Of a stretch of DNA of 64,000 bases, positions 1-64,000 are shown in pieces. Numbering within the stretch: the first letter of the stretch is position 1; each line of letters begins with the position of its first letter. The position numbers and the translations under genes are program-made. This DNA is from a virus: positions 60,716 through 124,715 of the IMG/VR virus record IMGVR_UViG_3300020450_000010, one strand, 5' to 3'. The notes beneath the pieces were generated by a model. It saw nothing but the letters and a program-made list of their open reading frames with translations. It did not search any database and was not told the DNA's origin.

Positions 1-3000
1 GACATTCACCATAACCTAAAAGAAAATTATATACGTCTTGCATTGTTGGTAGAATTGTGTTATAATTAAGTATAGTTTTAGTTGTTGCATATTCGTTGTA
101 TCTAAATATATCAACACTGAATGTTTGTTTAATAGGCGCACTAGCTGTATTTGGTTTGAAATATTCAAAAAACATTTTGTCATTATCATAACCATTTATT
201 TTGTATCCTGTTGCTACTTTATCTACAATTACGCCACTAATAAAATATTCAGCAGTTGGTTTGCTGTTGAATAAAATTGTAGTAAAGTTTTCCTCAGGTA
301 CAAATACTCTGCCTTTATCTTGGCTACTTTCCAACATGAATTTTTGATTGTTGTTTACAAAACCGCCTGCTTTTACAATAGGATTAAAATCCATACTGGA
401 CATTCTTGTTTGTATTGTAGTGCTACCAACATTTAATGACTTAGCAAATTCAATCACAGCATTTTGTAATCCACCAAAATATCTCTTAGGTTCTTCTGCA
501 AGCACTGTTTCTAGCACTGCTGATCCACTGCTTAATGTTAGCTTTGGATTGTTGTAATAGTCTTTACCTGCGTTTGTTACACTTACACTGACTACACTAC
601 CATTCTGCACGAAAGCTGTTAGTGTTGCACCACTACCAAAATTATCATTTATAACAATAGTAGGAGCACTTGTATAGCCTGTGCCTCCGTTTTTAACAAT
701 GACGCTTTCAATTATTTTTCCAGTTTGTAATACTCCGCTTACACCAGTAGCTTTAAAGTTAGAAAGTTTTTTACTGTCTACACTATAAATTTGAGGTTTA
801 TCATATGATGTCAAATCTTTTGTAGATCTTTCATTAAGTTTAAAATAATTGTTCACAGCAATTAAAGGTCTAGTTTTTGCTAGTGATAAAAACTCTGCTA
901 TTCTATATTCAGGACTGCGTCTCCATTCTGCTTCTACAGGTCCCCAATCGCCATATACAAAATCTTTTGTTCTGTTTGCTAAAGTTGGCGTACTCACTAC
1001 GTTTGCAGTATCAGGATCATTTAATGTAGCTGTGTTTGTTACCAAAGTATTGTTTGCCCAGTCATAGTTGTCATAGCTGTAATTAATATCAAAAACATCA
1101 TTAGTGCTAGGATCATTGACTTTACCATATCTTAATGCAGTAATCAATGCAGAACGTTTTGGTGCATTTGTCCAACTGTAATAGGTATTCCACCATGTAG
1201 GTTTTTTGTTATGACCTAACATTTCCCAAGGATGTGTATGTGGTCTGTCTGTGTTAAAGAAATAATGATATATTCCTCTCCAACCACCTATGTTTGGACT
1301 TACACTTGAATAGTTCCATGTAAACTTATCAGCACCACTGTAGTATGTTGTGCTTTGTAGGTCTGTGTAACTATTTGCTACTTTCCATTTATTGAATTCA
1401 CTTACAATTGAATTCTGTATTTGTGTCCAACTATATCTATTTGCCCTATGTGCATTAGGCATATAATTTTTGATATTGTCAACATTATCTAATGTAGAAT
1501 TCAAGTTGTTGTATATACGACACTCTAAGTCAAAAATTGCGGCATCAACTGGATCATATCCAGCTTTGCTTCTATCATATATTTCTGTACCTTTACGGAT
1601 ATGTATACTTCCATCGTGTCTGGTTATTACATTTGTTGTGGCTGTGCCATTGCTAGACTCACTATAATCTGATCTTAATTCTGGTGTGTAAGGTTTGATT
1701 AATCCAAGTTTTACCGCACTGTTAGGTACGAAACTTACACTGTCTCTTTTATACCATCTTATGTGTGTTTTTGCTACTCCACTAGAAGGATATGCTACTG
1801 AACCAGTGATAGTAACTTTATTACTGTCTAGTGTATAATCAATATCTTTAATTAGTGATCGCCAGCGTAGGTTGCCTGCACCATCATCATCTTGCACCCA
1901 AACTTGAACATGATTTTCTGTATCATCATATGTATTAACACTTTGAGGCAAATCAAAAACTTTTGTCATTGTTGTTTGAAAACTGTAATCTTTGCTTTCA
2001 TAATCTCTATACAATGCCATATTACTTTGTGCAAATTGCATTTCTTTATTTTTGCCAAGATTCATTTCTTCTAAAATCTTATCAACCATTTCATATGTGC
2101 TTTTGGTAGTATCCAATGTTTTGTGGATTTGTACAGCCTTGGTTGCAAATTTTTTCAAAAACATGCTGTAATTATTGCTTGCATGTTTTATACTTGCATA
2201 AAGATTTGTATCAGTATCCATAAGTAATTGACTTAACAATTCTGTACTGTATGGTTGTTGTCTAATTGTACCGCCAAACTCATGCACATGAGGAAGATTT
2301 CTATAATTGTTTGTGCCAAAATAACCACCAGTAAAACCTGGAATACTTGTCATCTGTTCACGCATGTGTTCTATTAAATCTCCAAATGTAATATTTGTAA
2401 AACTATTATTTTGTGGATTCAGCAAGTGTGTGTCGCTAGCTTGTTGAAATCCTTCAGCTGAATCACTGTAAGTGTTGTGTGTATGATACTCTACTTCGTA
2501 AATATCATCTACTGCTAGTCCGCCATTTATTGTCAATATATTATTGCTTAGTGTATAGTTACTGGTTTCTATTCTATTTCTAAATACTTTTATATCAGTA
2601 TCATTTGCAATAGTATTAAAGTAAATTACACCAAACGAATTAGGAGTTGCTGACAGCCTATATTTGATAGCAGTCACAGTGGGAGAAGTTACTACTATGG
2701 TAAAATCATTACCACTACCTGCTGTGCGTGTCAATCCACTACCTATTGCTGAACCGTCTATGTTTACGAATTCAACTTCTGACTGGGCGAACTGTGTTGT
2801 AATATTGTATGTGGTATTAGTTGAGAAAAATAATTCAGGATATTTGCCATTGACATCTGTCAAAACATTTGTTAATCCTGTATCCTTTTGTGTCTTTACA
2901 TTAATAAATCCATGACGTTTGAACATTGTAACATGTCTATCAGTTGCAAAATCTGTATATCCTAAATCAAATACCATTGGCAATTGAGAGTTTGCACTTG

Positions 3001-5200
3001 TAACAGTTTTGCTTATTGTTCTCTTAACAGGCTGTCCGCCTCGCACCAAACTCCAACCATTAAAAGCATTGCCATCGAAATCTCTATAAAAATATTGTCC
3101 TATTATTTCTTGGTTCAAACTTCTAAGTCCATCACTGCTTACTTTTGTGTATGTAAATCTATTGCTAAGGAATGGCATGCTAAAATTCAAACCTGGACTA
3201 TTGCCATAATCAGCATAGCTTGGACTAAATCCTAATGCGTCATCTTTTGCATTTGAATCATTGTGTACGTAATCAAATATACATGCACCAGTAAAATTAT
3301 TTTCAGGATATACAGTTGTGTTACTAAGTATTACTCCATCTAAATCATAAAGCTCTGCGAGCATACCTTCACTTCTGTGTGTTTTTTGTTGACCATATAC
3401 CCAAGTAGTGCCATTGTGATACCATTCACTACCTCCAAAGGCTTTTGCTTCTTCACCATCATCAAACTTTGTTGTGTTAAATGCATTTATGACAACAACT
3501 TTATCATTTGTAACTATGTTAGTACTGGATGGTCCAAAAATTTCTGTAAGTGTAATTGAACTGCCTATTCCACCTACTGTAAATATTTTTTCATTGTAAG
3601 TTGTATTACCGTTTCTTAAAAACAAAATACTATCACCATTCTCAAGCTCTTGAGGTGTTATCTGTTTCCAATATTCATAGTTCTCACCATGTATAGGATT
3701 TCTTGCTGTAATATGATTTTTGATACATTGCCAGTAAGTACGTTTTGTATTTGGAGAAGTGCCAAGGTCAACATAGTATTGATCACCTACTTCTGAACCT
3801 CCTACTCCTGCCGTCCATGCTGTATTAATACCTGTTATATTCCAGTCATACGCTGTTTGACCTACAATTGCTGTAGCAGGATCGATTGTATTGTCTTCAA
3901 TCAAATACGTTACATTTGCAATATGTCTTTTACCAAAGTTATATTTTTCAATACTAGCTTTGTATTCAATGATTGGTCTTACAGCTCTTACGCTGTCTTT
4001 TAAATAATCAGTATCAACTAAATTTTCAAATGTTATAATTGCTCTTGCGGTATCTTCATGTACCCAAAGGTTACTTCTTGCCCAAGCACTTTGGTCTGCT
4101 GAATATCTTTGCTCAACTACATAATCTCTTGTAGTCATTTTATATTCTTGTAAATCAAATGGTCTAAAGTCAAAACTACTTGCAGTTTCGTCAAACCCAG
4201 TTGGTTCTTGACTACTGTAAACTGTATGATTAATCCAAACTCTATCGCTATAACTACCTTCTACCTGTCCACTTATAAACTGTCTTGTAAGTTTTATACC
4301 ATTGGCATCACCCACACCATCAACTATATAAATGTCGCCTACTGGATAGTTACCACTTGTACTCTTAGAATAAAATGTGTGTATTTCAATTTCATCTGTC
4401 AATGCAGGAGCTGTTGCGAATGTAACTACACCAGTTGCACTGTTATATGAATAATGTGTTGTTAAAGTCTGTAGTAAATTATTTTTGTAAACTTTTAATG
4501 TTTGAGCTGTAGTTACTGTAGCAGTAAATGTTGTGTTGCCTGAACTGCTTTGAGTAAACCTATCGATCTGTGTTGGCATAAATCTAATACGCATACCATT
4601 TTGTAGTGCAAGTGTATTGCTTGTACTCAAAGCAGGAGTTGTATAGTTTACTTCACCTATCAGTGTATCAATATCAATTATATCAGTACTAGTTGCTTTG
4701 ATACTTGCTGGAGGTAATGTGTCTAATAACCAAAAATATTTGTGATAGTTAATAAACATATCATAGTTTATAGGTATATCAAGTGTGTAACCTTTTTCAT
4801 TTAAAAGTTTACTATGATTGTTAATATCAACTTCGTTGTATTTTAACGTGTTTAATAAATCATTGTAAGGCAAAACCTGTGTAATTGCATTTTGGTTTGT
4901 TTGATCTTTGTTTACCAATGCAGGTACAAATTGATAATTATCATCTGCTCTGCTGTCGTCAATGTAACTTGTGTTAACTGTGTCTTTGAAAAACTTCTGT
5001 CCTACATAATTTTTTACAGGTTGTAAACTACCTGTTGACAGCAATTGTTCCAGTGTTGTATCTAAAAACTGTTTGTTGACTTCTGTTTGGAAAACATTTG
5101 GTAAAAGACCAGTTATGTCTCTTGTACCTGTAAATTTTTTGCTTGCACCAGGAGTTGTAATTAGTGGTGCTACAATAGGATTTGCTTTGCGTTCGCTCAT
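1..5200 (-). CDS. Giant virion protein in the gp7 (baseplate wedge) position, 3' end outside window
   Basis: The frame starts at the ATG at 5198-5200, overlaps the gp6 stop as TAATG, and stays open to base 2, giving at least 1733 residues. The visible protein is rich in Asn, Thr and Tyr. Around bases 1590-1620 it contains a TRHDGSI stretch followed by a segment typical of very large structural proteins of marine T4-like phages. Near bases 570-720 lies a GTGYTSAPT-type beta repeat also found in gp6. In T4, gp7 (a large wedge arm protein) is encoded directly after gp6, so position suggests a baseplate wedge role. I cannot show homology to T4 gp7 by eye, and the protein is much longer than the T4 one. 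It is co-transcribed with gp6 and gp25. It is certainly a real gene; the function rests on position. Confidence 0.6.
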   Translation of the reverse strand, partial: MSERKANPIVAPLITTPGASKKFTGTRDITGLLPNVFQTEVNKQFLDTTLEQLLSTGSLQPVKNYVGQKFFKDTVNTSYIDDSRADDNYQFVPALVNKDQTNQNAITQVLPYNDLLNTLKYNEVDINNHSKLLNEKGYTLDIPINYDMFINYHKYFWLLDTLPPASIKATSTDIIDIDTLIGEVNYTTPALSTSNTLALQNGMRIRFMPTQIDRFTQSSSGNTTFTATVTTAQTLKVYKNNLLQTLTTHYSYNSATGVVTFATAPALTDEIEIHTFYSKSTSGNYPVGDIYIVDGVGDANGIKLTRQFISGQVEGSYSDRVWINHTVYSSQEPTGFDETASSFDFRPFDLQEYKMTTRDYVVEQRYSADQSAWARSNLWVHEDTARAIITFENLVDTDYLKDSVRAVRPIIEYKASIEKYNFGKRHIANVTYLIEDNTIDPATAIVGQTAYDWNITGINTAWTAGVGGSEVGDQYYVDLGTSPNTKRTYWQCIKNHITARNPIHGENYEYWKQITPQELENGDSILFLRNGNTTYNEKIFTVGGIGSSITLTEIFGPSSTNIVTNDKVVVINAFNTTKFDDGEEAKAFGGSEWYHNGTTWVYGQQKTHRSEGMLAELYDLDGVILSNTTVYPENNFTGACIFDYVHNDSNAKDDALGFSPSYADYGNSPGLNFSMPFLSNRFTYTKVSSDGLRSLNQEIIGQYFYRDFDGNAFNGWSLVRGGQPVKRTISKTVTSANSQLPMVFDLGYTDFATDRHVTMFKRHGFINVKTQKDTGLTNVLTDVNGKYPELFFSTNTTYNITTQFAQSEVEFVNIDGSAIGSGLTRTAGSGNDFTIVVTSPTVTAIKYRLSATPNSFGVIYFNTIANDTDIKVFRNRIETSNYTLSNNILTINGGLAVDDIYEVEYHTHNTYSDSAEGFQQASDTHLLNPQNNSFTNITFGDLIEHMREQMTSIPGFTGGYFGTNNYRNLPHVHEFGGTIRQQPYSTELLSQLLMDTDTNLYASIKHASNNYSMFLKKFATKAVQIHKTLDTTKSTYEMVDKILEEMNLGKNKEMQFAQSNMALYRDYESKDYSFQTTMTKVFDLPQSVNTYDDTENHVQVWVQDDDGAGNLRWRSLIKDIDYTLDSNKVTITGSVAYPSSGVAKTHIRWYKRDSVSFVPNSAVKLGLIKPYTPELRSDYSESSNGTATTNVITRHDGSIHIRKGTEIYDRSKAGYDPVDAAIFDLECRIYNNLNSTLDNVDNIKNYMPNAHRANRYSWTQIQNSIVSEFNKWKVANSYTDLQSTTYYSGADKFTWNYSSVSPNIGGWRGIYHYFFNTDRPHTHPWEMLGHNKKPTWWNTYYSWTNAPKRSALITALRYGKVNDPSTNDVFDINYSYDNYDWANNTLVTNTATLNDPDTANVVSTPTLANRTKDFVYGDWGPVEAEWRRSPEYRIAEFLSLAKTRPLIAVNNYFKLNERSTKDLTSYDKPQIYSVDSKKLSNFKATGVSGVLQTGKIIESVIVKNGGTGYTSAPTIVINDNFGSGATLTAFVQNGSVVSVSVTNAGKDYYNNPKLTLSSGSAVLETVLAEEPKRYFGGLQNAVIEFAKSLNVGSTTIQTRMSSMDFNPIVKAGGFVNNNQKFMLESSQDKGRVFVPEENFTTILFNSKPTAEYFISGVIVDKVATGYKINGYDNDKMFFEYFKPNTASAPIKQTFSVDIFRYNEYATTKTILNYNTILPTMQDVYNFLLGYGEC

Positions 5201-8200
5201 TAGTATCCGCTCCCTGATGAACCACCACCGCCAGAACTACTACTTCCTCCGCCGGTAACACTTACGCTTGCACTTTCAGCAATTGTTGTACTGTTGCCAG
5301 TGATGCTATTTGCTACAACAATATTATTTGATTTTACTACGGGTAAAAATAATTCATCTCCAAAACTTGTAATTTCAAATAAGTCTCTAGATTCTGTTTC
5401 ACTACCAACTGGTTGTATGGTAATTTGACTTATCTCTCCAACTAAATTGTTATGAATATATGCCGCCATTTCAGTAAAGTAAAAATCTTCTCCAAAATCC
5501 CAATTGTTAATGTTAAAGTAATCATTTATAAGTGCAATTACTTTTTGCTTAACTTCTGTATCACTTAATGTGCTATTAGTAGTTTTGGTCACATTAAACC
5601 TAGCTTGTAACTCACCACTTGCTAAATCACCAAACAAAATTTTATATTTTACAGGTCTGTAAATTACTTGGTCACTAATTGATTTTTTGGTTTCTAAACT
5701 TGTAAATAAATTTGTAAGTTCACTAATAGTTGGTGGACTTGGTTTTGTTTCACTTCTACCATCATAGTTTGCCCAAGTTCTAAAATCACTGTCATAACTA
5801 TTGAGTAATACATAAGTGTCTACAATATTTGTCACTGACGGATCTATCAAATTAAAGATATCACTTATTCTGTCATACTGCATGTGCAGGTTTGCTTTAC
5901 CATTTACAGTTGTTGATCCACTAGTATCAAATACAGTATATTCAAATCCGTCAACTGTTTTTGTACCTAACTTAATTGTTTGTCCAGCAAGTACTTTGTT
6001 AAAACTTTCTGGATCAGTAGGATAATCACTATTATCAGGATCAGCTACTGTAACTCTTACATTATGAGGATCTGTATAACCATCTTGATATGTAAAATAT
6101 CCAAACAAGTTAAACTTATAATCTTTTCCTAATGGAGTTGCATTAGTATCAGTGGTTTTATTCATGCTTAAAACTTTAATACAATCTCTTTGTGGTTTTT
6201 GCGTTTCACTGCTAAATGTTTCATTAAAATTTAAATTACCAAACTTTAGTTTTTGTGTGCTACCAAATACCATCTGTGTTCTTCTAGTCAACACTTCCCA
6301 TTGAGTTGAACTATAATTCAACCTAATTAACCAACTGTTATCTCTGCCAGTATTTGTATTATCTGCTTCGTACTGTCTACTCCATTGTGTTGCTAAATTA
6401 TTTGCTGAAGTATTAGCAGGAATATTTGCTGTTTCGATTACTTTCCATTGTTGTGCATTTGCATCATATCTTAGTGCAAAACTATTTTGTGCATTTATTT
6501 TGCTAACAACATCTGCTTTTGTTGTTGCATCTAAATCTGTATTAATGACAGGTACTATTCTATTGACTCTTGCACCTGCATTGATAATGCCACTTAATAC
6601 TACTGCGCCTTTACCTGTGTTGTCTATACCTGTTGGTGCACCAGCACTATCATCATCTCCAATTCCGTCTTTGTAAAGTCTATCTATTTTTACCCATTGT
6701 GTTGGAGCGTCTAAAACTGTGGTAGTAGCTGTAGCATTGCTACCTCCTCCACCTGATATTGTGACAATTGTGGTTGCATCATATCCACTTCCGCTGTTGT
6801 TAACAACAATGTGGTCAACTACACCTGCTTGAACAACTGCTGTAGCTGTAGCGCCTGTGCCACTTCCACTTATGGTAACAGTTGGAGCACTTGTATATCC
6901 AGTACCGCCTTCTACTTTGGTAATTGCACTAATATAACCTGTCTTAAATGGTGTGCTTATAAATTCAACCAAACTGTTAAGACTTGCTTTTTTCAAACTG
7001 TTGGTTTGTGTAAGTCCTACTCTTTGCACATATGCAGTTCCGCCTGTGTTGTAGGTAAAATATCCACTGCATCCATTTGCGCCTTTTGTAATTTGATTCC
7101 AACGAAACACATTTGTTTCATCATTTAATGTTGAATTTACAACTGTAATACCTGCTGTAGTATCATTGAAGTCACTTTGACCATTATACCCTGTGCTTGA
7201 GTATCCTTGTCTATTATAATAAAAATTCTTTAGCTCAGGATTACTTAACAATGGTTTAATATGTAAATCATAAATTTGTGCGCCTGACAATGTTGTAGGC
7301 ATACTGATTAGACTTCTATTTGTTACATTGTTTTCATATACGTAGCCATCATCTGTATACTGTGTAGCATCATTGTATGTTGCTGTTGGATCATATATGT
7401 CTCTAAATCTACTGTGTCCGCTGTGTACTCTATTGATACTTTTTATCTTGCTAATATTCTCACTTACTGTCACAGGAAAAATACTATAGTCATCTGCTGT
7501 AACCATTCTATCCTGTGTAGAAAAATATCTTGGAGCATTCGCCTTAATACTAGCAATGCTTTCACGTTCGCTTGCATTTGTTACATTTGTTTTAAGACTG
7601 CAAATAAAGGTAGCATTATAATTGTTTCCGTCACTGCCAACATATTCTACAGTTAAATTTGTATTGTTAAAATTATTAGGTTGTAATGAATAAGTTAGAT
7701 TTAATCCAGTTCTATACCACACTCTTATTATACCACGTGGAATGTTACCAAAGTTACCATCTCCAAAAATAATACTAATCTGATCATTTTCTCTGCTTGC
7801 AATTGTATAAACATCTCTGATATTATTTGCTTTCGCATTGAAGATAGTATTTGCGCCAAACTGTTTGTCTACTCTTGTCCAGCTTTTTTGCACTGTGCCT
7901 ACTTCGTCTATTGTTTGCACCCATACGTTGCCACTTGCAACATTTTCAGAATTAATGTCCAACACAATATTAGAAATGCCTTCGTCGATTGTAAAGTCTT
8001 GATATTCTAAACTGCCTTGTTTAAAACCTACAAAAAATCCTGTATCAGCACTGGTGTTGCCACTATTATCATTTTTATACAATAAATCTACTACACCATA
8101 CGGATCTGGTGTTTTCTCTTCAAGTGTTTTTGTTGCAGTGTTTGCTTTTACACTGTAGAAACTAAAAGTTGTACTTCTATTGTTTACTAAATTTTGAAAA

Positions 8201-8796
8201 TTTCTTACTGCAATATTTGAAATACTGTTTGTTCTGTAAATTTCATTGGTGATACCACCACTGCTAAATTTGCTGAATGGAGAACCATACTGACTGCTAG
8301 ATTGAAATATTGCATTCATAATTGTTAAAAAGTTTTGATAACTGTTAGGGTCTGTGCTATCATCAAATTGCACACTTACATTTGCTAAACTTTGGCCACT
8401 TGCATCAAATACATTTTCATTTGTTTTTACACTATCTATTTTAAGATAACCGTTAGCAACTACATTTCTGGTTGGAGTATATCCTAAAAATTCAGCAATA
8501 CGTAAGGCGCTTTCTCTGCGTTCTGCTGTGCTTAAATAATTTTCTCTGCTGGCTAGGTCTGCTCTAAATGCTAAGTTGTGACCTAGAAAAGCCATAAGTT
8601 CTATTAAACTTACAAATTCACTTGAGTTGATCCAGTCATTGTAGTTTTCTGGATAGTTTTTGTTTATGTAGTCCACCATTGCGTTTCTTATGGTTTCATA
8701 ATCATACGCTTGGAAGTTTGCTTCGCTGAAACTTTCGTAAACAACGCTGAAGTCTTCTGCGGCAAATAAACTACTTTGTCTTGCGCCTTGTGCCAT
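5200..8796 (-). CDS. 6: Baseplate wedge protein gp6, enlarged
   Basis: 1198 residues. The first 120 residues match the conserved gp6 N-terminus: an F-x-A-x-DF segment, then NYPENYNDWINSSEFVSLIE, then LAFRADLASRENYLSTAERR. The C-terminal third keeps the gp6 core (a YKILFGDLASGELQ segment, then the NINNWDFGEDFYFTEMAAYI region). gp6 forms the ring that joins the baseplate wedges around the hub. T4 gp6 has about 660 residues, so this copy carries several hundred extra residues in the middle, including a Gly-rich GTGYTSAPT beta repeat at about bases 6700-6925. It ends in a Gly/Ser-rich tail. The start overlaps the gp25 stop and the stop overlaps the next start, both as TAATG, which indicates translational coupling. 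Confidence 0.93.
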   Translation of the reverse strand: MAQGARQSSLFAAEDFSVVYESFSEANFQAYDYETIRNAMVDYINKNYPENYNDWINSSEFVSLIELMAFLGHNLAFRADLASRENYLSTAERRESALRIAEFLGYTPTRNVVANGYLKIDSVKTNENVFDASGQSLANVSVQFDDSTDPNSYQNFLTIMNAIFQSSSQYGSPFSKFSSGGITNEIYRTNSISNIAVRNFQNLVNNRSTTFSFYSVKANTATKTLEEKTPDPYGVVDLLYKNDNSGNTSADTGFFVGFKQGSLEYQDFTIDEGISNIVLDINSENVASGNVWVQTIDEVGTVQKSWTRVDKQFGANTIFNAKANNIRDVYTIASRENDQISIIFGDGNFGNIPRGIIRVWYRTGLNLTYSLQPNNFNNTNLTVEYVGSDGNNYNATFICSLKTNVTNASERESIASIKANAPRYFSTQDRMVTADDYSIFPVTVSENISKIKSINRVHSGHSRFRDIYDPTATYNDATQYTDDGYVYENNVTNRSLISMPTTLSGAQIYDLHIKPLLSNPELKNFYYNRQGYSSTGYNGQSDFNDTTAGITVVNSTLNDETNVFRWNQITKGANGCSGYFTYNTGGTAYVQRVGLTQTNSLKKASLNSLVEFISTPFKTGYISAITKVEGGTGYTSAPTVTISGSGTGATATAVVQAGVVDHIVVNNSGSGYDATTIVTISGGGGSNATATTTVLDAPTQWVKIDRLYKDGIGDDDSAGAPTGIDNTGKGAVVLSGIINAGARVNRIVPVINTDLDATTKADVVSKINAQNSFALRYDANAQQWKVIETANIPANTSANNLATQWSRQYEADNTNTGRDNSWLIRLNYSSTQWEVLTRRTQMVFGSTQKLKFGNLNFNETFSSETQKPQRDCIKVLSMNKTTDTNATPLGKDYKFNLFGYFTYQDGYTDPHNVRVTVADPDNSDYPTDPESFNKVLAGQTIKLGTKTVDGFEYTVFDTSGSTTVNGKANLHMQYDRISDIFNLIDPSVTNIVDTYVLLNSYDSDFRTWANYDGRSETKPSPPTISELTNLFTSLETKKSISDQVIYRPVKYKILFGDLASGELQARFNVTKTTNSTLSDTEVKQKVIALINDYFNINNWDFGEDFYFTEMAAYIHNNLVGEISQITIQPVGSETESRDLFEITSFGDELFLPVVKSNNIVVANSITGNSTTIAESASVSVTGGGSSSSGGGGSSGSGY

Positions 8797-9161
8797 TAGT
8801 TCTGCTCACCTGTATATGTTAGAAACAGTTCTTCTGCTGTTCCTGTATCAATGTATTCTAATCGAACACGAACTTCTAAAGAATGTTCGTCTGTTTTGTT
8901 AAGTATAGCTTCAATATATTTCCATCTAGGATCATTGTTTACAATTTCTGTAATATCCTGTAGTGCATCTTGTTGTGTTGTAATATCCAAGGGTTCAAAT
9001 ACTAGTTCAGGTAGTATGCTTCCAAACTTTGGATTCATTACTCTTTCACCTTTGCGTGTTTGCAAATGATTCATTAGATCTCTCTTAGCAAGATCAACAT
9101 CTTCAAGACGTTTACTGCCTGTTATTTGATCCACACTGCTATATCCTATATAAGTTACCAT
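8796..9161 (-). CDS. 25: Baseplate wedge protein gp25
   Basis: 121 residues, close to the 132 of T4 gp25. This is the sheath-initiating wedge protein of the GPW/gp25 family, a lysozyme-like fold without lysozyme activity that is conserved in all contractile injection systems. Visible family features are the LxTRKGERVMNPKFGS segment (residues about 34-49), the EPLD segment and the late VRVRLEYIDTGT strand. The ATG at 9159-9161 is the only start that keeps the whole N-terminal region. It lies between the lysozyme-like gene and gp6, as part of one minus-strand baseplate operon. An AATAAATA late-promoter-like element ends only five bases before the start codon, so a transcript starting there would be almost leaderless. 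Confidence 0.95.
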   Translation of the reverse strand: MVTYIGYSSVDQITGSKRLEDVDLAKRDLMNHLQTRKGERVMNPKFGSILPELVFEPLDITTQQDALQDITEIVNNDPRWKYIEAILNKTDEHSLEVRVRLEYIDTGTAEELFLTYTGEQN

Positions 9162-9166
9162 ACTAA

Positions 9167-9174
9167 TATTTATT
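9167..9174 (-). promoter_or_regulatory. Possible internal late promoter before gp25
   Basis: The minus strand reads AATAAATA here, a one-base variant of the T4-type late promoter TATAAATA. It sits in the 32-base gap between the lysozyme-like gene and gp25, one of the few gaps in this operon. It is so near the gp25 ATG that any leader would be very short, so this may be a chance match in AT-rich DNA. Confidence 0.35.
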
Positions 9175-9193
9175 GCAAAATTAACTACACAGT

Positions 9194-10093
9194 TTATATT
9201 TTTATGATAGTTTCAATATAATCATCAGTTGTTAGTGTTTTTGTAACAGTCAGTGTTGTTCCACTTACTGTAAAGTCAAACAAATGTTGTATTATATCAC
9301 CATTAACGATGACTTGTAGCTTTTCAACAGGTGTCATACTAGGTGCTTTATTCAATGTGAACGTACTTGTACCACTAAAGGTAAACGCTTGTCTAATCAA
9401 TGACTTTGTGTATTTGTTTGATATGTCTCTTTTTATACCTTCTGGTGTAAAAGGCAAAAATTTAAGTGTTTCAGCATAGTAAGCAAATCTAGCTTTTCTT
9501 AAATCACTTGTTGTTAACAAATTCTTTTCGTTTTGATCACGCATATTAAAGATGCCGTTGGTTCTCATCCATGTTCTGTTTTTATTTTTACCATAATCTG
9601 CTAATCTTAGCACTGTAGCCGATTTTATACACTTTTCGTTGTTGATATCACTGCGTTTTATCATATCAGCTACTGTATCATATGCTTTTGTTTTTAGATG
9701 TGGTAATAAATTGTACTGTCCTTCTACTGCATCTACATAAAATATTTTACCTGTAGCCCAATTTAATAAAACTAAACCATCATAAACACTTTGGCTAATA
9801 CGTTTTATGCCATTTGCTTCTATTTGATCTTTTACTAGTTTTTGTTGCTTGTTAAATTCAGTCGTCCATATGTCATATGCTTGTTGTTCTGTTATTCCTG
9901 TATCAACACTGCTTTCACCATATGCAAAACCGTTATAACCAATATACCTAGCAAAATTAAGTGCAACTGATTCACATGCATCACTTGCATTTACACTATC
10001 TATTTCTAATTCTGTATGATACAAGTGATGACTTTGTACAATAAAATCATCCCATACAGTTTGATAACGTCTTGCTACAGTATCTAATGACAT
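9194..10093 (-). CDS. Baseplate-associated protein with degenerate lysozyme-like domain
   Basis: 299 residues; the ATG overlaps the gp5 stop as TAATG. Residues about 41-115 follow the phage lysozyme pattern: an acidic residue (E41), then IGYNGFAYG where lysozymes have TIGYGH, then GITEQQAYDIW, then QSVYDGLVLLNWATGK where lysozymes have a QFDALVSFxFNxG segment. E41 could correspond to the catalytic Glu. The Asp and Thr of the T4 lysozyme triad are not evident, so the domain may be structural or altered in activity. The last 75 residues look like a beta domain (VIVNGDIIQHLFDFTVSGTTL). The neighbour gp5 lacks the lysozyme domain it has in T4, so this gene may be a detached descendant or a replacement. 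That link is inference from pattern and position. Confidence 0.5.
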   Translation of the reverse strand: MSLDTVARRYQTVWDDFIVQSHHLYHTELEIDSVNASDACESVALNFARYIGYNGFAYGESSVDTGITEQQAYDIWTTEFNKQQKLVKDQIEANGIKRISQSVYDGLVLLNWATGKIFYVDAVEGQYNLLPHLKTKAYDTVADMIKRSDINNEKCIKSATVLRLADYGKNKNRTWMRTNGIFNMRDQNEKNLLTTSDLRKARFAYYAETLKFLPFTPEGIKRDISNKYTKSLIRQAFTFSGTSTFTLNKAPSMTPVEKLQVIVNGDIIQHLFDFTVSGTTLTVTKTLTTDDYIETIIKI

Positions 10094-11478
10094 TAAAATG
10101 CACCTCCATTTCTAGGATTGGTATTTCTGTTGGGTTTTTCATATCCACCAGTTTGTGTTGTACTGCTTTTTGGATTATTAGGAGCACTTTCATTACTATT
10201 TTGTATATTAGCTATATCGATATCTTTTCCTGCTAAATTAAGATCACTGCTAGCGGCACTTGCAATTTTTGTTTGCTGTTCTGTGTGTCCGCCCCAAGGT
10301 TCAGCTTCTGGAACTCTACCTGTAATACTTTGTTTTACAGTTCTATTCACACTTATGTTGTTATTTGTAGTTTTTGTTGCTTCTGATGCTGGCGGTCCAT
10401 TCAAATCAATTAAGGCGGCAGTAGTTCTACTGTTGCCAACAGCTTTTAGATGTAAATTTAAATCTGTTGTAAGTTTTATATCTTTGTTACTGTGCAAGTT
10501 TACTTCACCTGTTGCTGTTTCCATTTTTATTCCATCACTGCCTCTTGCTTTTATATTAATTGAATCAGCATCTAGTGCAAAATCGCCACCAACATGAAAA
10601 TTTAAATCGTTTTCTGTGTGCATACTGATATCACCGCTACTGTAAATGTCTATTTTACCATCAGCACTGAGCTGAACCCAACTGTTACCTGCTTGATTGA
10701 TTACATATACTATACCTGCTGTATCATTGAACAGCATTTGAGCACCACCAGCACTGCGTAATCTAACAAGATTACTGTCACCTGCTTGCCTATCTGTATC
10801 AGGACTATTACTAAACTCACTTGGCTTTACTGTACCATCATCCATTACAAAACTATGTCCTGTCGGTGTATTGAAGCCAAATACATTACTAGGAGATTCT
10901 CTTCTAGCACTACTACTGCTTAGTCCCCTTACACTATCGAGTCCTAAACCTTGTTTTCCCAATGCACCAGCAAGAGGATGTCTAGGTCTTGCATTCTTAT
11001 CCTGTGTTTTTTGCACTCCAGCATCAAATGTAGGACCAGCAGAGTTTGGTTCACCATCAACAAAACTAACTGCATTGTCAGGATAACTGCTATTTCTTGT
11101 TGCATCAGGCAACACACCTATTACTATGCCTTCTTGGTCTTGTCCTGTAAATGCAACCAATACTTCTGTGCCAGGAGCAGGTGGTTGACTGCTCATGCCA
11201 AAACTTCTAGTGTGATCGCTAGCTTGATAAGAACCACCAAAAGGTTGTGCTCGTCTTACTCTAGTAAATTTTTGTTTTTCTTCCTTGCTGTCGACTTTGC
11301 CTAATCTACCGCCACCGATTATATCTACATACATGTAACCTTCGTATCTATCATCTACTACATCAACTACTTTAGCAAGTTTTACACCTTTGTATGGATT
11401 TAAACCAGCAATAGGTTCATCTGTAAATGCTTTAGGTGCTCGTGTGGTAAATCTCTGTTTGTTTAAGTTATCCGTCAT
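10093..11478 (-). CDS. 5: Baseplate hub / tail spike protein gp5-like (OB fold plus beta-helix, no lysozyme)
   Basis: 461 residues from the ATG at 11476-11478, which overlaps the upstream TGA as ATGA; an in-frame start 30 bases earlier would lie inside the preceding gene and is less likely. Residues about 25-130 look like the gp5/VgrG OB-fold domain (KLAKVVDVVDDRYEGYMYVD, then PAPGTEVLVAFTGQDQEGIVIG). The middle and C-terminal parts have the short alternating strands (GKIDIYSSGDISMHTENDLNFH and following) of the gp5/VgrG triple-stranded beta-helix needle. T4 gp5 has a lysozyme between these parts; none is visible here. The protein should form the membrane-piercing needle at the centre of the baseplate. 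Confidence 0.8.
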   Translation of the reverse strand: MTDNLNKQRFTTRAPKAFTDEPIAGLNPYKGVKLAKVVDVVDDRYEGYMYVDIIGGGRLGKVDSKEEKQKFTRVRRAQPFGGSYQASDHTRSFGMSSQPPAPGTEVLVAFTGQDQEGIVIGVLPDATRNSSYPDNAVSFVDGEPNSAGPTFDAGVQKTQDKNARPRHPLAGALGKQGLGLDSVRGLSSSSARRESPSNVFGFNTPTGHSFVMDDGTVKPSEFSNSPDTDRQAGDSNLVRLRSAGGAQMLFNDTAGIVYVINQAGNSWVQLSADGKIDIYSSGDISMHTENDLNFHVGGDFALDADSINIKARGSDGIKMETATGEVNLHSNKDIKLTTDLNLHLKAVGNSRTTAALIDLNGPPASEATKTTNNNISVNRTVKQSITGRVPEAEPWGGHTEQQTKIASAASSDLNLAGKDIDIANIQNSNESAPNNPKSSTTQTGGYEKPNRNTNPRNGGAF

Positions 11479-14228
11479 CCTAGTTTTTTCCCAAATGTTT
11501 GTAACCACTGCGGAGCTGTTACACGTTTTTTTGCATATCCTCCCCAGACAGCTACAGTTCCTTGTCCATACTTAGCCGCATTATCTAAATGGAAAACATT
11601 GTTGCCCATATAGCCATTACCTGCTCCAAATCCTGTTACACCTTGTTTTCTAGCTGATTCAAAAACTGATTGTATAAAAGGTAAATCTTCTGCTCTATCA
11701 CTGCGTAATCTTCTTCTGTTTGATCCAGTCCCAACATACAACGCAACATCTGCCGCATGTCCATTATCATGTCTTCTGCTTGCGCCACCCGGTCTACCAG
11801 TTGTATCATCTTGTCCACCACTGCGTACTTGTATGTCTACTCCTGTCTCAGCCGCTACATTTGTCAACATTTGTGATAAGTCTGAAGCAACTGCTAGCTT
11901 TCTGACACCTGCAATAGTTGATTGATCTTCTGTGTATGTACCAGATGCACCTCCGTTTAATCCATCTACAGGACCTAGATCAGATTGATCGCCAGTTGAT
12001 TCTTCTATCACTGGTTCGTTGTTTTCACCATCGCCATTGTCAACTTTTTCATCTTGCTGTTTAAATTCTTCTGCTTGACTTTTAATTGTATTATCAGCAA
12101 CACGACCGCTCATTAGTTCATCTATAGTAAATCCTACATTGGTGTTTACATCTCTAAATGATTGTAGTGTCATTGTAAATTGACCATCACTGTAGGTTGC
12201 ATCTACTCTTGTTACTCTGTACATACCAATAATGCCAAAGTTTTGTTCAGCAACGTCCATCAATCCTGATTCTTGATCAGGATAAGTTGGAAAATTCATA
12301 TTTAAAAAGTAATGAACTCCACCAGTTGCATAGTTTGCTCCTTCAGTACTTGTTCTCATACCTTTAGGTGCGCCTAGCCAATAAGGATCTCCTCTGACAG
12401 AAATCATTTGCTGTACTAAATCAGCCATTGAATTTAAATTTATTTCAACAGCACCTAACATAAAAGCACCTTGATTTTTACTGTCTGGTGTTGCATCTCC
12501 TGTAGCTTTAGATTTAATTTGATTGTCATCAAATGTCAAAGGTAAAACTTTATCTGTTTCTTCAGGTTGTGCGCCTCCGAGTAATTCACTCTGTGTAATG
12601 TAGCGTTTAGATACCGGAGCAAGTTCTCTTGCTGTACCTTGTGGTAAATTTTTATATTCTTCTTTCCAAAGTCTATCTGTTTCAACTTTCTTTTCTGCCA
12701 AGCGTTTAATTTCTAATTTATTTCTCGTAATACTATTTTCTAAATCTGCAAATCTTCCTTCGTTGAATCCTGATGCTATTTCTTGTTCTGTTCTAGTACC
12801 TCTTAGTTTCTCTAGTTCATTTTGTTTATTACTAACTTCACTTTTTAATTTGTTTATATCATTGGCTAAATTAATTGATTGTCCTCGTAGTATGTTAAGT
12901 TCTTCAGTAGGGCCACCTTCTGGAGATACATTTTGAATTCTAGACGTCATATAACCGTGATTTAATGCCTGCAACTGAAAGTAAGTATTCTGTAAACTAA
13001 CATCTAGGCTTAGGACTTCTGTGTTTAAACCTGTGTAAGTATAATCAAATCTTTTTGCTAGTAACCCTTTTTTAAATATTTCACCAATACGTCGTTTCTG
13101 CAAACTAGGATCTTTTAAAACCTGATCATAACTTAAAGGATCGTGTATTAATTCGGATACTACATGCGATTTGATTTTGTATGTCATTTCTTTTTGATAT
13201 CGTTTTTGTAAGTAGTCATACTTTAGATATTTTGTTTCTGTACGAAAAACATACCACTTGCTTAAATCTGCAAATGTCAATGCTTTAGCTTCACCTTGGT
13301 TTGCGGATTCTTTATGAAATCCTCCTTTTGCAGTTGGAAGTTTTCTCATATTATCTGTGTGCAATAAGGCAACAATAATTGCATCACTTACCGCTGTTCC
13401 TTTTTCAAATGTAAATGAAAGTTTACCAGTGCCTGTGACACTTGTGCCTCCAAGGTCTGTGCTTGTGCCACCTTGGGTACTAGAACCAAAAGCCCAACTC
13501 TTCCATTCTTCGTCGCCGGCGTCAACATCAAACTTATATTCAGTAGGATATGATATAGTCGTACTCTGTGTGACTCTAGACAATTCTTGTTCCATTAATC
13601 TTTCTTGAAATGTTTGAAGAAATTCACCAAAAGTACTTGCACTGAATGTGCCCATGTCTTGTTTTAAATGTAACATTTGAGGTCTAAATGCTTCTTGATG
13701 TGTTTCTATTAGATCAGCTCTATAGGATGTTGCACCGTCTGCATAATCAAATGTTAAACCAGTCATATTACAAACATAGTAAAATGGACCAACCATATCT
13801 TCGTCAACTGTGCCATCAGGATTGTAGCCTATAAATTTTAATTCTAATAGGTAGCATGCATGCAAATGATTTTCTATTCCTAGTCTATTTGCCGCCAGTA
13901 TAATTCTGTTGAAAAATGTTGCTCCGCCAGGTTCTACTAAATTCATAGAAAACATATTGGCTAAGCCACTTCTGTCTCTATTGCCTTTAAATGCTAGTAC
14001 TAAAGATTGATTTACAGTTTGTATATTAATTTCTGCTTCTACACCTGATTCTGCCATTACAACAACTCTGTCAGAATCTGGCTTGGCAACTTCTTCAAAC
14101 CGATGTGCTTGATCTGGATGCACCATCATCATCTTCCACTTGTAGGTGTAAGAGTCGTATCTATTAAGAATGTTATCTTGATAGTAATCAGTAAATTTTA
14201 ACTTATCTCTGTATCCGGGTGGTGGCAT
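11475..14228 (-). CDS. Large baseplate hub protein (gp27 position) with C-terminal M15-type peptidase domain
   Basis: 917 residues. The N-terminal 250 residues form a folded structural region of unknown exact match, consistent with a hub subunit next to gp5, where T4 uses gp27. Residues about 455-545 are strongly helical with heptad-like spacing (coiled coil). Residues about 774-900 match the M15 peptidase / D-Ala-D-Ala carboxypeptidase pattern: RSGGQ, then S-R-R-H820-D-N-G-H-A-A-D827 (H-x-x-G-x-A-x-D), then FGAGNGYM and FH880LD882. H820, D827 and H880 fit the three zinc ligands. The domain would cut peptide cross-links of peptidoglycan during injection. The gene overlaps gp53 (TAATG) and gp5 (ATGA). 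The peptidase call is firm by motif; the gp27 equivalence is positional. Confidence 0.72.
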   Translation of the reverse strand: MPPPGYRDKLKFTDYYQDNILNRYDSYTYKWKMMMVHPDQAHRFEEVAKPDSDRVVVMAESGVEAEINIQTVNQSLVLAFKGNRDRSGLANMFSMNLVEPGGATFFNRIILAANRLGIENHLHACYLLELKFIGYNPDGTVDEDMVGPFYYVCNMTGLTFDYADGATSYRADLIETHQEAFRPQMLHLKQDMGTFSASTFGEFLQTFQERLMEQELSRVTQSTTISYPTEYKFDVDAGDEEWKSWAFGSSTQGGTSTDLGGTSVTGTGKLSFTFEKGTAVSDAIIVALLHTDNMRKLPTAKGGFHKESANQGEAKALTFADLSKWYVFRTETKYLKYDYLQKRYQKEMTYKIKSHVVSELIHDPLSYDQVLKDPSLQKRRIGEIFKKGLLAKRFDYTYTGLNTEVLSLDVSLQNTYFQLQALNHGYMTSRIQNVSPEGGPTEELNILRGQSINLANDINKLKSEVSNKQNELEKLRGTRTEQEIASGFNEGRFADLENSITRNKLEIKRLAEKKVETDRLWKEEYKNLPQGTARELAPVSKRYITQSELLGGAQPEETDKVLPLTFDDNQIKSKATGDATPDSKNQGAFMLGAVEINLNSMADLVQQMISVRGDPYWLGAPKGMRTSTEGANYATGGVHYFLNMNFPTYPDQESGLMDVAEQNFGIIGMYRVTRVDATYSDGQFTMTLQSFRDVNTNVGFTIDELMSGRVADNTIKSQAEEFKQQDEKVDNGDGENNEPVIEESTGDQSDLGPVDGLNGGASGTYTEDQSTIAGVRKLAVASDLSQMLTNVAAETGVDIQVRSGGQDDTTGRPGGASRRHDNGHAADVALYVGTGSNRRRLRSDRAEDLPFIQSVFESARKQGVTGFGAGNGYMGNNVFHLDNAAKYGQGTVAVWGGYAKKRVTAPQWLQTFGKKLG

Positions 14229-14527
14229 TAGTTAACCCCTGATGGCTTGTATTCTTTTGGAGCTTCTATTTCTATCCCTGCTTTGAAATCCATTACAGGA
14301 TCTCGTAACTTATCTCTGTTATAGTGTGTAAACACCCACCAAAGTCTGCTGTTTCCGTACATGTCTTGCGCCAGTAAATCTGGTCGTCTATCATATTTTG
14401 CTTGTAGCGTAAATGAAATAATCCTGTCACTGAGATTGTCAATAGTTATAGTAGGATTGTATAATTCTAAAAACTTTCTATTCACAACTGTATTAGCATA
14501 GTTACTACTATTACGATACTTTAGCAT
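14228..14527 (-). CDS. 53: Baseplate wedge protein gp53-like
   Basis: 99 residues. The C-terminal half has the segment found in gp53-type and LysM-like baseplate proteins: YDRRPDLLAQDMYGNSRLWW, then VFTHYNRDKLRDPVMDFKAG, then an I-x-I-E-APKEY ending. The motif in which the platform meets a Trp-Trp pair and a 'DPxxDFxxG' turn is typical of this family in T4-like marine phages. gp53 joins neighbouring wedges around the hub. T4 gp53 is longer (about 196 residues), so this is a reduced form. It is coupled to both neighbours by TAATG overlaps. Confidence 0.8.
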   Translation of the reverse strand: MLKYRNSSNYANTVVNRKFLELYNPTITIDNLSDRIISFTLQAKYDRRPDLLAQDMYGNSRLWWVFTHYNRDKLRDPVMDFKAGIEIEAPKEYKPSGVN

Positions 14528-15135
14528 TAGATAAATCCTTCTTTGTACATACTACCATTAATAAAACTATGTGTGCTGTAAACATTCTTTTGTCTATCTG
14601 GATTTTGCTGTATACTTAAACCAATAAACATATTCATTATTACAGGAATATTTGTTCCATCTACATCTTTCAAATCTGTCTGACTATCATAGTTAGTGCT
14701 GAAACTTTCAATCACAACAGGAACTAGATTAAATGAGTGTTCACCAAATGCACTAAAAACTAAAACAGGTGGCGGAGTACCAGAACTTGGACTATTTCCT
14801 AAATCTTTGATACCAAAAAACATTTTACTAATACTGCGTAAAAAATGTATACAAGCAAGTGTATATCTGCCTTCTTCTTCGGTGACACTAGCAAACTGTG
14901 CATTCATTTGTATGCTTGGACTAGGTGTATTTCTATATGCATTAAATGTATAATTTGTATGTGCCATATCATAAGGACTGTAATTTACACTTTGACTAAA
15001 TGTAATGTCAGGTTGATAAGGAAACATAATTCCCCTATGAGGTTGTAAAGGTGCTAGTAAAGGATTACCAGTAAGATAAGTTCCAACTGCACCAGGTTTA
15101 AGTTGTAGCTTTGCTCTATTATCTGCATTAATCAT
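14527..15135 (-). CDS. Baseplate-to-tail-tube junction protein (gp48/gp54-like)
   Basis: 202 residues. The region around residues 35-110 reads GIMFPYQPDITFSQSVNYSP, then SIQMNAQFASVTEEEGRYTL followed by ACIHFLRSISKMFFG. This pattern is shared by the tail-tube initiator and cap proteins (gp54/gp48 family) of T4-like phages, which sit on the hub and nucleate tube polymerisation. The protein is shorter than T4 gp54 (320) or gp48 (364). I cannot decide which of the two it replaces. It starts eight bases inside the end of the nucleotidyltransferase gene and is coupled to gp53. Confidence 0.55.
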   Translation of the reverse strand: MINADNRAKLQLKPGAVGTYLTGNPLLAPLQPHRGIMFPYQPDITFSQSVNYSPYDMAHTNYTFNAYRNTPSPSIQMNAQFASVTEEEGRYTLACIHFLRSISKMFFGIKDLGNSPSSGTPPPVLVFSAFGEHSFNLVPVVIESFSTNYDSQTDLKDVDGTNIPVIMNMFIGLSIQQNPDRQKNVYSTHSFINGSMYKEGFI

Positions 15136-15712
15136 TTAGTTTGTCCTGTATAAAAGCATACATTTTTGGATTGACACTGCCAAAAAATTCTCTAAACTTC
15201 ATCATTTTTTGATTGTCATTCAATGATTCTGATTTCATTGCTGTTCTAAAATCAGTAGCACTCATACCACCTTCTTGTATTGGCACTTCATATATGTATG
15301 CTCCTTGGTCGCTAGGCACCATTTCAGCACCTGGTTCATAATCTCTGAGAAACCCACCTCGCTTTAATCTACCAGCATCTTTAGCACTAAAAACTAGCAC
15401 TACTGCTGTGTTGTTAGGGTCTTTACCAGTAATTGTTACGTCTGGTCTATAAGGCTGTGTTTGTACAACTTTGTTATTAGGTATTCCAAACATACTGCTC
15501 ATAATCATTTTCTTTTCATCAAACGTAAATGGATCACGTTCTGGTGTCGCAGTTTTGCTGACTGTGGTAGCGATAAATACATTAGCGGAACCAAACTGTT
15601 CCACTAGATCCATGTAAACTTTATGATGACCTTTATGCATAGGCTGAAACCTTCCACCATAAAATACAGCAATGTCTGTAGCCACATCTTCTGTCAATTG
15701 TGCGTATTTCAT
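15128..15712 (-). CDS. HxGH-type nucleotidyltransferase (NMN adenylyltransferase/cytidylyltransferase-like)
   Basis: 194 residues. The N-terminal Rossmann motif GRFQPMHKGHH (residues about 20-30) is the HxGH nucleotide-binding signature, and the ISTSS-like motif appears near the end as GGMSATDFRTAM. Between them the order of strands fits NadM/NadR-type NMN adenylyltransferases, which transfer AMP to a phosphorylated substrate. Similar proteins occur in many marine T4-like phages. It is the first gene of the minus-strand baseplate operon, with a TATAAATA promoter 18 bases upstream and GGAG before the ATG. It would therefore be made late with virion parts, which is odd for an NAD-salvage enzyme. 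Substrate is uncertain. Confidence 0.8.
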   Translation of the reverse strand: MKYAQLTEDVATDIAVFYGGRFQPMHKGHHKVYMDLVEQFGSANVFIATTVSKTATPERDPFTFDEKKMIMSSMFGIPNNKVVQTQPYRPDVTITGKDPNNTAVVLVFSAKDAGRLKRGGFLRDYEPGAEMVPSDQGAYIYEVPIQEGGMSATDFRTAMKSESLNDNQKMMKFREFFGSVNPKMYAFIQDKLND

Positions 15713-15730
15713 TACGATCTCCTATAGTTA

Positions 15731-15738
15731 TATTTATA
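15731..15738 (-). promoter_or_regulatory. Late promoter TATAAATA for the baseplate operon
   Basis: The minus strand reads TATAAATA, identical to the T4 late promoter -10 element recognised by RNA polymerase with gp55. It lies 18 bases upstream of the first gene of the minus-strand operon, in the divergent gap opposite the sigma70 promoter of gp55. No gp55-independent -35 element is visible for this strand, as expected for late promoters. Confidence 0.85.
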
Positions 15739-15759
15739 GTAGAAATAAATGGGTAGTTA

Positions 15760-15788
15760 TTGACAACTCGCAATATAGAGTATATACT
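15760..15788 (+). promoter_or_regulatory. Sigma70 promoter for gp55
   Basis: TTGACA at 15760-15765, a 17-base spacer and TATACT at 15783-15788 form a near-perfect host-type promoter. It points at the gp55 gene, with AAAGGA serving as ribosome-binding site before the ATG at 15811. This makes gp55 an early or middle gene, as expected for the factor that turns on the late promoters. Confidence 0.88.
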
Positions 15789-15810
15789 GATAGAAATCAA
15801 AGGAATAACA

Positions 15811-16689
15811 ATGAGGAAACAAAATTATTTAAACAACAAAGACATGTTAAAAGAGATACACAAAAGCAAATTAAGTTTTTGTAGTGTTGTAGAAGATGAT
15901 TATACAAGATTTGATGTAATTGTTGAGGACATAGCACACGTAAAAAATAAAGAAATAATTCAATTGGCAAAAGAAAATAGAGCGGCTCAATTGAGTAATC
16001 AAGCATATGAAGATGCTTATTGGACATGGCATGGAGATAGTAGTAGGAAAACTAGTCAGAAACCAAAGCAGATTAATTACAAGATAGACCCAGATACAAT
16101 AAATGAACATGACATCATTTTTAGATTAATGACATTCGAACATGTGCCATTGGAACCAGGTAGAAAAAGCAAACCAAAGACAACGGCTGATCATCATGCA
16201 AAATGTAATTTTCCTCCGTTTAAACATTTTGCTTACAAAGATGGCGAGCTTACTGAAGTTGTACGCAGTCATTGGGAAGGTGGTTTTGACAATGGTAAAT
16301 TCAATGTAGGGCATGGTGCAATCAGTAACAATCTTGCTAAAATGTTTATTAAACTGTGTGAAAGATACAGTATGCGTAGCAACTGGCGTGGATACACTTA
16401 TGTAGATGAAATGCGTAGTCATGCATTGTTACAGTTAAGTCAAATAGGATTACAATTTAATGAACTAAAAAGTCAAAATCCATTTGCATATTACACAGCC
16501 GCTGTGACCAACAGTTTCACAAGAGTATTAAATTTAGAGAAACGCAATCAAAACATTAGAGATGACCTTTTACAAGAAGCGGGACAAATGCCTAGCTTTA
16601 CAAGACAAATTGAACACGAAATGGCAGAACGTGCCAAATGGGACGAACAGGCGGACAAAGAACGCAAAGAACATGGATTTAACATATGA
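15811..16689 (+). CDS. 55: Late-transcription sigma factor gp55-like
   Basis: 292 residues. The ATG at 15811 is chosen because AAAGGA lies seven bases upstream; an earlier TTG in frame sits on the -35 box. Residues about 164-270 match gp55, a minimal sigma70-family protein: NVGHGAISNNLAKMFIKLCE, then NWRGYTYVDEMRSHALLQLS, then the NPFAYYTAAVTNSFTRVLNL segment of region 2. Region 2 binds the core polymerase and reads TATAAATA promoters. An N-terminal extension of about 150 residues makes it longer than T4 gp55 (185). Its stop overlaps the next start as ATATGA. It should drive all late promoters listed here. Confidence 0.85.
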   Translation: MRKQNYLNNKDMLKEIHKSKLSFCSVVEDDYTRFDVIVEDIAHVKNKEIIQLAKENRAAQLSNQAYEDAYWTWHGDSSRKTSQKPKQINYKIDPDTINEHDIIFRLMTFEHVPLEPGRKSKPKTTADHHAKCNFPPFKHFAYKDGELTEVVRSHWEGGFDNGKFNVGHGAISNNLAKMFIKLCERYSMRSNWRGYTYVDEMRSHALLQLSQIGLQFNELKSQNPFAYYTAAVTNSFTRVLNLEKRNQNIRDDLLQEAGQMPSFTRQIEHEMAERAKWDEQADKERKEHGFNI

Positions 16690-17468
16690 TACCAGAATAT
16701 ATTAGTAAAGAAGAACATACTACAAAATATCTTGTACAAGAATACTTAGATAACAGGACACGAGAATTTCCTAGTCAGATGAAGGAAAACTTTTTGAATC
16801 AAGAGGAAATAGATATAATAAACTACTATTGGCTCCATCCAAAAAGAACTCACTTCCTTGATACAAGTATGGTACCTATACAACAACGTATTTTAGATGA
16901 TCCAACCATTGATAGAACTGCCGAATATAATGTATTTTCAGATTTATATACTAATCCTTGGTGGACAGGGCTAAAAGAAATGCTGTATCCAAAAGTACGT
17001 AAATGGTTAGGACAAGATATTTGGATACCTCATTGTCATGTGTTAGACAGTAGATATCCATATGGAATTCATACTGATGCACAACAAGCAGGTTTTAACA
17101 ATGCACAACACCCAGCATGGACTATCATTGTTCCTTTGGAAGATTACAATAGTAAAACTTATGTATTCAATGAACCAAGTGTATACAAACAGCCAGACGA
17201 ACATGTTGAAAATTCTTCTAACTTAGATTGGACAGAAATTGAAAAGCAAGATATGTGTGTTAGTGAAGATATATTTGTTAAAGATTTTGAAGCACTTGGA
17301 ACGCAAAGAAGATGGTTGAAACTGCTTACAATCGACGGAACATTTCCTTGGAAAGCTGGTAGAGCAATATGCAGTGATAGATATAAACTGCATGGTTCTG
17401 ACAACTATTATAATTATGGTATTACCAATAAACGTGCATTAATAATGTGGACCACACATTCAGGTTGA
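16686..17468 (+). CDS. 2-oxoglutarate/Fe(II)-dependent oxygenase-like protein
   Basis: 260 residues. The iron-binding facial triad of this fold is visible as H129-T-D131 (GIHTDAQQ) and a distal H236 (YKLHGSD), followed by R250, which would hold the 2-oxoglutarate carboxylate. WTIIVPLEDYNS fits the strand between them. The family hydroxylates proteins, nucleic acids or small molecules; several groups are common in marine T4-like phages, usually without known substrate. It overlaps the gp55 stop by four bases and shares its transcript. A sigma70 promoter for the next genes starts at its stop codon. I see no feature that identifies the substrate. Confidence 0.75.
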   Translation: MIPEYISKEEHTTKYLVQEYLDNRTREFPSQMKENFLNQEEIDIINYYWLHPKRTHFLDTSMVPIQQRILDDPTIDRTAEYNVFSDLYTNPWWTGLKEMLYPKVRKWLGQDIWIPHCHVLDSRYPYGIHTDAQQAGFNNAQHPAWTIIVPLEDYNSKTYVFNEPSVYKQPDEHVENSSNLDWTEIEKQDMCVSEDIFVKDFEALGTQRRWLKLLTIDGTFPWKAGRAICSDRYKLHGSDNYYNYGITNKRALIMWTTHSG

Positions 17469-17493
17469 CATCACCCACATCAGAAGCTACAAT
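17465..17493 (+). promoter_or_regulatory. Sigma70 promoter for gp47-gp46
   Basis: TTGACA at 17465-17470, a 17-base spacer, and TACAAT at 17488-17493. The -35 box overlaps the oxygenase stop codon. The start of gp47 is 33 bases downstream with CGGAAAG as ribosome-binding site. This gives the recombination genes their own host-type promoter. Confidence 0.82.
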
Positions 17494-17525
17494 GATAAGA
17501 CTATAACTTCTATGAACGGAAAGTC

Positions 17526-18533
17526 ATGACATTTTTTAAACAAGCCGCTTGTTTTACAGATATTCACTTTGGCAATAAAAACAACAGCAAACAACACAAT
17601 AGAGATTGTAGTGAGTTTGTGGATTGGTTTATTGAACAAAGCAAAGACTGTGAAACTTGTATATTCTTAGGCGATTGGCATCATCATAGAGCTAGTGTTA
17701 ACGTGAGCACACTGAATCACAGTGTAGAAAATGTAGGCAAACTCAGTCGTGCATTTGAACATGTGTACATGATTATGGGAAATCATGATTTATACTACAG
17801 AGAAAAACGTGATCTAAACAGTTTACCTTATGCAGGTCTATTTGAAAATGTAACACTAGTAGAAGATGCACTTGTAAAAGATGATGTTGCACTTATTCCT
17901 TGGCTAGTAGGAGACGAGTGGAAAACCTTACAGAAAACAAAATGTAGATATATGTTTGGACACTTCGAACTTCCTTACTTTAAAATGAATGCAATGGTGG
18001 AGATGCCAGACCATGGCGGTATAAATGCAGAACACCTACAAGGTCCTGAATATGTGTTCACTGGACACTTTCACAAAAGACAAAATAAAGGCAATGTACA
18101 CTATTTGGGTTCACCGTTTGGTCACAACTATGCTGACACATGGGACGACGATAGAGGTATGATGAAACTCGCTTGGGGAGGCACACCTGAGTATATTGAC
18201 TTTGGTGGACCTAGATACAGAACTGTGCCTTTAAGCAGACTAATTGATCAACCCGACTCTGTATTAAATGACAAGACATACTGTCGAGCAACACTAGATA
18301 TTGCTATCAGTTATGAAGAAGCTAGCTTTATAAAAGAAACATTTAGCCAACAGTACAATGCTAGGGAAATAGCACTTATACCAAGTAAAAAAGAAGAACA
18401 TGCACAAGACTGGAAAGTAGTTGATGACATTGAGGTTGAGAATGTTGATCAGATAGTGTATAATAGTTTGAACGCTGTAGACAGCGATATGATTGATAAA
18501 AAAATTCTAGTGGACATATATAACTCCTTATGA
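17526..18533 (+). CDS. 47: Recombination nuclease subunit gp47 (SbcD/Mre11-like)
   Basis: 335 residues, like T4 gp47 (339). The metallophosphoesterase motifs are in order: D12-I-H14 (TDIHFG), the LGDWHHHR motif near residue 50, GNHD near residue 92, and GHFE plus TGHFHKR further on, which together bind two metal ions. With gp46 it makes the Mre11-Rad50-type nuclease that resects DNA ends for recombination-dependent replication and breakdown of host DNA. The stop overlaps the gp46 start as ATGA, so the subunits are translationally coupled. It has its own sigma70 promoter. Confidence 0.95.
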   Translation: MTFFKQAACFTDIHFGNKNNSKQHNRDCSEFVDWFIEQSKDCETCIFLGDWHHHRASVNVSTLNHSVENVGKLSRAFEHVYMIMGNHDLYYREKRDLNSLPYAGLFENVTLVEDALVKDDVALIPWLVGDEWKTLQKTKCRYMFGHFELPYFKMNAMVEMPDHGGINAEHLQGPEYVFTGHFHKRQNKGNVHYLGSPFGHNYADTWDDDRGMMKLAWGGTPEYIDFGGPRYRTVPLSRLIDQPDSVLNDKTYCRATLDIAISYEEASFIKETFSQQYNAREIALIPSKKEEHAQDWKVVDDIEVENVDQIVYNSLNAVDSDMIDKKILVDIYNSL

Positions 18534-20299
18534 TTACATTAAAAGATATAACAATTAAAAATTTTATGAGTGTAGGAAACGTAACACAAGCTGTACGTTT
18601 TACTGACAACGGACTTACACTTGTACTAGGTAATAATTTAGACTTAGGCGGAGACGGTAGTAGAAACGGTACAGGTAAAACTACCATAATTAATGCACTA
18701 AGTTATGCTATATTTGGCAACGCACTTACAAACATACGTAAGGATAATCTTGTAAACAAAACAAATAGTAAACAAATGCTGGTTACTTTGGATTTTGAAG
18801 TAGAAGGAACAAAATATAGGATTGAAAGAGGTAGAAAGCCAAATGTGCTTAAATACTATGTCAACGATCAAAACGTTGATGAAGACGAAGCACAAGGTGA
18901 AAATCGTCAGACTCAAGCACAAATAGAAAAACTGTTTGGTATGAGTCACGACATGTTTAAACACATTGTTGCACTAAACACATACACCGAACCTTTTCTC
19001 AGCATGAGGTCAAATGACCAACGTGCGATAATTGAACAACTATTAGGCATAACTATGCTCAGTGAGAAAGCAGAGGTTCTCAAAGAACAACAAAGGTTGA
19101 CTAGAGATGCAATCAAAGAAGAAGAATATAGAATTAAAGCTATTGAAGAAGCAAATTCCAGAATTGAAAAAAGTATTAGTGATTTGGAAAGAAGGCAGAA
19201 GATCTGGCGAGATAAACAGACGGCTGATGTCGAAAGTATCAAACAACAAATAAACACACTGGAAAAAATTGATATCAAAACTGAACTGAATAATCATGCA
19301 TTACTAAACGATTATTTGGAAAAAAAGAATCTGCGAGATCAAGCTGAAAAGTGGAAGTCAAGTATAGAAGCTGACAATAGAAAACAAGACACACTTATAA
19401 ACAAACTAGAACAAGAAGTTTTATCTTTAAAAGAACACAAATGTCATACTTGTGGACAAGATATACACGATGAAAAACAAGTAACTATTTTGCGTGATAA
19501 AGAAGAACAACTCGGTGATGCACGTAATACAGTTATGACAAACACAGAACAACAAACAGAATGGCAACAAGCAATTGACGAATTAGGAGAGCTTGGTCAA
19601 ATGCCAGTTACACATTACAATACACTACAAGAAGCATTAGAACACCAAAATACTCTCAACAATCTTAACACTGAAGTTAGCAGAACCGAAGGAGAAAATG
19701 ATACATATCAAGAACAAATAGACACACTCAGAGATACCGGCATGCAAGAAGTAGAATGGGATAATATGAATGATCTAAATGTTCTAAAGGATCATCAAGA
19801 CTTTTTGTACAAACTGCTAACAAACAAAGACAGCTTTATTAGAAAACGTATCATTGAACAAAACCTACAATATTTAAACAGTAGACTGGCGTACTATTTG
19901 ACTAAACTAGGATTACCACACGAAGTACAATTCCAGCCTGATCTAACAGTTGAAATTACAGAACTAGGCAGAGATTTGGACTTTGACAATCTAAGCAGAG
20001 GCGAACGCAATAGACTGATACTAGGACTAAGTTGGGCTTTTAGAGATGTATTTGAAAGTATGAACACACCAATTAACTTTTTAGCTATTGACGAACTTAT
20101 TGATAGTGGTATGGATACAAACGGTGTTGACAGTGCATTAAGTGTACTTAAAAAAATTGAACGTGAACGTAACAAAAACATATTTTTAATCTCACACAGA
20201 GATGAACTTGTAGGTCGTGTAAACACAATACTACAAGTAATAAAAGAAGGTGGCTTTACTATGTTCAGTAATGATACGGAATTTGTAGATGCGAAGTAG
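18530..20299 (+). CDS. 46: Recombination nuclease ATPase subunit gp46 (SbcC/Rad50-like)
   Basis: 589 residues, close to T4 gp46 (560). Walker A lies at about residues 45-52 (RNGTGKTT). The flanking coiled-coil arms surround a zinc hook, C305-H-T-C308. Near the C-terminus are the ABC signature LSRGERNRLILGLSWAF and Walker B with FLAIDELIDSGMD, then the ISHRDE switch segment. The arms are shorter than in cellular Rad50, as usual for phage forms. Its ATPase opens and closes the gp47 nuclease site. The next gene starts 11 bases before its stop. Confidence 0.95.
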   Translation: MITLKDITIKNFMSVGNVTQAVRFTDNGLTLVLGNNLDLGGDGSRNGTGKTTIINALSYAIFGNALTNIRKDNLVNKTNSKQMLVTLDFEVEGTKYRIERGRKPNVLKYYVNDQNVDEDEAQGENRQTQAQIEKLFGMSHDMFKHIVALNTYTEPFLSMRSNDQRAIIEQLLGITMLSEKAEVLKEQQRLTRDAIKEEEYRIKAIEEANSRIEKSISDLERRQKIWRDKQTADVESIKQQINTLEKIDIKTELNNHALLNDYLEKKNLRDQAEKWKSSIEADNRKQDTLINKLEQEVLSLKEHKCHTCGQDIHDEKQVTILRDKEEQLGDARNTVMTNTEQQTEWQQAIDELGELGQMPVTHYNTLQEALEHQNTLNNLNTEVSRTEGENDTYQEQIDTLRDTGMQEVEWDNMNDLNVLKDHQDFLYKLLTNKDSFIRKRIIEQNLQYLNSRLAYYLTKLGLPHEVQFQPDLTVEITELGRDLDFDNLSRGERNRLILGLSWAFRDVFESMNTPINFLAIDELIDSGMDTNGVDSALSVLKKIERERNKNIFLISHRDELVGRVNTILQVIKEGGFTMFSNDTEFVDAK

Positions 20300-20507
20300 A
20301 TGGACTATAAAGGGAAACAAAAAAATATTTGAATCTCCAGATGGTGGTAAAACTGTATTTGAAAGAGACATGGGACAACCTCACGATACAAGAAGAAAAC
20401 TTACTACAGGCGAAAAAGTTTACGGTTATCATCCACAAGAATTATTGACTGCAAAAATTTTACCAATTGACATATTTTATAAACTATTTGGAAAAAAACA
20501 TGAATGA
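20289..20507 (+). CDS. Small conserved-type protein, unknown function
   Basis: 72 residues, basic, no membrane segment or known motif. The ATG lies inside the end of gp46 and the stop overlaps the start of the next small gene, so it is part of the gp47-gp46 transcript. It ends in an ILPIDIFYKLFGKK segment that resembles KLPIDIMHTLYPKQ at the end of the next protein; the shared tail may be a common binding motif or a trace of duplication. The first half (RWTIKGNKKIFESPDGGKTV) has the look of a short beta hairpin. Confidence 0.7.
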   Translation: MRSRWTIKGNKKIFESPDGGKTVFERDMGQPHDTRRKLTTGEKVYGYHPQELLTAKILPIDIFYKLFGKKHE

Positions 20508-20769
20508 AGAAGATGATTACATTGTAGGTATGGACGGTTTTAACAACAAAGATTACAAAGGCGATAGTGACTTTCAACATTGGTTAGTACACGAATCACC
20601 ACTTGTTGATGTAAGTGTAAATGCTGATCCTATTACTTTGACAACATCAAGTATAGATAATCACAACTGGCAACAAACCATGAGCACTAAATTGCCAATT
20701 GATATAATGCATACACTATATCCTAAACAAATGAAAGAAGAAGCAGATAATGATTACCTTCCTTTTTGA
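20500..20769 (+). CDS. Small acidic protein, unknown function
   Basis: 89 residues from the ATG at 20500, which overlaps the previous stop; an upstream in-frame TTG start is less likely. Acidic N-terminus (MNEEDDYIVGMDG). It ends with a KLPIDIMHTLYPKQ segment similar to the tail of its neighbour, followed by EEADNDYLPF. Its last 20 bases overlap the phosphomannomutase-like gene. No family is recognised. Position suggests expression with the recombination genes. Confidence 0.65.
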   Translation: MNEEDDYIVGMDGFNNKDYKGDSDFQHWLVHESPLVDVSVNADPITLTTSSIDNHNWQQTMSTKLPIDIMHTLYPKQMKEEADNDYLPF

Positions 20770-21454
20770 TGTAGATGGTACACTAACTGATGCACGTAAA
20801 CCTATTAATGTAGAGTTTGAATACTTTATGAAAGACTTTATAATGCGTGGTAATAAATGTATGATTGTAACTGGCAGTGACAGAGAAAAAACTGTAGAAC
20901 AGATCGGTTTAAGCCTCACTTTACGCTTTGCAAGGGTGTATCATTGTAGCGGAAATCATGTGTTTGAAGACACAAAAGAAGTCAAAAAGAACGACTGGCT
21001 ACTATCAAAAGAACAGCATGAATTCTTAGAACAATACTTGCATAAGATAAATTATAACGAAATGACAGGCAATCATATTGAACAACGCACAGGCACTGCT
21101 AATTTTAGTATCGTGGGAAGAAATGCTGATTGGAATCAACGTGCAAGATATGCACTTTGGGATAGTATAAACAAAGGTAGAGAAACTGTTGCTATGTACT
21201 ACAACCAAGAATTCAAAGACAGTGTAGCACAAGTAGCAGGTGAAACAAGTATTGACATTTTTCCAGTAGGATGTGACAAAAGTCAAGCAATAAAAGAACA
21301 AGAAGGTACAACTATATATTTTGGAGACAATTGTTTTCCAGGCGGTAATGATTTCACAGCCGCACAAGCAAGCACACACTTTTATCAAATTGATAACGGA
21401 TATAAGCAAACTTGGGAAATATTAAAAAATACATATATTTCGGTTGACAAATAA
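20750..21454 (+). CDS. HAD hydrolase of the eukaryotic-type phosphomannomutase family
   Basis: 234 residues, near the 245-255 of the family. HAD motif I is D7-V-D9-G-T-L-T; then the family pattern runs through GSDREKTVEQIG, EQRTGTANFSIVGRNAD, GETSIDIFPVGCDKSQAI and YFGDNCFPGGNDFTA, each aligned by eye with human PMM-type phosphomannomutase (for example RNGMLNVSPIGR, SIDVFPDGWDK and PGGNDHEI). That enzyme converts mannose-6-phosphate to mannose-1-phosphate for GDP-mannose. The SIVGR segment keeps the sugar-binding Arg. A phage copy could feed glycosylation of DNA, virion or host surface; no glycosyltransferase is in this window, so the pathway is unknown. The -35 box of the next promoter lies in its last codons. 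Confidence 0.72.
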   Translation: MITFLFDVDGTLTDARKPINVEFEYFMKDFIMRGNKCMIVTGSDREKTVEQIGLSLTLRFARVYHCSGNHVFEDTKEVKKNDWLLSKEQHEFLEQYLHKINYNEMTGNHIEQRTGTANFSIVGRNADWNQRARYALWDSINKGRETVAMYYNQEFKDSVAQVAGETSIDIFPVGCDKSQAIKEQEGTTIYFGDNCFPGGNDFTAAQASTHFYQIDNGYKQTWEILKNTYISVDK

Positions 21455-21473
21455 CAAAAACGGCATATATACT
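21444..21473 (+). promoter_or_regulatory. Sigma70 promoter for the GIY-YIG gene
   Basis: TTGACA at 21444-21449, an 18-base spacer, then TATACT at 21468-21473. It overlaps the end of the phosphomannomutase-like gene and points to the ATG at 21492. The leader would be only about 12 bases, with no strong ribosome-binding site. Confidence 0.75.
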
Positions 21474-21491
21474 AGTTGCTAAACAACACAA

Positions 21492-21920
21492 ATGCAATGG
21501 ACTTATCAAGGCAAAATAGTAGAAGAAATTAGTGAGGAATACATAGGTTTTGTATACCTTATTACCAATCTCACAAACAATAAAAAATATATCGGCAAAA
21601 AGTTAGCAAAATTTAAAGTAACTAAAAAACCCCTCAAAGGCAAAAAGAACAAAAGGCGTTCAACAAAAGAAAGTGATTGGAGAGACTATTGGGGATCCAG
21701 TGACACATTGAATGCAGACGTAGAACACTTAGGCCCAGAAAACTTCACAAGAGAAATACTGTACTACTGCACCAGCAGAGGCGAACTAAGTTATTTAGAA
21801 GCCAAAGAACAGTTTGACCGTGAAGTTCTTAAAACTGATGAATATTACAACGGCATTATAAATGTACGAGTTGGCAGTTCTAAGGCACTTATCGAATCAC
21901 TAAACAGACACCAGTCGTAA
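21492..21920 (+). CDS. GIY-YIG nuclease-like protein
   Basis: 142 residues. The N-terminal pattern GFVYLITNLTNNKKYIGKKL matches the GIY-YIG core (VYLI for GIY, then KYIG), followed by a basic stretch (about residues 40-60) and a segment with WRDYWGSS, LEAKEQFDRE and YYNG as seen in phage SegE-type endonuclease relatives. E103 in LEAKE is a candidate for the metal-binding Glu. Such proteins nick or cut DNA, as homing nucleases or repair enzymes. It stands alone behind its own promoter, and the hairpin-rich noncoding region follows directly. Confidence 0.72.
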   Translation: MQWTYQGKIVEEISEEYIGFVYLITNLTNNKKYIGKKLAKFKVTKKPLKGKKNKRRSTKESDWRDYWGSSDTLNADVEHLGPENFTREILYYCTSRGELSYLEAKEQFDREVLKTDEYYNGIINVRVGSSKALIESLNRHQS

Positions 21921-22297
21921 TATAGCTTCTCAGAAAAAAGCATTGAGATTGTATACAAGCTGTACCGTCGGATCTTGCTCGAAGCAAACGAATCAAATGA
22001 GTGGGCTCTACTGTGCCATTGTAACCCACGGATAGCTCGAAAGTCGTCGTTATGGCTTAGAGTGTTTCTGCGTTTTAAGCAGTATGTAAAGGGGTAAAGC
22101 AAAACCGCCTCTGCCTAGCAATAGGTTTTACTATAACGATGCGTAACTGTAGACGGGGTAATGACCGTTTCGTTTTTTTTGCACTTGGCTGTAACAAGCT
22201 AAGTGCGACTGAAAACAGGGTAATAACGAAATTAATCAAATAAAGAAATATCAAACGAAATGAAATGAGTTTGACGATGAGCTTTAGCTCTTCGATA
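21921..22297 (+). other. Hairpin-rich noncoding region between convergent genes
   Basis: This 377-base stretch has no credible coding frame and appears less AT-rich than its neighbours. Visible stems: TTGCT/AGCAA at 21975-21987, GTGGG/CCCAC at 22001-22029, CTGC/GCAG at 22068-22082, AAAACC/GGTTTT at 22101-22129 with an alternative CCTA-GCAA-TAGG tetraloop at 22114-22125, AGACGG/CCGTTT at 22151-22170, a 10-bp stem with one G-U pair at 22181-22206 (loop GTAACA), and GAGC/GCTC at 22279-22290. None is followed by a T-run typical of a terminator. No tRNA cloverleaf was found. Either strand could encode a structured RNA; the direction is not known. Confidence 0.5.
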
Positions 22298-22546
22298 CTA
22301 TAGTTGAGTTGTTATTTTACCTTTGCGTTGATTCATTTGTTGCTTTTGTTTATCTATGTTTTCTTGTAACATTTCTTTGATCTCTAAGAAATCTCTTATA
22401 GGCATATCTAATAATTCATTTCTACTAAAAGCACCATTAGTATGAATCTGAACATCATTTATCATAGTTCGATAATTTTTGTTTATGTCTTCGTGGCGTT
22501 TAACAAGTTCATCAACTTTTGCTTTGTCATTTTTAGTTAGACTCAA
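22298..22546 (-). CDS. Small helical protein downstream of gp26
   Basis: 82 residues. The frame begins with TTG at 22544-22546, overlapping the gp26 TGA; no ATG lies near this point (the first in-frame ATG is 26 codons later), so TTG is accepted with caution. The protein is mostly helical and charged (KNDKAKVDELVKRHEDINKN, later EIKEMLQENIDKQKQQMNQR), suggesting a coiled-coil assembly factor. T4 encodes hub assembly factors near gp26 (gp51, gp28), so a role in hub assembly is possible, but no homology is visible. Confidence 0.6.
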   Translation of the reverse strand: MSLTKNDKAKVDELVKRHEDINKNYRTMINDVQIHTNGAFSRNELLDMPIRDFLEIKEMLQENIDKQKQQMNQRKGKITTQL

Positions 22547-23382
22547 TTGTTGCTGAAAAAAAAACTTGGATTATAACTTACTGCACCTTTAAAATCTTTT
22601 GCACAATCTCCGTTGCTACAAGTGAAATTAAATTCTCGTTTCATTCCATTGCCATTTAGTTTGGCTTGTTCTTGTTCAAGTTTAGACACAGTGTTTAAAT
22701 CAACACTGGATAACCAATCCAGTATATGCTGTGGTTCTGTAACTTTGTTTCCGTCTGGAGTTTGAATATACTCAATTCCGTCTTGAACACTTGCTAATCT
22801 ATATGCGGCAATGTTTTCTACAAGTTGTTTAAATGTGGTTTTTAATTCTTCGTTTGCTCTTTCCTCACTTACACTTATTGCTTGTAAAATTGAATTGGAT
22901 GCAATTTTTTGAACATTCAATGCATTAACAGCAAACAGTGTATTTGGTTTTAAACTAATAGTAAGTTCTTGCATTTCAACTAGCACGGGACTGGAGTTGT
23001 CTTTAATTTGACTGAGTACACTAGGTAAGTCTATCTCAAATTCACTCATTCTTTCACAATGAGTACATCTGCTTTCTACATTCATTTTTTTATCATATGT
23101 GGCGGCTCTACTTGCCAATAGTATTACATCAATGTCTGGTAGTGCTAGTTCTTTTGGATTTGGTATGTCTGGGGCAACACTTGCCACCATATCAAATAAT
23201 GCTTCTCCATTGTACAGTGTATCAGGGATATTCAATTTCATTTCATCAGCAATAGTCATAGGTTTTATACCTATTTCGTCTTCTGCTGTAAGATTTGGTT
23301 TTTGCTTCATCCAATTACCTTTGGTTGGTAATTTAACAAAGATTTCTTTATTCCTATAATAGTCTTGTAACGGATTGTTCAT
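22543..23382 (-). CDS. 26: Baseplate hub protein gp26-like
   Basis: 279 residues. The pattern KLPTKGNW, then GIKPMTIADEMKLNIPDTLY with NGEALFDMVA, then LPDIDVILLASRAATYDKK, is that of the T4 gp26 baseplate family (hub assembly). The family's Cys pairs are present: CTHC near residue 107 and CSNGDC near residue 262, which could bind zinc. It is longer than T4 gp26 (208). It is encoded apart from the main baseplate operon, on the minus strand, next to the probable tape measure gene, and has its own late promoter at 23413-23420. Confidence 0.85.
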   Translation of the reverse strand: MNNPLQDYYRNKEIFVKLPTKGNWMKQKPNLTAEDEIGIKPMTIADEMKLNIPDTLYNGEALFDMVASVAPDIPNPKELALPDIDVILLASRAATYDKKMNVESRCTHCERMSEFEIDLPSVLSQIKDNSSPVLVEMQELTISLKPNTLFAVNALNVQKIASNSILQAISVSEERANEELKTTFKQLVENIAAYRLASVQDGIEYIQTPDGNKVTEPQHILDWLSSVDLNTVSKLEQEQAKLNGNGMKREFNFTCSNGDCAKDFKGAVSYNPSFFFSNN

Positions 23383-23390
23383 TTTTCGCC

Positions 23391-23398
23391 TATAAATA
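23391..23398 (+). promoter_or_regulatory. Late promoter for the tape measure-portal block
   Basis: TATAAATA on the plus strand, 40 bases before the ATG at 23439. It lies to the left of the opposing promoter for gp26, so the two transcripts cross over a region of about 25 bases. Confidence 0.75.
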
Positions 23399-23412
23399 AC
23401 TGTATATAAAAG

Positions 23413-23420
23413 TATTTATC
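23413..23420 (-). promoter_or_regulatory. Late promoter for gp26
   Basis: The minus strand reads GATAAATA, one base from the T4 late consensus, 30 bases before the gp26 ATG at 23382. It overlaps in reach with the plus-strand TATAAATA at 23391-23398. Confidence 0.65.
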
Positions 23421-23438
23421 TAATTAAGTGAGCAGTTA

Positions 23439-25361
23439 ATGGCATCTATTGATATACCAAATTTAGGCACTGTTACAGTGAACGACCTTGCGACTGAAGA
23501 AACAGCAGATAATATTTTAAAAACACAAAGACAAATTTTAGCAACAATGACAGGTGTCAAAGAAGAAGACAGCCAAGGTAATGTCACACTTGCACAAATA
23601 CTCAGAGAACAGAAAAAAGATGGTATAGATTCCAAAACAATCAAACAGCAAATGGGCAAATATATTAAAGAAACGCCCAATGCAGTAATGAAGGGATTTG
23701 AAACCATTGGTAATAAAAAGATTACTGATGTAATTACACAGACCATGAGTCGGCTTGGTGCACCTGCGGCAGTTAGTACAGCGTTTGGTATGGCTAATCA
23801 AGCGGCAGAAGAACTTGGCGAAGTAATGAGATTGAGTGGAAGATTTGGTGTTGATTTCACTTCTGAATTAGCAATGATGAATGCTAGAACCAGTGAAGTT
23901 GGTTTAACCTTAGGTGAGTTTACAAAAATGGTAGGACAAGACTCATTAGCTATGCGTGAATTTGGAGATGGTGTACAAAATGGTTCAATGCGATTTTTAA
24001 AGCTAGTAGAAAATTTTCAAGCCGCGGCTGAGCCTTTTGGAAACTTTGGTATGAAGACACAAGAAGCGGCAGAATTTATGGCTAAAGAATTAGAAATAAG
24101 ACGAAAGACCATGGACACTGATTCTTTTAGAGCAATGAATGAACAAGCACTTGCAGAGTCGATGGCAGAAAATATAAAACAACAAGAAGCTATGGCAAGG
24201 GTAACAGGACAAGATGTAAGATCTAGATTACAAGCACAAATGGAAATGCGTAACAGTGCAATTGCACAAAGTTTCTTATCTGAACAAACAGGTGATACTC
24301 AAGAAAGATTCAAACAACTTGCTTCAGCATTGAGTACAATACCAGGTGGTAAACAATTAGGTGAAGCTATCGTAAATGGTATTGCAACTGATTTGCCTGC
24401 TAACGCATTCGCTCCGGAACTAATTGCACGTTTGGGTAGTAATGCAGATAAACTTATAAGTTTTGTAATGGGCAACATAGAAGGCGGAATGGATTCAGCT
24501 CAGTTTGGTACTGAAGTACAACAACTAGTGCAAGATCTCAGAGGACCAGCGGCACAAAATGCAAACGTTTTAAGAACACAAGCGGCACTAGGTGATAGTA
24601 CTGCTTTGACTATACTTACATTTCAAGAAGGACTTGCAGATATTGATGATGTAGCAGGTAAAGTTGCTGAAAGTTTAGAAAAATTAAATGAAGAAGCAGG
24701 TACAACAACAGGCACAGCTAGAGGATTGTCAGCAGAACTACAAAAGACTCAAGCAATTATAAATGCTCGTTTGCTTGATGTAGCAAGAGGAATTGGACGG
24801 GGTGCTACAGGAGATGAAAATTTAGGTACAGTAGACGCATTAATGGCAATTCAAAAAATGACTCAAGAGTTTGGTTCTACTGAATTTGCTGAAACTTTTG
24901 CAAAAGGTGTAGGAACAGCATTGGGTAGTTTTGCAATTGAACCATTTGTTAATGTAGCTAAAGGTCAAATGGAACTTAGTGATAAACTTTTCTTTGCTGG
25001 TCTAGGTGCTTTTGCAGTAGGAAGAAACAACTTGGGAATGGGGTTGATGGCCTTACAAGGAACTGAAACGGTAATGGATACATTTGCTAGTTTTGGAGAT
25101 GAAACAAGTGCGGAACAAGAAAGAGCAAATAGAGAAGGAATTAGTGTACAGCAATTAAGAGAGAGGGAAGCAGAGAGATTAGGAGTAAGCAATACAGGAC
25201 AAATGCTCTTACAGAAGTTTGGCGCTATACTAGGATCTGAGGAAAATCCAACTAACATGAAATTTAACAAACAAGGTTTGGATGAATTTGTAGGTGCATT
25301 AACTACTGCAATAAAAGAAAAAGTAGATGCATATACAAACAATCAAAATCCGGGTCCATAA
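23439..25361 (+). CDS. Probable tail tape measure protein (gp29 role)
   Basis: 640 residues, alanine- and glutamine-rich and mainly helical, without an enzymatic motif. Residues about 110-135 and 500-545 contain hydrophobic helices (for example KLFFAGLGAFAVGRNNLGMG) such as tape measure proteins use at membranes. The N-terminus MASIDIPNLGTVTVNDLATE is followed by long helix-prone stretches. T4 gp29 has 590 residues. At roughly 1.5 angstrom per residue, 640 residues would set a tail near 95 nm, reasonable for this group. The neighbours are gp26 (upstream, opposite strand) and the portal gene (downstream). The call rests on length, composition and place, not on a recognised motif. Confidence 0.5.
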   Translation: MASIDIPNLGTVTVNDLATEETADNILKTQRQILATMTGVKEEDSQGNVTLAQILREQKKDGIDSKTIKQQMGKYIKETPNAVMKGFETIGNKKITDVITQTMSRLGAPAAVSTAFGMANQAAEELGEVMRLSGRFGVDFTSELAMMNARTSEVGLTLGEFTKMVGQDSLAMREFGDGVQNGSMRFLKLVENFQAAAEPFGNFGMKTQEAAEFMAKELEIRRKTMDTDSFRAMNEQALAESMAENIKQQEAMARVTGQDVRSRLQAQMEMRNSAIAQSFLSEQTGDTQERFKQLASALSTIPGGKQLGEAIVNGIATDLPANAFAPELIARLGSNADKLISFVMGNIEGGMDSAQFGTEVQQLVQDLRGPAAQNANVLRTQAALGDSTALTILTFQEGLADIDDVAGKVAESLEKLNEEAGTTTGTARGLSAELQKTQAIINARLLDVARGIGRGATGDENLGTVDALMAIQKMTQEFGSTEFAETFAKGVGTALGSFAIEPFVNVAKGQMELSDKLFFAGLGAFAVGRNNLGMGLMALQGTETVMDTFASFGDETSAEQERANREGISVQQLREREAERLGVSNTGQMLLQKFGAILGSEENPTNMKFNKQGLDEFVGALTTAIKEKVDAYTNNQNPGP

Positions 25362-25366
25362 TTAGG

Positions 25367-25394
25367 TTGACAAAAGCAATAAATATACTATAAT
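25367..25394 (+). promoter_or_regulatory. Consensus sigma70 promoter overlapping a late promoter, before the portal gene
   Basis: TTGACA at 25367-25372, a 16-base spacer and TATAAT at 25389-25394 match both host boxes exactly. The spacer contains AATAAATA (25378-25385), a late-promoter variant. The portal ATG follows at 25412 with AAAGAG as ribosome-binding site. The portal and head block could thus be transcribed both early by the host sigma and late by gp55. Confidence 0.75.
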
Positions 25395-25411
25395 AGAATA
25401 AAGAGATTCAT

Positions 25412-27094
25412 ATGAGTTGGAAAAAACATTTTACAGTATACGGTGGACAAAGTGCTGATAGCATGAAGCCTAGCAGTGCCAGTAGATTTCAAAGCTGGTT
25501 ACCAGAAGTATACAGCGGTCAACCTAATCGTGTTGAAAGATATGCACAGTATGACCAAATGGACATGGACAGCGAAATAAACGCCGCCATTGACATTATT
25601 AGTGAGTTCAGTACACAAGTAGATGAACAAACACATTTACCTTTTAAAATTAATTACAGAGAAAATGCTACAGAAAGCGAAAGCAAAATCCTAGAGCAAA
25701 CACTACAACAATGGTGTAATTTGCAAGACTGGGACAAGCGTATTTTCCGTATGTTTAGAAATACTATCAAGTATGGTGATCAATTTTTTATCAGAGATCC
25801 TGAGACTTGGGAACTGTATTATGTCAATCCAGTTGATGTAATGAAAGCAGTAGTAAATGAAGCTAAAGGCAAGAAACCAGAGCAGTATATAATTAAAAAC
25901 ATTGACTTGAACATGCAGGAAAAAACAGTCAGTAAGCCTGTACAACACAGTCAAACATATGGCACAGTTAATAGTATGATGCGTGGACAAGTTATCGACA
26001 AAGGCATGTATGGACAAGGAGCAGGTCAATACGACCACGGTACAGGTCAAATACAAGAATATACAGTAGATGCTAATCATGTTGTACACTTAGGCTTAAC
26101 AGAAGGTATGGATGGTAATTGGCCTTTTGGTAGTAGTATACTTGATCCAATTTTCAAAACATACAAGCAAAAAGAACTACTAGAAGATAGTATTATTATC
26201 TACAGAGTACAAAGAGCACCTGAAAGACGTGTGTTTTATGTAGACGTAGGAAACATGCCACCAAACAAAGCTATGGGTTTTGTTGAACGTGTGAAAAATG
26301 AAATACATCAAAAACGTATTCCAAACAAAACAGGAGGCGGTACAACTATCATGGATGCCGCCTACAATCCATTGAGCATTATGGAAGACTACTTCTTTGC
26401 ACAGACCAGTGAAGGCAGAGGTAGTAAAGTTGAAGTGTTACCAGGTGGAGAAAACCTAGGACAAATTGACGACCTGCGTTACTTCACAAATAAAATGCTA
26501 AGAGCATTGCGTGTGCCCAGCAGTTATTTGCCAACAGGGCCTGATGATGGAACTGCAAGTTATGTAGACGGCAGAGTAGGAACAGCATTTATTCAAGAAT
26601 ATAGATTCAATCAATACTGTATGAGACTACAAGCATCAATTGCTCCTACTATGGACAAAGAATTTAAACTGTTTATGAAAAACAAAGGCATTAATATTGA
26701 TGCTAGTGTTTTTGATTTAGAATTTGTAGAACCACAAAGTTTTAGCACATACAAAGAAATAGAAATACATAGTGCTAGAGCGGCAGTATTTGGTAACTTA
26801 GAAGGTGTACCATACATGAGCAGACGCTTTATACTTGAAAAGTATTTAGGTTGGTCAGAAGAAGAAATATTAAAAAATGAGAGAATGTGGGAAGAAGAAA
26901 ACCAAGCAGGAACAACACCTGAAGGATCTGATATTCCAGGACTAGGAAATGTTGGAGTAAGAGGATTTGACGTACCAGACGGTGGTGACATTGATATACC
27001 AGCTGATGCGGCAACAGGTGAAGAAACTGAAGGTGCAAGTCCTATTAGCGGTGCAGAAACGGCACCAGCACCCGCAGGAGATGAGAATGCGTAG
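25412..27094 (+). CDS. 20: Portal protein gp20
   Basis: 560 residues (T4 gp20: 524). It shows the gp20 family core: DMDSEINAAIDIISEFSTQV near residue 50, FRNTIKYGDQFFIRDPETWE near 110, VVHLGLTEGMDGNWPFGSSI near 225, YRVQRAPERRVFYVDVGNMP near 268, and NLGQIDDLRYFTNKMLRALR followed by VPSSYLP near 350-375. Twelve copies form the vertex through which DNA enters and leaves and on which the tail docks. The last 60 residues are an acidic, Gly/Pro/Ala-rich tail. The next gene starts inside its final codons. Confidence 0.96.
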   Translation: MSWKKHFTVYGGQSADSMKPSSASRFQSWLPEVYSGQPNRVERYAQYDQMDMDSEINAAIDIISEFSTQVDEQTHLPFKINYRENATESESKILEQTLQQWCNLQDWDKRIFRMFRNTIKYGDQFFIRDPETWELYYVNPVDVMKAVVNEAKGKKPEQYIIKNIDLNMQEKTVSKPVQHSQTYGTVNSMMRGQVIDKGMYGQGAGQYDHGTGQIQEYTVDANHVVHLGLTEGMDGNWPFGSSILDPIFKTYKQKELLEDSIIIYRVQRAPERRVFYVDVGNMPPNKAMGFVERVKNEIHQKRIPNKTGGGTTIMDAAYNPLSIMEDYFFAQTSEGRGSKVEVLPGGENLGQIDDLRYFTNKMLRALRVPSSYLPTGPDDGTASYVDGRVGTAFIQEYRFNQYCMRLQASIAPTMDKEFKLFMKNKGINIDASVFDLEFVEPQSFSTYKEIEIHSARAAVFGNLEGVPYMSRRFILEKYLGWSEEEILKNERMWEEENQAGTTPEGSDIPGLGNVGVRGFDVPDGGDIDIPADAATGEETEGASPISGAETAPAPAGDENA

Positions 27095-27290
27095 CAAAGA
27101 CATATTAAAAGAATATTATGATGCCGAAGACGACAATTATAATAATAGACAGGCGGATGATGTACGTAAATCAAGACTTACACTTAAACATTTAAATCGT
27201 TTGAGAAAGCAACGTGAAGTACACAATATTGAACATGCTTCTCGCATGGAACGTATTAAAAAAATCTATGCAAAACCTGCCCAATCATAG
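27087..27290 (+). CDS. Small basic prohead core protein (gp67/gp68 position)
   Basis: 67 residues. The ATG at 27087 is preceded by CAGGAG six bases upstream and overlaps the portal stop. It begins MRSKDILKEYYDAEDDNYNN and is followed by a very basic helix (RKSRLTLKHLNRLRKQREVH). In T4 the genes for the small prohead core proteins gp67 and gp68 stand here, between portal and protease. Similar short proteins follow gp20 in marine relatives. A role as an internal scaffold component is inferred from position and composition. Confidence 0.65.
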   Translation: MRSKDILKEYYDAEDDNYNNRQADDVRKSRLTLKHLNRLRKQREVHNIEHASRMERIKKIYAKPAQS

Positions 27291-27332
27291 AAAATCTGTT
27301 TAATTTTTACTTATCATTGACAAGAATTCATA

Positions 27333-27356
27333 AAATACCCATTTTTTAGGGTATTT
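27333..27356 (+). other. 8-bp hairpin between portal block and scaffold genes
   Basis: AAATACCC (27333-27340) and GGGTATTT (27349-27356) form a perfect 8-bp stem around an AT-rich 8-base loop. No T-run follows, so it is not a clear terminator; it could be an RNA processing or attenuation site. The 144-base gap around it also has TCTTGGTA twice (near 27370 and 27403) and ends with AAGGAG before the next ATG. Confidence 0.4.
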
Positions 27357-27434
27357 CCTAAGCAAAACGTCTTGGTATGTTAAATATAGATGTAAACCAT
27401 CTTGGTAAGCCTGTAATTTTTTAAGGAGAATGAT

Positions 27435-28277
27435 ATGAGCGAACACAAGGAATCTTTAGTTAAGGTCCTTGAATATATCGTAAACGACGAGCAAGACAAA
27501 GCCGCCGATCTTCTTCATACGGTTTTTGTAGAAAAAGCTAAATCACATTGGTCTAGTCTACAAGAAAATGATGAAGTAGTAGAAGACGAAATTCAAGAAG
27601 ATGACCTAGATGAAACTATCGATCTTGATGAAGCTGATGACGATTCAAAGGACGAATCAGAAGTAGAAGAAGCGATTGACGCATCTGATGCAGAAGAAGA
27701 TTTCCTTGATGATATCGAAACAGCAGAAGAAGAGATCGAAGACGAAGAAATCATGGACGATGATGACATGGGTGACGAAGAAATGGCAGATGCTCCAGAA
27801 ATGGATCTAGCTATGGACATGGAACCTGAAGCTGATGAAGGCGAAGAAGGCGATGAATCAGATGCAGAAGAAGCTATGGATAACGTCGAAGACGCAATTG
27901 CTGAATTAAGAGCGGCATTTGCTGATATGATGGGTGACGATGCACCTGCTGAAGATGAGCCAGAAATGGAAGAATCAGCTGATCCAGTTGAAGAAACTGA
28001 AGAAGTTGAAGCTGTCGAAGAAGGCGCTGAAATGAAAGCAGTAAGTGTATCACATAGTGATTCAAGCGACAAAGGATCACCAGTAGCATCACAAGCTAGT
28101 GCACCAACAGGCGCAACTGCACACAAAGCCTCAGGCGGAGACGAGAAGGGTAGACCTGCTCCAACTGCTGAAGGTATGGGTGTAGACGGGCCACAAGAAG
28201 CTGGTTCACCTAGTGCGGCTCCAAAGCCAAAAGCTGAAGTCACTAAGTCAGACAGTCCTATTAGAGGAATGAAGTAA
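27435..28277 (+). CDS. Highly acidic prohead core/scaffold protein (gp67-like role)
   Basis: 280 residues. Residues about 45-200 are almost continuous Glu and Asp with Ala and Met, followed by a Ser/Ala/Pro/Gly-rich low-complexity C-terminus. A short ordered N-terminus (SLVKVLEYIVNDEQDKAADL) precedes. It has AAGGAG and a good ATG and stands immediately before the protease gene. Acidic core proteins such as T4 gp67 fill the prohead and are digested by gp21, leaving small internal peptides. Function is inferred from composition and place in the 20-67-68-21-22-23 order; there is no sequence match by eye. Confidence 0.65.
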   Translation: MSEHKESLVKVLEYIVNDEQDKAADLLHTVFVEKAKSHWSSLQENDEVVEDEIQEDDLDETIDLDEADDDSKDESEVEEAIDASDAEEDFLDDIETAEEEIEDEEIMDDDDMGDEEMADAPEMDLAMDMEPEADEGEEGDESDAEEAMDNVEDAIAELRAAFADMMGDDAPAEDEPEMEESADPVEETEEVEAVEEGAEMKAVSVSHSDSSDKGSPVASQASAPTGATAHKASGGDEKGRPAPTAEGMGVDGPQEAGSPSAAPKPKAEVTKSDSPIRGMK

Positions 28278-28278
28278 T

Positions 28279-28917
28279 ATGCTTACCTCACTTAAAGAAC
28301 ATCTTACATACAATCAAGCAAATATCGTTACTGAAACATTAGATGAAGGTAACGGTAAGAGCTTGTATATGAAAGGTATTTTTATTGAAGGTGATGTACG
28401 CAATCAAAACAATCGTATCTACACAAAAGAAGAAATTCATAGTGCAGTTAAAAGCATTAATGAAAAAATTAAAGGTGGGTACAGTGTATTAGGTGAAGCT
28501 GATCACCCAGATGACCTCAATATCAATTTAGATCGTGTAAGTCACATGATTACTGAAATGGATACTGATGGCGCAAATGGGATCGGCAAACTTAAAATTC
28601 TACCAACTCCAATGGGAAATATTTGTAAAACCCTATTAGAGAGTGGAGTAAAATTAGGCGTGTCAAGCCGAGGCAGTGGCAATGTTAACGACAACGGCAT
28701 AGTAAAAGATTTTGAAATCATTACTGTTGATATTGTAGCAAATCCAAGTGCACCAGACGCTTATCCCGATCCAATCTATGAAAGAATTATGAATCATAGA
28801 CGGGGTAATGTGTTAATGGATGTCGCTGATGCAACTAGACACGACCGTGGCGCACAACGTTATCTCCAGGAAGAGGTGACCAACTTTATTAAAAACCTGA
28901 GATATAGGAGAGATTAA
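28279..28917 (+). CDS. 21: Prohead core protease gp21
   Basis: 212 residues, like T4 gp21 (212). A serine protease of the herpesvirus assemblin-like S80 type. Visible parts are RNQNNRIYTKEEI near residue 41, the catalytic His in GEADHPDD (H76), and the catalytic Ser in LGVSSRGSGN (S129 or S130), followed by DFEIITVDIVANPSAPDAYP. It cleaves scaffold, core and capsid proteins after Glu in (I/L)-x-E sites, which allows head expansion. It starts one base after the stop of the acidic protein and two bases before gp22. Confidence 0.95.
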   Translation: MLTSLKEHLTYNQANIVTETLDEGNGKSLYMKGIFIEGDVRNQNNRIYTKEEIHSAVKSINEKIKGGYSVLGEADHPDDLNINLDRVSHMITEMDTDGANGIGKLKILPTPMGNICKTLLESGVKLGVSSRGSGNVNDNGIVKDFEIITVDIVANPSAPDAYPDPIYERIMNHRRGNVLMDVADATRHDRGAQRYLQEEVTNFIKNLRYRRD

Positions 28918-28918
28918 T

Positions 28919-30016
28919 ATGGCTCATGCAATGGATGAACTATTAAACTCAAATACGCTCTCCGAAGAGGTTAGATCTTCAATATCTGAAGCTTGGGATA
29001 CCCAACTAACGGAAGCTCGTGAAACAATCACAGCTGAACTTAGAGAAGAATTTGCACAGCGTTATGAAAATGACAAGTCGCAGATTGTAGAAGCCGCAGA
29101 TAAGATGCTTACGGATGTTATTGGAAAAGAACTCGAAGAGTTCAAAGAAGATAAAGCCAAAGTAGCTGAAGATCGTGTTGCTTATCGCAAGCACATGAAA
29201 GAGCATTCAAAAGTGCTTGATCAGTTTGTGATGGAAGCACTCCGCAAAGAGATCGAAGAACTCCGCGGAGACCGAGTTGCTCAAGAATCAAACATGACGA
29301 AGCTGGAAGGTTTTGTTATGGAGCAATTAACCAAAGAGCTCAATGAGTTTCATGAAGACAAACGCTCACTAGTTGAAGCTAAAGTCAAAATGATTAAAGA
29401 AGGCAAAGAGGTTATCAATCAAACTAAAGCAGATTTCATAAAGACTGCCGCGAAGAAAGTAGAAGGCATAATGGAAAATACCATTAAGTCAGAACTTAAT
29501 ACTTTACGTGAAGATATCAAAACAGCCAAAGAAAATACCTTTGGACGTAAGATATTTGAAACATACGCCGCTGAATTTATGGGTAGCTATCTAAACGAAG
29601 GAACGGAAGTTGCTAAGTTGTCTAAGGTAGTTGAAAATCTACAAGGCGAGATTGAAAACAAAGATAAAGCCATTGCTGAAAAGGAAGTAGCTATAGCAGA
29701 AAGTGCTAAGGAAGCACGTATTGCTAAAGATACAGCAGAACGAAAGCAAGTTATGCAAGAAATGATGCAACCTCTCAGCAAAGACCATAAAGAAATTATG
29801 GGTGCATTGCTTGAAAGTGTAAAAACTGAAAAGCTACAAAATGCATTCAATAAGTATCTCCCTTCAGTACTGAAGGAAGACGCAAAAAAACCAGAAAAGA
29901 AGGTACTAAGTGAATCTACAACAGAAGTCACTGGAAACAAAGCAGAAGCTACAGCATCAGCTGACAGCAAGACAGCTGATATTGTTTACCTTCAAAAATT
30001 AGCCGGTATAAGTTAA
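28919..30016 (+). CDS. 22: Major prohead scaffold protein gp22
   Basis: 365 residues (T4 gp22: 269). Almost wholly helical and charged, with long coiled-coil stretches rich in Glu, Lys and Ala from residue 10 to about 290, and a typical NTFGRKIFETYAAEFMGSYL segment near residue 205. It ends with ADIVYLQKLAGIS. It forms the scaffold core around which gp23 assembles, then is degraded by gp21. Ribosome-binding site AGGAGAG. It sits between protease and capsid as in T4. Codon choice (CTC, CGC, GAG) looks less AT-biased than in the fibre genes. Confidence 0.93.
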   Translation: MAHAMDELLNSNTLSEEVRSSISEAWDTQLTEARETITAELREEFAQRYENDKSQIVEAADKMLTDVIGKELEEFKEDKAKVAEDRVAYRKHMKEHSKVLDQFVMEALRKEIEELRGDRVAQESNMTKLEGFVMEQLTKELNEFHEDKRSLVEAKVKMIKEGKEVINQTKADFIKTAAKKVEGIMENTIKSELNTLREDIKTAKENTFGRKIFETYAAEFMGSYLNEGTEVAKLSKVVENLQGEIENKDKAIAEKEVAIAESAKEARIAKDTAERKQVMQEMMQPLSKDHKEIMGALLESVKTEKLQNAFNKYLPSVLKEDAKKPEKKVLSESTTEVTGNKAEATASADSKTADIVYLQKLAGIS

Positions 30017-30027
30017 GGAGACCGAAA

Positions 30028-31200
30028 ATGGCAGACGCATTAATGGAAAATTGGAGCGAAACAAAGATCGCTCTTACTGACGGTCTATCTGGAACTAAAA
30101 AGAGTGTAATGGAAACAACACTTGAGAACACTAAGAAGTACCTCGCAGAGGCGGCTTCTACTGGTGCTACTCAAGCAGGAAACGTAGCTACACTTAACAA
30201 AGTTATTCTTCCAGTGATTAGACGTGTCATGCCAACAGTTATCGCCAACGAAATCGTTGGTGTACAGCCTATGACAGGCCCTGTTGGTCAGATTCACACA
30301 CTTAGAGTTCGCTACGCAGAAGCGTTCAACTCTACAAGTGGTATTGATACCGCGGCAGGTGATGAGGCATTAAGCCCATTCAAAATTGCCGCAGGTTATT
30401 CAGGTGCCGCTACTGACAAAGGTGCAGTAACATCAGCACTTGAAGGTGATGCAGGTAAAAAGTTGAGTATTCAAGTACTCAAGCAAACTGTTGAAGCCAA
30501 GTCCAGAAAGCTATCAGCACGTTGGACATTTGAAGCCGCTCAAGACGCACAGTCAATGCACGGCTTAGATGTTGAAGCAGAAATCATGCAAGCACTTGCA
30601 CAAGAGATTACTGCTGAAATCGATCAAGAGATCATTGCAAGTCTTTCAAGTTTAGCTGGTTCAGCCGCAAGCACATACGCACAAGGTAGTGTAAGTGGTA
30701 CAGCAACATTTGTTGGTGACGAGCATGCCGCTCTTGCAGTGCTTATTAACAAAGAAGCAAACAACATCGCCGCAAGAACAAGACGTGGCGCTGGTAACTG
30801 GGCAGTAGTAAGCCCAACAGTACTTACAGTACTACAAAGTGCAACAACTTCAGCTTTCGCAAGAAGCACAGAAGGAACATTTGAAGCACCAACAAATACA
30901 AAATTTGTAGGTACTCTAAATGGCACAATGAGAATATATGTAAACCAGTATGCCGCTGATGATACAGTGCTTGTTGGATACAAAGGTGCAACAGAGACAG
31001 ACGCCGCGGCGTTCTATTGCCCATATATTCCGCTAATGAGTTCAGGTACAGTACTTGACCCAGCAACATTTGAGCCAGTAGTTAGCTTTATGACCAGATA
31101 CGGTTATGTAGAACTAAGCAACCAAGCTTCATCACTTGGTAATGCCGCTGACTATCTTGCAAAAATTGCTGTAACAAGCGGTCAACTTGCATTTACCTAA
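30028..31200 (+). CDS. 23: Major capsid protein gp23
   Basis: 390 residues, HK97 fold family. The highly conserved block GNVATLNKVILPVIRRVMPT, then VIANEIVGVQPMTGPVGQIH, TLRVRYAE follows residue 50. A probable gp21 cleavage site is L-A-E41 in KKYLAEAAST. The C-terminal half has GNWAVVSPTVLTVLQSATTS and CPYIPLMSSGTVLDPATFEP, and MTRYGYVEL, all diagnostic of marine T4-like gp23. It is shorter than T4 gp23 (521) because the insertion domain is missing. AAGGAG precedes the ATG by eight bases. A strong intrinsic terminator follows. Confidence 0.97.
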   Translation: MADALMENWSETKIALTDGLSGTKKSVMETTLENTKKYLAEAASTGATQAGNVATLNKVILPVIRRVMPTVIANEIVGVQPMTGPVGQIHTLRVRYAEAFNSTSGIDTAAGDEALSPFKIAAGYSGAATDKGAVTSALEGDAGKKLSIQVLKQTVEAKSRKLSARWTFEAAQDAQSMHGLDVEAEIMQALAQEITAEIDQEIIASLSSLAGSAASTYAQGSVSGTATFVGDEHAALAVLINKEANNIAARTRRGAGNWAVVSPTVLTVLQSATTSAFARSTEGTFEAPTNTKFVGTLNGTMRIYVNQYAADDTVLVGYKGATETDAAAFYCPYIPLMSSGTVLDPATFEPVVSFMTRYGYVELSNQASSLGNAADYLAKIAVTSGQLAFT

Positions 31201-31222
31201 TAGGTATTTCATTAAAACGAGG

Positions 31223-31248
31223 ACAGGGCCTTTATGGCCCTGTTTTTG
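31223..31248 (+). terminator. Rho-independent terminator after gp23
   Basis: ACAGGGCC, loop TTTAT and GGCCCTGT form an 8-bp GC-rich stem (31223-31243), followed by TTTTTG. It ends the head gene transcripts and separates them from the fibre region, whose own late promoter starts 13 bases later. Confidence 0.93.
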
Positions 31249-31260
31249 TTTGTGCAAACA

Positions 31261-31268
31261 AATAAATA
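31261..31268 (+). promoter_or_regulatory. Late promoter for the first fibre genes
   Basis: AATAAATA followed by TGTACAG, then AGGAG seven bases before the ATG at 31289. It is the first of a series of late promoters placed at the heads of fibre gene groups. Confidence 0.75.
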
Positions 31269-31288
31269 TGTACAGTAGGAGATGATCG

Positions 31289-33256
31289 ATGGCAACAAAA
31301 TTTAAGCAAAACCTAGACGTCACTGGAAATATTACTTTGACTGGACAGGTTAGTGCTCAAGGTAATGTTACGCTAGGAGATACAGATACAGATAGTGTAA
31401 CATTTTCAGCTGATGTTACAAGTAATATTTTACCAAACTTAACCGCTACTTATGATTTAGGTGCAGACGGCAAAGCATGGAGAACTGTGCATACAGGAAA
31501 TTTAGTATTCGAAGGTTCGAATGTAGATGGGAATGAAACTACATTTGGAGTAATAAATCCTACAGCAGATAGAACAATTAATTTACCAGATTCAACAGGA
31601 ACAGTTGCCACACAAGAATGGGTAAATGGACAAGGTTTTGGAGCAGGTGCTGGAGGAAGTATAAACGGATTGAATGATGTTGACACAGCTACAGTTGCTC
31701 CTTCAAACGGACAAGTTTTAAAATGGAACGGTGCAAATTGGATACCACAAAATGACACAGCATCTAGCTACACAAATGCAAGTGTTGATGCACATATCAA
31801 TCAAAGCACAGCTACAAACGGGCAAGTGTTAAGTTGGAACGGATCTGACTACGCATGGATTGCAAGTGGTAGTGGTAGTCTAAGCAATGTAGTTGAAGAT
31901 ACAACTCCACAACTTGGTGGCAATTTAGATCTAAACAGCAAAGATATTACAGGTACAGGTAATATTAATATCACAGGTAGTGCTAATTTTGGTTCAAATG
32001 ATATTACTACCACAGGAAAAGTTTTATTTGCAAATGTGTATAATAATATAGGAGATCTACCAAGTGCGAGCACTTATCACGGAATGTTTGCTCACGTCCA
32101 TGGTACTGGTGCGGCTTATTATGCACATGCAGGCGCATGGATACAACTCGCAGATAATAGTGCTTTAGCAAGTTATCAAACAACTGCTGGTTTAAATGGT
32201 GCTATCGATACACACTTAAATCAAAGCAATCCAACAAGTGGTCACGTACTAAGTTGGAATGGCAGTGACTATGCTTGGGTTGCAAACAGTGGTGGTGGAG
32301 GTGGAAGCACAAGTCCAGGTGGTTCTAATACACAAGTACAATTTAATGATAGTAGTTCTTTTGGTGGCGATAGTGATTTTACATATAACAAAACTACTAA
32401 TACACTTACAGTTGTAAATCTTACAGCAACAAACATAACAACAACTGGTTCAGGATCACAAACAATTAGTGCTGGTGCAAATATAGAACTTAATGCTACA
32501 AATAGAGTTTTAGTTACAGATACTCCTTTTAGATTAGCAAGTATGACAACAACACAACGAAATGCTATAAGCAGTCCTGTAAACGGAGATATGATTTACA
32601 ATAGTACTACTAACCAATTAGAAAGTTATGAAAATAGTGCTTGGGGAGCCACAGCTGGAAGTGGGGGCGGTAGTGGAGATATCACTAGAGTTAATATTAC
32701 AGCAGGTACAGGTTTAACAGGCACACAAGATACAACGACAGGTGATCACACACAAACCCTTGCAGTTGATGTAGGTACAACAGCAAACAAAATTGTACAG
32801 CTAGACGGAACAGCAAAATTACCAGCAGTAGATGGATCACAGTTAACTAATATTAGTGGTAGTGGTATTGCAAGCGTAGTAGCAGATACAACACCACAAC
32901 TTGGTGGTGACTTAGATGTAAATGGTAAAACAATTGCACATACATTCAATGTAGGAAATTCAGGAGCAAGTGATTATACGTTTAGTGATACTGGAAACAT
33001 TTGGTTTCCTACAACTGAAAATGATCCTGTATTATATCTACGCAGAGGTGAACAATATAAGTTTGTTGTAAATGCTAGTGGACATCCATTTCAAATACGT
33101 ACAGGAAGTGGTGGTTCAGCATATAATACTGGTGTAACAAACAACGGAGCACAAGTTGGCACAATTATATTTAAAGTTCCAATGTCAGCACCTGCAACAT
33201 TGTATTATCAGTGTACAATTCATGGCGGAATGGGAAACACAATTAATATTGTATAG
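31289..33256 (+). CDS. Tail fibre-like protein with C-terminal cupredoxin-like domain
   Basis: 655 residues. The body is a string of beta modules shared with other fibres here: TADRTINLPDSTGTVA near residue 92, WNGSDYAW repeats, and the FANVYNNIGDLPSASTYHGM module near 250. The last 90 residues differ: a strand with DPVLYLRRGEQYKFVVN, then H599 in ASGHPFQI, then TIIFKVPMSAPATLYYQC642TIH645GGM648. H599, C642, H645 and M648 have the order and approximate spacing of the type-1 copper ligands of plastocyanin-like proteins. Whether copper is bound is unknown. The protein is likely a virion fibre or collar component; no assembly chaperone gene follows directly. Confidence 0.8.
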   Translation: MATKFKQNLDVTGNITLTGQVSAQGNVTLGDTDTDSVTFSADVTSNILPNLTATYDLGADGKAWRTVHTGNLVFEGSNVDGNETTFGVINPTADRTINLPDSTGTVATQEWVNGQGFGAGAGGSINGLNDVDTATVAPSNGQVLKWNGANWIPQNDTASSYTNASVDAHINQSTATNGQVLSWNGSDYAWIASGSGSLSNVVEDTTPQLGGNLDLNSKDITGTGNINITGSANFGSNDITTTGKVLFANVYNNIGDLPSASTYHGMFAHVHGTGAAYYAHAGAWIQLADNSALASYQTTAGLNGAIDTHLNQSNPTSGHVLSWNGSDYAWVANSGGGGGSTSPGGSNTQVQFNDSSSFGGDSDFTYNKTTNTLTVVNLTATNITTTGSGSQTISAGANIELNATNRVLVTDTPFRLASMTTTQRNAISSPVNGDMIYNSTTNQLESYENSAWGATAGSGGGSGDITRVNITAGTGLTGTQDTTTGDHTQTLAVDVGTTANKIVQLDGTAKLPAVDGSQLTNISGSGIASVVADTTPQLGGDLDVNGKTIAHTFNVGNSGASDYTFSDTGNIWFPTTENDPVLYLRRGEQYKFVVNASGHPFQIRTGSGGSAYNTGVTNNGAQVGTIIFKVPMSAPATLYYQCTIHGGMGNTINIV

Positions 33257-33265
33257 GATTAAAAA

Positions 33266-34225
33266 ATGACAGTAATTAGATCAACAGCAGAAGTAAATTT
33301 TGATGCTACAACAAGAGTACAAGTAAACGATACAAGTTTACGTTTAGCAAATATGACAACTGTACAAAGAGATGCACTAACTCCTGCAAATGGTGACATG
33401 ATTTACAATACAACTACAAATCAATTTAATATAAGAATAAATGGTGCTTGGACAACTCTTGCTACAGTAGAAGGTTTGGTTGACAGTGCACCTACAACAC
33501 TTGATACACTTAATGAATTAGCGGCGGCACTGGGTGATGATCCTAATTTTGCTACTACAGTCACAAATAGTCTTGCAGGTAAATTATCACTGACAGGTGG
33601 AACAATGACTGGTGATATAGATGGAAACGGCAATAAAGTATTGTTTGCAAATGTGTATAATAATATTGGAGATCTACCAAGTGCTAGTACATATCACGGA
33701 ATGTTTGCTCATGTACACTCAACTGGAAAAGGATATTATGCACATGCAGGTGCATGGATTGAAATGGCTAATCAATCTGATCTAACAACAACAAATACAA
33801 ACGTAACAAACCTAACAAATAGTTTGGCTACAACAAATACAAATATTACTAATCTTACTAACAATAAACTGAATTTATCTGGTGGTACTATGACAGGAAC
33901 ACTTACACTGAGCGGTGCTCCTAGTAGTGCAAACCATGCGGCTACCAAAGCATATGTAGACAGTGCAGTAGCAGGTAGTGGCGGTGGAGGAGGAGCTTAC
34001 ATAGGGAACAACAACAATTTGCCTGCTGGAGATTATTTTGCTTGGAGACCAAATGCTCCAAACACGAGCTGGTATGTTTTTAAAGACGGAAACCAGAACG
34101 ATAGAATTGCTAACGGTGGTAATTTTTCTACACAACTAGCCTTTACAGTTCCATCTGGTGGTTATGTAAATGTAGGAACAGGTGATTTTGGTACAAGCTC
34201 AAGAGCGATATTCAAACTAGGATAA
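33266..34225 (+). CDS. Short tail fibre-like protein
   Basis: 319 residues. Residues about 1-60 resemble the VTDTPFRLASMTTTQRNAIS region inside the preceding fibre. It then has the DSAPTTLDTLNELAAALGDD module and the FANVYNNIGDLPSASTYHGM module, both also found in other fibre genes, and a LSGGTMTGTLTLSGAPSSAN plus HAATKAYVDSAVAG stalk repeat. A Gly-rich hinge at about residue 245 leads to a unique C-terminal tip of about 70 residues (AWRPNAPNTSWYVFKDGNQN and following). Nine bases after the first fibre and three before the protease gene, so likely one operon. Confidence 0.78.
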   Translation: MTVIRSTAEVNFDATTRVQVNDTSLRLANMTTVQRDALTPANGDMIYNTTTNQFNIRINGAWTTLATVEGLVDSAPTTLDTLNELAAALGDDPNFATTVTNSLAGKLSLTGGTMTGDIDGNGNKVLFANVYNNIGDLPSASTYHGMFAHVHSTGKGYYAHAGAWIEMANQSDLTTTNTNVTNLTNSLATTNTNITNLTNNKLNLSGGTMTGTLTLSGAPSSANHAATKAYVDSAVAGSGGGGGAYIGNNNNLPAGDYFAWRPNAPNTSWYVFKDGNQNDRIANGGNFSTQLAFTVPSGGYVNVGTGDFGTSSRAIFKLG

Positions 34226-34228
34226 ACA

Positions 34229-35770
34229 ATGAGTGAAAAAGAATATATTGTAAGTCTAAAGAGAGATGTTGATGCTAGTAATTTCAAAGCAGAAATGACA
34301 CAAAGCTCAGGTGACACAAATATTCCCAATCGCAGTGTAGATGTTGCTAACGAAAGATTATTAAGCACAAGAAACACACACTATAGTTTAACAGACGAAG
34401 AAGCAACACAACTAAAAAATGATAGTAGAGTTGCAGACGTACATATACCTCCAGAAGATGATGATACTTTAGAAATAGGATTACATGCAACACAAACTGC
34501 TGATTTTACAAAAACAACAAGTGACAGTGGAGACTATGTTAATTGGGGATTACGTAGATGTATAACAAACAGTAATCCATACTCAGGCAACACAGTATCT
34601 GGAGATTATACATATAACTTAGATGGTACAGGTGTAGATGTTGTTATTCAAGACAGTGGATTACAAGTAGATCATCCGGAGTTCAATGATGCAAGCGGAA
34701 CTTCTAGAGTACAACAGATAAACTGGTATACTGAAAGTGGTTTATCAGGAACGCAAAGTAGTAACCATTATAGAGATTATAACGGACATGGAACACACGT
34801 AGGAGGAACTGCCGCAGGACTAACATATGGCTGGGCAAAAAATGCAAGAGTGTACGCAGTAAAAGTAAGTGGACTAGAAGGAACAGGTGATAGCGGTGGT
34901 ATAGGTGTATCAAACTGTTTTGATGTAATCAAAGGATGGCACAACAACAAAGGTGTTGATCCTGCAACAGGATATAAAAGACCAACAATAGTTAATATGA
35001 GTTGGGGTTACGGTACATACAGCTATAATGTAACCAGTATAAATTACAGAGGCTCTACATATGGTGGTTGGACAGGCACTGGTAGAAATACTACATATGG
35101 AATAGTAGGAAGCTATAGAAGTGCAACTTATGGTTACAGAATGGGCACAAGAATAACTAGTGTGGATACTGATATACAAGAAATGATTGATGCAGGAATA
35201 CATGTTTGCATTGCCGCAGGAAACTATTATCAAAAAATTGATGTACCTAGTGGCACTGACTACAACAACTATTTTGTTAGTAGCTCATATGGAACCAAAT
35301 ATTACAATAGAGGAAGTTCTCCCTTTGATGATGAAGCACTTATGGTAGGAAATATGGATAGCACTGTACACAGTGGCGGCTTAGAACAAAAAGCAAGTAG
35401 CAGTGAAAATGGACCTGGTGTAGACATATATGCACCTGGTACAAATGTAATGAGTACATGTAGTACAATAAACGAAATGACCAATGGAGATTATCCACCT
35501 AATTCTAGTTACAAGATTTGTAATATTAGTGGAACTAGTATGGCAAGTCCTCAAGTATGTGGAGTTGGTGCATTACTGTTACAAGCAAATCCACATTCAA
35601 CACCAGCACAGCTTAAGGCACAATTAATAGCTACTTGTCAAACAAATGCTATATATTCAACAGGATTAGACAACGATTATGCAAACAGTCGTAGTATAAA
35701 GGGTGGAAATAATAGATTTTTAGTTAATCCTTTTGCAAGTGAATACAAGTATAGAATTCAAAATACATAA
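34229..35770 (+). CDS. Subtilisin-family (S8) serine protease in the fibre operon
   Basis: 513 residues. The catalytic triad motifs are clear: Asp in VDVVIQDSGLQVDHP (about residue 138), His in NGHGTHVGGTAAG (about 189), Ser in SGTSMASPQVCGVGALLL (about 434), with the oxyanion Asn in HVCIAAGN (about 333). The first 75 residues (EYIVSLKRDVDASNF, then YSLTDEEATQLKNDSRVADV) resemble an I9-type prodomain that would be removed by self-cleavage. No signal peptide. Related proteases occur in some marine T4-like phages and may be packaged in the virion to digest host surface proteins or mature other fibres. It is co-oriented and three bases from the preceding fibre. Confidence 0.93.
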   Translation: MSEKEYIVSLKRDVDASNFKAEMTQSSGDTNIPNRSVDVANERLLSTRNTHYSLTDEEATQLKNDSRVADVHIPPEDDDTLEIGLHATQTADFTKTTSDSGDYVNWGLRRCITNSNPYSGNTVSGDYTYNLDGTGVDVVIQDSGLQVDHPEFNDASGTSRVQQINWYTESGLSGTQSSNHYRDYNGHGTHVGGTAAGLTYGWAKNARVYAVKVSGLEGTGDSGGIGVSNCFDVIKGWHNNKGVDPATGYKRPTIVNMSWGYGTYSYNVTSINYRGSTYGGWTGTGRNTTYGIVGSYRSATYGYRMGTRITSVDTDIQEMIDAGIHVCIAAGNYYQKIDVPSGTDYNNYFVSSSYGTKYYNRGSSPFDDEALMVGNMDSTVHSGGLEQKASSSENGPGVDIYAPGTNVMSTCSTINEMTNGDYPPNSSYKICNISGTSMASPQVCGVGALLLQANPHSTPAQLKAQLIATCQTNAIYSTGLDNDYANSRSIKGGNNRFLVNPFASEYKYRIQNT

Positions 35771-35779
35771 CGTATTACG

Positions 35780-35787
35780 GCTAAATA
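35780..35787 (+). promoter_or_regulatory. Weak late-promoter-like element before the giant fibre gene
   Basis: GCTAAATA in the 42-base gap between the protease and the giant fibre, 25 bases before the ATG at 35813. It differs from TATAAATA at the first two bases. It could be a weak late promoter or chance. Confidence 0.35.
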
Positions 35788-35812
35788 CTAGCAATAAGTT
35801 TGTGAGATACGT

Positions 35813-38800
35813 ATGGCTGTAAATTTAGATCATCAACGCGACAGAATTAGTACTGCTAGTGGTAATATAACTATCAATACAGCTGGCAGTCTACGTATAC
35901 CTGTAGGCAATACAGCCGCTAGACCACAAGGTGCTAGTGTTGCAACAGGTCAAATAAGATTCAATACACAATTAAATATTTTTGAAGGTTACAATGGCAC
36001 TGCTTGGAGTAGTATTGGTGGCGTAAAAGATACTGATGGTGATACTTTTATCAACGCTGAACAAAGTGCAGATGATGATACACTAAGATTTTATACAGCA
36101 AATTTTGAAAGACTAACAATTAGTGATGCTGGTATTGTTAATATAACAAGCTCACAGCAGAGTACTAGTACATCTACAGGTGCATTAACTGTAGGTGGTG
36201 GTGTTGGAATTGTAAAAGATGTATTTGTTGGAGGTAACTTAGATGTTACTGGCAATATAACAGTTGGTGGCACAATTACATTAGGCGATGACGATACGGA
36301 TAATATTAACATTAATGCAGATATTAACAGCAATCTTATACCTAATACAACTAACAATTTTGATATAGGTAGTTCAACCAAAACATGGAAAGATTTATTC
36401 ATAAGTGGTACTATAGATGCAAGTGATAGTACAGATGCAATTATTCTTCCACAAGGCACAGATGTTCAAAGACCTAGTTCTGCACAAACTGGTATGTTAC
36501 GTTTTAGTACAACAACTACTAAAGTAGAAGTATACAATGGTAGTGCATGGACAGAAGTAGGTGCTGGCGATATCACAAGAGTTAACATTACAGCAGGCAC
36601 AGGCTTAACCGGAACACAAGACACGACTGCAGGTGATCATACACAAACACTTAACGTTGATGTAGGTACATCAGCAGGCAAGATTGTACAACTAGATAGT
36701 TACGGAAAATTACCACCAATCGACGGATCACAACTTACAGGTGTAGGAACAGTAACCGAAGCTTTTAAAAGTATCGCAGTCAGTGGTCAAAGTAATGTAG
36801 TAGCAGACAGTTCAACTGATACAGTCACTTTTGTTGCAGGTAATAATATTACACTAAGCACTGATCCTAGTACTGATTCAATTACCATTAATAGTACAGC
36901 TAGTGGTAGTGTTACAGAAGCTTTTAAAACAATAGCAGTTAGCGGACAAAGTGATGTAGTCGCTGATAGTGCAACAGATATATTAACATTAGTTGCTGGT
37001 CCTAACATGACAATTAGTACAAATGCCGCAGGAGATACTATTACTTTTGCCAGCTCTGGTGGTGGTGGCGGAGGCGGTGGTGGAGATATTACCGGTGTTA
37101 ATATTACAGCCAGCACAGGTTTATTAGGTTCACAAAACACAACAACAGGTGACCATATACAAACACTTTCAGTTGATGTAGGTACAACAGCAAACAAAAT
37201 TGTACAACTAGATGGTTCAGGTAGATTACCAGCACTTGATGGTAGTCAACTTACAAACTTGCCAAGTAGTGGAGGTAGTTCCACACTAACAGGTTTAACA
37301 GATACTAACATATCAAGTGCTATTGGTGGACAACATTTACAGTGGAACGGCTCTAATTGGGAAAATACCTTTAACTTTAGTTCAAGCGGAACAACATTCC
37401 TGTCAGGATTTTCTGTAAATCGGTTTATCGAATATAGAAATCGCTTAATTACAATTGGTTCAATAAGTTCAGGTGATACAGTAAATTTTCCAACAACTAC
37501 TGGCAGTAGTGCGGCAATTGAATGGCAAGTAAACAATCCAGGTACAGACTTCGTTGCTAACATTACTCCAGGACCACTAAACATTAATAGATCTCAGTAT
37601 TTTAGAATTATTATTGATAACACAACAGGTGCTACAAAAGGAAGTATTTCTGGAATAAAAAGAAATGGAACTACACAAACAGTAAACTGGCTTAACGGAG
37701 CACAACCGTCAGTAACTGGATCAAATATCTACGACGTATATGATATCTATTGCTTTAGAGGTAACGGTGGATCAGATGAAACTTGGTACGCTGAACTATT
37801 AACAGCTGGAGCTGGTACTGCTATAACAGTACAAGATGAAGGCTCGTCACTTTCAACAGCCGCTTCAGTCTTAAACTTTGTTGGTGCAGGTGTTACAGCA
37901 ACTGGTACAGGTGCTACAAAGACAATTACAATCGCAGGAGGTGGCGGAGGTGGAGGATCAACTGATGCCTTTAAAACTATTTCAGTAGCCGGTCAAAGTG
38001 ACGTAATTGCAGACAACTCAACAGATATATTGACACTCGTTGCTGGGTCGGGAATGTCTCTTAGCACAAATGCTCCTGCAGATTCAATAACATTCGTAAA
38101 TGATCATACAACCTTTAGTTCATTAACAGATACTAATATATCAAGTGCTATTTCCGGACAACATTTACTTTGGAATGGTTCTAATTGGGAAAACACTTTT
38201 AATTTTAGTTCGAGTGGAACAACATTTCTTAGTGGATTTAAAACAAATCGTTTTATTGAATACAGAAATAGATTAATTACAATTGGTTCGATTAGTTCAG
38301 GTGATACAGTAAATTTTCCAACAAACAGTGGTAGTAGTGCGGCAATAGAATGGCAAGTAAACAATCCAGGTACAGATTTTGTTGCTAATATTACTCCAGG
38401 ACCTTCGAATATTAACACATCTCAATATTTTAGAATTATAATTGATAATACAACCGGTACTCCCAAAGGTAGTATCTCAGGAATAAAAAGAAATGGCACT
38501 ATACAAACAGTAAATTGGCTCAATGGATCATTACCATCAGTAAGCGGAAATAATATATATGATGTATATGATATCTATTGCTTCAGGGGAAATGGTGGAT
38601 CAGATGAGACTTGGTATGCTGAATTATTGACAGTCGGTGGCGGTGGCGGAGCCAGTGATGCCTTTAAAACTATTTCAGTAGCAGGTCAAAGTGACGTAAT
38701 TGCAGACAGTTCAACAGACACACTAACACTTGTAGCTGGTAGTAATATGACAATTACCACAAATGCCGCAGGCGATACTATTACTTTTGCCAGTTCAGGC

Positions 38801-41149
38801 GGAGGTGGTGGTGGAGGTGCAAGCGTATCTTATCAAAACAATGCACCAACAACCGGACTAAGCACAGGCGATTTATGGTTTGATACAGGCACTACTGGTG
38901 AACTTTATGTATACACAGGCAGTGAATGGATTAGCACTACTGGTGGTGCAGATGCCGCATTTATCCAAGTAAACTTTACTGGAAACGGTAGTAATCAATC
39001 ATTTGATACGCAAGCTGGACAAGGCACAGTTAGTATGGTATTCTTAAATGGTGTACTACTACAAAGAACAAACGATTACACAGAATCAAATGGTATAGTA
39101 AGTTTTGTAAACACTCCATTAAATGGCGATCAAATTGATGTTGTTATTACAGGTGAGGTAAATGCACTAACACTTCCAAGTTTAGGTTTAGCAAATCACA
39201 GTTTAATAGTAGTTGATGCCAGTGGTAATGTAACAGTAGATAGTTTAAAAGTTAGTGATCTCACAGACAACAGAATTGTTATTGCAGGTACAGCAGGCGA
39301 GTTAGAAGATGATGCAAACTTTACTTTTGATGGAACAAATATGGTTGTCAGTACAACCGGAGCAATACAAGTACCAAACGGAACTACTGCTCAGCGTCCT
39401 AGTGCAGTAACAGGACAGTTTAGATTTAATAGTACACTTACACAGTTTGAAGGATATGATGGTTCAGCTTGGGGTAAAATTGGCGGCGGAGATCTAAGTA
39501 TTGCTGGAGACAGTGGTACAGATAGTTTAGAGCTAGGTGTAGATACCCTAACAGTTAACAGTGGAACAGGTTTGACAACCACTGTAACAAATAATACTGT
39601 TACAATAGTCTTAGACAATACCGCAGTTACACCAGCAAGTTATGGTAGCGGAAGTGCAATTCCAGTCTTGACAATTGACGCACAAGGACGTATAACTAGT
39701 GCAAGCACAGCCAGTGTAAACATTGTCACTACAACAGATATAAGTGGTGATAGTGGAACTGATACAATTACACTAGGCACAGATACACTTAATTTTGAAG
39801 GCGATACAGGTATTACAACTACTGTATCCAATAACAAAGTTAGTATAGATTTAGATGACACAGCGGTTACACCAGCAAGTTATGGTAGTACAACTGCTAT
39901 ACCAGTAATTACAGTTGACCAACAAGGTAGAATCACAGCCGCTAGCACAGCAAGTTTAAGTGTCAATAAATTTGCAACTATCACAGTAACAGACACAGCA
40001 AGTGGAACTTTTGCACAAACAGGTAGTGTAAGTGCCGCTAGTGATAGCGACACACTAACATTTGTAGGTGGAACAAATGTAGACATTGATATCAATACAA
40101 CAAGTAAAACAATTAAGATTGATGCAGTGCCTACCAGTGCATATTTACAGCATACTTTTACAGGTGACAATACAACAACTGTATTCAATACCAGTAATAC
40201 AGCAATCAACGATACACAGATATTCATAAATGGTGTGTTGTTAGCAGACGGAGATTATTCAGTTAACACAGGAACTGGTGCTATCACGTTTGGTGTTGCT
40301 CCATTACTCAATGACGAAATAGTAGTCTACGCTTTTACAACAGACGTTAGTGTATTCAGTTTAAGTTCATTGGGAATTGCAAACCATGATAAAATAACTG
40401 TAGACAGTAGCGGTAATATCACAATGACTGCTAATGCAAAAATTAGTAATCTAGCAGATCCTACATCAGCACAAGATGCGGCAACAAAAGCATATGTTGA
40501 TGCACAACTTACTGCACAAGATTTAGATATAGCAGGTGATGGTGGAACAGGTGCAGTAGATTTAGATAGTCAAAGTTTAACAATAGCCGGAACAACAAAT
40601 GAAATAGAAACAAGTGCAAGTGGTCAAACAATTACAATTGGCTTGCCATCAGATGTGACCATTGGAAATGACTTAACTGTTAGCAATGATGCAACTATTA
40701 CTGGCGGGTTAACTGTTGATACAAATACACTCAAAGTAGACAAAGCAAACAATAGAGTTGGTGTTGGGATTGCAACACCGTTAGAGAAATTACATGTAGA
40801 TGGTGCAATTAGAATAGACGGAGTAAGCAACTTAGAAACAGTAAGCACTTCATTGTCAACAACCACACAGTCTGCAATAGATACTTTTGCAACAACAAAA
40901 TTTAGAAGTTGCAAATATACAGTACAAGCAACTGACACAGTAAGTAACGAATATCAAGTAGTTGAAGTATTATTGATACATGACGGAACAACTGCATATG
41001 TGACTACATACGGTGTCATGTTTACTGGCAGTGCAGAGATTGTAGCGTTCGATGCAGATGTGAACAGTGGAAATGTTAGATTACTAGCAACTGGTGCTAG
41101 TGCAAATAGCACACAGTATAAAGTTACAAGAATAAGCACATTGGTATAA
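35813..41149 (+). CDS. Giant modular tail fibre protein
   Basis: 1778 residues, the longest complete gene in the window. It is built of repeats: four copies of an AFKTIxVxGQSDVxAD module (about residues 320, 365, 720, 955), several poly-Gly hinges of six to eight residues, a 171-residue domain present twice (about 495-664 and 771-940), two QVNFTGNGS/QHTFTGDNT modules with a NGVLL turn, and TLxFxGxTGxTTTVxNNxVSI stalk repeats. Near residue 1640 is VGVGIATPLEKLHVDGAIRI, and the last 120 residues form a separate terminal domain. No enzymatic motif. It is most likely a long fibre or appendage reaching to the host. It ends five bases before the next fibre gene. Confidence 0.8.
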   Translation: MAVNLDHQRDRISTASGNITINTAGSLRIPVGNTAARPQGASVATGQIRFNTQLNIFEGYNGTAWSSIGGVKDTDGDTFINAEQSADDDTLRFYTANFERLTISDAGIVNITSSQQSTSTSTGALTVGGGVGIVKDVFVGGNLDVTGNITVGGTITLGDDDTDNININADINSNLIPNTTNNFDIGSSTKTWKDLFISGTIDASDSTDAIILPQGTDVQRPSSAQTGMLRFSTTTTKVEVYNGSAWTEVGAGDITRVNITAGTGLTGTQDTTAGDHTQTLNVDVGTSAGKIVQLDSYGKLPPIDGSQLTGVGTVTEAFKSIAVSGQSNVVADSSTDTVTFVAGNNITLSTDPSTDSITINSTASGSVTEAFKTIAVSGQSDVVADSATDILTLVAGPNMTISTNAAGDTITFASSGGGGGGGGGDITGVNITASTGLLGSQNTTTGDHIQTLSVDVGTTANKIVQLDGSGRLPALDGSQLTNLPSSGGSSTLTGLTDTNISSAIGGQHLQWNGSNWENTFNFSSSGTTFLSGFSVNRFIEYRNRLITIGSISSGDTVNFPTTTGSSAAIEWQVNNPGTDFVANITPGPLNINRSQYFRIIIDNTTGATKGSISGIKRNGTTQTVNWLNGAQPSVTGSNIYDVYDIYCFRGNGGSDETWYAELLTAGAGTAITVQDEGSSLSTAASVLNFVGAGVTATGTGATKTITIAGGGGGGGSTDAFKTISVAGQSDVIADNSTDILTLVAGSGMSLSTNAPADSITFVNDHTTFSSLTDTNISSAISGQHLLWNGSNWENTFNFSSSGTTFLSGFKTNRFIEYRNRLITIGSISSGDTVNFPTNSGSSAAIEWQVNNPGTDFVANITPGPSNINTSQYFRIIIDNTTGTPKGSISGIKRNGTIQTVNWLNGSLPSVSGNNIYDVYDIYCFRGNGGSDETWYAELLTVGGGGGASDAFKTISVAGQSDVIADSSTDTLTLVAGSNMTITTNAAGDTITFASSGGGGGGGASVSYQNNAPTTGLSTGDLWFDTGTTGELYVYTGSEWISTTGGADAAFIQVNFTGNGSNQSFDTQAGQGTVSMVFLNGVLLQRTNDYTESNGIVSFVNTPLNGDQIDVVITGEVNALTLPSLGLANHSLIVVDASGNVTVDSLKVSDLTDNRIVIAGTAGELEDDANFTFDGTNMVVSTTGAIQVPNGTTAQRPSAVTGQFRFNSTLTQFEGYDGSAWGKIGGGDLSIAGDSGTDSLELGVDTLTVNSGTGLTTTVTNNTVTIVLDNTAVTPASYGSGSAIPVLTIDAQGRITSASTASVNIVTTTDISGDSGTDTITLGTDTLNFEGDTGITTTVSNNKVSIDLDDTAVTPASYGSTTAIPVITVDQQGRITAASTASLSVNKFATITVTDTASGTFAQTGSVSAASDSDTLTFVGGTNVDIDINTTSKTIKIDAVPTSAYLQHTFTGDNTTTVFNTSNTAINDTQIFINGVLLADGDYSVNTGTGAITFGVAPLLNDEIVVYAFTTDVSVFSLSSLGIANHDKITVDSSGNITMTANAKISNLADPTSAQDAATKAYVDAQLTAQDLDIAGDGGTGAVDLDSQSLTIAGTTNEIETSASGQTITIGLPSDVTIGNDLTVSNDATITGGLTVDTNTLKVDKANNRVGVGIATPLEKLHVDGAIRIDGVSNLETVSTSLSTTTQSAIDTFATTKFRSCKYTVQATDTVSNEYQVVEVLLIHDGTTAYVTTYGVMFTGSAEIVAFDADVNSGNVRLLATGASANSTQYKVTRISTLV
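37294..37805 (+). repeat. Internal duplication, copy 1 (171-residue fibre domain)
   Basis: Aligns without gaps to 38122-38633 (offset 828 bases). The encoded proteins are nearly identical (for example RFIEYRNRLITIGSISSGDT in both), while third codon positions differ often. Confidence 0.9.
38122..38633 (+). repeat. Internal duplication, copy 2
   Basis: Second copy of the domain at 37294-37805 within the same gene. Amino-acid changes are few and cluster at a handful of positions (for example TTGSSAA against NSGSSAA), with frequent synonymous change. Confidence 0.9.
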
Positions 41150-41153
41150 TAAT

Positions 41154-42257
41154 ATGGCAGTAAAAGATTTTATAGTAAAACAAAATACTCAAATGGCAGG
41201 ACATATTACTGTAGGTGGCTACTTAGGTGGTCCTGCGACCTTTATAATTGATCCTGCCGCAATTGGTGACAATACAGGTACTGTACAGATCAAAGGTAAC
41301 TTACAAGTTGATGGTACCAACACAACTATTAATAGTGCAACATTAACAGTTGATGATAAAAATATTGTTGTAGCAAGCGGCGCAGGTAATGCCGCGGCGG
41401 CTGATGGCGCCGGTCTTACAATTGACGGAGCAAGTGCTACTTTAACTTATACAGCATCAAATGATAGATTTGCATTTAATAAAGAACTTACAGTAGCAAG
41501 AGTACATGGAAATGTAACAGGAGATGTAACAGGAACAGTATCAGATATTAGTAATCATAGCACAACTAATCTGTCTGAAGGCACAAATTTATACTTTACA
41601 AATGCAAGAGCTGACGCAAGGATTGCGGCGGCAGATACAGATGCATTAAGCGAAGGTTCAACAAACTTATATTATACAGATGCTAGAGTACAAGCAGTAT
41701 CTATAAACAACTTAGTAGAAGACACAACACCACAACTTGGCGGAACACTTGATGCCAACAGTAATACAATTGATATGGGTACAAATATATTAACTGATAC
41801 AAACCTAGGACAATTTATTACAGCATATGGTTGGGGTAATCATGCAAGTGCTGGTTACTTAACAGCATTAAGTTTAAACACACTATCAGCTGGAGTATTA
41901 GATACACAAAATGATAGCATTGCATTTATAGATGCAAATGACAGTAACAACAGCAAAAAAGAAACAGTAGCAGACTTTTTAACAGCTATTGCTGGTTCGG
42001 GAATAACTGTAAGCAGTGGACAACTTACTGCGAGTGCCACTGAAACTGATACATTAGACTCAGTAACTACCAGAGGTGCAACTACTACAAACGATATTAG
42101 TGTAAATAAAGTAACAAGCACAGTGTCCACAGGTACTGCACCACTAGTTGTAGCTAGTACAACTAAAGTAGCAAACTTAAACGCTGATAAACTTGACGAC
42201 AAAGAATTTACAGACATTATTGCCGAAGCAACTGCACTGGCAATAGCATTAGGATAG
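41154..42257 (+). CDS. Tail fibre-like protein
   Basis: 367 residues. The N-terminal part has the GPATFIIDPAAIGDNTGTVQ module followed by GNLQVDGTNTTINSATLTVD and DKNIVVASGAGN, a block that recurs in the fibres at 49051 and 52062. It then has two NLYYTDAR/NLYFTNAR repeats, TTPQLGGTLDANSNTID, and a GAT-rich stalk ending in KLDDKEFTDIIAEATALAIA. There is no unique tip domain, so it may be a proximal or connector fibre. It lies five bases after the giant fibre and three before a small structural gene. Confidence 0.75.
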   Translation: MAVKDFIVKQNTQMAGHITVGGYLGGPATFIIDPAAIGDNTGTVQIKGNLQVDGTNTTINSATLTVDDKNIVVASGAGNAAAADGAGLTIDGASATLTYTASNDRFAFNKELTVARVHGNVTGDVTGTVSDISNHSTTNLSEGTNLYFTNARADARIAAADTDALSEGSTNLYYTDARVQAVSINNLVEDTTPQLGGTLDANSNTIDMGTNILTDTNLGQFITAYGWGNHASAGYLTALSLNTLSAGVLDTQNDSIAFIDANDSNNSKKETVADFLTAIAGSGITVSSGQLTASATETDTLDSVTTRGATTTNDISVNKVTSTVSTGTAPLVVASTTKVANLNADKLDDKEFTDIIAEATALAIALG

Positions 42258-42260
42258 AAA

Positions 42261-42569
42261 ATGGCACAAGTATTTAAAAATTATACACAAGCATCAATAG
42301 GAACATCACCCGCAACTGTTTACACAGTACCAGGAGCAACTACAAGTATTGTAATTGGATTAAACTTAGCAAACAGAACAGCAAATACAATTACAGCAAG
42401 TGCTCAATTGGGTAGTGTTTATATTATTAAAGATGCACCAATTCCAGGTGGAGGTGCATTAAGTGTGCTTGAAGGAAAAATCATAGCAGAAGCCGCTGAC
42501 ACAATAGTGGTAACCAGCAATACTGCATCAAGCACTGATGCAATAGTTAGTGTATTAGAGCAGACATAA
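42261..42569 (+). CDS. Small virion-like beta protein
   Basis: 102 residues, beta-rich, without charged helices: VYTVPGATTSIVIGLNLANR, then IIKDAPIPGGGALSVLEGKI, then IVVTSNTASSTDAIVSVLEQ. This pattern (a small beta sandwich with a PGGGxL turn) is seen in short structural proteins of phages, often annotated as decoration or tail-associated proteins. I do not recognise an exact family. The gene starts three bases after one fibre and its stop overlaps the start of the next as TAATG. Confidence 0.65.
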   Translation: MAQVFKNYTQASIGTSPATVYTVPGATTSIVIGLNLANRTANTITASAQLGSVYIIKDAPIPGGGALSVLEGKIIAEAADTIVVTSNTASSTDAIVSVLEQT

Positions 42570-44038
42570 TGGGTAAAGCAAAAGAACTTGCAGAATTAGC
42601 AAATAATCTTACAGTTAGTGGCGGCGCAGTTACCGTTAGTGGATTCAACTATGATAATATCGTAGCTAGTGCTCCGGGTGCATTGGATACACTAAATGAA
42701 TTAGCCGCGGCGATTGGTGATGATGCAAATTTCAGTACAACAGTAACCAACAGTATTGCAACTAAACTACCACTAGCTGGGGGAACACTTACTGGTAATA
42801 TTGCTCATGCTAGTGATTTAACAATAGATGTTGGTGGTGATATTACTTTTGATGCTGACGGTGGAGATATTATTCTTAAAGACGGTGGTGCTGAGTATGG
42901 TAAGCTATCACAAGTACTTGGTGGTCTTACAATTAAATCTGGTGCTAGTTCGACACCCGCTTTTGTATTGGATGGATCTGGAAATGTTATTGGTGGAGGT
43001 AACTATACTACCAATGGTCGTATTGGTATTGGTACAGATACTCCAGCCGTTGCATTAGATGTTGTCGGAGATCTAAGAGTTGCAAATAGTGCTGACGCTA
43101 TGTTATCAATTAGCGATGTTATAGGTGAAGTAGGTAGTGGAAATTTAGCTTTTCAAGTTCAAAACACAGCAGGATCTGCATTAAAGCCAATGGGTTTTAG
43201 GGCTGAAGATATAAGGTTTGCTACTGGTTCAGCAGAGCGGTTTCGCATCACAAGCACAGGTTACTTAGACGCCACAGGAGCATCACAAATTCGTCTTACT
43301 TTAGGTAGCGAAGGAACGGCAGGAACAAACACTGCAAACTGGATTAGAGGCAATGGAACAACATTAGGTTTTAATAGTGCTAGTGGTGGATTTCATTTTG
43401 AAATAGGTGGTAACGAAAAATTAAAGATAGACTCAACGGGTCAGGTTGGTATTGGTACAAATTCTCCTACTGTAGGTTTAGACATGTACGGAGCAGGTAA
43501 TATGTCTAGAATAAAACTAAGAAACAGCTCAGGTCATCAAATAAATTTTGGACTTTGGGACGGTACAAATTATAGGATGGAAGGTGATGCAAATAGACCT
43601 ATTCTTATTACATCTTACAATGGTAATGGAGTACAAATTGGTGGAAGCGGAGCAAACAATATGCAAGTCAGCACCGGCGGTGTAGATTTCATGCCAAATA
43701 GCGGTGGTTCATTCAATTTCAAAGGCGGTGGAGGGAATCAACTGTCGATCAAAACTGCACAATATACAGCTGGCTCAGGAACAAGTATAGGAACGTCAAA
43801 TATACAGGTCGTAAACAGTGCTTTTGGCGCATTGGTATTTGTAGCTGGATATGGCAACGGGCAGTTTTGTGATCTAGTTTACTTTGGATACAATGCTAGT
43901 CCTACAATATTAGCACAACAGACTATTGCTGGATCACCACCTAGTAGAATTTATACAGGAAGTGGGTATGCATTATACTTAAGATACAGTTCAGGTTCAT
44001 TAACTACTAAAGTAAATTGTATACAGTCGCATTCATAA
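42569..44038 (+). CDS. Tail fibre-like protein with unique tip
   Basis: 489 residues. It opens with MGKAKELAELANNLTVSGGA, has the APGALDTLNELAAAIGDDAN module near residue 30, then repeated IGTxTPAVALDV and GIGTNSPTVGLDM segments (the VGIGTxxP-x-LxV repeats typical of phage fibre shafts) and ends with about 100 residues of a unique beta domain (GNQLSIKTAQYTAGSGTSIG to the C-terminus), probably the host-contact tip. It shares modules with the fibres at 33266, 44338 and 56727. A small gene follows after nine bases. Confidence 0.78.
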   Translation: MGKAKELAELANNLTVSGGAVTVSGFNYDNIVASAPGALDTLNELAAAIGDDANFSTTVTNSIATKLPLAGGTLTGNIAHASDLTIDVGGDITFDADGGDIILKDGGAEYGKLSQVLGGLTIKSGASSTPAFVLDGSGNVIGGGNYTTNGRIGIGTDTPAVALDVVGDLRVANSADAMLSISDVIGEVGSGNLAFQVQNTAGSALKPMGFRAEDIRFATGSAERFRITSTGYLDATGASQIRLTLGSEGTAGTNTANWIRGNGTTLGFNSASGGFHFEIGGNEKLKIDSTGQVGIGTNSPTVGLDMYGAGNMSRIKLRNSSGHQINFGLWDGTNYRMEGDANRPILITSYNGNGVQIGGSGANNMQVSTGGVDFMPNSGGSFNFKGGGGNQLSIKTAQYTAGSGTSIGTSNIQVVNSAFGALVFVAGYGNGQFCDLVYFGYNASPTILAQQTIAGSPPSRIYTGSGYALYLRYSSGSLTTKVNCIQSHS

Positions 44039-44047
44039 GGATATAAA

Positions 44048-44305
44048 ATGGCAATAACAAAAACATATGCATACAAAAAAAGAACAGATGACTTTGGAGA
44101 TCTGTTGGGTATTGCACATAGAGTAACACTTGTAAAAGATGGCGTAACCAAAAAAATATCAGCACAAGAAGTCATAGGCGAAGCTGATGAGCTGGGTATT
44201 GCAACAATGACTGATGCTGAACTTTTAGCTCATTGTAAAACAATGTTTAGTGATGATATGATAGAAGCGGCATTTGACGTAGAAGATCCTCCAGCACCAA
44301 GTTAA
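44048..44305 (+). CDS. Small protein following a fibre gene
   Basis: 85 residues: a basic N-terminus (AITKTYAYKKRTDDFGDLLG), a short beta part and an acidic, helical C-terminus ending in EDPPAPS. It stands where other cassettes carry an assembly chaperone, and its PPAPS end echoes the PTPPS end of those chaperones. That end continues into the repeated promoter block. It is not clearly of the chaperone family; a fibre assembly or attachment role is inferred from position. Confidence 0.6.
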   Translation: MAITKTYAYKKRTDDFGDLLGIAHRVTLVKDGVTKKISAQEVIGEADELGIATMTDAELLAHCKTMFSDDMIEAAFDVEDPPAPS

Positions 44306-44340
44306 ACATAAATATGTATAATAGATAAGGTATACGTATG
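44303..44340 (+). promoter_or_regulatory. Repeated cassette promoter block (copy 1)
   Basis: Contains CATAAATA (44307-44314), TGTATA, AGATAAGG and the ATG of the next fibre. Nearly identical blocks stand at 52026, 54605, 56691 and 58762, with a more diverged one at 49015. It starts with the stop codon of the small gene before it. Confidence 0.85.
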
Positions 44341-46770
44341 GCTCTCAACAAACTAACAGCAGATGCACTAGTAGACGGCACACTTGATGCTGATGCTATT
44401 GGTACTGCTAGTGTAACACATCAAAAATTACATTCAAATATTATTAGTGGACAAACTGCAATTGGTACAGTTGATGCTAGTAACGACTTGCTATTAATTT
44501 ATGATAATAATGCAACCAGTTTGAAAAAAGTACCAGTATCAAGTGTAGGTGCTACAAATACCGATTCAATCACAGAAGGTAGTTCTAATCTATACTATAC
44601 AAATGCTAGGGCAGATGCAAGAGCTCAATTAAAAATAGATGCATTAGTTGACAGTGCTCCTGGTGCTCTTAACACATTAAATGAACTGGCGGCGGCATTG
44701 GGAGATGACGCAAATTTCTCTACCACCGTGACTAATAGTATAGCAACTAAACTACCACTAGCTGGTGGTACAATGAGCGGGGATATTGATGGCAACGGAA
44801 ATAAAGTCCTATTTGCAAATGTATACGCTCAATTAGCTGATTTACCAAGTGCGAGCACCTATCACGGAATGTTTGCTCATGTTCATGCTACCAACGCGGC
44901 TTATTATGCACATGCAGGTGCATGGGTACAATTAGCAGATAATAGTAATGTATTGCAACTTTCGGGTGGAACACTTACAGGCAATTTACAATTTGCTGGA
45001 GGAGGAACCGTAAGTTCAAACGGTGCATCCGACACAGTTGTTTTGTCAGGTTCTACGGCAGTAAACCTCGGAGGTAATATAACTTTACATGGACAAAGTC
45101 ATAGTAATGCAAGCCAGATATTCTTTAAAAATGGTTCAACTAATGCAATGACAATTGCAGGTGGTAAGGTTGGTATTGGTACAGCGAGTCCAAGTGCTCC
45201 TTTAGATGTAGTTGTTAATAATACTGTATATGTAGGAGAATTTATACAGCAAAATACTTCCAATGGAGATGGTGTACTTATACAGGTAGGTAGTACAGCG
45301 GCGGCTGACTATGCTTTAACAGTAAGGTCAGATGCTGGTAACACTTCTGTGTTGGCGGCTAAAGCAGATGGTAATGTTGGTATTGGAACTTTTACTCCTT
45401 CTTATAAACTGCATTCAGAAACATCAAGCGGTACAGATTATGCTGGATATTTTCGCAATACATCAGGTTCTGGAAATAGTACATCTTTGATTGCAAGAGG
45501 TGGCGCAAACAATACATCAGCTAACTTTCAAGTGCAAGACTATAATGGAAACGCTGATTTTACAGTGACTGGTGTAGGTAAGGTTGGTATTGGTAATACT
45601 GATCCAGGGCAACTCTTAGAAGTGACAGGATCAGGTGCTACAATAAGAGTTGAAAGTACAGACAACAATCCACAAGGTATTGAGTTTTATCAAACCAATA
45701 CTAAAAATGCAAGCATCATGTGGGGACAAGGTAATGCAAATTTAGAGATTAGAAATTTTAGAAATGATCAAAATGCTAATCATCTTTATGCTAACATTGA
45801 TTTTTTCACTGGTGGATCAAATGCAACTAGTCCAAATTACAATCCTGAACTAAGAATGAGAATTACAGATGACGGCACAATAGGAATAGGAGACTCAGAT
45901 CCTAAAGAAATGTTGGTTGTTACAGGCGGTGGAGCAGGACATGGATTATTACTAGGAGTCGTAGACACAGGCGGAAGTCAACCAACAGTTGGTACAGCTT
46001 TAGCAAGTATAGGATTCAAACACTACACAAGTGGGGCGACAAATAATAATGCTGACGCTAAAATTGATGCTGTGGTAGATTTATCAGATCATTCAGGTAC
46101 ATCAGCTGGTACAGCCCTGAGATTTTATACAAAACCTACAAGTACTGGTCCAGGAAGTGCTCCTACAGAAGCAGTAAAAATTACAGAAAATAAAAAGATT
46201 ATTCAAAATGGTGGCGGATATTATGCCGCACTCCATAACTCATCATCAGCTGGTTTTTATGGTGATGGAATTGGATTTGCAATGGGACCTGCATTTAGAA
46301 GTTCTAATTATTATTATGGTAATTCAACAGGTAGTTTTGATTTTGTGACAATGTATGCTAGTGGACATTGGGGAACAGGACATGAAGGATATCTTTGGCT
46401 TATCACAACATACTACAATCCAGGACATAGACTATATCACTTTGTACAACACAGAGGTGGACACATTACACTTAGTTTGATACATACCAGAGGTGAAAAT
46501 GGAGGTTGTACAGCATCAACTGTAACCAATACTTCAGGTGGAAATCACAGTGGACAAAGTGTAGCACAAAGCAGTATAAGAATTAGCAGTGGATTTACAT
46601 ATGAAAATCACTATGCGGTACTGCAATTCAATCATTCAGGAGCTTCAACTAGAGTATATGATAGTTCTAGTACTGCTTCGAATGTACAAACCAATGCTTA
46701 TTCAAATGGTAGTACTGTACACTTTCTATCAATGGGTGTACAAGGATATCCAGGGAGGGCTACAGCATAA
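44338..46770 (+). CDS. Tail fibre protein, cassette 1
   Basis: 810 residues. N-terminus MALNKLTADALVDGTLDADA, then NLYYTNARADARA, the APGALNTLNELAAALGDDAN module, the FANVYAQLADLPSASTYHGM module, and a shaft of VGIGT/VGIGN-x-P repeats from about residue 280 to 530. The last 200 residues are a unique tip rich in Gly, His, Tyr and Ser (GHEGYLWLITTYYNPGHRLY and following). No S74 chaperone motif is seen. The stop overlaps the start of a small gene as TAATG. It has its own late promoter. It is likely one of several alternative or co-assembled host-recognition fibres. Confidence 0.8.
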   Translation: MALNKLTADALVDGTLDADAIGTASVTHQKLHSNIISGQTAIGTVDASNDLLLIYDNNATSLKKVPVSSVGATNTDSITEGSSNLYYTNARADARAQLKIDALVDSAPGALNTLNELAAALGDDANFSTTVTNSIATKLPLAGGTMSGDIDGNGNKVLFANVYAQLADLPSASTYHGMFAHVHATNAAYYAHAGAWVQLADNSNVLQLSGGTLTGNLQFAGGGTVSSNGASDTVVLSGSTAVNLGGNITLHGQSHSNASQIFFKNGSTNAMTIAGGKVGIGTASPSAPLDVVVNNTVYVGEFIQQNTSNGDGVLIQVGSTAAADYALTVRSDAGNTSVLAAKADGNVGIGTFTPSYKLHSETSSGTDYAGYFRNTSGSGNSTSLIARGGANNTSANFQVQDYNGNADFTVTGVGKVGIGNTDPGQLLEVTGSGATIRVESTDNNPQGIEFYQTNTKNASIMWGQGNANLEIRNFRNDQNANHLYANIDFFTGGSNATSPNYNPELRMRITDDGTIGIGDSDPKEMLVVTGGGAGHGLLLGVVDTGGSQPTVGTALASIGFKHYTSGATNNNADAKIDAVVDLSDHSGTSAGTALRFYTKPTSTGPGSAPTEAVKITENKKIIQNGGGYYAALHNSSSAGFYGDGIGFAMGPAFRSSNYYYGNSTGSFDFVTMYASGHWGTGHEGYLWLITTYYNPGHRLYHFVQHRGGHITLSLIHTRGENGGCTASTVTNTSGGNHSGQSVAQSSIRISSGFTYENHYAVLQFNHSGASTRVYDSSSTASNVQTNAYSNGSTVHFLSMGVQGYPGRATA

Positions 46771-46997
46771 TGGAAAAAACAGTTTGGTTTTTTATTGATA
46801 GTGATGATAAAATGATACTTGCTTGTGACAGTTCTGATGGTTGTACACAAGAGTATGCAAAGAGAATTGAATACAACTATACAAAAGATTGTGTAGCTTT
46901 TGATTATATCGACGGATCTCCATATGGATATACAAATCAAGAGATGATAGATAGAATAGTAAGTGGTGAGTTAGTAGTGGAAGACTATGATCCATAA
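46770..46997 (+). CDS. Small acidic protein of cassette 1
   Basis: 75 residues, acidic, with two Cys (ILACDSSDGCTQ) and an aromatic segment (FDYIDGSPYGYTNQEM), ending VVEDYDP. Start coupled by TAATG to the fibre. It lacks the DW-x-YRQALRD pattern of the chaperones in later cassettes, so it is either another type of assembly factor or a small virion protein. The late promoter of the next cassette overlaps its stop codon. Confidence 0.6.
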   Translation: MEKTVWFFIDSDDKMILACDSSDGCTQEYAKRIEYNYTKDCVAFDYIDGSPYGYTNQEMIDRIVSGELVVEDYDP

Positions 46998-47000
46998 ATA
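46993..47000 (+). promoter_or_regulatory. Late promoter of cassette 2
   Basis: CATAAATA covering the TAA of the preceding gene, 18 bases before the ATG at 47019; AGGAAG serves as ribosome-binding site. It lacks the longer conserved block seen at other cassettes. Confidence 0.75.
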
Positions 47001-47018
47001 TTATGAACAGGAAGTTTT

Positions 47019-48725
47019 ATGTCAACTCTTAAGATAGAACATATTGCAAATATAGCAAACAGTGGACCTGACATCAGTATTGATACCAACGGTCACCTCA
47101 ACATTGTAAATGGAAGTTTACAAATGGGCGGTACCACCATGTTGGATACCAGTGACACAACACTTAAAAATGTAAGCAAAATAGGTATTGGTACTGCTAG
47201 TCCTGGATACAAATTACAAGTAGATCATGGAACTACGGCACAATATGCTAGTTCTATTAGAAACACAGCAGACAATTTACAATTACTGTTAGGAACTACA
47301 ACTGGCGGTTTGCTAAACATACAAGGTAAAACAATTAATTCAAATGCGGTTTATCAAATTTCATTACAATCTGAAGGAGGTAACGTTGGTATTGGAACTA
47401 CAACTACAGGTGCAAGAAAAGTCAGAATAGTTGGCAGTTCATCTGCTTATCCATTAGCACTTGATAGTACTGATACAGATTATCAGTTAGAATTTCAAAA
47501 AAATGGAACTTCTGAATGGTGGATTGCGGCAAGTGCTAGCAGTTTTAAAATACATGAAAACGGAGTAGGTGATAAACTAACTATACTATCAGGTGGCAAT
47601 GTTGGCATTGGTGTAACTAATCCGAGTGCTTATTACTCCAAGGATTTGGTTCTCGGTGCTGTTGATGAAGGAGGTATGACATTTGTTTCTGATCCTGCAC
47701 ACAGAGCTTATATTATGTTTGCAGATGGTGCTAGTGGCGGAAACGAAAGATACAGAGGACAAATTAGTTATGATCATGCAAATGATCAAATGTCTTTTAC
47801 TACAGCGGCAAGCACTGCCGTAACAATTGATAGCTCCGGTGATATTGGAGTGGGGGTTGTTCCGTATGCTAATGCAAGACTAACCATTGGTGGTGGTGAT
47901 GGCGGTGGATATCCAGCTGTATTAATGTATGATAATAATAACTCTAGTGGTGCTGAATTCTTTATGCTTGCCACAGACACAAATTGGGTAGCTGGCTCTA
48001 ATAAATTTATTATGGGACATGGCGCACCTTCTAGTGGTAATACTGATGTTACTATAGATAGTAATGGTTATGTTGGAATCAATACCACAAGTCCACAAAG
48101 AGCGTTACACATACATGATCATTCCGCAACTGGTTTACATATTACTAATACACAAAGTGGTGCTGGTGCTAATGATGGTTTTAGTCAATATATCAGAGAT
48201 GACAACCAAGCTACTGAATTAATGGTAAGAGAAAATAGCTATTTGGGTTTTGGAACCAATAATACACTACGAGCTAAAATTTTAAGTTCAGGTGAACTCT
48301 TTTGGCCTGAAATTAGTAATAGAGGAGATCTAACATTTCCTATTTGTAGTATCAGTAATAATGGTAGTGGTGGTCAATACTTACATGCACAGTTTCAATC
48401 ATATGGCGGAGTTATGTTACACATAAGTTTCAAAGGTTATGATTACACTGCAAATATTAAGAGTGGAAGTGGTGGAACATATGTTTATAACACAGCAGGT
48501 CAACAAGTAGGATATAGCAGAGCGTTTAGTGGAGATTGTGTAGAAGTATATCAAACCACAACAAATAGAGTTGAACTGGTGATTAACACAGGCGGAAGTG
48601 CTACTGGTAACAGATGGGGAAGCATGGTTTTCTTCGGAGGAACAGATACAATTACCGGTGATACTCCACTTACACTAGTGCAATACGGTTGGAATGGTAG
48701 CACATCAAGGATGTTTAGCTCATGA
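47019..48725 (+). CDS. Tail fibre protein, cassette 2
   Basis: 568 residues. Begins MSTLKIEHIANIANSGPDIS, followed by a shaft with IGIGTASPGYKLQV, VGIGTTTTGARKV, VGIGVTNPSAYY and VGINTTSPQRALHI repeats through about residue 365. The last 150 residues (from about LFWPEISNRGDLTFPICSIS) form a unique beta tip with GYDYTANIKSGSGGTYVYNT. The stop overlaps the next gene as ATGA. Same design as its neighbours: constant-type shaft, variable tip, small partner. Confidence 0.8.
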   Translation: MSTLKIEHIANIANSGPDISIDTNGHLNIVNGSLQMGGTTMLDTSDTTLKNVSKIGIGTASPGYKLQVDHGTTAQYASSIRNTADNLQLLLGTTTGGLLNIQGKTINSNAVYQISLQSEGGNVGIGTTTTGARKVRIVGSSSAYPLALDSTDTDYQLEFQKNGTSEWWIAASASSFKIHENGVGDKLTILSGGNVGIGVTNPSAYYSKDLVLGAVDEGGMTFVSDPAHRAYIMFADGASGGNERYRGQISYDHANDQMSFTTAASTAVTIDSSGDIGVGVVPYANARLTIGGGDGGGYPAVLMYDNNNSSGAEFFMLATDTNWVAGSNKFIMGHGAPSSGNTDVTIDSNGYVGINTTSPQRALHIHDHSATGLHITNTQSGAGANDGFSQYIRDDNQATELMVRENSYLGFGTNNTLRAKILSSGELFWPEISNRGDLTFPICSISNNGSGGQYLHAQFQSYGGVMLHISFKGYDYTANIKSGSGGTYVYNTAGQQVGYSRAFSGDCVEVYQTTTNRVELVINTGGSATGNRWGSMVFFGGTDTITGDTPLTLVQYGWNGSTSRMFSS

Positions 48726-49018
48726 CAAAAATGGTTACAAAAGCAGATGGCACAGTCAAGTATGTTGAAGATGCATTTTTAGACAGTGTTGTAGAAGAAA
48801 CTGATACTGTACAAGACATGCCTGTATTAGAACGCAGAGAACCTACAGCAGAAGAAATTGCTAATAATTTAGTAGCAGGTGATAATATCCGAGCTAGAAA
48901 ATATCTAGCAGATACAGATTGGTATGTAACTAGAAAAGCAGAAACAGGCAAAGATATACCAGATGATATCTTAACCAAAAGACAAGAAGCTAGAGAGAAA
49001 GTCAAGGCTATTGACTAA
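48722..49018 (+). CDS. Tail-fibre assembly chaperone-like protein, cassette 2
   Basis: 98 residues. The C-terminal half, NIRARKYLADTDWYVTRKAE with RQEAREK after a short gap, resembles the tail assembly chaperone pattern (R-x-x-L-x-x-TDW ... RQ-x-x-R) seen more fully in the proteins at 51724, 56455 and 58409. It lacks their VVWPTPPS ending. The start overlaps the fibre stop as ATGA; a second ATG lies three codons in. It probably helps the preceding fibre fold or trimerise. Confidence 0.62.
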   Translation: MTKMVTKADGTVKYVEDAFLDSVVEETDTVQDMPVLERREPTAEEIANNLVAGDNIRARKYLADTDWYVTRKAETGKDIPDDILTKRQEAREKVKAID

Positions 49019-49053
49019 ACATAAATATGTATAGCAAATAGGGATATATTATG
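49015..49053 (+). promoter_or_regulatory. Cassette promoter block (copy 2, diverged)
   Basis: CATAAATA at 49020-49027, then TGTATAGCAAATAGGGATAT before the ATG at 49051. The first half matches the other blocks exactly; the second half has several changes. Confidence 0.8.
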
Positions 49054-51189
49054 CCGTACATTGGACAAGGTCTTACTGAGGGTAGACGTAGAGCTCATAA
49101 TTTTGTAGCAACAGCAGGTCAGACTACATTTTCAGCAACGTATGATGCTGGATTCATAGATGTATATCAAAATGGTATTTTGCTTACTGCAAGTGATTAT
49201 ACAGCTACCAATGGTAACACAGTTGTATTGGGTGTTGGTGCTAGTGCTAATGATGAAATAACAATTATTGCACATCAAATCTTCAGTATTAGTGATACAG
49301 TTAGTGCGGGTCAAGGTGGCTCATTTGGTGGCGCTATAGATGTAACAGGCAATATAACAACCACAGGTAGTTTACAAGGTCCAAGCAGTTTTACAATAGA
49401 TCCTGCAACTCACGGTGATAACACAGGTACAGTAGTCATAGCAGGTGACTTGACGGTAAATGGTACTACTACAACAATTAATTCAACAACACTTACAGTA
49501 GACGACAAAAATATTATCATAGCAAGTGGTACTTCAAATAGCAGTACAGCAGATGGCAGTGGCTTAACAATTGATTTAGGCAGTGATGGTACAGCAACTA
49601 TGGTGTATACACATGCAACAACTAGTTTTGATTTTAATAAAGCCATAAAAGCAGATTTACTCAGTGTTGCTCGTGGCTCTGGCAGTCAAATGATTATCAG
49701 TAATACAAATAGTTCAGGAATACAAATTAAAGGTAATTGGATTAGATTACAAAAACCAGGTACTAATACTGATATGATTGTAGCAAAACCTGACGGGGAA
49801 GTTGAACTATATCACAGCGGAAGTCAAAAATTAGAAACTACTTCTACTGGAGTCACTGTTACTGGAAATTTACTTAATTCAGCCGCGACTCAAGGAAATG
49901 CTTTTGTAGCCAATACATCAAGTACATGGAACGCACTAGAAATATTTCAAGATAGAGGTGTTGCAAACAGTGCATCAGGCATAGCCTTTCGATCACAATC
50001 TGGAACTGCACCTGCTGGAATTGTTAGTGTAGCTTTGAACACAACAGGCGGAAGAGAAGAGCTAGCATTTTTAACAAGTATTGGTAATGTTACTAATGAA
50101 CGTATGCGTATTGATGAATCAGGCAATATTGGTATTGGTACAAATAGTCCTGCCGGTATACACAGTCTGGCTAAAGTTTTAGAAATATCTGGTGGAGATG
50201 GCGGCGACCTTATCATAGGAAATAATGCTTCTTCAAATATCGGAGCAGGTGCTCATATAGGGGCAATAGCTTTTAAAAACATAGATTCAAGCACTGGTAG
50301 TGTTCCGCACTATGCAGGAATAAGAAGTGAAGCAGTAGATACAAGCGGAAACATGGATCTTCGTTTTTATACAGGTACAGCAAATTTAGAAGCTGATACT
50401 CCTCAAGTATATGTGTCAACTGGTGGTCATGTAGGCATTGGTACAACTAATCCTGGAGGTACTCTTGAAGTCACCGGCAGTTCTTTTACCAATGATGATG
50501 CTATCAGAGCAATGAAGACAGGTGAATCATCATTTGGAATACAACCAAGAGATGACGGACTTGTAAGATTTTTAGTTAACCGAATAGATAGTGGTGGTAC
50601 ACATGGTAGTTATCAATTCAATACTAGAGATGGAGGAACAACCCTAACTAGGATGTCAATTGATAACTCTGGTAATTTTCTAATTGGTGACATTACTGCT
50701 CAACCATCAGGCAGTACTGGTGGTTCAGCGTTTATGAACTCTAGTCATGGTCGCAGAAATCTTTGGTTAGCAATGACTACAACCGCTGATAATTCTCTTG
50801 TAATCTTTGCTAATCCCAATGGCATTGTAGGGCAAATTAGAACTAGCGGATCAGGTACAACTTATGTCACTTCATCAGACAGACGATTAAAAGAAAATAT
50901 AATACCAATACAAGATGCTACTGAAAAGATATTGGCTATGAATCCTGTTTCACATACTTGGATAAAGGACAAAACTGCACCCGCACAACATGGTTTTATT
51001 GCACAAGAAATGCAATCTATTGTTCCTGAAGCTGTAAGCGGAGATGCAGACGGTGAAGAAATGATGCAGATGGATTATGGTAGACTTACACCTGTAATTG
51101 TTAAATCGCTACAAGATGCATTAAAAGAAATATCAAGTTTGAAACAACAGATAAGTAAATTAGAGGAAAAAATAAATGTCACTAAGTGA
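49051..51189 (+). CDS. Tail fibre with C-terminal S74 intramolecular chaperone, cassette 3
   Basis: 712 residues. N-terminus MPYIGQGLTEGRRRAHNFVA with a QTTFSATYDAGFIDVYQNGI beta domain that also opens the last fibre in the window. Then the IDPATHGDNTGTVVIAGDL block and a shaft with IGIGTNSPAGIHSL and VGIGTTNPGGTLEV repeats. Residues about 607-712 are a peptidase S74 (endosialidase-type chaperone) domain: S608-S-D-R-R-L-K614-E-N, then HGFIAQEMQSIVPEAV, ending in a coiled coil (LKQQISKLEEKIN). The domain folds the trimer and then cuts itself off, by family knowledge before the conserved Ser. The next gene starts 14 bases inside its end. Confidence 0.9.
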   Translation: MPYIGQGLTEGRRRAHNFVATAGQTTFSATYDAGFIDVYQNGILLTASDYTATNGNTVVLGVGASANDEITIIAHQIFSISDTVSAGQGGSFGGAIDVTGNITTTGSLQGPSSFTIDPATHGDNTGTVVIAGDLTVNGTTTTINSTTLTVDDKNIIIASGTSNSSTADGSGLTIDLGSDGTATMVYTHATTSFDFNKAIKADLLSVARGSGSQMIISNTNSSGIQIKGNWIRLQKPGTNTDMIVAKPDGEVELYHSGSQKLETTSTGVTVTGNLLNSAATQGNAFVANTSSTWNALEIFQDRGVANSASGIAFRSQSGTAPAGIVSVALNTTGGREELAFLTSIGNVTNERMRIDESGNIGIGTNSPAGIHSLAKVLEISGGDGGDLIIGNNASSNIGAGAHIGAIAFKNIDSSTGSVPHYAGIRSEAVDTSGNMDLRFYTGTANLEADTPQVYVSTGGHVGIGTTNPGGTLEVTGSSFTNDDAIRAMKTGESSFGIQPRDDGLVRFLVNRIDSGGTHGSYQFNTRDGGTTLTRMSIDNSGNFLIGDITAQPSGSTGGSAFMNSSHGRRNLWLAMTTTADNSLVIFANPNGIVGQIRTSGSGTTYVTSSDRRLKENIIPIQDATEKILAMNPVSHTWIKDKTAPAQHGFIAQEMQSIVPEAVSGDADGEEMMQMDYGRLTPVIVKSLQDALKEISSLKQQISKLEEKINVTK

Positions 51190-51724
51190 TTACAAAGTTG
51201 GACAATATGGTGGATATTATGACCATAGCGATTTAGCGAGTGCAAATCCTGTCCAAGGTTTTCCATTTCAACACACTCTTAATTTGTACACTTACCACGC
51301 AGGAGGAGGTAGCTACTATGCAAGGACTTGCAAACTTTGTAAATTCTCACCTAATCAAGGTCAGGAGCAACTTTATTCAGCAACCATTATTCGAAAAGGT
51401 GATTTAAATTATACCAATCAATATGCAGTTCTTGATGTATACATTGGTATCTGGTCCAGTCAATCTGGTAATTATAATTTTAATTGTAACGAAAGATTTG
51501 GTAATTCCGCAAATACATCAAGATTTGCTTTTGATTCAGATGGACAAGTTTGGTTTCATAATGATGGATTATGGTCACAATGGACTACTATCGTAGTTCA
51601 TAAGGTTCAAAATATAAGTTTTGCAGGGACAGGAGAATCACGTACTTATCATGACCATAGTAGCACATATCATAGTGTAGCTAGTGGTGCTAATCATCAA
51701 AGGGAATCAACTTGGGGTAGTTAA
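51176..51724 (+). CDS. Free-standing fibre-tip-like protein, cassette 3
   Basis: 182 residues. It overlaps the end of the S74 fibre by 14 bases in another frame. There is no shaft repeat; the whole chain has the Gly/Tyr/Ser/Asn/His-rich beta composition of the unique tips on other fibres here (FQHTLNLYTYHAGGGSYYAR; YHDHSSTYHSVASGANHQRE). Four Cys (CKLCKF, FNCNERF among others) are present. Because the upstream fibre loses its own C-terminus by self-cleavage, this protein could be a separate adhesin that caps the trimmed shaft. That is inference from order and composition. Confidence 0.62.
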   Translation: MSLSDYKVGQYGGYYDHSDLASANPVQGFPFQHTLNLYTYHAGGGSYYARTCKLCKFSPNQGQEQLYSATIIRKGDLNYTNQYAVLDVYIGIWSSQSGNYNFNCNERFGNSANTSRFAFDSDGQVWFHNDGLWSQWTTIVVHKVQNISFAGTGESRTYHDHSSTYHSVASGANHQRESTWGS

Positions 51725-52029
51725 TGGCAGAACAAAATTACACAGAAGAAGAAATAAAACTTACAATGATTGCACATGATTGTACAAGAGAAGAAGCAAT
51801 ATCTACGCATTGTGCAAGTGTACGAGCATCTCGTGAAGAACAAAGACCAATATTAGAGTTGCAACAACTTAGAGAAGTAAGAAATCGTATGATTACGCAA
51901 ACAGATTGGTGGGCAGGCGCCGATTTGACTATGACTCAAGAACAAAAAGACTATCGGCAAGCTCTTCGTGATATTACAAAAACGTATAAGTCAGTAAGAG
52001 ATGTAGTCTGGCCCACACCGCCTAGCTAA
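51724..52029 (+). CDS. Tail-fibre assembly chaperone, cassette 3
   Basis: 101 residues, start overlapping the previous stop as TAATG. C-terminal pattern LREVRNRMITQTDWWAGADL, then YRQALRDITKTYKSVRDVVW and PTPPS, is that of the phage tail assembly chaperone family, in which an R-x-x-L-x-x-TDW helix is followed by YRQALRD and a WP-x-x-P end. These proteins help fibres fold and are not part of the virion. Its last codons run into the repeated promoter block of the next cassette. Confidence 0.82.
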   Translation: MAEQNYTEEEIKLTMIAHDCTREEAISTHCASVRASREEQRPILELQQLREVRNRMITQTDWWAGADLTMTQEQKDYRQALRDITKTYKSVRDVVWPTPPS

Positions 52030-52064
52030 ACATAAATATGTATAACAGATAAGGTATACATATG
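52026..52064 (+). promoter_or_regulatory. Cassette promoter block (copy 3)
   Basis: CATAAATA at 52031-52038, AGATAAGG as likely ribosome-binding region, GTATACATATG at the start of the next fibre. Identical to the copy at 54605 over about 38 bases. Confidence 0.88.
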
Positions 52065-54308
52065 GCAGTTGGACAAATAATTAGTAGAGCTATTGCAGAT
52101 GGCGCAATTACAACATCTGATATAAACGATGGTGATATCACCCACCCAAAACTACACACTGACATGGACCTTAGTGCAAAAACACTTACTCTTCCAGCTA
52201 GTGTGCGTGGCCCAGCTACACTTACTATTGATCCTGCGGCTGTAGGAGACAATACAGGCACATTGGTTATTGCAGGTAACCTACAAGTAGATGGCACAAC
52301 AACTACTATAAACTCAACAACATTAACAGTAGACGATAAAAATATTGTGCTTGCCAGTGGAGCAGGAAACAGTGCCGCGGCTGATGGAGCAGGTATTACT
52401 ATTGATGGTGCTAGTGCAACATTAACCTATGTTGATAGCACAGGTAATTTTACTTTTAACAAATCCGTAGATGTAGTAGGAAATATGGAACTAAAGTCAT
52501 CTGATGCTGGTTCTAGTGCAGGTCCAGTTTTAGATTTAGTTCGTGACAGTGCATCACCTGCCAACGCAGATTATCTTGGTCAAATTGCATTTAAGGGTGA
52601 TGATGCTGGTGGTAGTCAACACACATATGCAAAGATAACTGGTAAGATTGGTAATGCAACTGCCGGAAATGAAGATGGTTTAGTAGAATTTGCAGTAGTA
52701 AACAATGGTTCAAATGATATTATTCTAAGACTTAAAACTGATGGTATCTTGTTAAACACAGGCAAAGTGCTTAGATTTGAAGGTGCAACTGCTAGTACAA
52801 GTGAAACCACAGTCACAGTTGTAGACCCAACAGCAGATAGAACAATAACACTTCCTGATGCAACAGGCACAGTAGCACTTACAAGTAACCTTAATTCATA
52901 TGCATTAAAGTCAGGCGATACATTTACAGGTACTTTAAATGTTACGGCAGGTAACGGAGATCAATTAGCATTAGATAATGCCGGAGAAAGATTTACACAG
53001 ATTGGTCTAAAGCATAGCGGTACTCAAAATGGTGCATTGTGGTTAGATGATACTGATAGTATGGTTGATTTGTATGCCAATGCAAGTCACGGTATAAGAT
53101 TAAAAACAGGCGGAGATAATCCAAGAGTTACGATTTTATCAGATGGTAAAGTTGGTATTGGTATAATTAATCCACAACAGCTATTGCATGTAAATGGCGG
53201 AGCCGCAGATACAACTATACAAATTACAAATAGTGCGTCTGGTAATGCCGCTACAGATGGATTTAGTTTAACAGTAGAAAACCCTAGCGGTGATGTTAAC
53301 ATTAGAAACCGTGAAGCAACTAACATGAGGTTTTACACAAGCAATGCTGAACGTATGCGTATCGATAGCAGTGGTAATATTGGCACAGGAGGTGTATCTG
53401 CACCTACGTCCAGTGACACTGGTAATGTTTATATAAAAGGTGGATCAACACTAGGGTTTCAAACTCATTCAGGTAATATTGCTTGGAATGGTGTTTTCGA
53501 TAGCAGTTGGAAATACATATCATCAAATGTTGCAAGTATGATTAACAGTACTACCAATGGAGTAAGTTTTTATACAGCCGCAAGTGGCACAGCAGGAAAT
53601 GCCCTTACTTGGAACGAAAAAGTACGTGTTACTGGAGACAACGGATTAAGAGTTACTTCAGATACTGGTAATTCATCAACACAAGATAATATCTCAATAG
53701 TTTATAACGGTACAGCAGGTGCACACCAAAGTGGATTGCTTTTTAGAGACAAACGTGATCAAGTCAATGCCGCAGTAAAAAATAATCTAAGAGATGACGG
53801 AGTAGGAACAGCCGCCGCATTTTTAGAGTTCCAAACTTCTCATGCTGGTACTTTAAGTACACAAATGACCATCAACAGGTACGGTCATATAACAACACCT
53901 AACGTACCTTGTTTTGCATGTTATAAAAATGGAAATCAAAATGAAGCGTCTGGAGTGAATCCTATAACAGGCTGGCAAGAACACTTTGATAATGGTAATA
54001 ACTTGAATACGACTTCAGGAATATTTACTGCACCAGTTGCGGGTAGATATTATTTTTGTTTAAATGCAATGCACAGTGGTACAATGGCTGGTGATCAACA
54101 ATATAGAATTCACCACAATGGAGTTTACTATCAAGGAAGTAACGATACTGGTGATGGTGGTAGTTGGGATCAGTGTACAGTTGTAGCTATCATAAATTGT
54201 AGTGCTAACGACACCGTACAACCTCAGTCATATAGTAACACTAACTCTAATAAAGCGGCAGTTTACACTGACAAATACAGTGGATGGATGGGATATTTAA
54301 TAGGGTAA
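52062..54308 (+). CDS. Tail fibre with C1q-like tip, cassette 4
   Basis: 748 residues. N-terminal region with HPKLHTDMDLSAKTLTLPAS, the GPATLTIDPAAVGDNTGTLV block, TADRTITLPDATGTVALTSN near residue 262, and VGIGIINPQQLLHV. The last 135 residues match the C1q/TNF-like pattern: PCFACYKNGNQNE, ITGWQEHFDNGNNLNT, GIFTAPVAGRYYFCLNAMHS, HNGVYYQGS, CSANDTVQPQS and final YSGWMGYLIG (compare the F-T-A-P-x-x-G-Y-Y-F and FSG-x-L signatures). Such trimeric jelly-roll heads bind sugars or proteins and fit a receptor-binding tip. Confidence 0.8.
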   Translation: MAVGQIISRAIADGAITTSDINDGDITHPKLHTDMDLSAKTLTLPASVRGPATLTIDPAAVGDNTGTLVIAGNLQVDGTTTTINSTTLTVDDKNIVLASGAGNSAAADGAGITIDGASATLTYVDSTGNFTFNKSVDVVGNMELKSSDAGSSAGPVLDLVRDSASPANADYLGQIAFKGDDAGGSQHTYAKITGKIGNATAGNEDGLVEFAVVNNGSNDIILRLKTDGILLNTGKVLRFEGATASTSETTVTVVDPTADRTITLPDATGTVALTSNLNSYALKSGDTFTGTLNVTAGNGDQLALDNAGERFTQIGLKHSGTQNGALWLDDTDSMVDLYANASHGIRLKTGGDNPRVTILSDGKVGIGIINPQQLLHVNGGAADTTIQITNSASGNAATDGFSLTVENPSGDVNIRNREATNMRFYTSNAERMRIDSSGNIGTGGVSAPTSSDTGNVYIKGGSTLGFQTHSGNIAWNGVFDSSWKYISSNVASMINSTTNGVSFYTAASGTAGNALTWNEKVRVTGDNGLRVTSDTGNSSTQDNISIVYNGTAGAHQSGLLFRDKRDQVNAAVKNNLRDDGVGTAAAFLEFQTSHAGTLSTQMTINRYGHITTPNVPCFACYKNGNQNEASGVNPITGWQEHFDNGNNLNTTSGIFTAPVAGRYYFCLNAMHSGTMAGDQQYRIHHNGVYYQGSNDTGDGGSWDQCTVVAIINCSANDTVQPQSYSNTNSNKAAVYTDKYSGWMGYLIG

Positions 54309-54329
54309 ATAATACAAACGGAGAAATAC

Positions 54330-54599
54330 ATGCCAGATATTACAATTAGTATAACAGACACAGAGAAAAAAGCACTTGAATATGCGATGGTTGATATCAG
54401 TGATTGGACTGACAATGCAGTAACCAATCGTGCTAGAATTGCCAAAGATGAAATTATCAGACAATTAGTAGCACATTGTAATGCCAATGGCATAGCTATT
54501 GCTACAGGTGAAGATGCACAAGTAACCCAAGCATATGATTTAGGCGTAGTTAAAACAGCAGTACAGCAAAATGCAGATTCAGAAGCAGTAAAAGAATAA
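54330..54599 (+). CDS. Small conserved-type phage protein, cassette 4
   Basis: 89 residues: TISITDTEKKALEYAMVDIS, then DWTDNAVTNRARIAKDEIIR, then a helix and an acidic end. The KALEYxxxDxxDWxxNAxxNRARIAxDEI pattern is common in short phage proteins next to tail genes, with no settled function. It has its own ribosome-binding site (GGAG) and takes the place occupied by chaperones in other cassettes. A role with the C1q-tipped fibre is likely but unproven. Confidence 0.65.
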   Translation: MPDITISITDTEKKALEYAMVDISDWTDNAVTNRARIAKDEIIRQLVAHCNANGIAIATGEDAQVTQAYDLGVVKTAVQQNADSEAVKE

Positions 54600-54604
54600 T
54601 AAAT

Positions 54605-54643
54605 CTAAACATAAATATGTATAACAGATAAGGTATACATATG
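54605..54643 (+). promoter_or_regulatory. Cassette promoter block (copy 4)
   Basis: CATAAATA at 54610-54617 and the same 38-base block as at 52026, ending in the ATG at 54641. Confidence 0.88.
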
Positions 54644-56455
54644 GCTTTAATATTAGATGGAACCACAGGATTTAACTTACCATTAGGAGCAGAAATTGGC
54701 GTAGGAACTAATGCTCCTGGCGGTAATGGGTTGCATGTGGATCACACAGCTGGCGCAACACTAAGACTTACAAGATTAGGAACCAGCACATCACATTATG
54801 TACAACTTGAAACTGATGGTGCTCATGGAACACTTAGTAGTACTGGTGATTTATTCCTAAACGCAGACGGAGCTGATATAAAATTAAAAGATGGTTCCAC
54901 TGAATTTGGAGTTTTTTATAACATATCTTCTAATTTTGGTATTGCTTCTCAAGTTCAAGATAAAGATATAATTTTCCAAGCAAATGATGGCGGTTCAACT
55001 ATTACAACCATGACTATTAAAGGTGATGGTGGTAACGTTGGTATTGGTCAAACTAACCCTACGTATAAGTTTGAAGTAAGTGGTACTGGTGATACGGTAC
55101 AATACATAGCAAATGCAAATCCAAGTGGAACACAAGGAAGAACACTAGTAATTAGAGACAATTATGCAAGTGCTAGTCAAGACAGTAAAATAAGTTTTGC
55201 GGCAACAAGTTCTCCTGGAAATGATGTTTACCTTGGAAAACGTACAACTTCAAATGCAGGCTTTTTCCATCTTACAAACAGTGGTGGTACAGAGCATATG
55301 ACTGTTAACATGGCCAATGGTAATGTTGGTATTGGCGCAACTACTCCACAATGTGGACTTAACATTTTTGGAGAGAGTACAAGCAACTGGGCTGATAGTG
55401 ATGCTATGTACAATAAAGATCATCCAGCATTTCTTAAGATTACAAATGGACAAGAAACTGTAGGTGTTGAGTCTGGTATAGTAATGAGATCAAAAACTAG
55501 TGGTGCAGGCGTTTGGTCTATGTATGCAAAACAGACTGCTAACTATCTTGCTGATCTCCATTTTAGAGGAAGAAATGCTGGTAATACTAGTGCAGTAAGA
55601 TTAACATTAAAATCAGATGGTAAAATTGGTATTGGCACACAGACTCCATACAATAATTTACATGTCTTTCAAACTGCAAACAGTGGAAATAATTACAATC
55701 AAGGTACTCTCCAAGTAGGTGGTACATCAGGTACGCTTGGATTTGCTATGAACTATTCGGCGCTAGGATCAGGTAGAGCAAATATAGTTGCACAGAATCC
55801 TTCGGGTGGAACCAACAATAGAATCAGTCTAGGATTTGGCGCAGTTCAAAGTTATGGTGAACCTGCAGACAGGGTTCTTACTATAGATCAAGGTCATTTT
55901 GTACATCACACTCCATCTACTGCTGTTCGTTTTATGCCTATGATTTCACCGCAAAGTGTTACTAGACATGGTGCTTATCCTACTCACCCTGGCGGTGATA
56001 GTGTAGGAACCAATCAAACCAATGCAACACAAATAGGTTTTGCACATGTATATCAAAGAAATTGGAGCGGCGGTCGATATATACATATGAAAACTAATAT
56101 ACCTTGTTCAGGTTCAAACTATGGAATGATTATGGTTTATGCAAAAGGCTATAGATATTCACCAGGTGGTTCTATAGACAGTAGTTGGGGATTTCACAAC
56201 TGGGGAGGTGCTATATATTCACTAGATCAACGTAATTATGCTACAACTTTTGCTGTAAATTGTTATGCTACAAGTGATAATTACTGTGTATTGGTTGGTG
56301 ACAATCAATCTTCTGGATCTAGTACATATACAGGATTTAGATTAGATTTTATGTATTCAAACACAAACTATTCAGCCCATACAGAAACAGCAAATGGTGA
56401 ATCTCATTATCTTATAGCTACATCATTGTCAAGTAGTACGTCAGGAGTTTACTAA
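54641..56455 (+). CDS. Tail fibre protein, cassette 5
   Basis: 604 residues. N-terminus MALILDGTTGFNLPLGAEIG, then shaft repeats VGIGQTNPTYKFEV, VGIGATTPQCGLNI and IGIGTQTPYNNLHV. The tip, about residues 445-604, is rich in Tyr, Gly, Ser and His (RNWSGGRYIHMKTNIPCSGS; YAKGYRYSPGGSIDSSWGFH; NYCVLVGDNQSSGSSTYTGF). The initial GTTGFNLP segment is widespread at the N-terminus of marine phage fibres and may dock to the virion. Stop and next start overlap as TAATG. Confidence 0.8.
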   Translation: MALILDGTTGFNLPLGAEIGVGTNAPGGNGLHVDHTAGATLRLTRLGTSTSHYVQLETDGAHGTLSSTGDLFLNADGADIKLKDGSTEFGVFYNISSNFGIASQVQDKDIIFQANDGGSTITTMTIKGDGGNVGIGQTNPTYKFEVSGTGDTVQYIANANPSGTQGRTLVIRDNYASASQDSKISFAATSSPGNDVYLGKRTTSNAGFFHLTNSGGTEHMTVNMANGNVGIGATTPQCGLNIFGESTSNWADSDAMYNKDHPAFLKITNGQETVGVESGIVMRSKTSGAGVWSMYAKQTANYLADLHFRGRNAGNTSAVRLTLKSDGKIGIGTQTPYNNLHVFQTANSGNNYNQGTLQVGGTSGTLGFAMNYSALGSGRANIVAQNPSGGTNNRISLGFGAVQSYGEPADRVLTIDQGHFVHHTPSTAVRFMPMISPQSVTRHGAYPTHPGGDSVGTNQTNATQIGFAHVYQRNWSGGRYIHMKTNIPCSGSNYGMIMVYAKGYRYSPGGSIDSSWGFHNWGGAIYSLDQRNYATTFAVNCYATSDNYCVLVGDNQSSGSSTYTGFRLDFMYSNTNYSAHTETANGESHYLIATSLSSSTSGVY

Positions 56456-56694
56456 TGTCAGAAGAAAATTTTTTACCAGAACCAACAGAAGAAATGTTAG
56501 CAGAGCATAACCTAGAAGCTCTTAGACAGTTAAGACAAAGATATCTTCAAGACACTGATTGGACACAAATGCCTGACAGTCCACTTAGTGAAGAGAAAAA
56601 AACTGAATGGCAAACATATAGACAAGCACTCAGAGATATAACAATAACTGCAACCAGTTGTAGTGATGTTGTCTGGCCAGACACCCCAAGTTAA
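56455..56694 (+). CDS. Tail-fibre assembly chaperone, cassette 5
   Basis: 79 residues with LRQLRQRYLQDTDWTQMPDS, then YRQALRDITITATSCSDVVW and PDTPS. It is of the same family as the proteins at 51724 and 58409 and shares their C-terminus almost letter for letter, while the N-termini differ. The conserved end borders the repeated promoter block, so the homologous segment spans the gene boundary. Confidence 0.83.
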   Translation: MSEENFLPEPTEEMLAEHNLEALRQLRQRYLQDTDWTQMPDSPLSEEKKTEWQTYRQALRDITITATSCSDVVWPDTPS

Positions 56695-56729
56695 ACATAA
56701 ATATGTATAGCAGATAAGGTATACATATG
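56691..56729 (+). promoter_or_regulatory. Cassette promoter block (copy 5)
   Basis: CATAAATA at 56696-56703, TGTATAGCAGATAAGG, then ATACATATG. It differs from the copies at 52026 and 54605 at only a few bases. Confidence 0.88.
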
Positions 56730-58409
56730 AGCAATGCACGTAATTTAGGAAACATCACCACAGGCGGAGCCGTTGGTGCAACTACAGCAAGTGTTAACAC
56801 TTCAGTTGCAAATCTAGTAGATAGTGCACCAGGTACACTGAATACATTAAATGAACTAGCGGCGGCACTGGGTGATGATGCAAACTTCTCAACTACTGTA
56901 ACAAATTCAATTGCAACTAAGTTGCCACTAGCTGGTGGTACACTGACAGGTAATCTAGCACATACAGGTAATTTAACAATTGACGTAGTTGGAGACATCA
57001 CTCTTGATGCTGGTGGTGGTGACATTTTACTCAAAGATGATGGAGCACATTGGGCTTCTATATACACAAACGGAACAAATACCTACATTCAAAATATGGT
57101 TAATTCTGGAGATTTGTATCTAGCTGGTAAAGATGGTAGTGGTAATGGAGTTAATGCTCTTGTAATTGATATGTCGGCAGGCGGAGCCGTTGGTATTGGT
57201 GAAACTAGTCCTCAAAATATATTGCATATTAAAACCAGTGCGGCAGGAGGCCCGCAAATAGAATTAGATTCAACTAGTGGTACAGCTAATAGTGCATTTA
57301 TTAACTTTGACGGTACTAGTTTGCAATTAGCTACACAAAGAGATATGGTAGATGGCAGTAAACGTGATACTGCTAAAAGTTGGGGTGGCATTAATATTGT
57401 TGGAGAGGCGGCAGGATCTTACATTCAGTTTCAAACAAGTGAAGGCAATAATAATTCTGTTACAACAAAAATGACATTAACCAAAGAAGGAGATGTAGGC
57501 ATTGGAGCTACAAATCCTGGTGGTTCTAAACTTTATTTACAAGATACTCATACTACCACTGTGACTAATGCTAGTACTCTAATAGGCAACACAACATTAA
57601 CTATTAACGGTAACTCCAGTCAAGGTTCTGATGTAATGCGAGTTGGGCCGATGGGTACGGCAGGCAAATACTTTATAGATGTTTCTAACAGTGGCGCTAC
57701 TGCCAATTACGATCTTTTATTAAATCCAGTTAGCAAAGGTAAAGTTGGTATTGGTACAACCAGTGCTGTTGCGTCTCTTCATGTGGCCAAGTCATCAACA
57801 CCAGCAGTAAATACAAACGCTACAGAAACCGTTGTAGCTTTTGCCGTAGATGGAAATGAACATGGACACATCAGAGCTCACGCAACAACTATGAACTCTG
57901 GTCTAAGAGCTACTTTATACGATACAGATGGAAGCAGTGATTCTTTTGGTTATGGTATTCATGGCTATAATACTAAATTCGTAGATATCGGTAGAGCTGA
58001 CCAAGGTAATTATTATGATGGGTCCAGTGGTGACGGAAGATATACAGGCGGATTGACTTACAACACAAGATACACTAGATGGTTTTCATTCGGCGGACAA
58101 ATACTTGGTAACAACACATATTATCCTATTGCTTACAATATGAATGAATCTAAGTTTACAATTGAATGTTTTTGTGGAGATGCTAGCTCAAGAGACTATA
58201 AAAAATATGTAGGTTATTATACATCACCAGCTTATGGTGTTTATGGACTAACACAAGTAATTCATATGAATGGAGGATGGAACAGTGGCGGCTTTGACAT
58301 GCGAGTATCTGCTCCAAATGGTAATTTAAGTATTGATTTGAGATTTCAGTCGTACTATAATTCATCAAATGTAGCGAGCTACAAGTGTGTTTTTAGGGGT
58401 TTTATATAA
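56727..58409 (+). CDS. Tail fibre protein, cassette 6
   Basis: 560 residues. The N-terminal 70 residues contain LVDSAPGTLNTLNELAAALG and NSIATKLPLAGGTLTGNLAH, a module also found in the fibres at 33266, 42569 and 44338. Shaft repeats are VGIGETSPQNILHI, VGIGATNPGGSKLY and VGIGTTSAVASLHV. The last 120 residues form a unique tip (YTRWFSFGGQILGNNTYYPI; ECFCGDASSRDYKKYVGYYT). The stop overlaps the chaperone start as TAATG. Confidence 0.8.
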   Translation: MSNARNLGNITTGGAVGATTASVNTSVANLVDSAPGTLNTLNELAAALGDDANFSTTVTNSIATKLPLAGGTLTGNLAHTGNLTIDVVGDITLDAGGGDILLKDDGAHWASIYTNGTNTYIQNMVNSGDLYLAGKDGSGNGVNALVIDMSAGGAVGIGETSPQNILHIKTSAAGGPQIELDSTSGTANSAFINFDGTSLQLATQRDMVDGSKRDTAKSWGGINIVGEAAGSYIQFQTSEGNNNSVTTKMTLTKEGDVGIGATNPGGSKLYLQDTHTTTVTNASTLIGNTTLTINGNSSQGSDVMRVGPMGTAGKYFIDVSNSGATANYDLLLNPVSKGKVGIGTTSAVASLHVAKSSTPAVNTNATETVVAFAVDGNEHGHIRAHATTMNSGLRATLYDTDGSSDSFGYGIHGYNTKFVDIGRADQGNYYDGSSGDGRYTGGLTYNTRYTRWFSFGGQILGNNTYYPIAYNMNESKFTIECFCGDASSRDYKKYVGYYTSPAYGVYGLTQVIHMNGGWNSGGFDMRVSAPNGNLSIDLRFQSYYNSSNVASYKCVFRGFI

Positions 58410-58765
58410 TGATTAATGAAAGCGTAGGATATCTATACATAGATGCAGTGCTTGCACTAGTGCCACTTGCAAAATTTTATCCATCTGATGACGGAACTTA
58501 TGAAAATATTGAATGGGTTGACGAAAGAACACAACCAACAGCAAAAGCAGTTGCTGATAAATTAGCTGAACTTAAAACCACTGAAGGTTTATATTATGTG
58601 CGTAAACAAAGGGATATATTGATTGCAGAAACTGACTGGGTATCAGGTGAAGATGTGCCTCAAGTTCTTAAAGACAAGTGGTATGATTATAGACAAGCAC
58701 TAAGAGATATTACAAAAACATATACATCACTAGAAGATGTAGTATGGCCCACACCTCCTAGTTAA
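58409..58765 (+). CDS. Tail-fibre assembly chaperone, cassette 6
   Basis: 118 residues, the longest of this family here. An N-terminal part (YLYIDAVLALVPLAKFYPSD) precedes the common C-terminus YYVRKQRDILIAETDWVSGE, then YDYRQALRDITKTYTSLEDV and VWPTPPS. The extra N-terminal region may give specificity for its own fibre. It ends at the next promoter block. Confidence 0.83.
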   Translation: MINESVGYLYIDAVLALVPLAKFYPSDDGTYENIEWVDERTQPTAKAVADKLAELKTTEGLYYVRKQRDILIAETDWVSGEDVPQVLKDKWYDYRQALRDITKTYTSLEDVVWPTPPS

Positions 58766-58801
58766 ACATAAATATGTATAGCAGATAAAGGCATACATAT
58801 G
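58762..58801 (+). promoter_or_regulatory. Cassette promoter block (copy 6)
   Basis: CATAAATA at 58767-58774, TGTATAGCAGATAAAGGC, then ATACATATG; one base longer than the other copies. Confidence 0.87.
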
Positions 58802-61348
58802 AGCAAAGCATTAGAACTTTCACAATTAGCAAATGACATAACCTATACCGAAGGAACTGACACACTCAGTTTTGGTCAAGCCAATTTGCAGATTGGCAGT
58901 AATGCACTTTTATCTAACAATTTATATAGTGGTGACTTAACAGTTGCTAGTAATGGTGTAGTAACTCTTGCTACTGTAAACAGCAATGTTGGAAGTTTTG
59001 GTAGTGGATCAGCTATACCAGTTGTAACTGTTAACGCAAAAGGTTTAGTTACCGCAGTAAGCACACAAGCTGTAAACATTGTAAGCACTACAGACATTGC
59101 AGGTGACAGTGGTACAGACACTATTACACTAGGCACTGACACACTTACCTTTGCTGGTGGTACAGGATTAACCAGCACAGTAACCAACAACAACGTAAGT
59201 ATAGCATTAGATAATACGGCTGTTAGTGCAGGCAGTTATGGTGGTTCAACAGCAATACCTGTAATTACCATAGATGCACAAGGCAGAATCACAGCCGCAA
59301 GTACAAGTTCAATTAACACAGATTTAGTAAGTGACACATCACCACAGCTAGGTGGTAATTTAGAATCAAATTCATTTGATATACTTCTAGCTGACAATGA
59401 TAAAATTTCATTGGGTACAGGTGAAAGAGGATATTTACGGCACACTGGTGCTAGTGGTAAAGTACAACTTTTTAGTACTGTTGGCGGTATTGATATTAGA
59501 ACAACTGCTAACGATGAAACTATTGCAATTAGTTCTGATGATGGCAGTGGCGGTATAGCAAATTACATTATAGCTGACGGTTCAACTGGTGCAACTGAAT
59601 TATATTTTTATGGTTCTAAGAAATTAGAAACCACTACAGGTGGTATTACAGTAACAGGTACAGTAAATGGTCATACTATTCCAGGTGGTACAGGCACACT
59701 TGCTTTAACCAGTAACATACCTACTGATACAGATGGACTGTCAGAAGGTAGTAGTAATTTATATTACACTGATGCTAGAGCTGATGCAAGAATTACAAAT
59801 GCATTAGGCGGTAATGTAACAATTACAGGTAACTTAACTGTAAACGGCACAACCACTTCTGTAAATTCAAATACTGTAAACATTGGCGATAACATAATTG
59901 TACTGAACAGTGACGAAACAGGAACACCTAGTCAAAACGCAGGCATTGAAATTGAACGTGGTACTAGTACAAATGTTAGTTTGCGTTTTAACGAAACCAC
60001 AGACAAATGGCAGTTTACAAACGATGGAACAACATATGCAGACATAGGCGATGGCGGTGATGTAGTAGACGACACAACTCCACAACTAGGTGGTGACCTC
60101 GATGTAAATGGCAATAAAATTGACATGGATGGTAATGAACTTATATTGGATGCTGATGGTGATACAAGTATTACAGCTGATACTGATGATCAAATACATT
60201 TCAAAATAGGCGGATATGATGCAGTAACAATGGCTCATAGTGCTACAGATTATACTACTATGAAAATATATGCCCCACTTGATAATTCATTTGCATCACC
60301 ACAAATAGCTTTAATTAAAGATTCATCAAGTCCAGCAAATTGGGATTATAATGGAGTACTGTCCTTTAGGGCAAATGATAGTGCATCAAACGAAACAACA
60401 TATGCACAACTTATTGGAAGAACTGTAAATGTTTCAAATGGAAGTGAAGAAGGTGCACTAAACTTTTTTGTTACAGCAGGTGGATCCAGTCAAATAAACA
60501 CAGTTTTGTATGATACAAAAATCCAATTATTAAGGGAACAAACATTAGAATGGTATCAACACAAAGGTACATCTTATACTAATGTTTTAGATTGGGCAAC
60601 TCCAACAGCAGACAGAACAGTCACACTTCCAGATGCCACTGGTACAGTAGCATTAACCAGTGATTTTACTGGAAGTGCAAACCATGCGTTTAGACAAATC
60701 AGTGATGGATCAAATCAAGCAGTAGCAGACAGTAACATAGATACATTTATAGTAACAGCAGGCACAGATATAAGTGCAGTGGTGACACCAGCCAGTGATA
60801 CATTAACAATTACAAACACCAGTACGCTTGACAGTGTCACTACCAGAGGTGCAACAACAAACACAAGTATACTATTTCCTGATAATGTAAAAGCACGTTT
60901 TGGTGATACAAGTTCACCAGACATGGAAATATATCATGACGGTTCAAACAGTTATATAGATGACACAGGCACAGGTAGTATTTTTATACGCAGTGGTACA
61001 ACTTACATACAAAATGCCTCAGGTACGAAAACTGCTATGGCAACAAACAGTGGTGCAGAACAAACACTTTATCACAACAACAATCCTAAGTTTGCTACGT
61101 CAGCTACAGGTATTGCAGTTACAGGTGATGTAGATGTAAGCACAGGACACATTGTCAGAGGCACACAACATTTTGATGGTGGTGCAACTGGTGGTGCAGG
61201 TGATATGGCATTTTTAGAAACTGACAATACAGTGAACAATAATTATTCAATAAGTAGTAATAGAAATGCAATGACTGTAGGACCTGTGACAGTAGCAAGT
61301 GGTGCAACAGTTACAGTACCAAGCGGACAACGATGGATAATTTTATAA
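58799..61348 (+). CDS. Long tail fibre protein, cassette 7 (shaft type)
   Basis: 849 residues. Begins MSKALELSQLANDITYTEGT. It contains two TDTITLGTDTLxFxGGTGLT stalk repeats like those in the giant fibre, NLYYTDARADARI, GNLTVNGTTTSVNSNTVNIG, TTPQLGGDLDVNGNKIDMDG and TADRTVTLPDATGTVALTSD. The last 60 residues are a short GPVTVASGATVTVPSGQRW ending, seen on many marine phage fibres, with no large tip. It is followed after one base by a second fibre gene, so the two may form one appendage (shaft and tip halves). Confidence 0.8.
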   Translation: MSKALELSQLANDITYTEGTDTLSFGQANLQIGSNALLSNNLYSGDLTVASNGVVTLATVNSNVGSFGSGSAIPVVTVNAKGLVTAVSTQAVNIVSTTDIAGDSGTDTITLGTDTLTFAGGTGLTSTVTNNNVSIALDNTAVSAGSYGGSTAIPVITIDAQGRITAASTSSINTDLVSDTSPQLGGNLESNSFDILLADNDKISLGTGERGYLRHTGASGKVQLFSTVGGIDIRTTANDETIAISSDDGSGGIANYIIADGSTGATELYFYGSKKLETTTGGITVTGTVNGHTIPGGTGTLALTSNIPTDTDGLSEGSSNLYYTDARADARITNALGGNVTITGNLTVNGTTTSVNSNTVNIGDNIIVLNSDETGTPSQNAGIEIERGTSTNVSLRFNETTDKWQFTNDGTTYADIGDGGDVVDDTTPQLGGDLDVNGNKIDMDGNELILDADGDTSITADTDDQIHFKIGGYDAVTMAHSATDYTTMKIYAPLDNSFASPQIALIKDSSSPANWDYNGVLSFRANDSASNETTYAQLIGRTVNVSNGSEEGALNFFVTAGGSSQINTVLYDTKIQLLREQTLEWYQHKGTSYTNVLDWATPTADRTVTLPDATGTVALTSDFTGSANHAFRQISDGSNQAVADSNIDTFIVTAGTDISAVVTPASDTLTITNTSTLDSVTTRGATTNTSILFPDNVKARFGDTSSPDMEIYHDGSNSYIDDTGTGSIFIRSGTTYIQNASGTKTAMATNSGAEQTLYHNNNPKFATSATGIAVTGDVDVSTGHIVRGTQHFDGGATGGAGDMAFLETDNTVNNNYSISSNRNAMTVGPVTVASGATVTVPSGQRWIIL

Positions 61349-61349
61349 T

Positions 61350-63329
61350 ATGAGCAAAGTAAGAATATACGGTGACACTAGTGGATATGTAGACATAGCT
61401 GTACCAGCAGTGGCAGGTACAACTACACTTAACTTGGATAAAATACCACAAGCAGATATTAGTGGCAATATTGCAATGGATACTGATACACTATATATAG
61501 ATGCGGCGAACAATCGTGTTGGTATTGGTACATCAAGTCCTGGTTTTCCTCTGAGTGTGGAAAAAGATAATAGCACTTGGGTGTCTCGCATCTACAATAC
61601 AGGCTCTGATGCTGATGCTTCAGGGTTGCTTGTGCGTACAGATGCTACCTCATCACATGATGCCCTTGCTCTTGGCGTATATGCTGACAGCGGTTACAAA
61701 ATGGTCGTAAGATCAACTGGTAATGTTGGTATTGGTACAAATGCTCCTGCTACAAGTTATGGTAAAGTTTTACAAATTCACGACACTGGAACTGGTGGTG
61801 CAAATTTACGATTGACTGATGCAACCAGTGGTGCAGGAACCGGACAGGGCATGGATATAATCCAGCTTGGCGTAGATAGTTATTTTATTAACCGCGAAGC
61901 AGGAGATGTAAATTTTTATACAAATGGTCAAGAAAGAATTACAATACACGCTGATGGACATCTAGGTTTTGGTGACGGTATATTAAACGACAGTCCTTGG
62001 TCTAATGTGTTTGGTGCAAGAAGTCAATGGGATACTATGGGTACTATTGCGGCTACTAATGGTAGTATGCAAATAGGACACAATTGGTATTATGATGCAG
62101 GTGGATCAACAGGATACAAATATATAGCTGGTGGTAAAGCCAACCGAACGGTTCATGTGAATGATTACATCAGTTGGGAAATGACCAATAGCACAGGCAG
62201 TGCTGGCGGTGAGATTACATTTGTGGAAGTAATGAAACTGACAGCAGATGGTAAACTTGGTATTGGAGTTTCTAATCCTTTTGCTGATTTAACTGTTGGA
62301 ACAAGCACAGCATTTACTAATGGTGACAACTATGTTGCGGCTGTTTTCCAACCAGCTATAAGTGGTGGTGAATCAGCGGGTATGTTATTCGGACATTATC
62401 CTGCAAGTGGATATGCTAAACAAGGAATATTCTGGGAAAGATATGTGGGTGCAACTGGATCCGGCGGTCAAGGCAAACTACACTTTGTAAACAGAGCGGC
62501 AACCGATACCAGTGTTCCAACAATTGCTGATACTAGAATGACAATAGATCATCTCGGCAACGTTGGTATTGGTACGACTAGTCCTGGAGCAAAACTAACC
62601 ATCACTGATGAAAATGCTGGACAGGCTAGTATGCAAGTACGTAACTTTAACACTAGTGCAACAGGATCATTTACAAACAACTACAATGTAGAAATAAGAT
62701 CAGCTACATCTACTACCACACATGGAATGTTAATTCATTTAAATGAAAATAATATAGGCAGAAGAACTTTAGATATAGCTGACAGTGTTGGCGCTCAAGG
62801 TGACACAATTTTTGCAAGTTTTGTTCAAGGCAAAGTAGGTATTAACAATACATCACCACTAGGTCAATTGGACATTGTAGTTCCACAAGACAAAGTGCCT
62901 CTTGTGATACGATCAGGTGGTAAATCCAATATAGGTTACAATGCTGGTCATGTCATGCACTGTCATAACAGTGTTAGTTCGTCTGGTACTTGGTATGATG
63001 TGTGTTATGTAAGTCACTCTCCTAATATTTTTATTCTTGGGTCTACTGTACAAAATGGCAGTGCTCATTTGGGTGGTTCAAGATGGTGCAGTAGAATGTA
63101 CGGAACCTATGGCAGTGTAGCACACACAACTTTTGGTGGTGGAACAAGAACTGTTGCAATGAATGGCGGTGCGATTACAGGAATGGATTATAGATACTTA
63201 AACGGTGGCGCATCATCTGGTTCTTATAGACTACAGGTTTATGTAACTTGGAGTGGATCGGTAAGTAGCATGGAAGTTTATACCACAGTGATTGGAAATG
63301 GTAGTGATACGCTACAGGAGGACAACTAA
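61350..63329 (+). CDS. Tail fibre protein with tip, cassette 7 second gene
   Basis: 659 residues. Begins MSKVRIYGDTSGYVDIAVPA. The shaft has VGIGTSSPGFPLSV, VGIGTNAPATSYGK, LGIGVSNPFADLTV, VGIGTTSPGAKLTI and VGINNTSPLGQLDI repeats. The last 150 residues (NIGYNAGHVMHCHNSVSSSG; SRWCSRMYGTYGSVAHTTFG) form a unique tip with several Cys and His. It has no promoter of its own and depends on the one at 58762. The stop overlaps the next start as TAATG, after a strong GGAGG ribosome-binding site. Confidence 0.8.
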   Translation: MSKVRIYGDTSGYVDIAVPAVAGTTTLNLDKIPQADISGNIAMDTDTLYIDAANNRVGIGTSSPGFPLSVEKDNSTWVSRIYNTGSDADASGLLVRTDATSSHDALALGVYADSGYKMVVRSTGNVGIGTNAPATSYGKVLQIHDTGTGGANLRLTDATSGAGTGQGMDIIQLGVDSYFINREAGDVNFYTNGQERITIHADGHLGFGDGILNDSPWSNVFGARSQWDTMGTIAATNGSMQIGHNWYYDAGGSTGYKYIAGGKANRTVHVNDYISWEMTNSTGSAGGEITFVEVMKLTADGKLGIGVSNPFADLTVGTSTAFTNGDNYVAAVFQPAISGGESAGMLFGHYPASGYAKQGIFWERYVGATGSGGQGKLHFVNRAATDTSVPTIADTRMTIDHLGNVGIGTTSPGAKLTITDENAGQASMQVRNFNTSATGSFTNNYNVEIRSATSTTTHGMLIHLNENNIGRRTLDIADSVGAQGDTIFASFVQGKVGINNTSPLGQLDIVVPQDKVPLVIRSGGKSNIGYNAGHVMHCHNSVSSSGTWYDVCYVSHSPNIFILGSTVQNGSAHLGGSRWCSRMYGTYGSVAHTTFGGGTRTVAMNGGAITGMDYRYLNGGASSGSYRLQVYVTWSGSVSSMEVYTTVIGNGSDTLQEDN

Positions 63330-63583
63330 TGGCTGAAACAACAACTATAGACACACATACACTAGAACTTATACCAGAAGAACACAGAGCAAATGCTACT
63401 TCATATGAAGTACCAGATGCATTATGGACACAAAAGGATGTAGATTGGGGAAAAATAAAAGAAGGTAAAAAAGTTGGAGACGTAAGAGAACCAGCACATA
63501 CTAGATATACTGTAACATACACAGAAAAAGACCCTGAACTAGTAGCTTTAGAAAAAAGAATTGCAGACCTCGAAGCCAAGTAA
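63329..63583 (+). CDS. Small protein ending cassette 7
   Basis: 84 residues: a beta N-terminal half (TTIDTHTLELIPEEHRANAT), a basic middle (WGKIKEGKKVGDVREPAHTR) and a C-terminal helix (DPELVALEKRIADLEAK). It lacks the YRQALRD pattern of the chaperones but occupies the same place after a fibre. It has a strong ribosome-binding site. It may be an assembly factor or tail tip accessory; I do not recognise the family. Confidence 0.62.
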   Translation: MAETTTIDTHTLELIPEEHRANATSYEVPDALWTQKDVDWGKIKEGKKVGDVREPAHTRYTVTYTEKDPELVALEKRIADLEAK

Positions 63584-63588
63584 TCTTA

Positions 63589-63596
63589 TATAAATA
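63589..63596 (+). promoter_or_regulatory. Late promoter of cassette 8
   Basis: TATAAATA followed by TGTGTAAC, 21 bases before the ATG at 63618; AAAGGAA is the ribosome-binding site. It has the exact T4 late consensus, but not the longer conserved block. Confidence 0.85.
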
Positions 63597-63617
63597 TGTG
63601 TAACAAAGGAATATTCT

Positions 63618-64000
63618 ATGCCATATTTAGGTAATCGTCCAGACAACATTGTTATACGAAACGCACAACAAGAATTCAATTACACTGCTACCAGCAGTCA
63701 AACAACGTTCACTGGTTTAGATACTAACAACAATACACTAGCATATAATCCTGGAAATGTCGAGGTATTTTTTAATGGTGCCAGACTTGAAGAAGCAGAT
63801 TTTACAGCGACAAACGGTACTAGCATTGTGCTTGCTTCAGCCGCCGCTACAAATGATTTAGTAAGTATTGTATCAACTGATGTTTTTGAAGTTACTGATA
63901 CAGTAAGTAGACAAAATGGTGGTACATTTATTGGTGATGTAACCATGTCTGGGAACTTGACTGTAAATGGCACAACCACTTCTGTCAATTCCAATGAAGT
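63618..64000 (+). CDS. Tail fibre-like protein, 5' part only, cassette 8
   Basis: The frame opens at the ATG at 63618 and runs past the window end (127 codons seen). Its N-terminus MPYLGNRPDNIVIRNAQQEF is followed by TATSSQTTFTGLDTNNN and FFNGARLEEADFTATNGTSI, the same opening beta domain as in the S74 fibre at 49051, and then by GNLTVNGTTTSVNSN, a module shared with the fibre at 58799. The fibre array thus continues to the right of the window. Confidence 0.8.
   Translation, partial: MPYLGNRPDNIVIRNAQQEFNYTATSSQTTFTGLDTNNNTLAYNPGNVEVFFNGARLEEADFTATNGTSIVLASAAATNDLVSIVSTDVFEVTDTVSRQNGGTFIGDVTMSGNLTVNGTTTSVNSNE

What the first reader, a model, noticed from the sequence alone, without database searches (positions are those of the whole stretch)
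44303..64000. Tandem array of promoter-fibre-partner cassettes
Eight successive units each begin with a NATAAATA late promoter and a long fibre gene; seven complete units end in a small protein, of recognisable assembly-chaperone type in three and similar in a fourth. Fibres share N-terminal and shaft modules but each has a different C-terminal tip. This is far more fibre genes than T4's long and short fibres need. It looks like a modular adhesin system: several fibres on one virion, or a library of alternatives exchanged by recombination.
Basis: partly seen in the sequence, partly recalled or inferred. Interest (0 to 1): 0.82.

Follow-up and report, generated by a model that had tools for sequence, protein, structure and literature searches.

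The report
Phage fibre cassettes with swappable tips
A marine T4-type phage carries a row of at least eight late-expressed tail-fibre cassettes, most with a different kind of attachment end and with a receptor-binding tip that appears to be swapped between phages together with a dedicated small helper protein.

Summary
Eight fibre genes at 44,338-64,000 each follow an ATAAATA late-promoter core. The seven complete units end in a small ORF: three are PF16778 tail-fibre chaperones, a fourth is PHROG 'tail fiber assembly'-like, three are unassigned. An extra cassette without its own promoter (d-e, 42,569-44,305) lies upstream. The last unit is cut by the contig end.

Related contigs show cassette exchange: the array differs in size, order and content between conserved flanks. 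(1) Tips are inherited with their partner, not with their N-terminus. (2) Each N-terminal type occurs at most once per phage but recurs between phages (0 within, 34 between; P=0.0004). (3) Similarity blocks break at an array-specific promoter-start-codon seam (10 of 41 ends; 0.66 expected). The unassigned partner s4 belongs to a family tied to C1q-like tips (46/46 long fibres, against 1/27 before PF16778 chaperones).

Best reading: many different fibres built together on one virion, with tip+partner modules reassorted between phages. This is a new variant of known multi-receptor-binding-protein systems. No virion data exist; co-display is inferred.

The parts
42569..44038 (+). fibre d (489 aa), first cassette; no promoter of its own
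   Evidence: N-terminal type T0; tip and partner recur together in G004 on another N-terminus
44048..44305 (+). partner e (85 aa), unassigned
   Evidence: 95% identical relative behind the same tip in G004
44303..44340 (+). seam 1: end of partner, ATAAATA late promoter core (44308), leader, start codon
44338..46770 (+). fibre F1 (810 aa), type T1
   Evidence: PHROG tail fibre modules; T1 N-terminus in G002, 94-97% identical segment in G001 with another tip and partner
46770..46997 (+). partner s1 (75 aa), unassigned
   Evidence: no convincing family, no relative in fetched loci
46994..47000 (+). promoter core of F2 (lacks the extended block)
47019..48725 (+). fibre F2 (568 aa), type T2
   Evidence: PHROG tail fibre; T2 N-terminus in G001 and G002
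48722..49018 (+). partner s2 (98 aa), tail-fibre-assembly-like
   Evidence: phrog_4912 E 2e-8; 80% relative behind the F2-like tip in G004
49016..49053 (+). seam 3 with promoter core 49021
49051..51189 (+). fibre F3 (712 aa), type T3, with intramolecular S74 chaperone domain (aa 609-662)
   Evidence: Peptidase_S74 59.3 bits, cut-off 22; match to 6f45, long tail fibre distal subunit
51176..51724 (+). x3 (182 aa), separately encoded tip-like protein
   Evidence: 87% and 74-75% relatives, always after an S74 domain and before an s3-like partner; model failed
51724..52029 (+). partner s3 (101 aa), PF16778 chaperone
   Evidence: 36.9 bits, cut-off 26.6
52027..52064 (+). seam 4 with promoter core 52032
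52062..54308 (+). fibre F4 (748 aa), type T4, C1q-like tip (aa 639-747)
   Evidence: C1q 23.5 bits, cut-off 23.7; collagen X C1q domain 1gr3 E 0.005
54330..54599 (+). partner s4 (89 aa), helical family linked to C1q-like tips
   Evidence: 46 of 46 long upstream fibres end in C1q-like domain; AF2 pLDDT 90.8, helical
54606..54643 (+). seam 5 with promoter core 54611
54641..56455 (+). fibre F5 (604 aa), type T5
   Evidence: PHROG tail fibre; T5 in G001, G002
56455..56694 (+). partner s5 (79 aa), PF16778 chaperone
   Evidence: 68.8 bits, cut-off 26.6
56692..56729 (+). seam 6 with promoter core 56697
56727..58409 (+). fibre F6 (560 aa), type T6
   Evidence: PHROG tail fibre; T6 in G001, G002
58409..58765 (+). 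partner s6 (118 aa), PF16778 chaperone
   Evidence: 52.8 bits, cut-off 26.6
58763..58801 (+). seam 7 with promoter core 58768
58799..61348 (+). fibre F7 (849 aa), type T7, probably a proximal fibre part
   Evidence: followed by T7b in both G000 and G002; C-terminus shared widely
61350..63329 (+). fibre F7b (659 aa), second fibre gene of unit 7
   Evidence: PHROG tail fibre
63329..63583 (+). partner s7 (84 aa), unassigned
   Evidence: 77% relative behind the F7b-like tip on a T3 fibre in G002
63585..63620 (+). seam 8 with promoter core 63590
63618..64000 (+). fibre F8, type T8, cut by the contig end after 127 aa
   Evidence: 98% identical over these 127 aa to the N-terminus of the 487-aa G001 gene

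Best explanation
This is an expandable late-gene array that encodes many different tail fibres for one virion of a T4-type marine myophage. A typical transcription unit reads: late promoter and leader; a fibre whose N-terminus is one of about fifteen attachment types that do not repeat within a phage; a shaft of shared repeat modules; a receptor-binding tip; and a small partner that folds, trimerises or caps that tip (PF16778 chaperones, an S74 domain inside the fibre, or, by inference, the helical s4 family for C1q-like tips). Because N-terminal types do not repeat within a phage, the fibres most likely occupy different attachment sites, or different places in one branched appendage, and are made at the same time. 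Tip and partner move together between phages. Joints fall at the promoter-start-codon seam, whose conserved sequence offers homology for recombination, and at shaft/tip borders. Shown here: cassette anatomy, chaperone and S74 assignments, tip-partner linkage, non-redundant N-termini, joints at the seam, variation in array size and order. Inferred: display on the virion, the N-terminus as attachment end, s4 as chaperone or cap, homologous recombination as the cause of the joints.
For: Promoter before each of 8 units. PF16778 in s3, s5, s6; S74 in F3. Tip homology goes with partner homology (11 of 17 pairs, 4.1 expected, p 0.0034), N-terminal homology does not (5 of 31, p 0.92). No homologous N-termini within a phage against 34 pairs between phages, P 0.0004. 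Ends of DNA similarity blocks in the seam: 10 of 41, 0.66 expected; no excess at tip-partner borders. Array-specific extended seam, 48.9 against 25.3 bits. Array size and order vary between conserved flanks. s4 linked to C1q-like tips. No recombinase or reverse transcriptase in the contig.
Against: No proteomics or microscopy. Non-redundant N-termini could also arise because identical repeats are deleted by recombination. The F2 promoter lacks the extended seam block. Six of 17 tip-homologous pairs have unrelated partners (all involve one of two short stand-alone C1q proteins). In other marine phages near-identical PF16778 partners serve very different tips, so partner specificity is by tip class at most there. 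The contig is a fragment and only five arrays were compared.
Confidence: 0.6

Rival explanations
1. The genes are mostly subunits of one long composite or branched appendage with fixed places (as T4 gp34-gp37, or RaK2's nine-protein fibre), not many separate fibres.
For: Non-redundant N-terminal types fit fixed places. F7 and F7b stay together in G000 and G002. RaK2's nine clustered fibre proteins are proposed to form one branched fibre network (PMC10253068).
Against: Sets and order change between relatives and one relative has a single fibre between the same flanks, which a rigid assembly would not easily tolerate. No T4 gp10-like branching domain was found in the fibres by sequence, apart from a weak match in F7.
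Confidence: 0.22
2. A within-genome library: only one or a few fibres are used at a time and the others are stored alternatives brought into use by recombination.
For: More fibre genes than T4 needs; conserved direct-repeat seams would allow deletion or shuffling.
Against: Each unit has its own intact promoter and all ORFs are open. All units point the same way, so inversion between seams is impossible, and no resolvase, integrase or reverse transcriptase was found in the contig. N-termini are not interchangeable copies of each other.
Confidence: 0.08
3. A passive pile-up: fibre genes gained by recombination and not yet lost, most of them without function.
For: Array size varies strongly between relatives.
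Against: ORFs, promoters, partners and tip-partner pairing are kept; N-terminal types recur in phages from different samples at 60-98% identity.
Confidence: 0.06
4. Assembly artefact: strains of one population were joined into a false array.
For: Repeated seams and modules break assemblies; the contig ends inside the array.
Against: Contigs from four other samples show arrays of the same kind with other orders; neighbour groups such as F3-x3-s3-F4 and F7-F7b recur.
Confidence: 0.04

Closest known systems
RaK2 / phiK64-1 (Alcyoneusvirus) and phiKp24 multi-fibre adsorption complexes (PMC10253068, PMC9700779)
   Same: Many different fibre proteins of one T4-related large phage, nine of them in a ~19-kb cluster in RaK2, all found in the virion; portal of this phage is closest to that wider group.
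   Different: RaK2's cluster has no small partner genes between its fibres and lies on both strands. RaK2 fibres carry beta-helix depolymerase and CBA120-like branching domains; none was detected here by sequence.
Alteromonas phages A5 / V22 fibre + cognate chaperone modules shared across families (PMC10579305, PMC7289586)
   Same: A fibre tip and its chaperone are shared between unrelated phages as one module.
   Different: One fibre-chaperone pair per phage there; here eight or more, on non-redundant N-termini, with a shared seam. Chaperones there are DUF4376, here PF16778 and unassigned families.
Methylophilales phage Melnitz (MZ577097; PMC9004378)
   Same: Marine T4-type phage with a string of fibre-like genes and small ORFs beside the baseplate genes, two of them annotated tail assembly chaperone.
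   Different: Genes are shorter and mostly unannotated; no cassette structure is described, and the paper reports identical host ranges for the variants.
T4-like gp37 with intramolecular chaperone plus gp38 adhesin (Salmonella phage S16, 6f45)
   Same: F3's S74-containing C-terminus matches 6f45 and is followed by a separately encoded tip-like protein, x3.
   Different: x3 has no detectable relation to gp38, and a PF16778 partner follows.
Metaviromic islands with C1q and tail-fibre genes in marine phages (PMC3909814)
   Same: C1q-like tips and tail fibres are the hypervariable part of marine phage genomes.
   Different: That study describes variation at these genes; no partner family, docking roster or seam is described in the passages read.

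Membership tests
PF16778 Phage_tail_APC (s3, s5, s6) | Score above the Pfam gathering cut-off, small ORF directly after a fibre | tested here: met
   36.9, 68.8, 52.8 bits against 26.6; three places in the contig, all in the array
PF16778 Phage_tail_APC (s1, s2, s4, s7, e) | Score above the Pfam gathering cut-off | tested here: not met
   No PF16778 match; s2 matches only PHROG tail fiber assembly
Peptidase_S74 intramolecular chaperone (F3) | S74 domain at the C-terminus of a fibre | tested here: met
   59.3 bits against 22
Peptidase_S74 intramolecular chaperone (F3) | Self-cleavage after trimerisation | not testable with these tools
   Needs expression
C1q domain (F4 tip) | Score above the Pfam gathering cut-off | tested here: inconclusive
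   23.5 against 23.7 bits; nine of ten upstream proteins of s4 relatives are above it; 1gr3 E 0.005
RaK2/CBA120-type branched fibre complex | T4 gp10-like / CBA120 D1-D2-XD branching domains in the N-termini | tested here: inconclusive
   Not found by Pfam or PHROGs except a weak F7 match; in RaK2 they were recognised by structure comparison (PMC10253068)
RaK2/CBA120-type branched fibre complex | Beta-helix depolymerase domains in most fibres | tested here: not met
   No such family in any fibre
Diversity-generating retroelement | Reverse transcriptase near the variable gene | tested here: not met
   No RVT_1 in the 124.7-kb contig; the contig is incomplete
Invertible fibre cassettes (Mu Gin type) | Invertase and inverted cassettes | tested here: not met
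   No resolvase or integrase in the contig; all units in one orientation
T4-type late promoters | TATAAATA-like core shortly before late structural genes | tested here: met
   8 of 8 fibre units
T4-type late promoters | gp55/gp33/gp45 late transcription proteins in the same genome | not tested
   Not looked for; contig incomplete

The most novel reading that the evidence does not exclude
A 'universal socket' fibre system: a roster of non-redundant attachment types, each fitted with an exchangeable tip+partner cartridge; an array-specific promoter-leader block is maintained as the recombination seam; and a previously unrecognised helical protein family (s4) is the dedicated folding or capping partner of C1q-like phage tips across phage families.
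Probability: 0.3. Interest if true: 0.75.

Novelty: new variant of a known kind. Interest (0 to 1): 0.58.

Why it matters
It gives a readable natural example of how a large marine phage may build many adhesins at once and refit them from a pool shared with unrelated phages: the exchanged unit is tip plus helper, and the joints can be seen. It also points to a widespread unassigned helper family for C1q-like tips, which are common in the hypervariable islands of marine phages; co-expressing the right helper may be what makes such tips foldable in the laboratory.

Tried and rejected
Near-identical DNA in cultured phages: none. Variation driven by a recombinase or reverse transcriptase: no gene in the contig. 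Idea that the N-terminal half of the PF16778 chaperone swaps with the tip while the C-terminal half stays: seen for s3 against its G002 counterpart but not carried by the wider set (Spearman 0.15 against 0.08); not claimed. Structure of x3: model failed, pLDDT 30.6. Fold of s4: confident model but no match in the viral or PDB libraries. RaK2-type identity: not filed, no depolymerase domains and no partner genes in RaK2. Scans with the single partners e and x3 found almost no relatives, so those pairs rest on few examples.
Full report
WHAT IS THERE. The window is the last 64 kb of a 124,715-bp viral contig. Its portal protein is closest to those of the RaK2 / PA5oct / Atu_ph07 / GAP32 group of jumbo T4-relatives (49-54% identity), and baseplate genes of T4 type lie in the window. 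At 44,338-64,000 eight fibre units lie in one direction. Each is preceded by an ATAAATA core 25-31 nt before the ATG; the array has eight such cores on the + strand and none on the - strand. The seven complete units end in a small ORF that overlaps or closely follows the fibre. s3, s5 and s6 pass the PF16778 cut-off; s2 is tail-fibre-assembly-like by PHROGs; s1, s4 and s7 are unassigned.

RELATIVES. Pattern and portal scans gave related contigs. The most useful are G001-G003 (array contigs) and G004-G006 and G009 (with flanks). Between the same flanking genes there is a single 1,026-aa gene in G006, about five fibre-like genes in G005 and about eight in G004; downstream genes (106-108 aa, about 1,550-1,580 aa) keep 60-91% identity between these phages. 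G001-G003 carry arrays of the same kind in other orders. By N-terminal type, G000 reads T0-T1-T2-T3-T4-T5-T6-T7-T7b-T8; G001, after a cut F1-like gene, T5-T6-T8-T9-T10-T2-T3-T4; G002 T11-T2-T7-T7b-T5-T3-T6-T1-T8-T12-T9.

TIP AND PARTNER TRAVEL TOGETHER. I compared 25 cassettes (300 pairs) for the first 60 aa of the fibre, the last 130 aa of the tip, and the partner. Of 17 pairs with homologous tips, 11 have homologous partners (4.1 expected under shuffling, p=0.0034), yet only 2 have homologous N-termini. Of 31 pairs with homologous N-termini only 5 share partners (7.5 expected, p=0.92). Clear cases: d tip + e on another N-terminus in G004 (94% identical over 670 bp, ending at the next ATG); F2 tip + s2 on another N-terminus in G004; F7b tip + s7 on a T3 N-terminus in G002; and in reverse a 94-97% identical F1 N-terminal segment in G001 that carries another tip and another partner. 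All six exceptions involve one of two short stand-alone C1q proteins that are followed by PF16778 chaperones.

A PARTNER FAMILY FOR C1q-LIKE TIPS. s4 has 171 relatives in viral contigs. Where a long fibre (at least 300 aa) stands directly upstream, it ends in a C1q-like domain in 46 of 46 cases, against 1 of 27 for PF16778 partners. Pfam's own C1q model is above cut-off in nine of ten upstream proteins tested, among them the cultured phages DC33 and S-SRM01, and one of the ten has a T7-type tail-fibre N-terminus. The predicted s4 structure is all-helical with high confidence (pLDDT 90.8) and matches nothing known. A chaperone or cap role is inferred from position and linkage only. Likewise S74 + x3 + s3 occurs in an unrelated phage on a 42-kb contig with another gene order, so modules cross phage types.

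N-TERMINI ARE NON-REDUNDANT. With the first 40 aa, 34 pairs of fibres from different phages are homologous and none from the same phage (6.6 within-phage pairs expected, P=0.0004). This is what fibres with separate attachment sites, made together, would show. It is also what would remain if identical repeats were deleted by recombination, so it is support and not proof.

JOINTS SIT AT A SEAM. Ends of DNA similarity blocks (at least 150 bp, 80% identity) fall in the promoter-ATG seam in 10 of 41 cases; 0.66 are expected and no shift of the seam positions gave more than 4. Tip-partner borders show no excess (1 of 41). The array seam (consensus about TTAAACATAAATATGTATARCAGATAAGGTATACATATG) carries 48.9 bits over 46 columns; other ATAAATA promoters in the same phages carry 25.3. 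The 17-base core of it occurs six times in the contig, all in the array. The extended block is therefore more than a late promoter core. Whether it is kept as recombination homology, as a strong leader, or simply by descent is open.

COMPARISON. Multi-fibre virions are known: RaK2 has nine fibre proteins in a ~19-kb cluster, found in the virion (PMC10253068), and phiKp24 has fourteen (PMC9700779). Fibre-chaperone modules shared by unrelated phages are known (PMC10579305). C1q tips in hypervariable islands of marine phages are known (PMC3909814). ATAAATA late promoters in RaK2-like phages are known (PMC5259590). What I did not find described in the papers searched is the combination: an expandable array of separately promoted cassettes with a shared seam, non-redundant attachment types, exchangeable tip+partner units, and the s4-C1q pairing. 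The RaK2 cluster has no partner genes, and no depolymerase domain was found here, so this is not filed as a member of that system.

LIMITS. The contigs are metagenomic fragments and five arrays were compared. The statistics treat cassettes as independent although the phages are related. Gene calls are mechanical. No expression, proteomic or structural data exist for this phage.

Noticed in passing
G000:C1:6354-53865, - strand, upstream of the window (loci L007-L009): A long run of 200-550-aa genes with at least six radical-SAM-like proteins, a Nol-like carbamoyltransferase and two TauD/TfdA dioxygenases: looks like a biosynthetic island unusual for a phage; many neighbours match no family.
   Followed up: partly
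G000:C1:53889-65915 (-), window 1-5200: A 4,008-aa ORF runs from before the window to 5,200; not examined.
   Followed up: no
window 42261-42569: Gene c (102 aa) has 88 relatives in the fetched loci; a similar small gene stands beside the fibre genes of the unrelated phage L134. A small structural protein of unknown role.
   Followed up: no
window 35813-41149: The 1,778-aa structural gene before the array holds internal direct repeats (84% over 511 bp); the contig of a phage with an identical portal protein ends inside this gene.
   Followed up: no
seams, e.g. window 44307-44318: The seam holds a short inverted repeat ACATA-AA-TATGT centred on the promoter core; function unknown.
   Followed up: no
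L098/L296 and L100/L300 (G001-G003): The T8 fibre is followed by three small stand-alone tip genes and a 136-aa chaperone, the layout also seen in small marine siphophages (L134): fibres split into a docking protein plus separate tips.
   Followed up: partly
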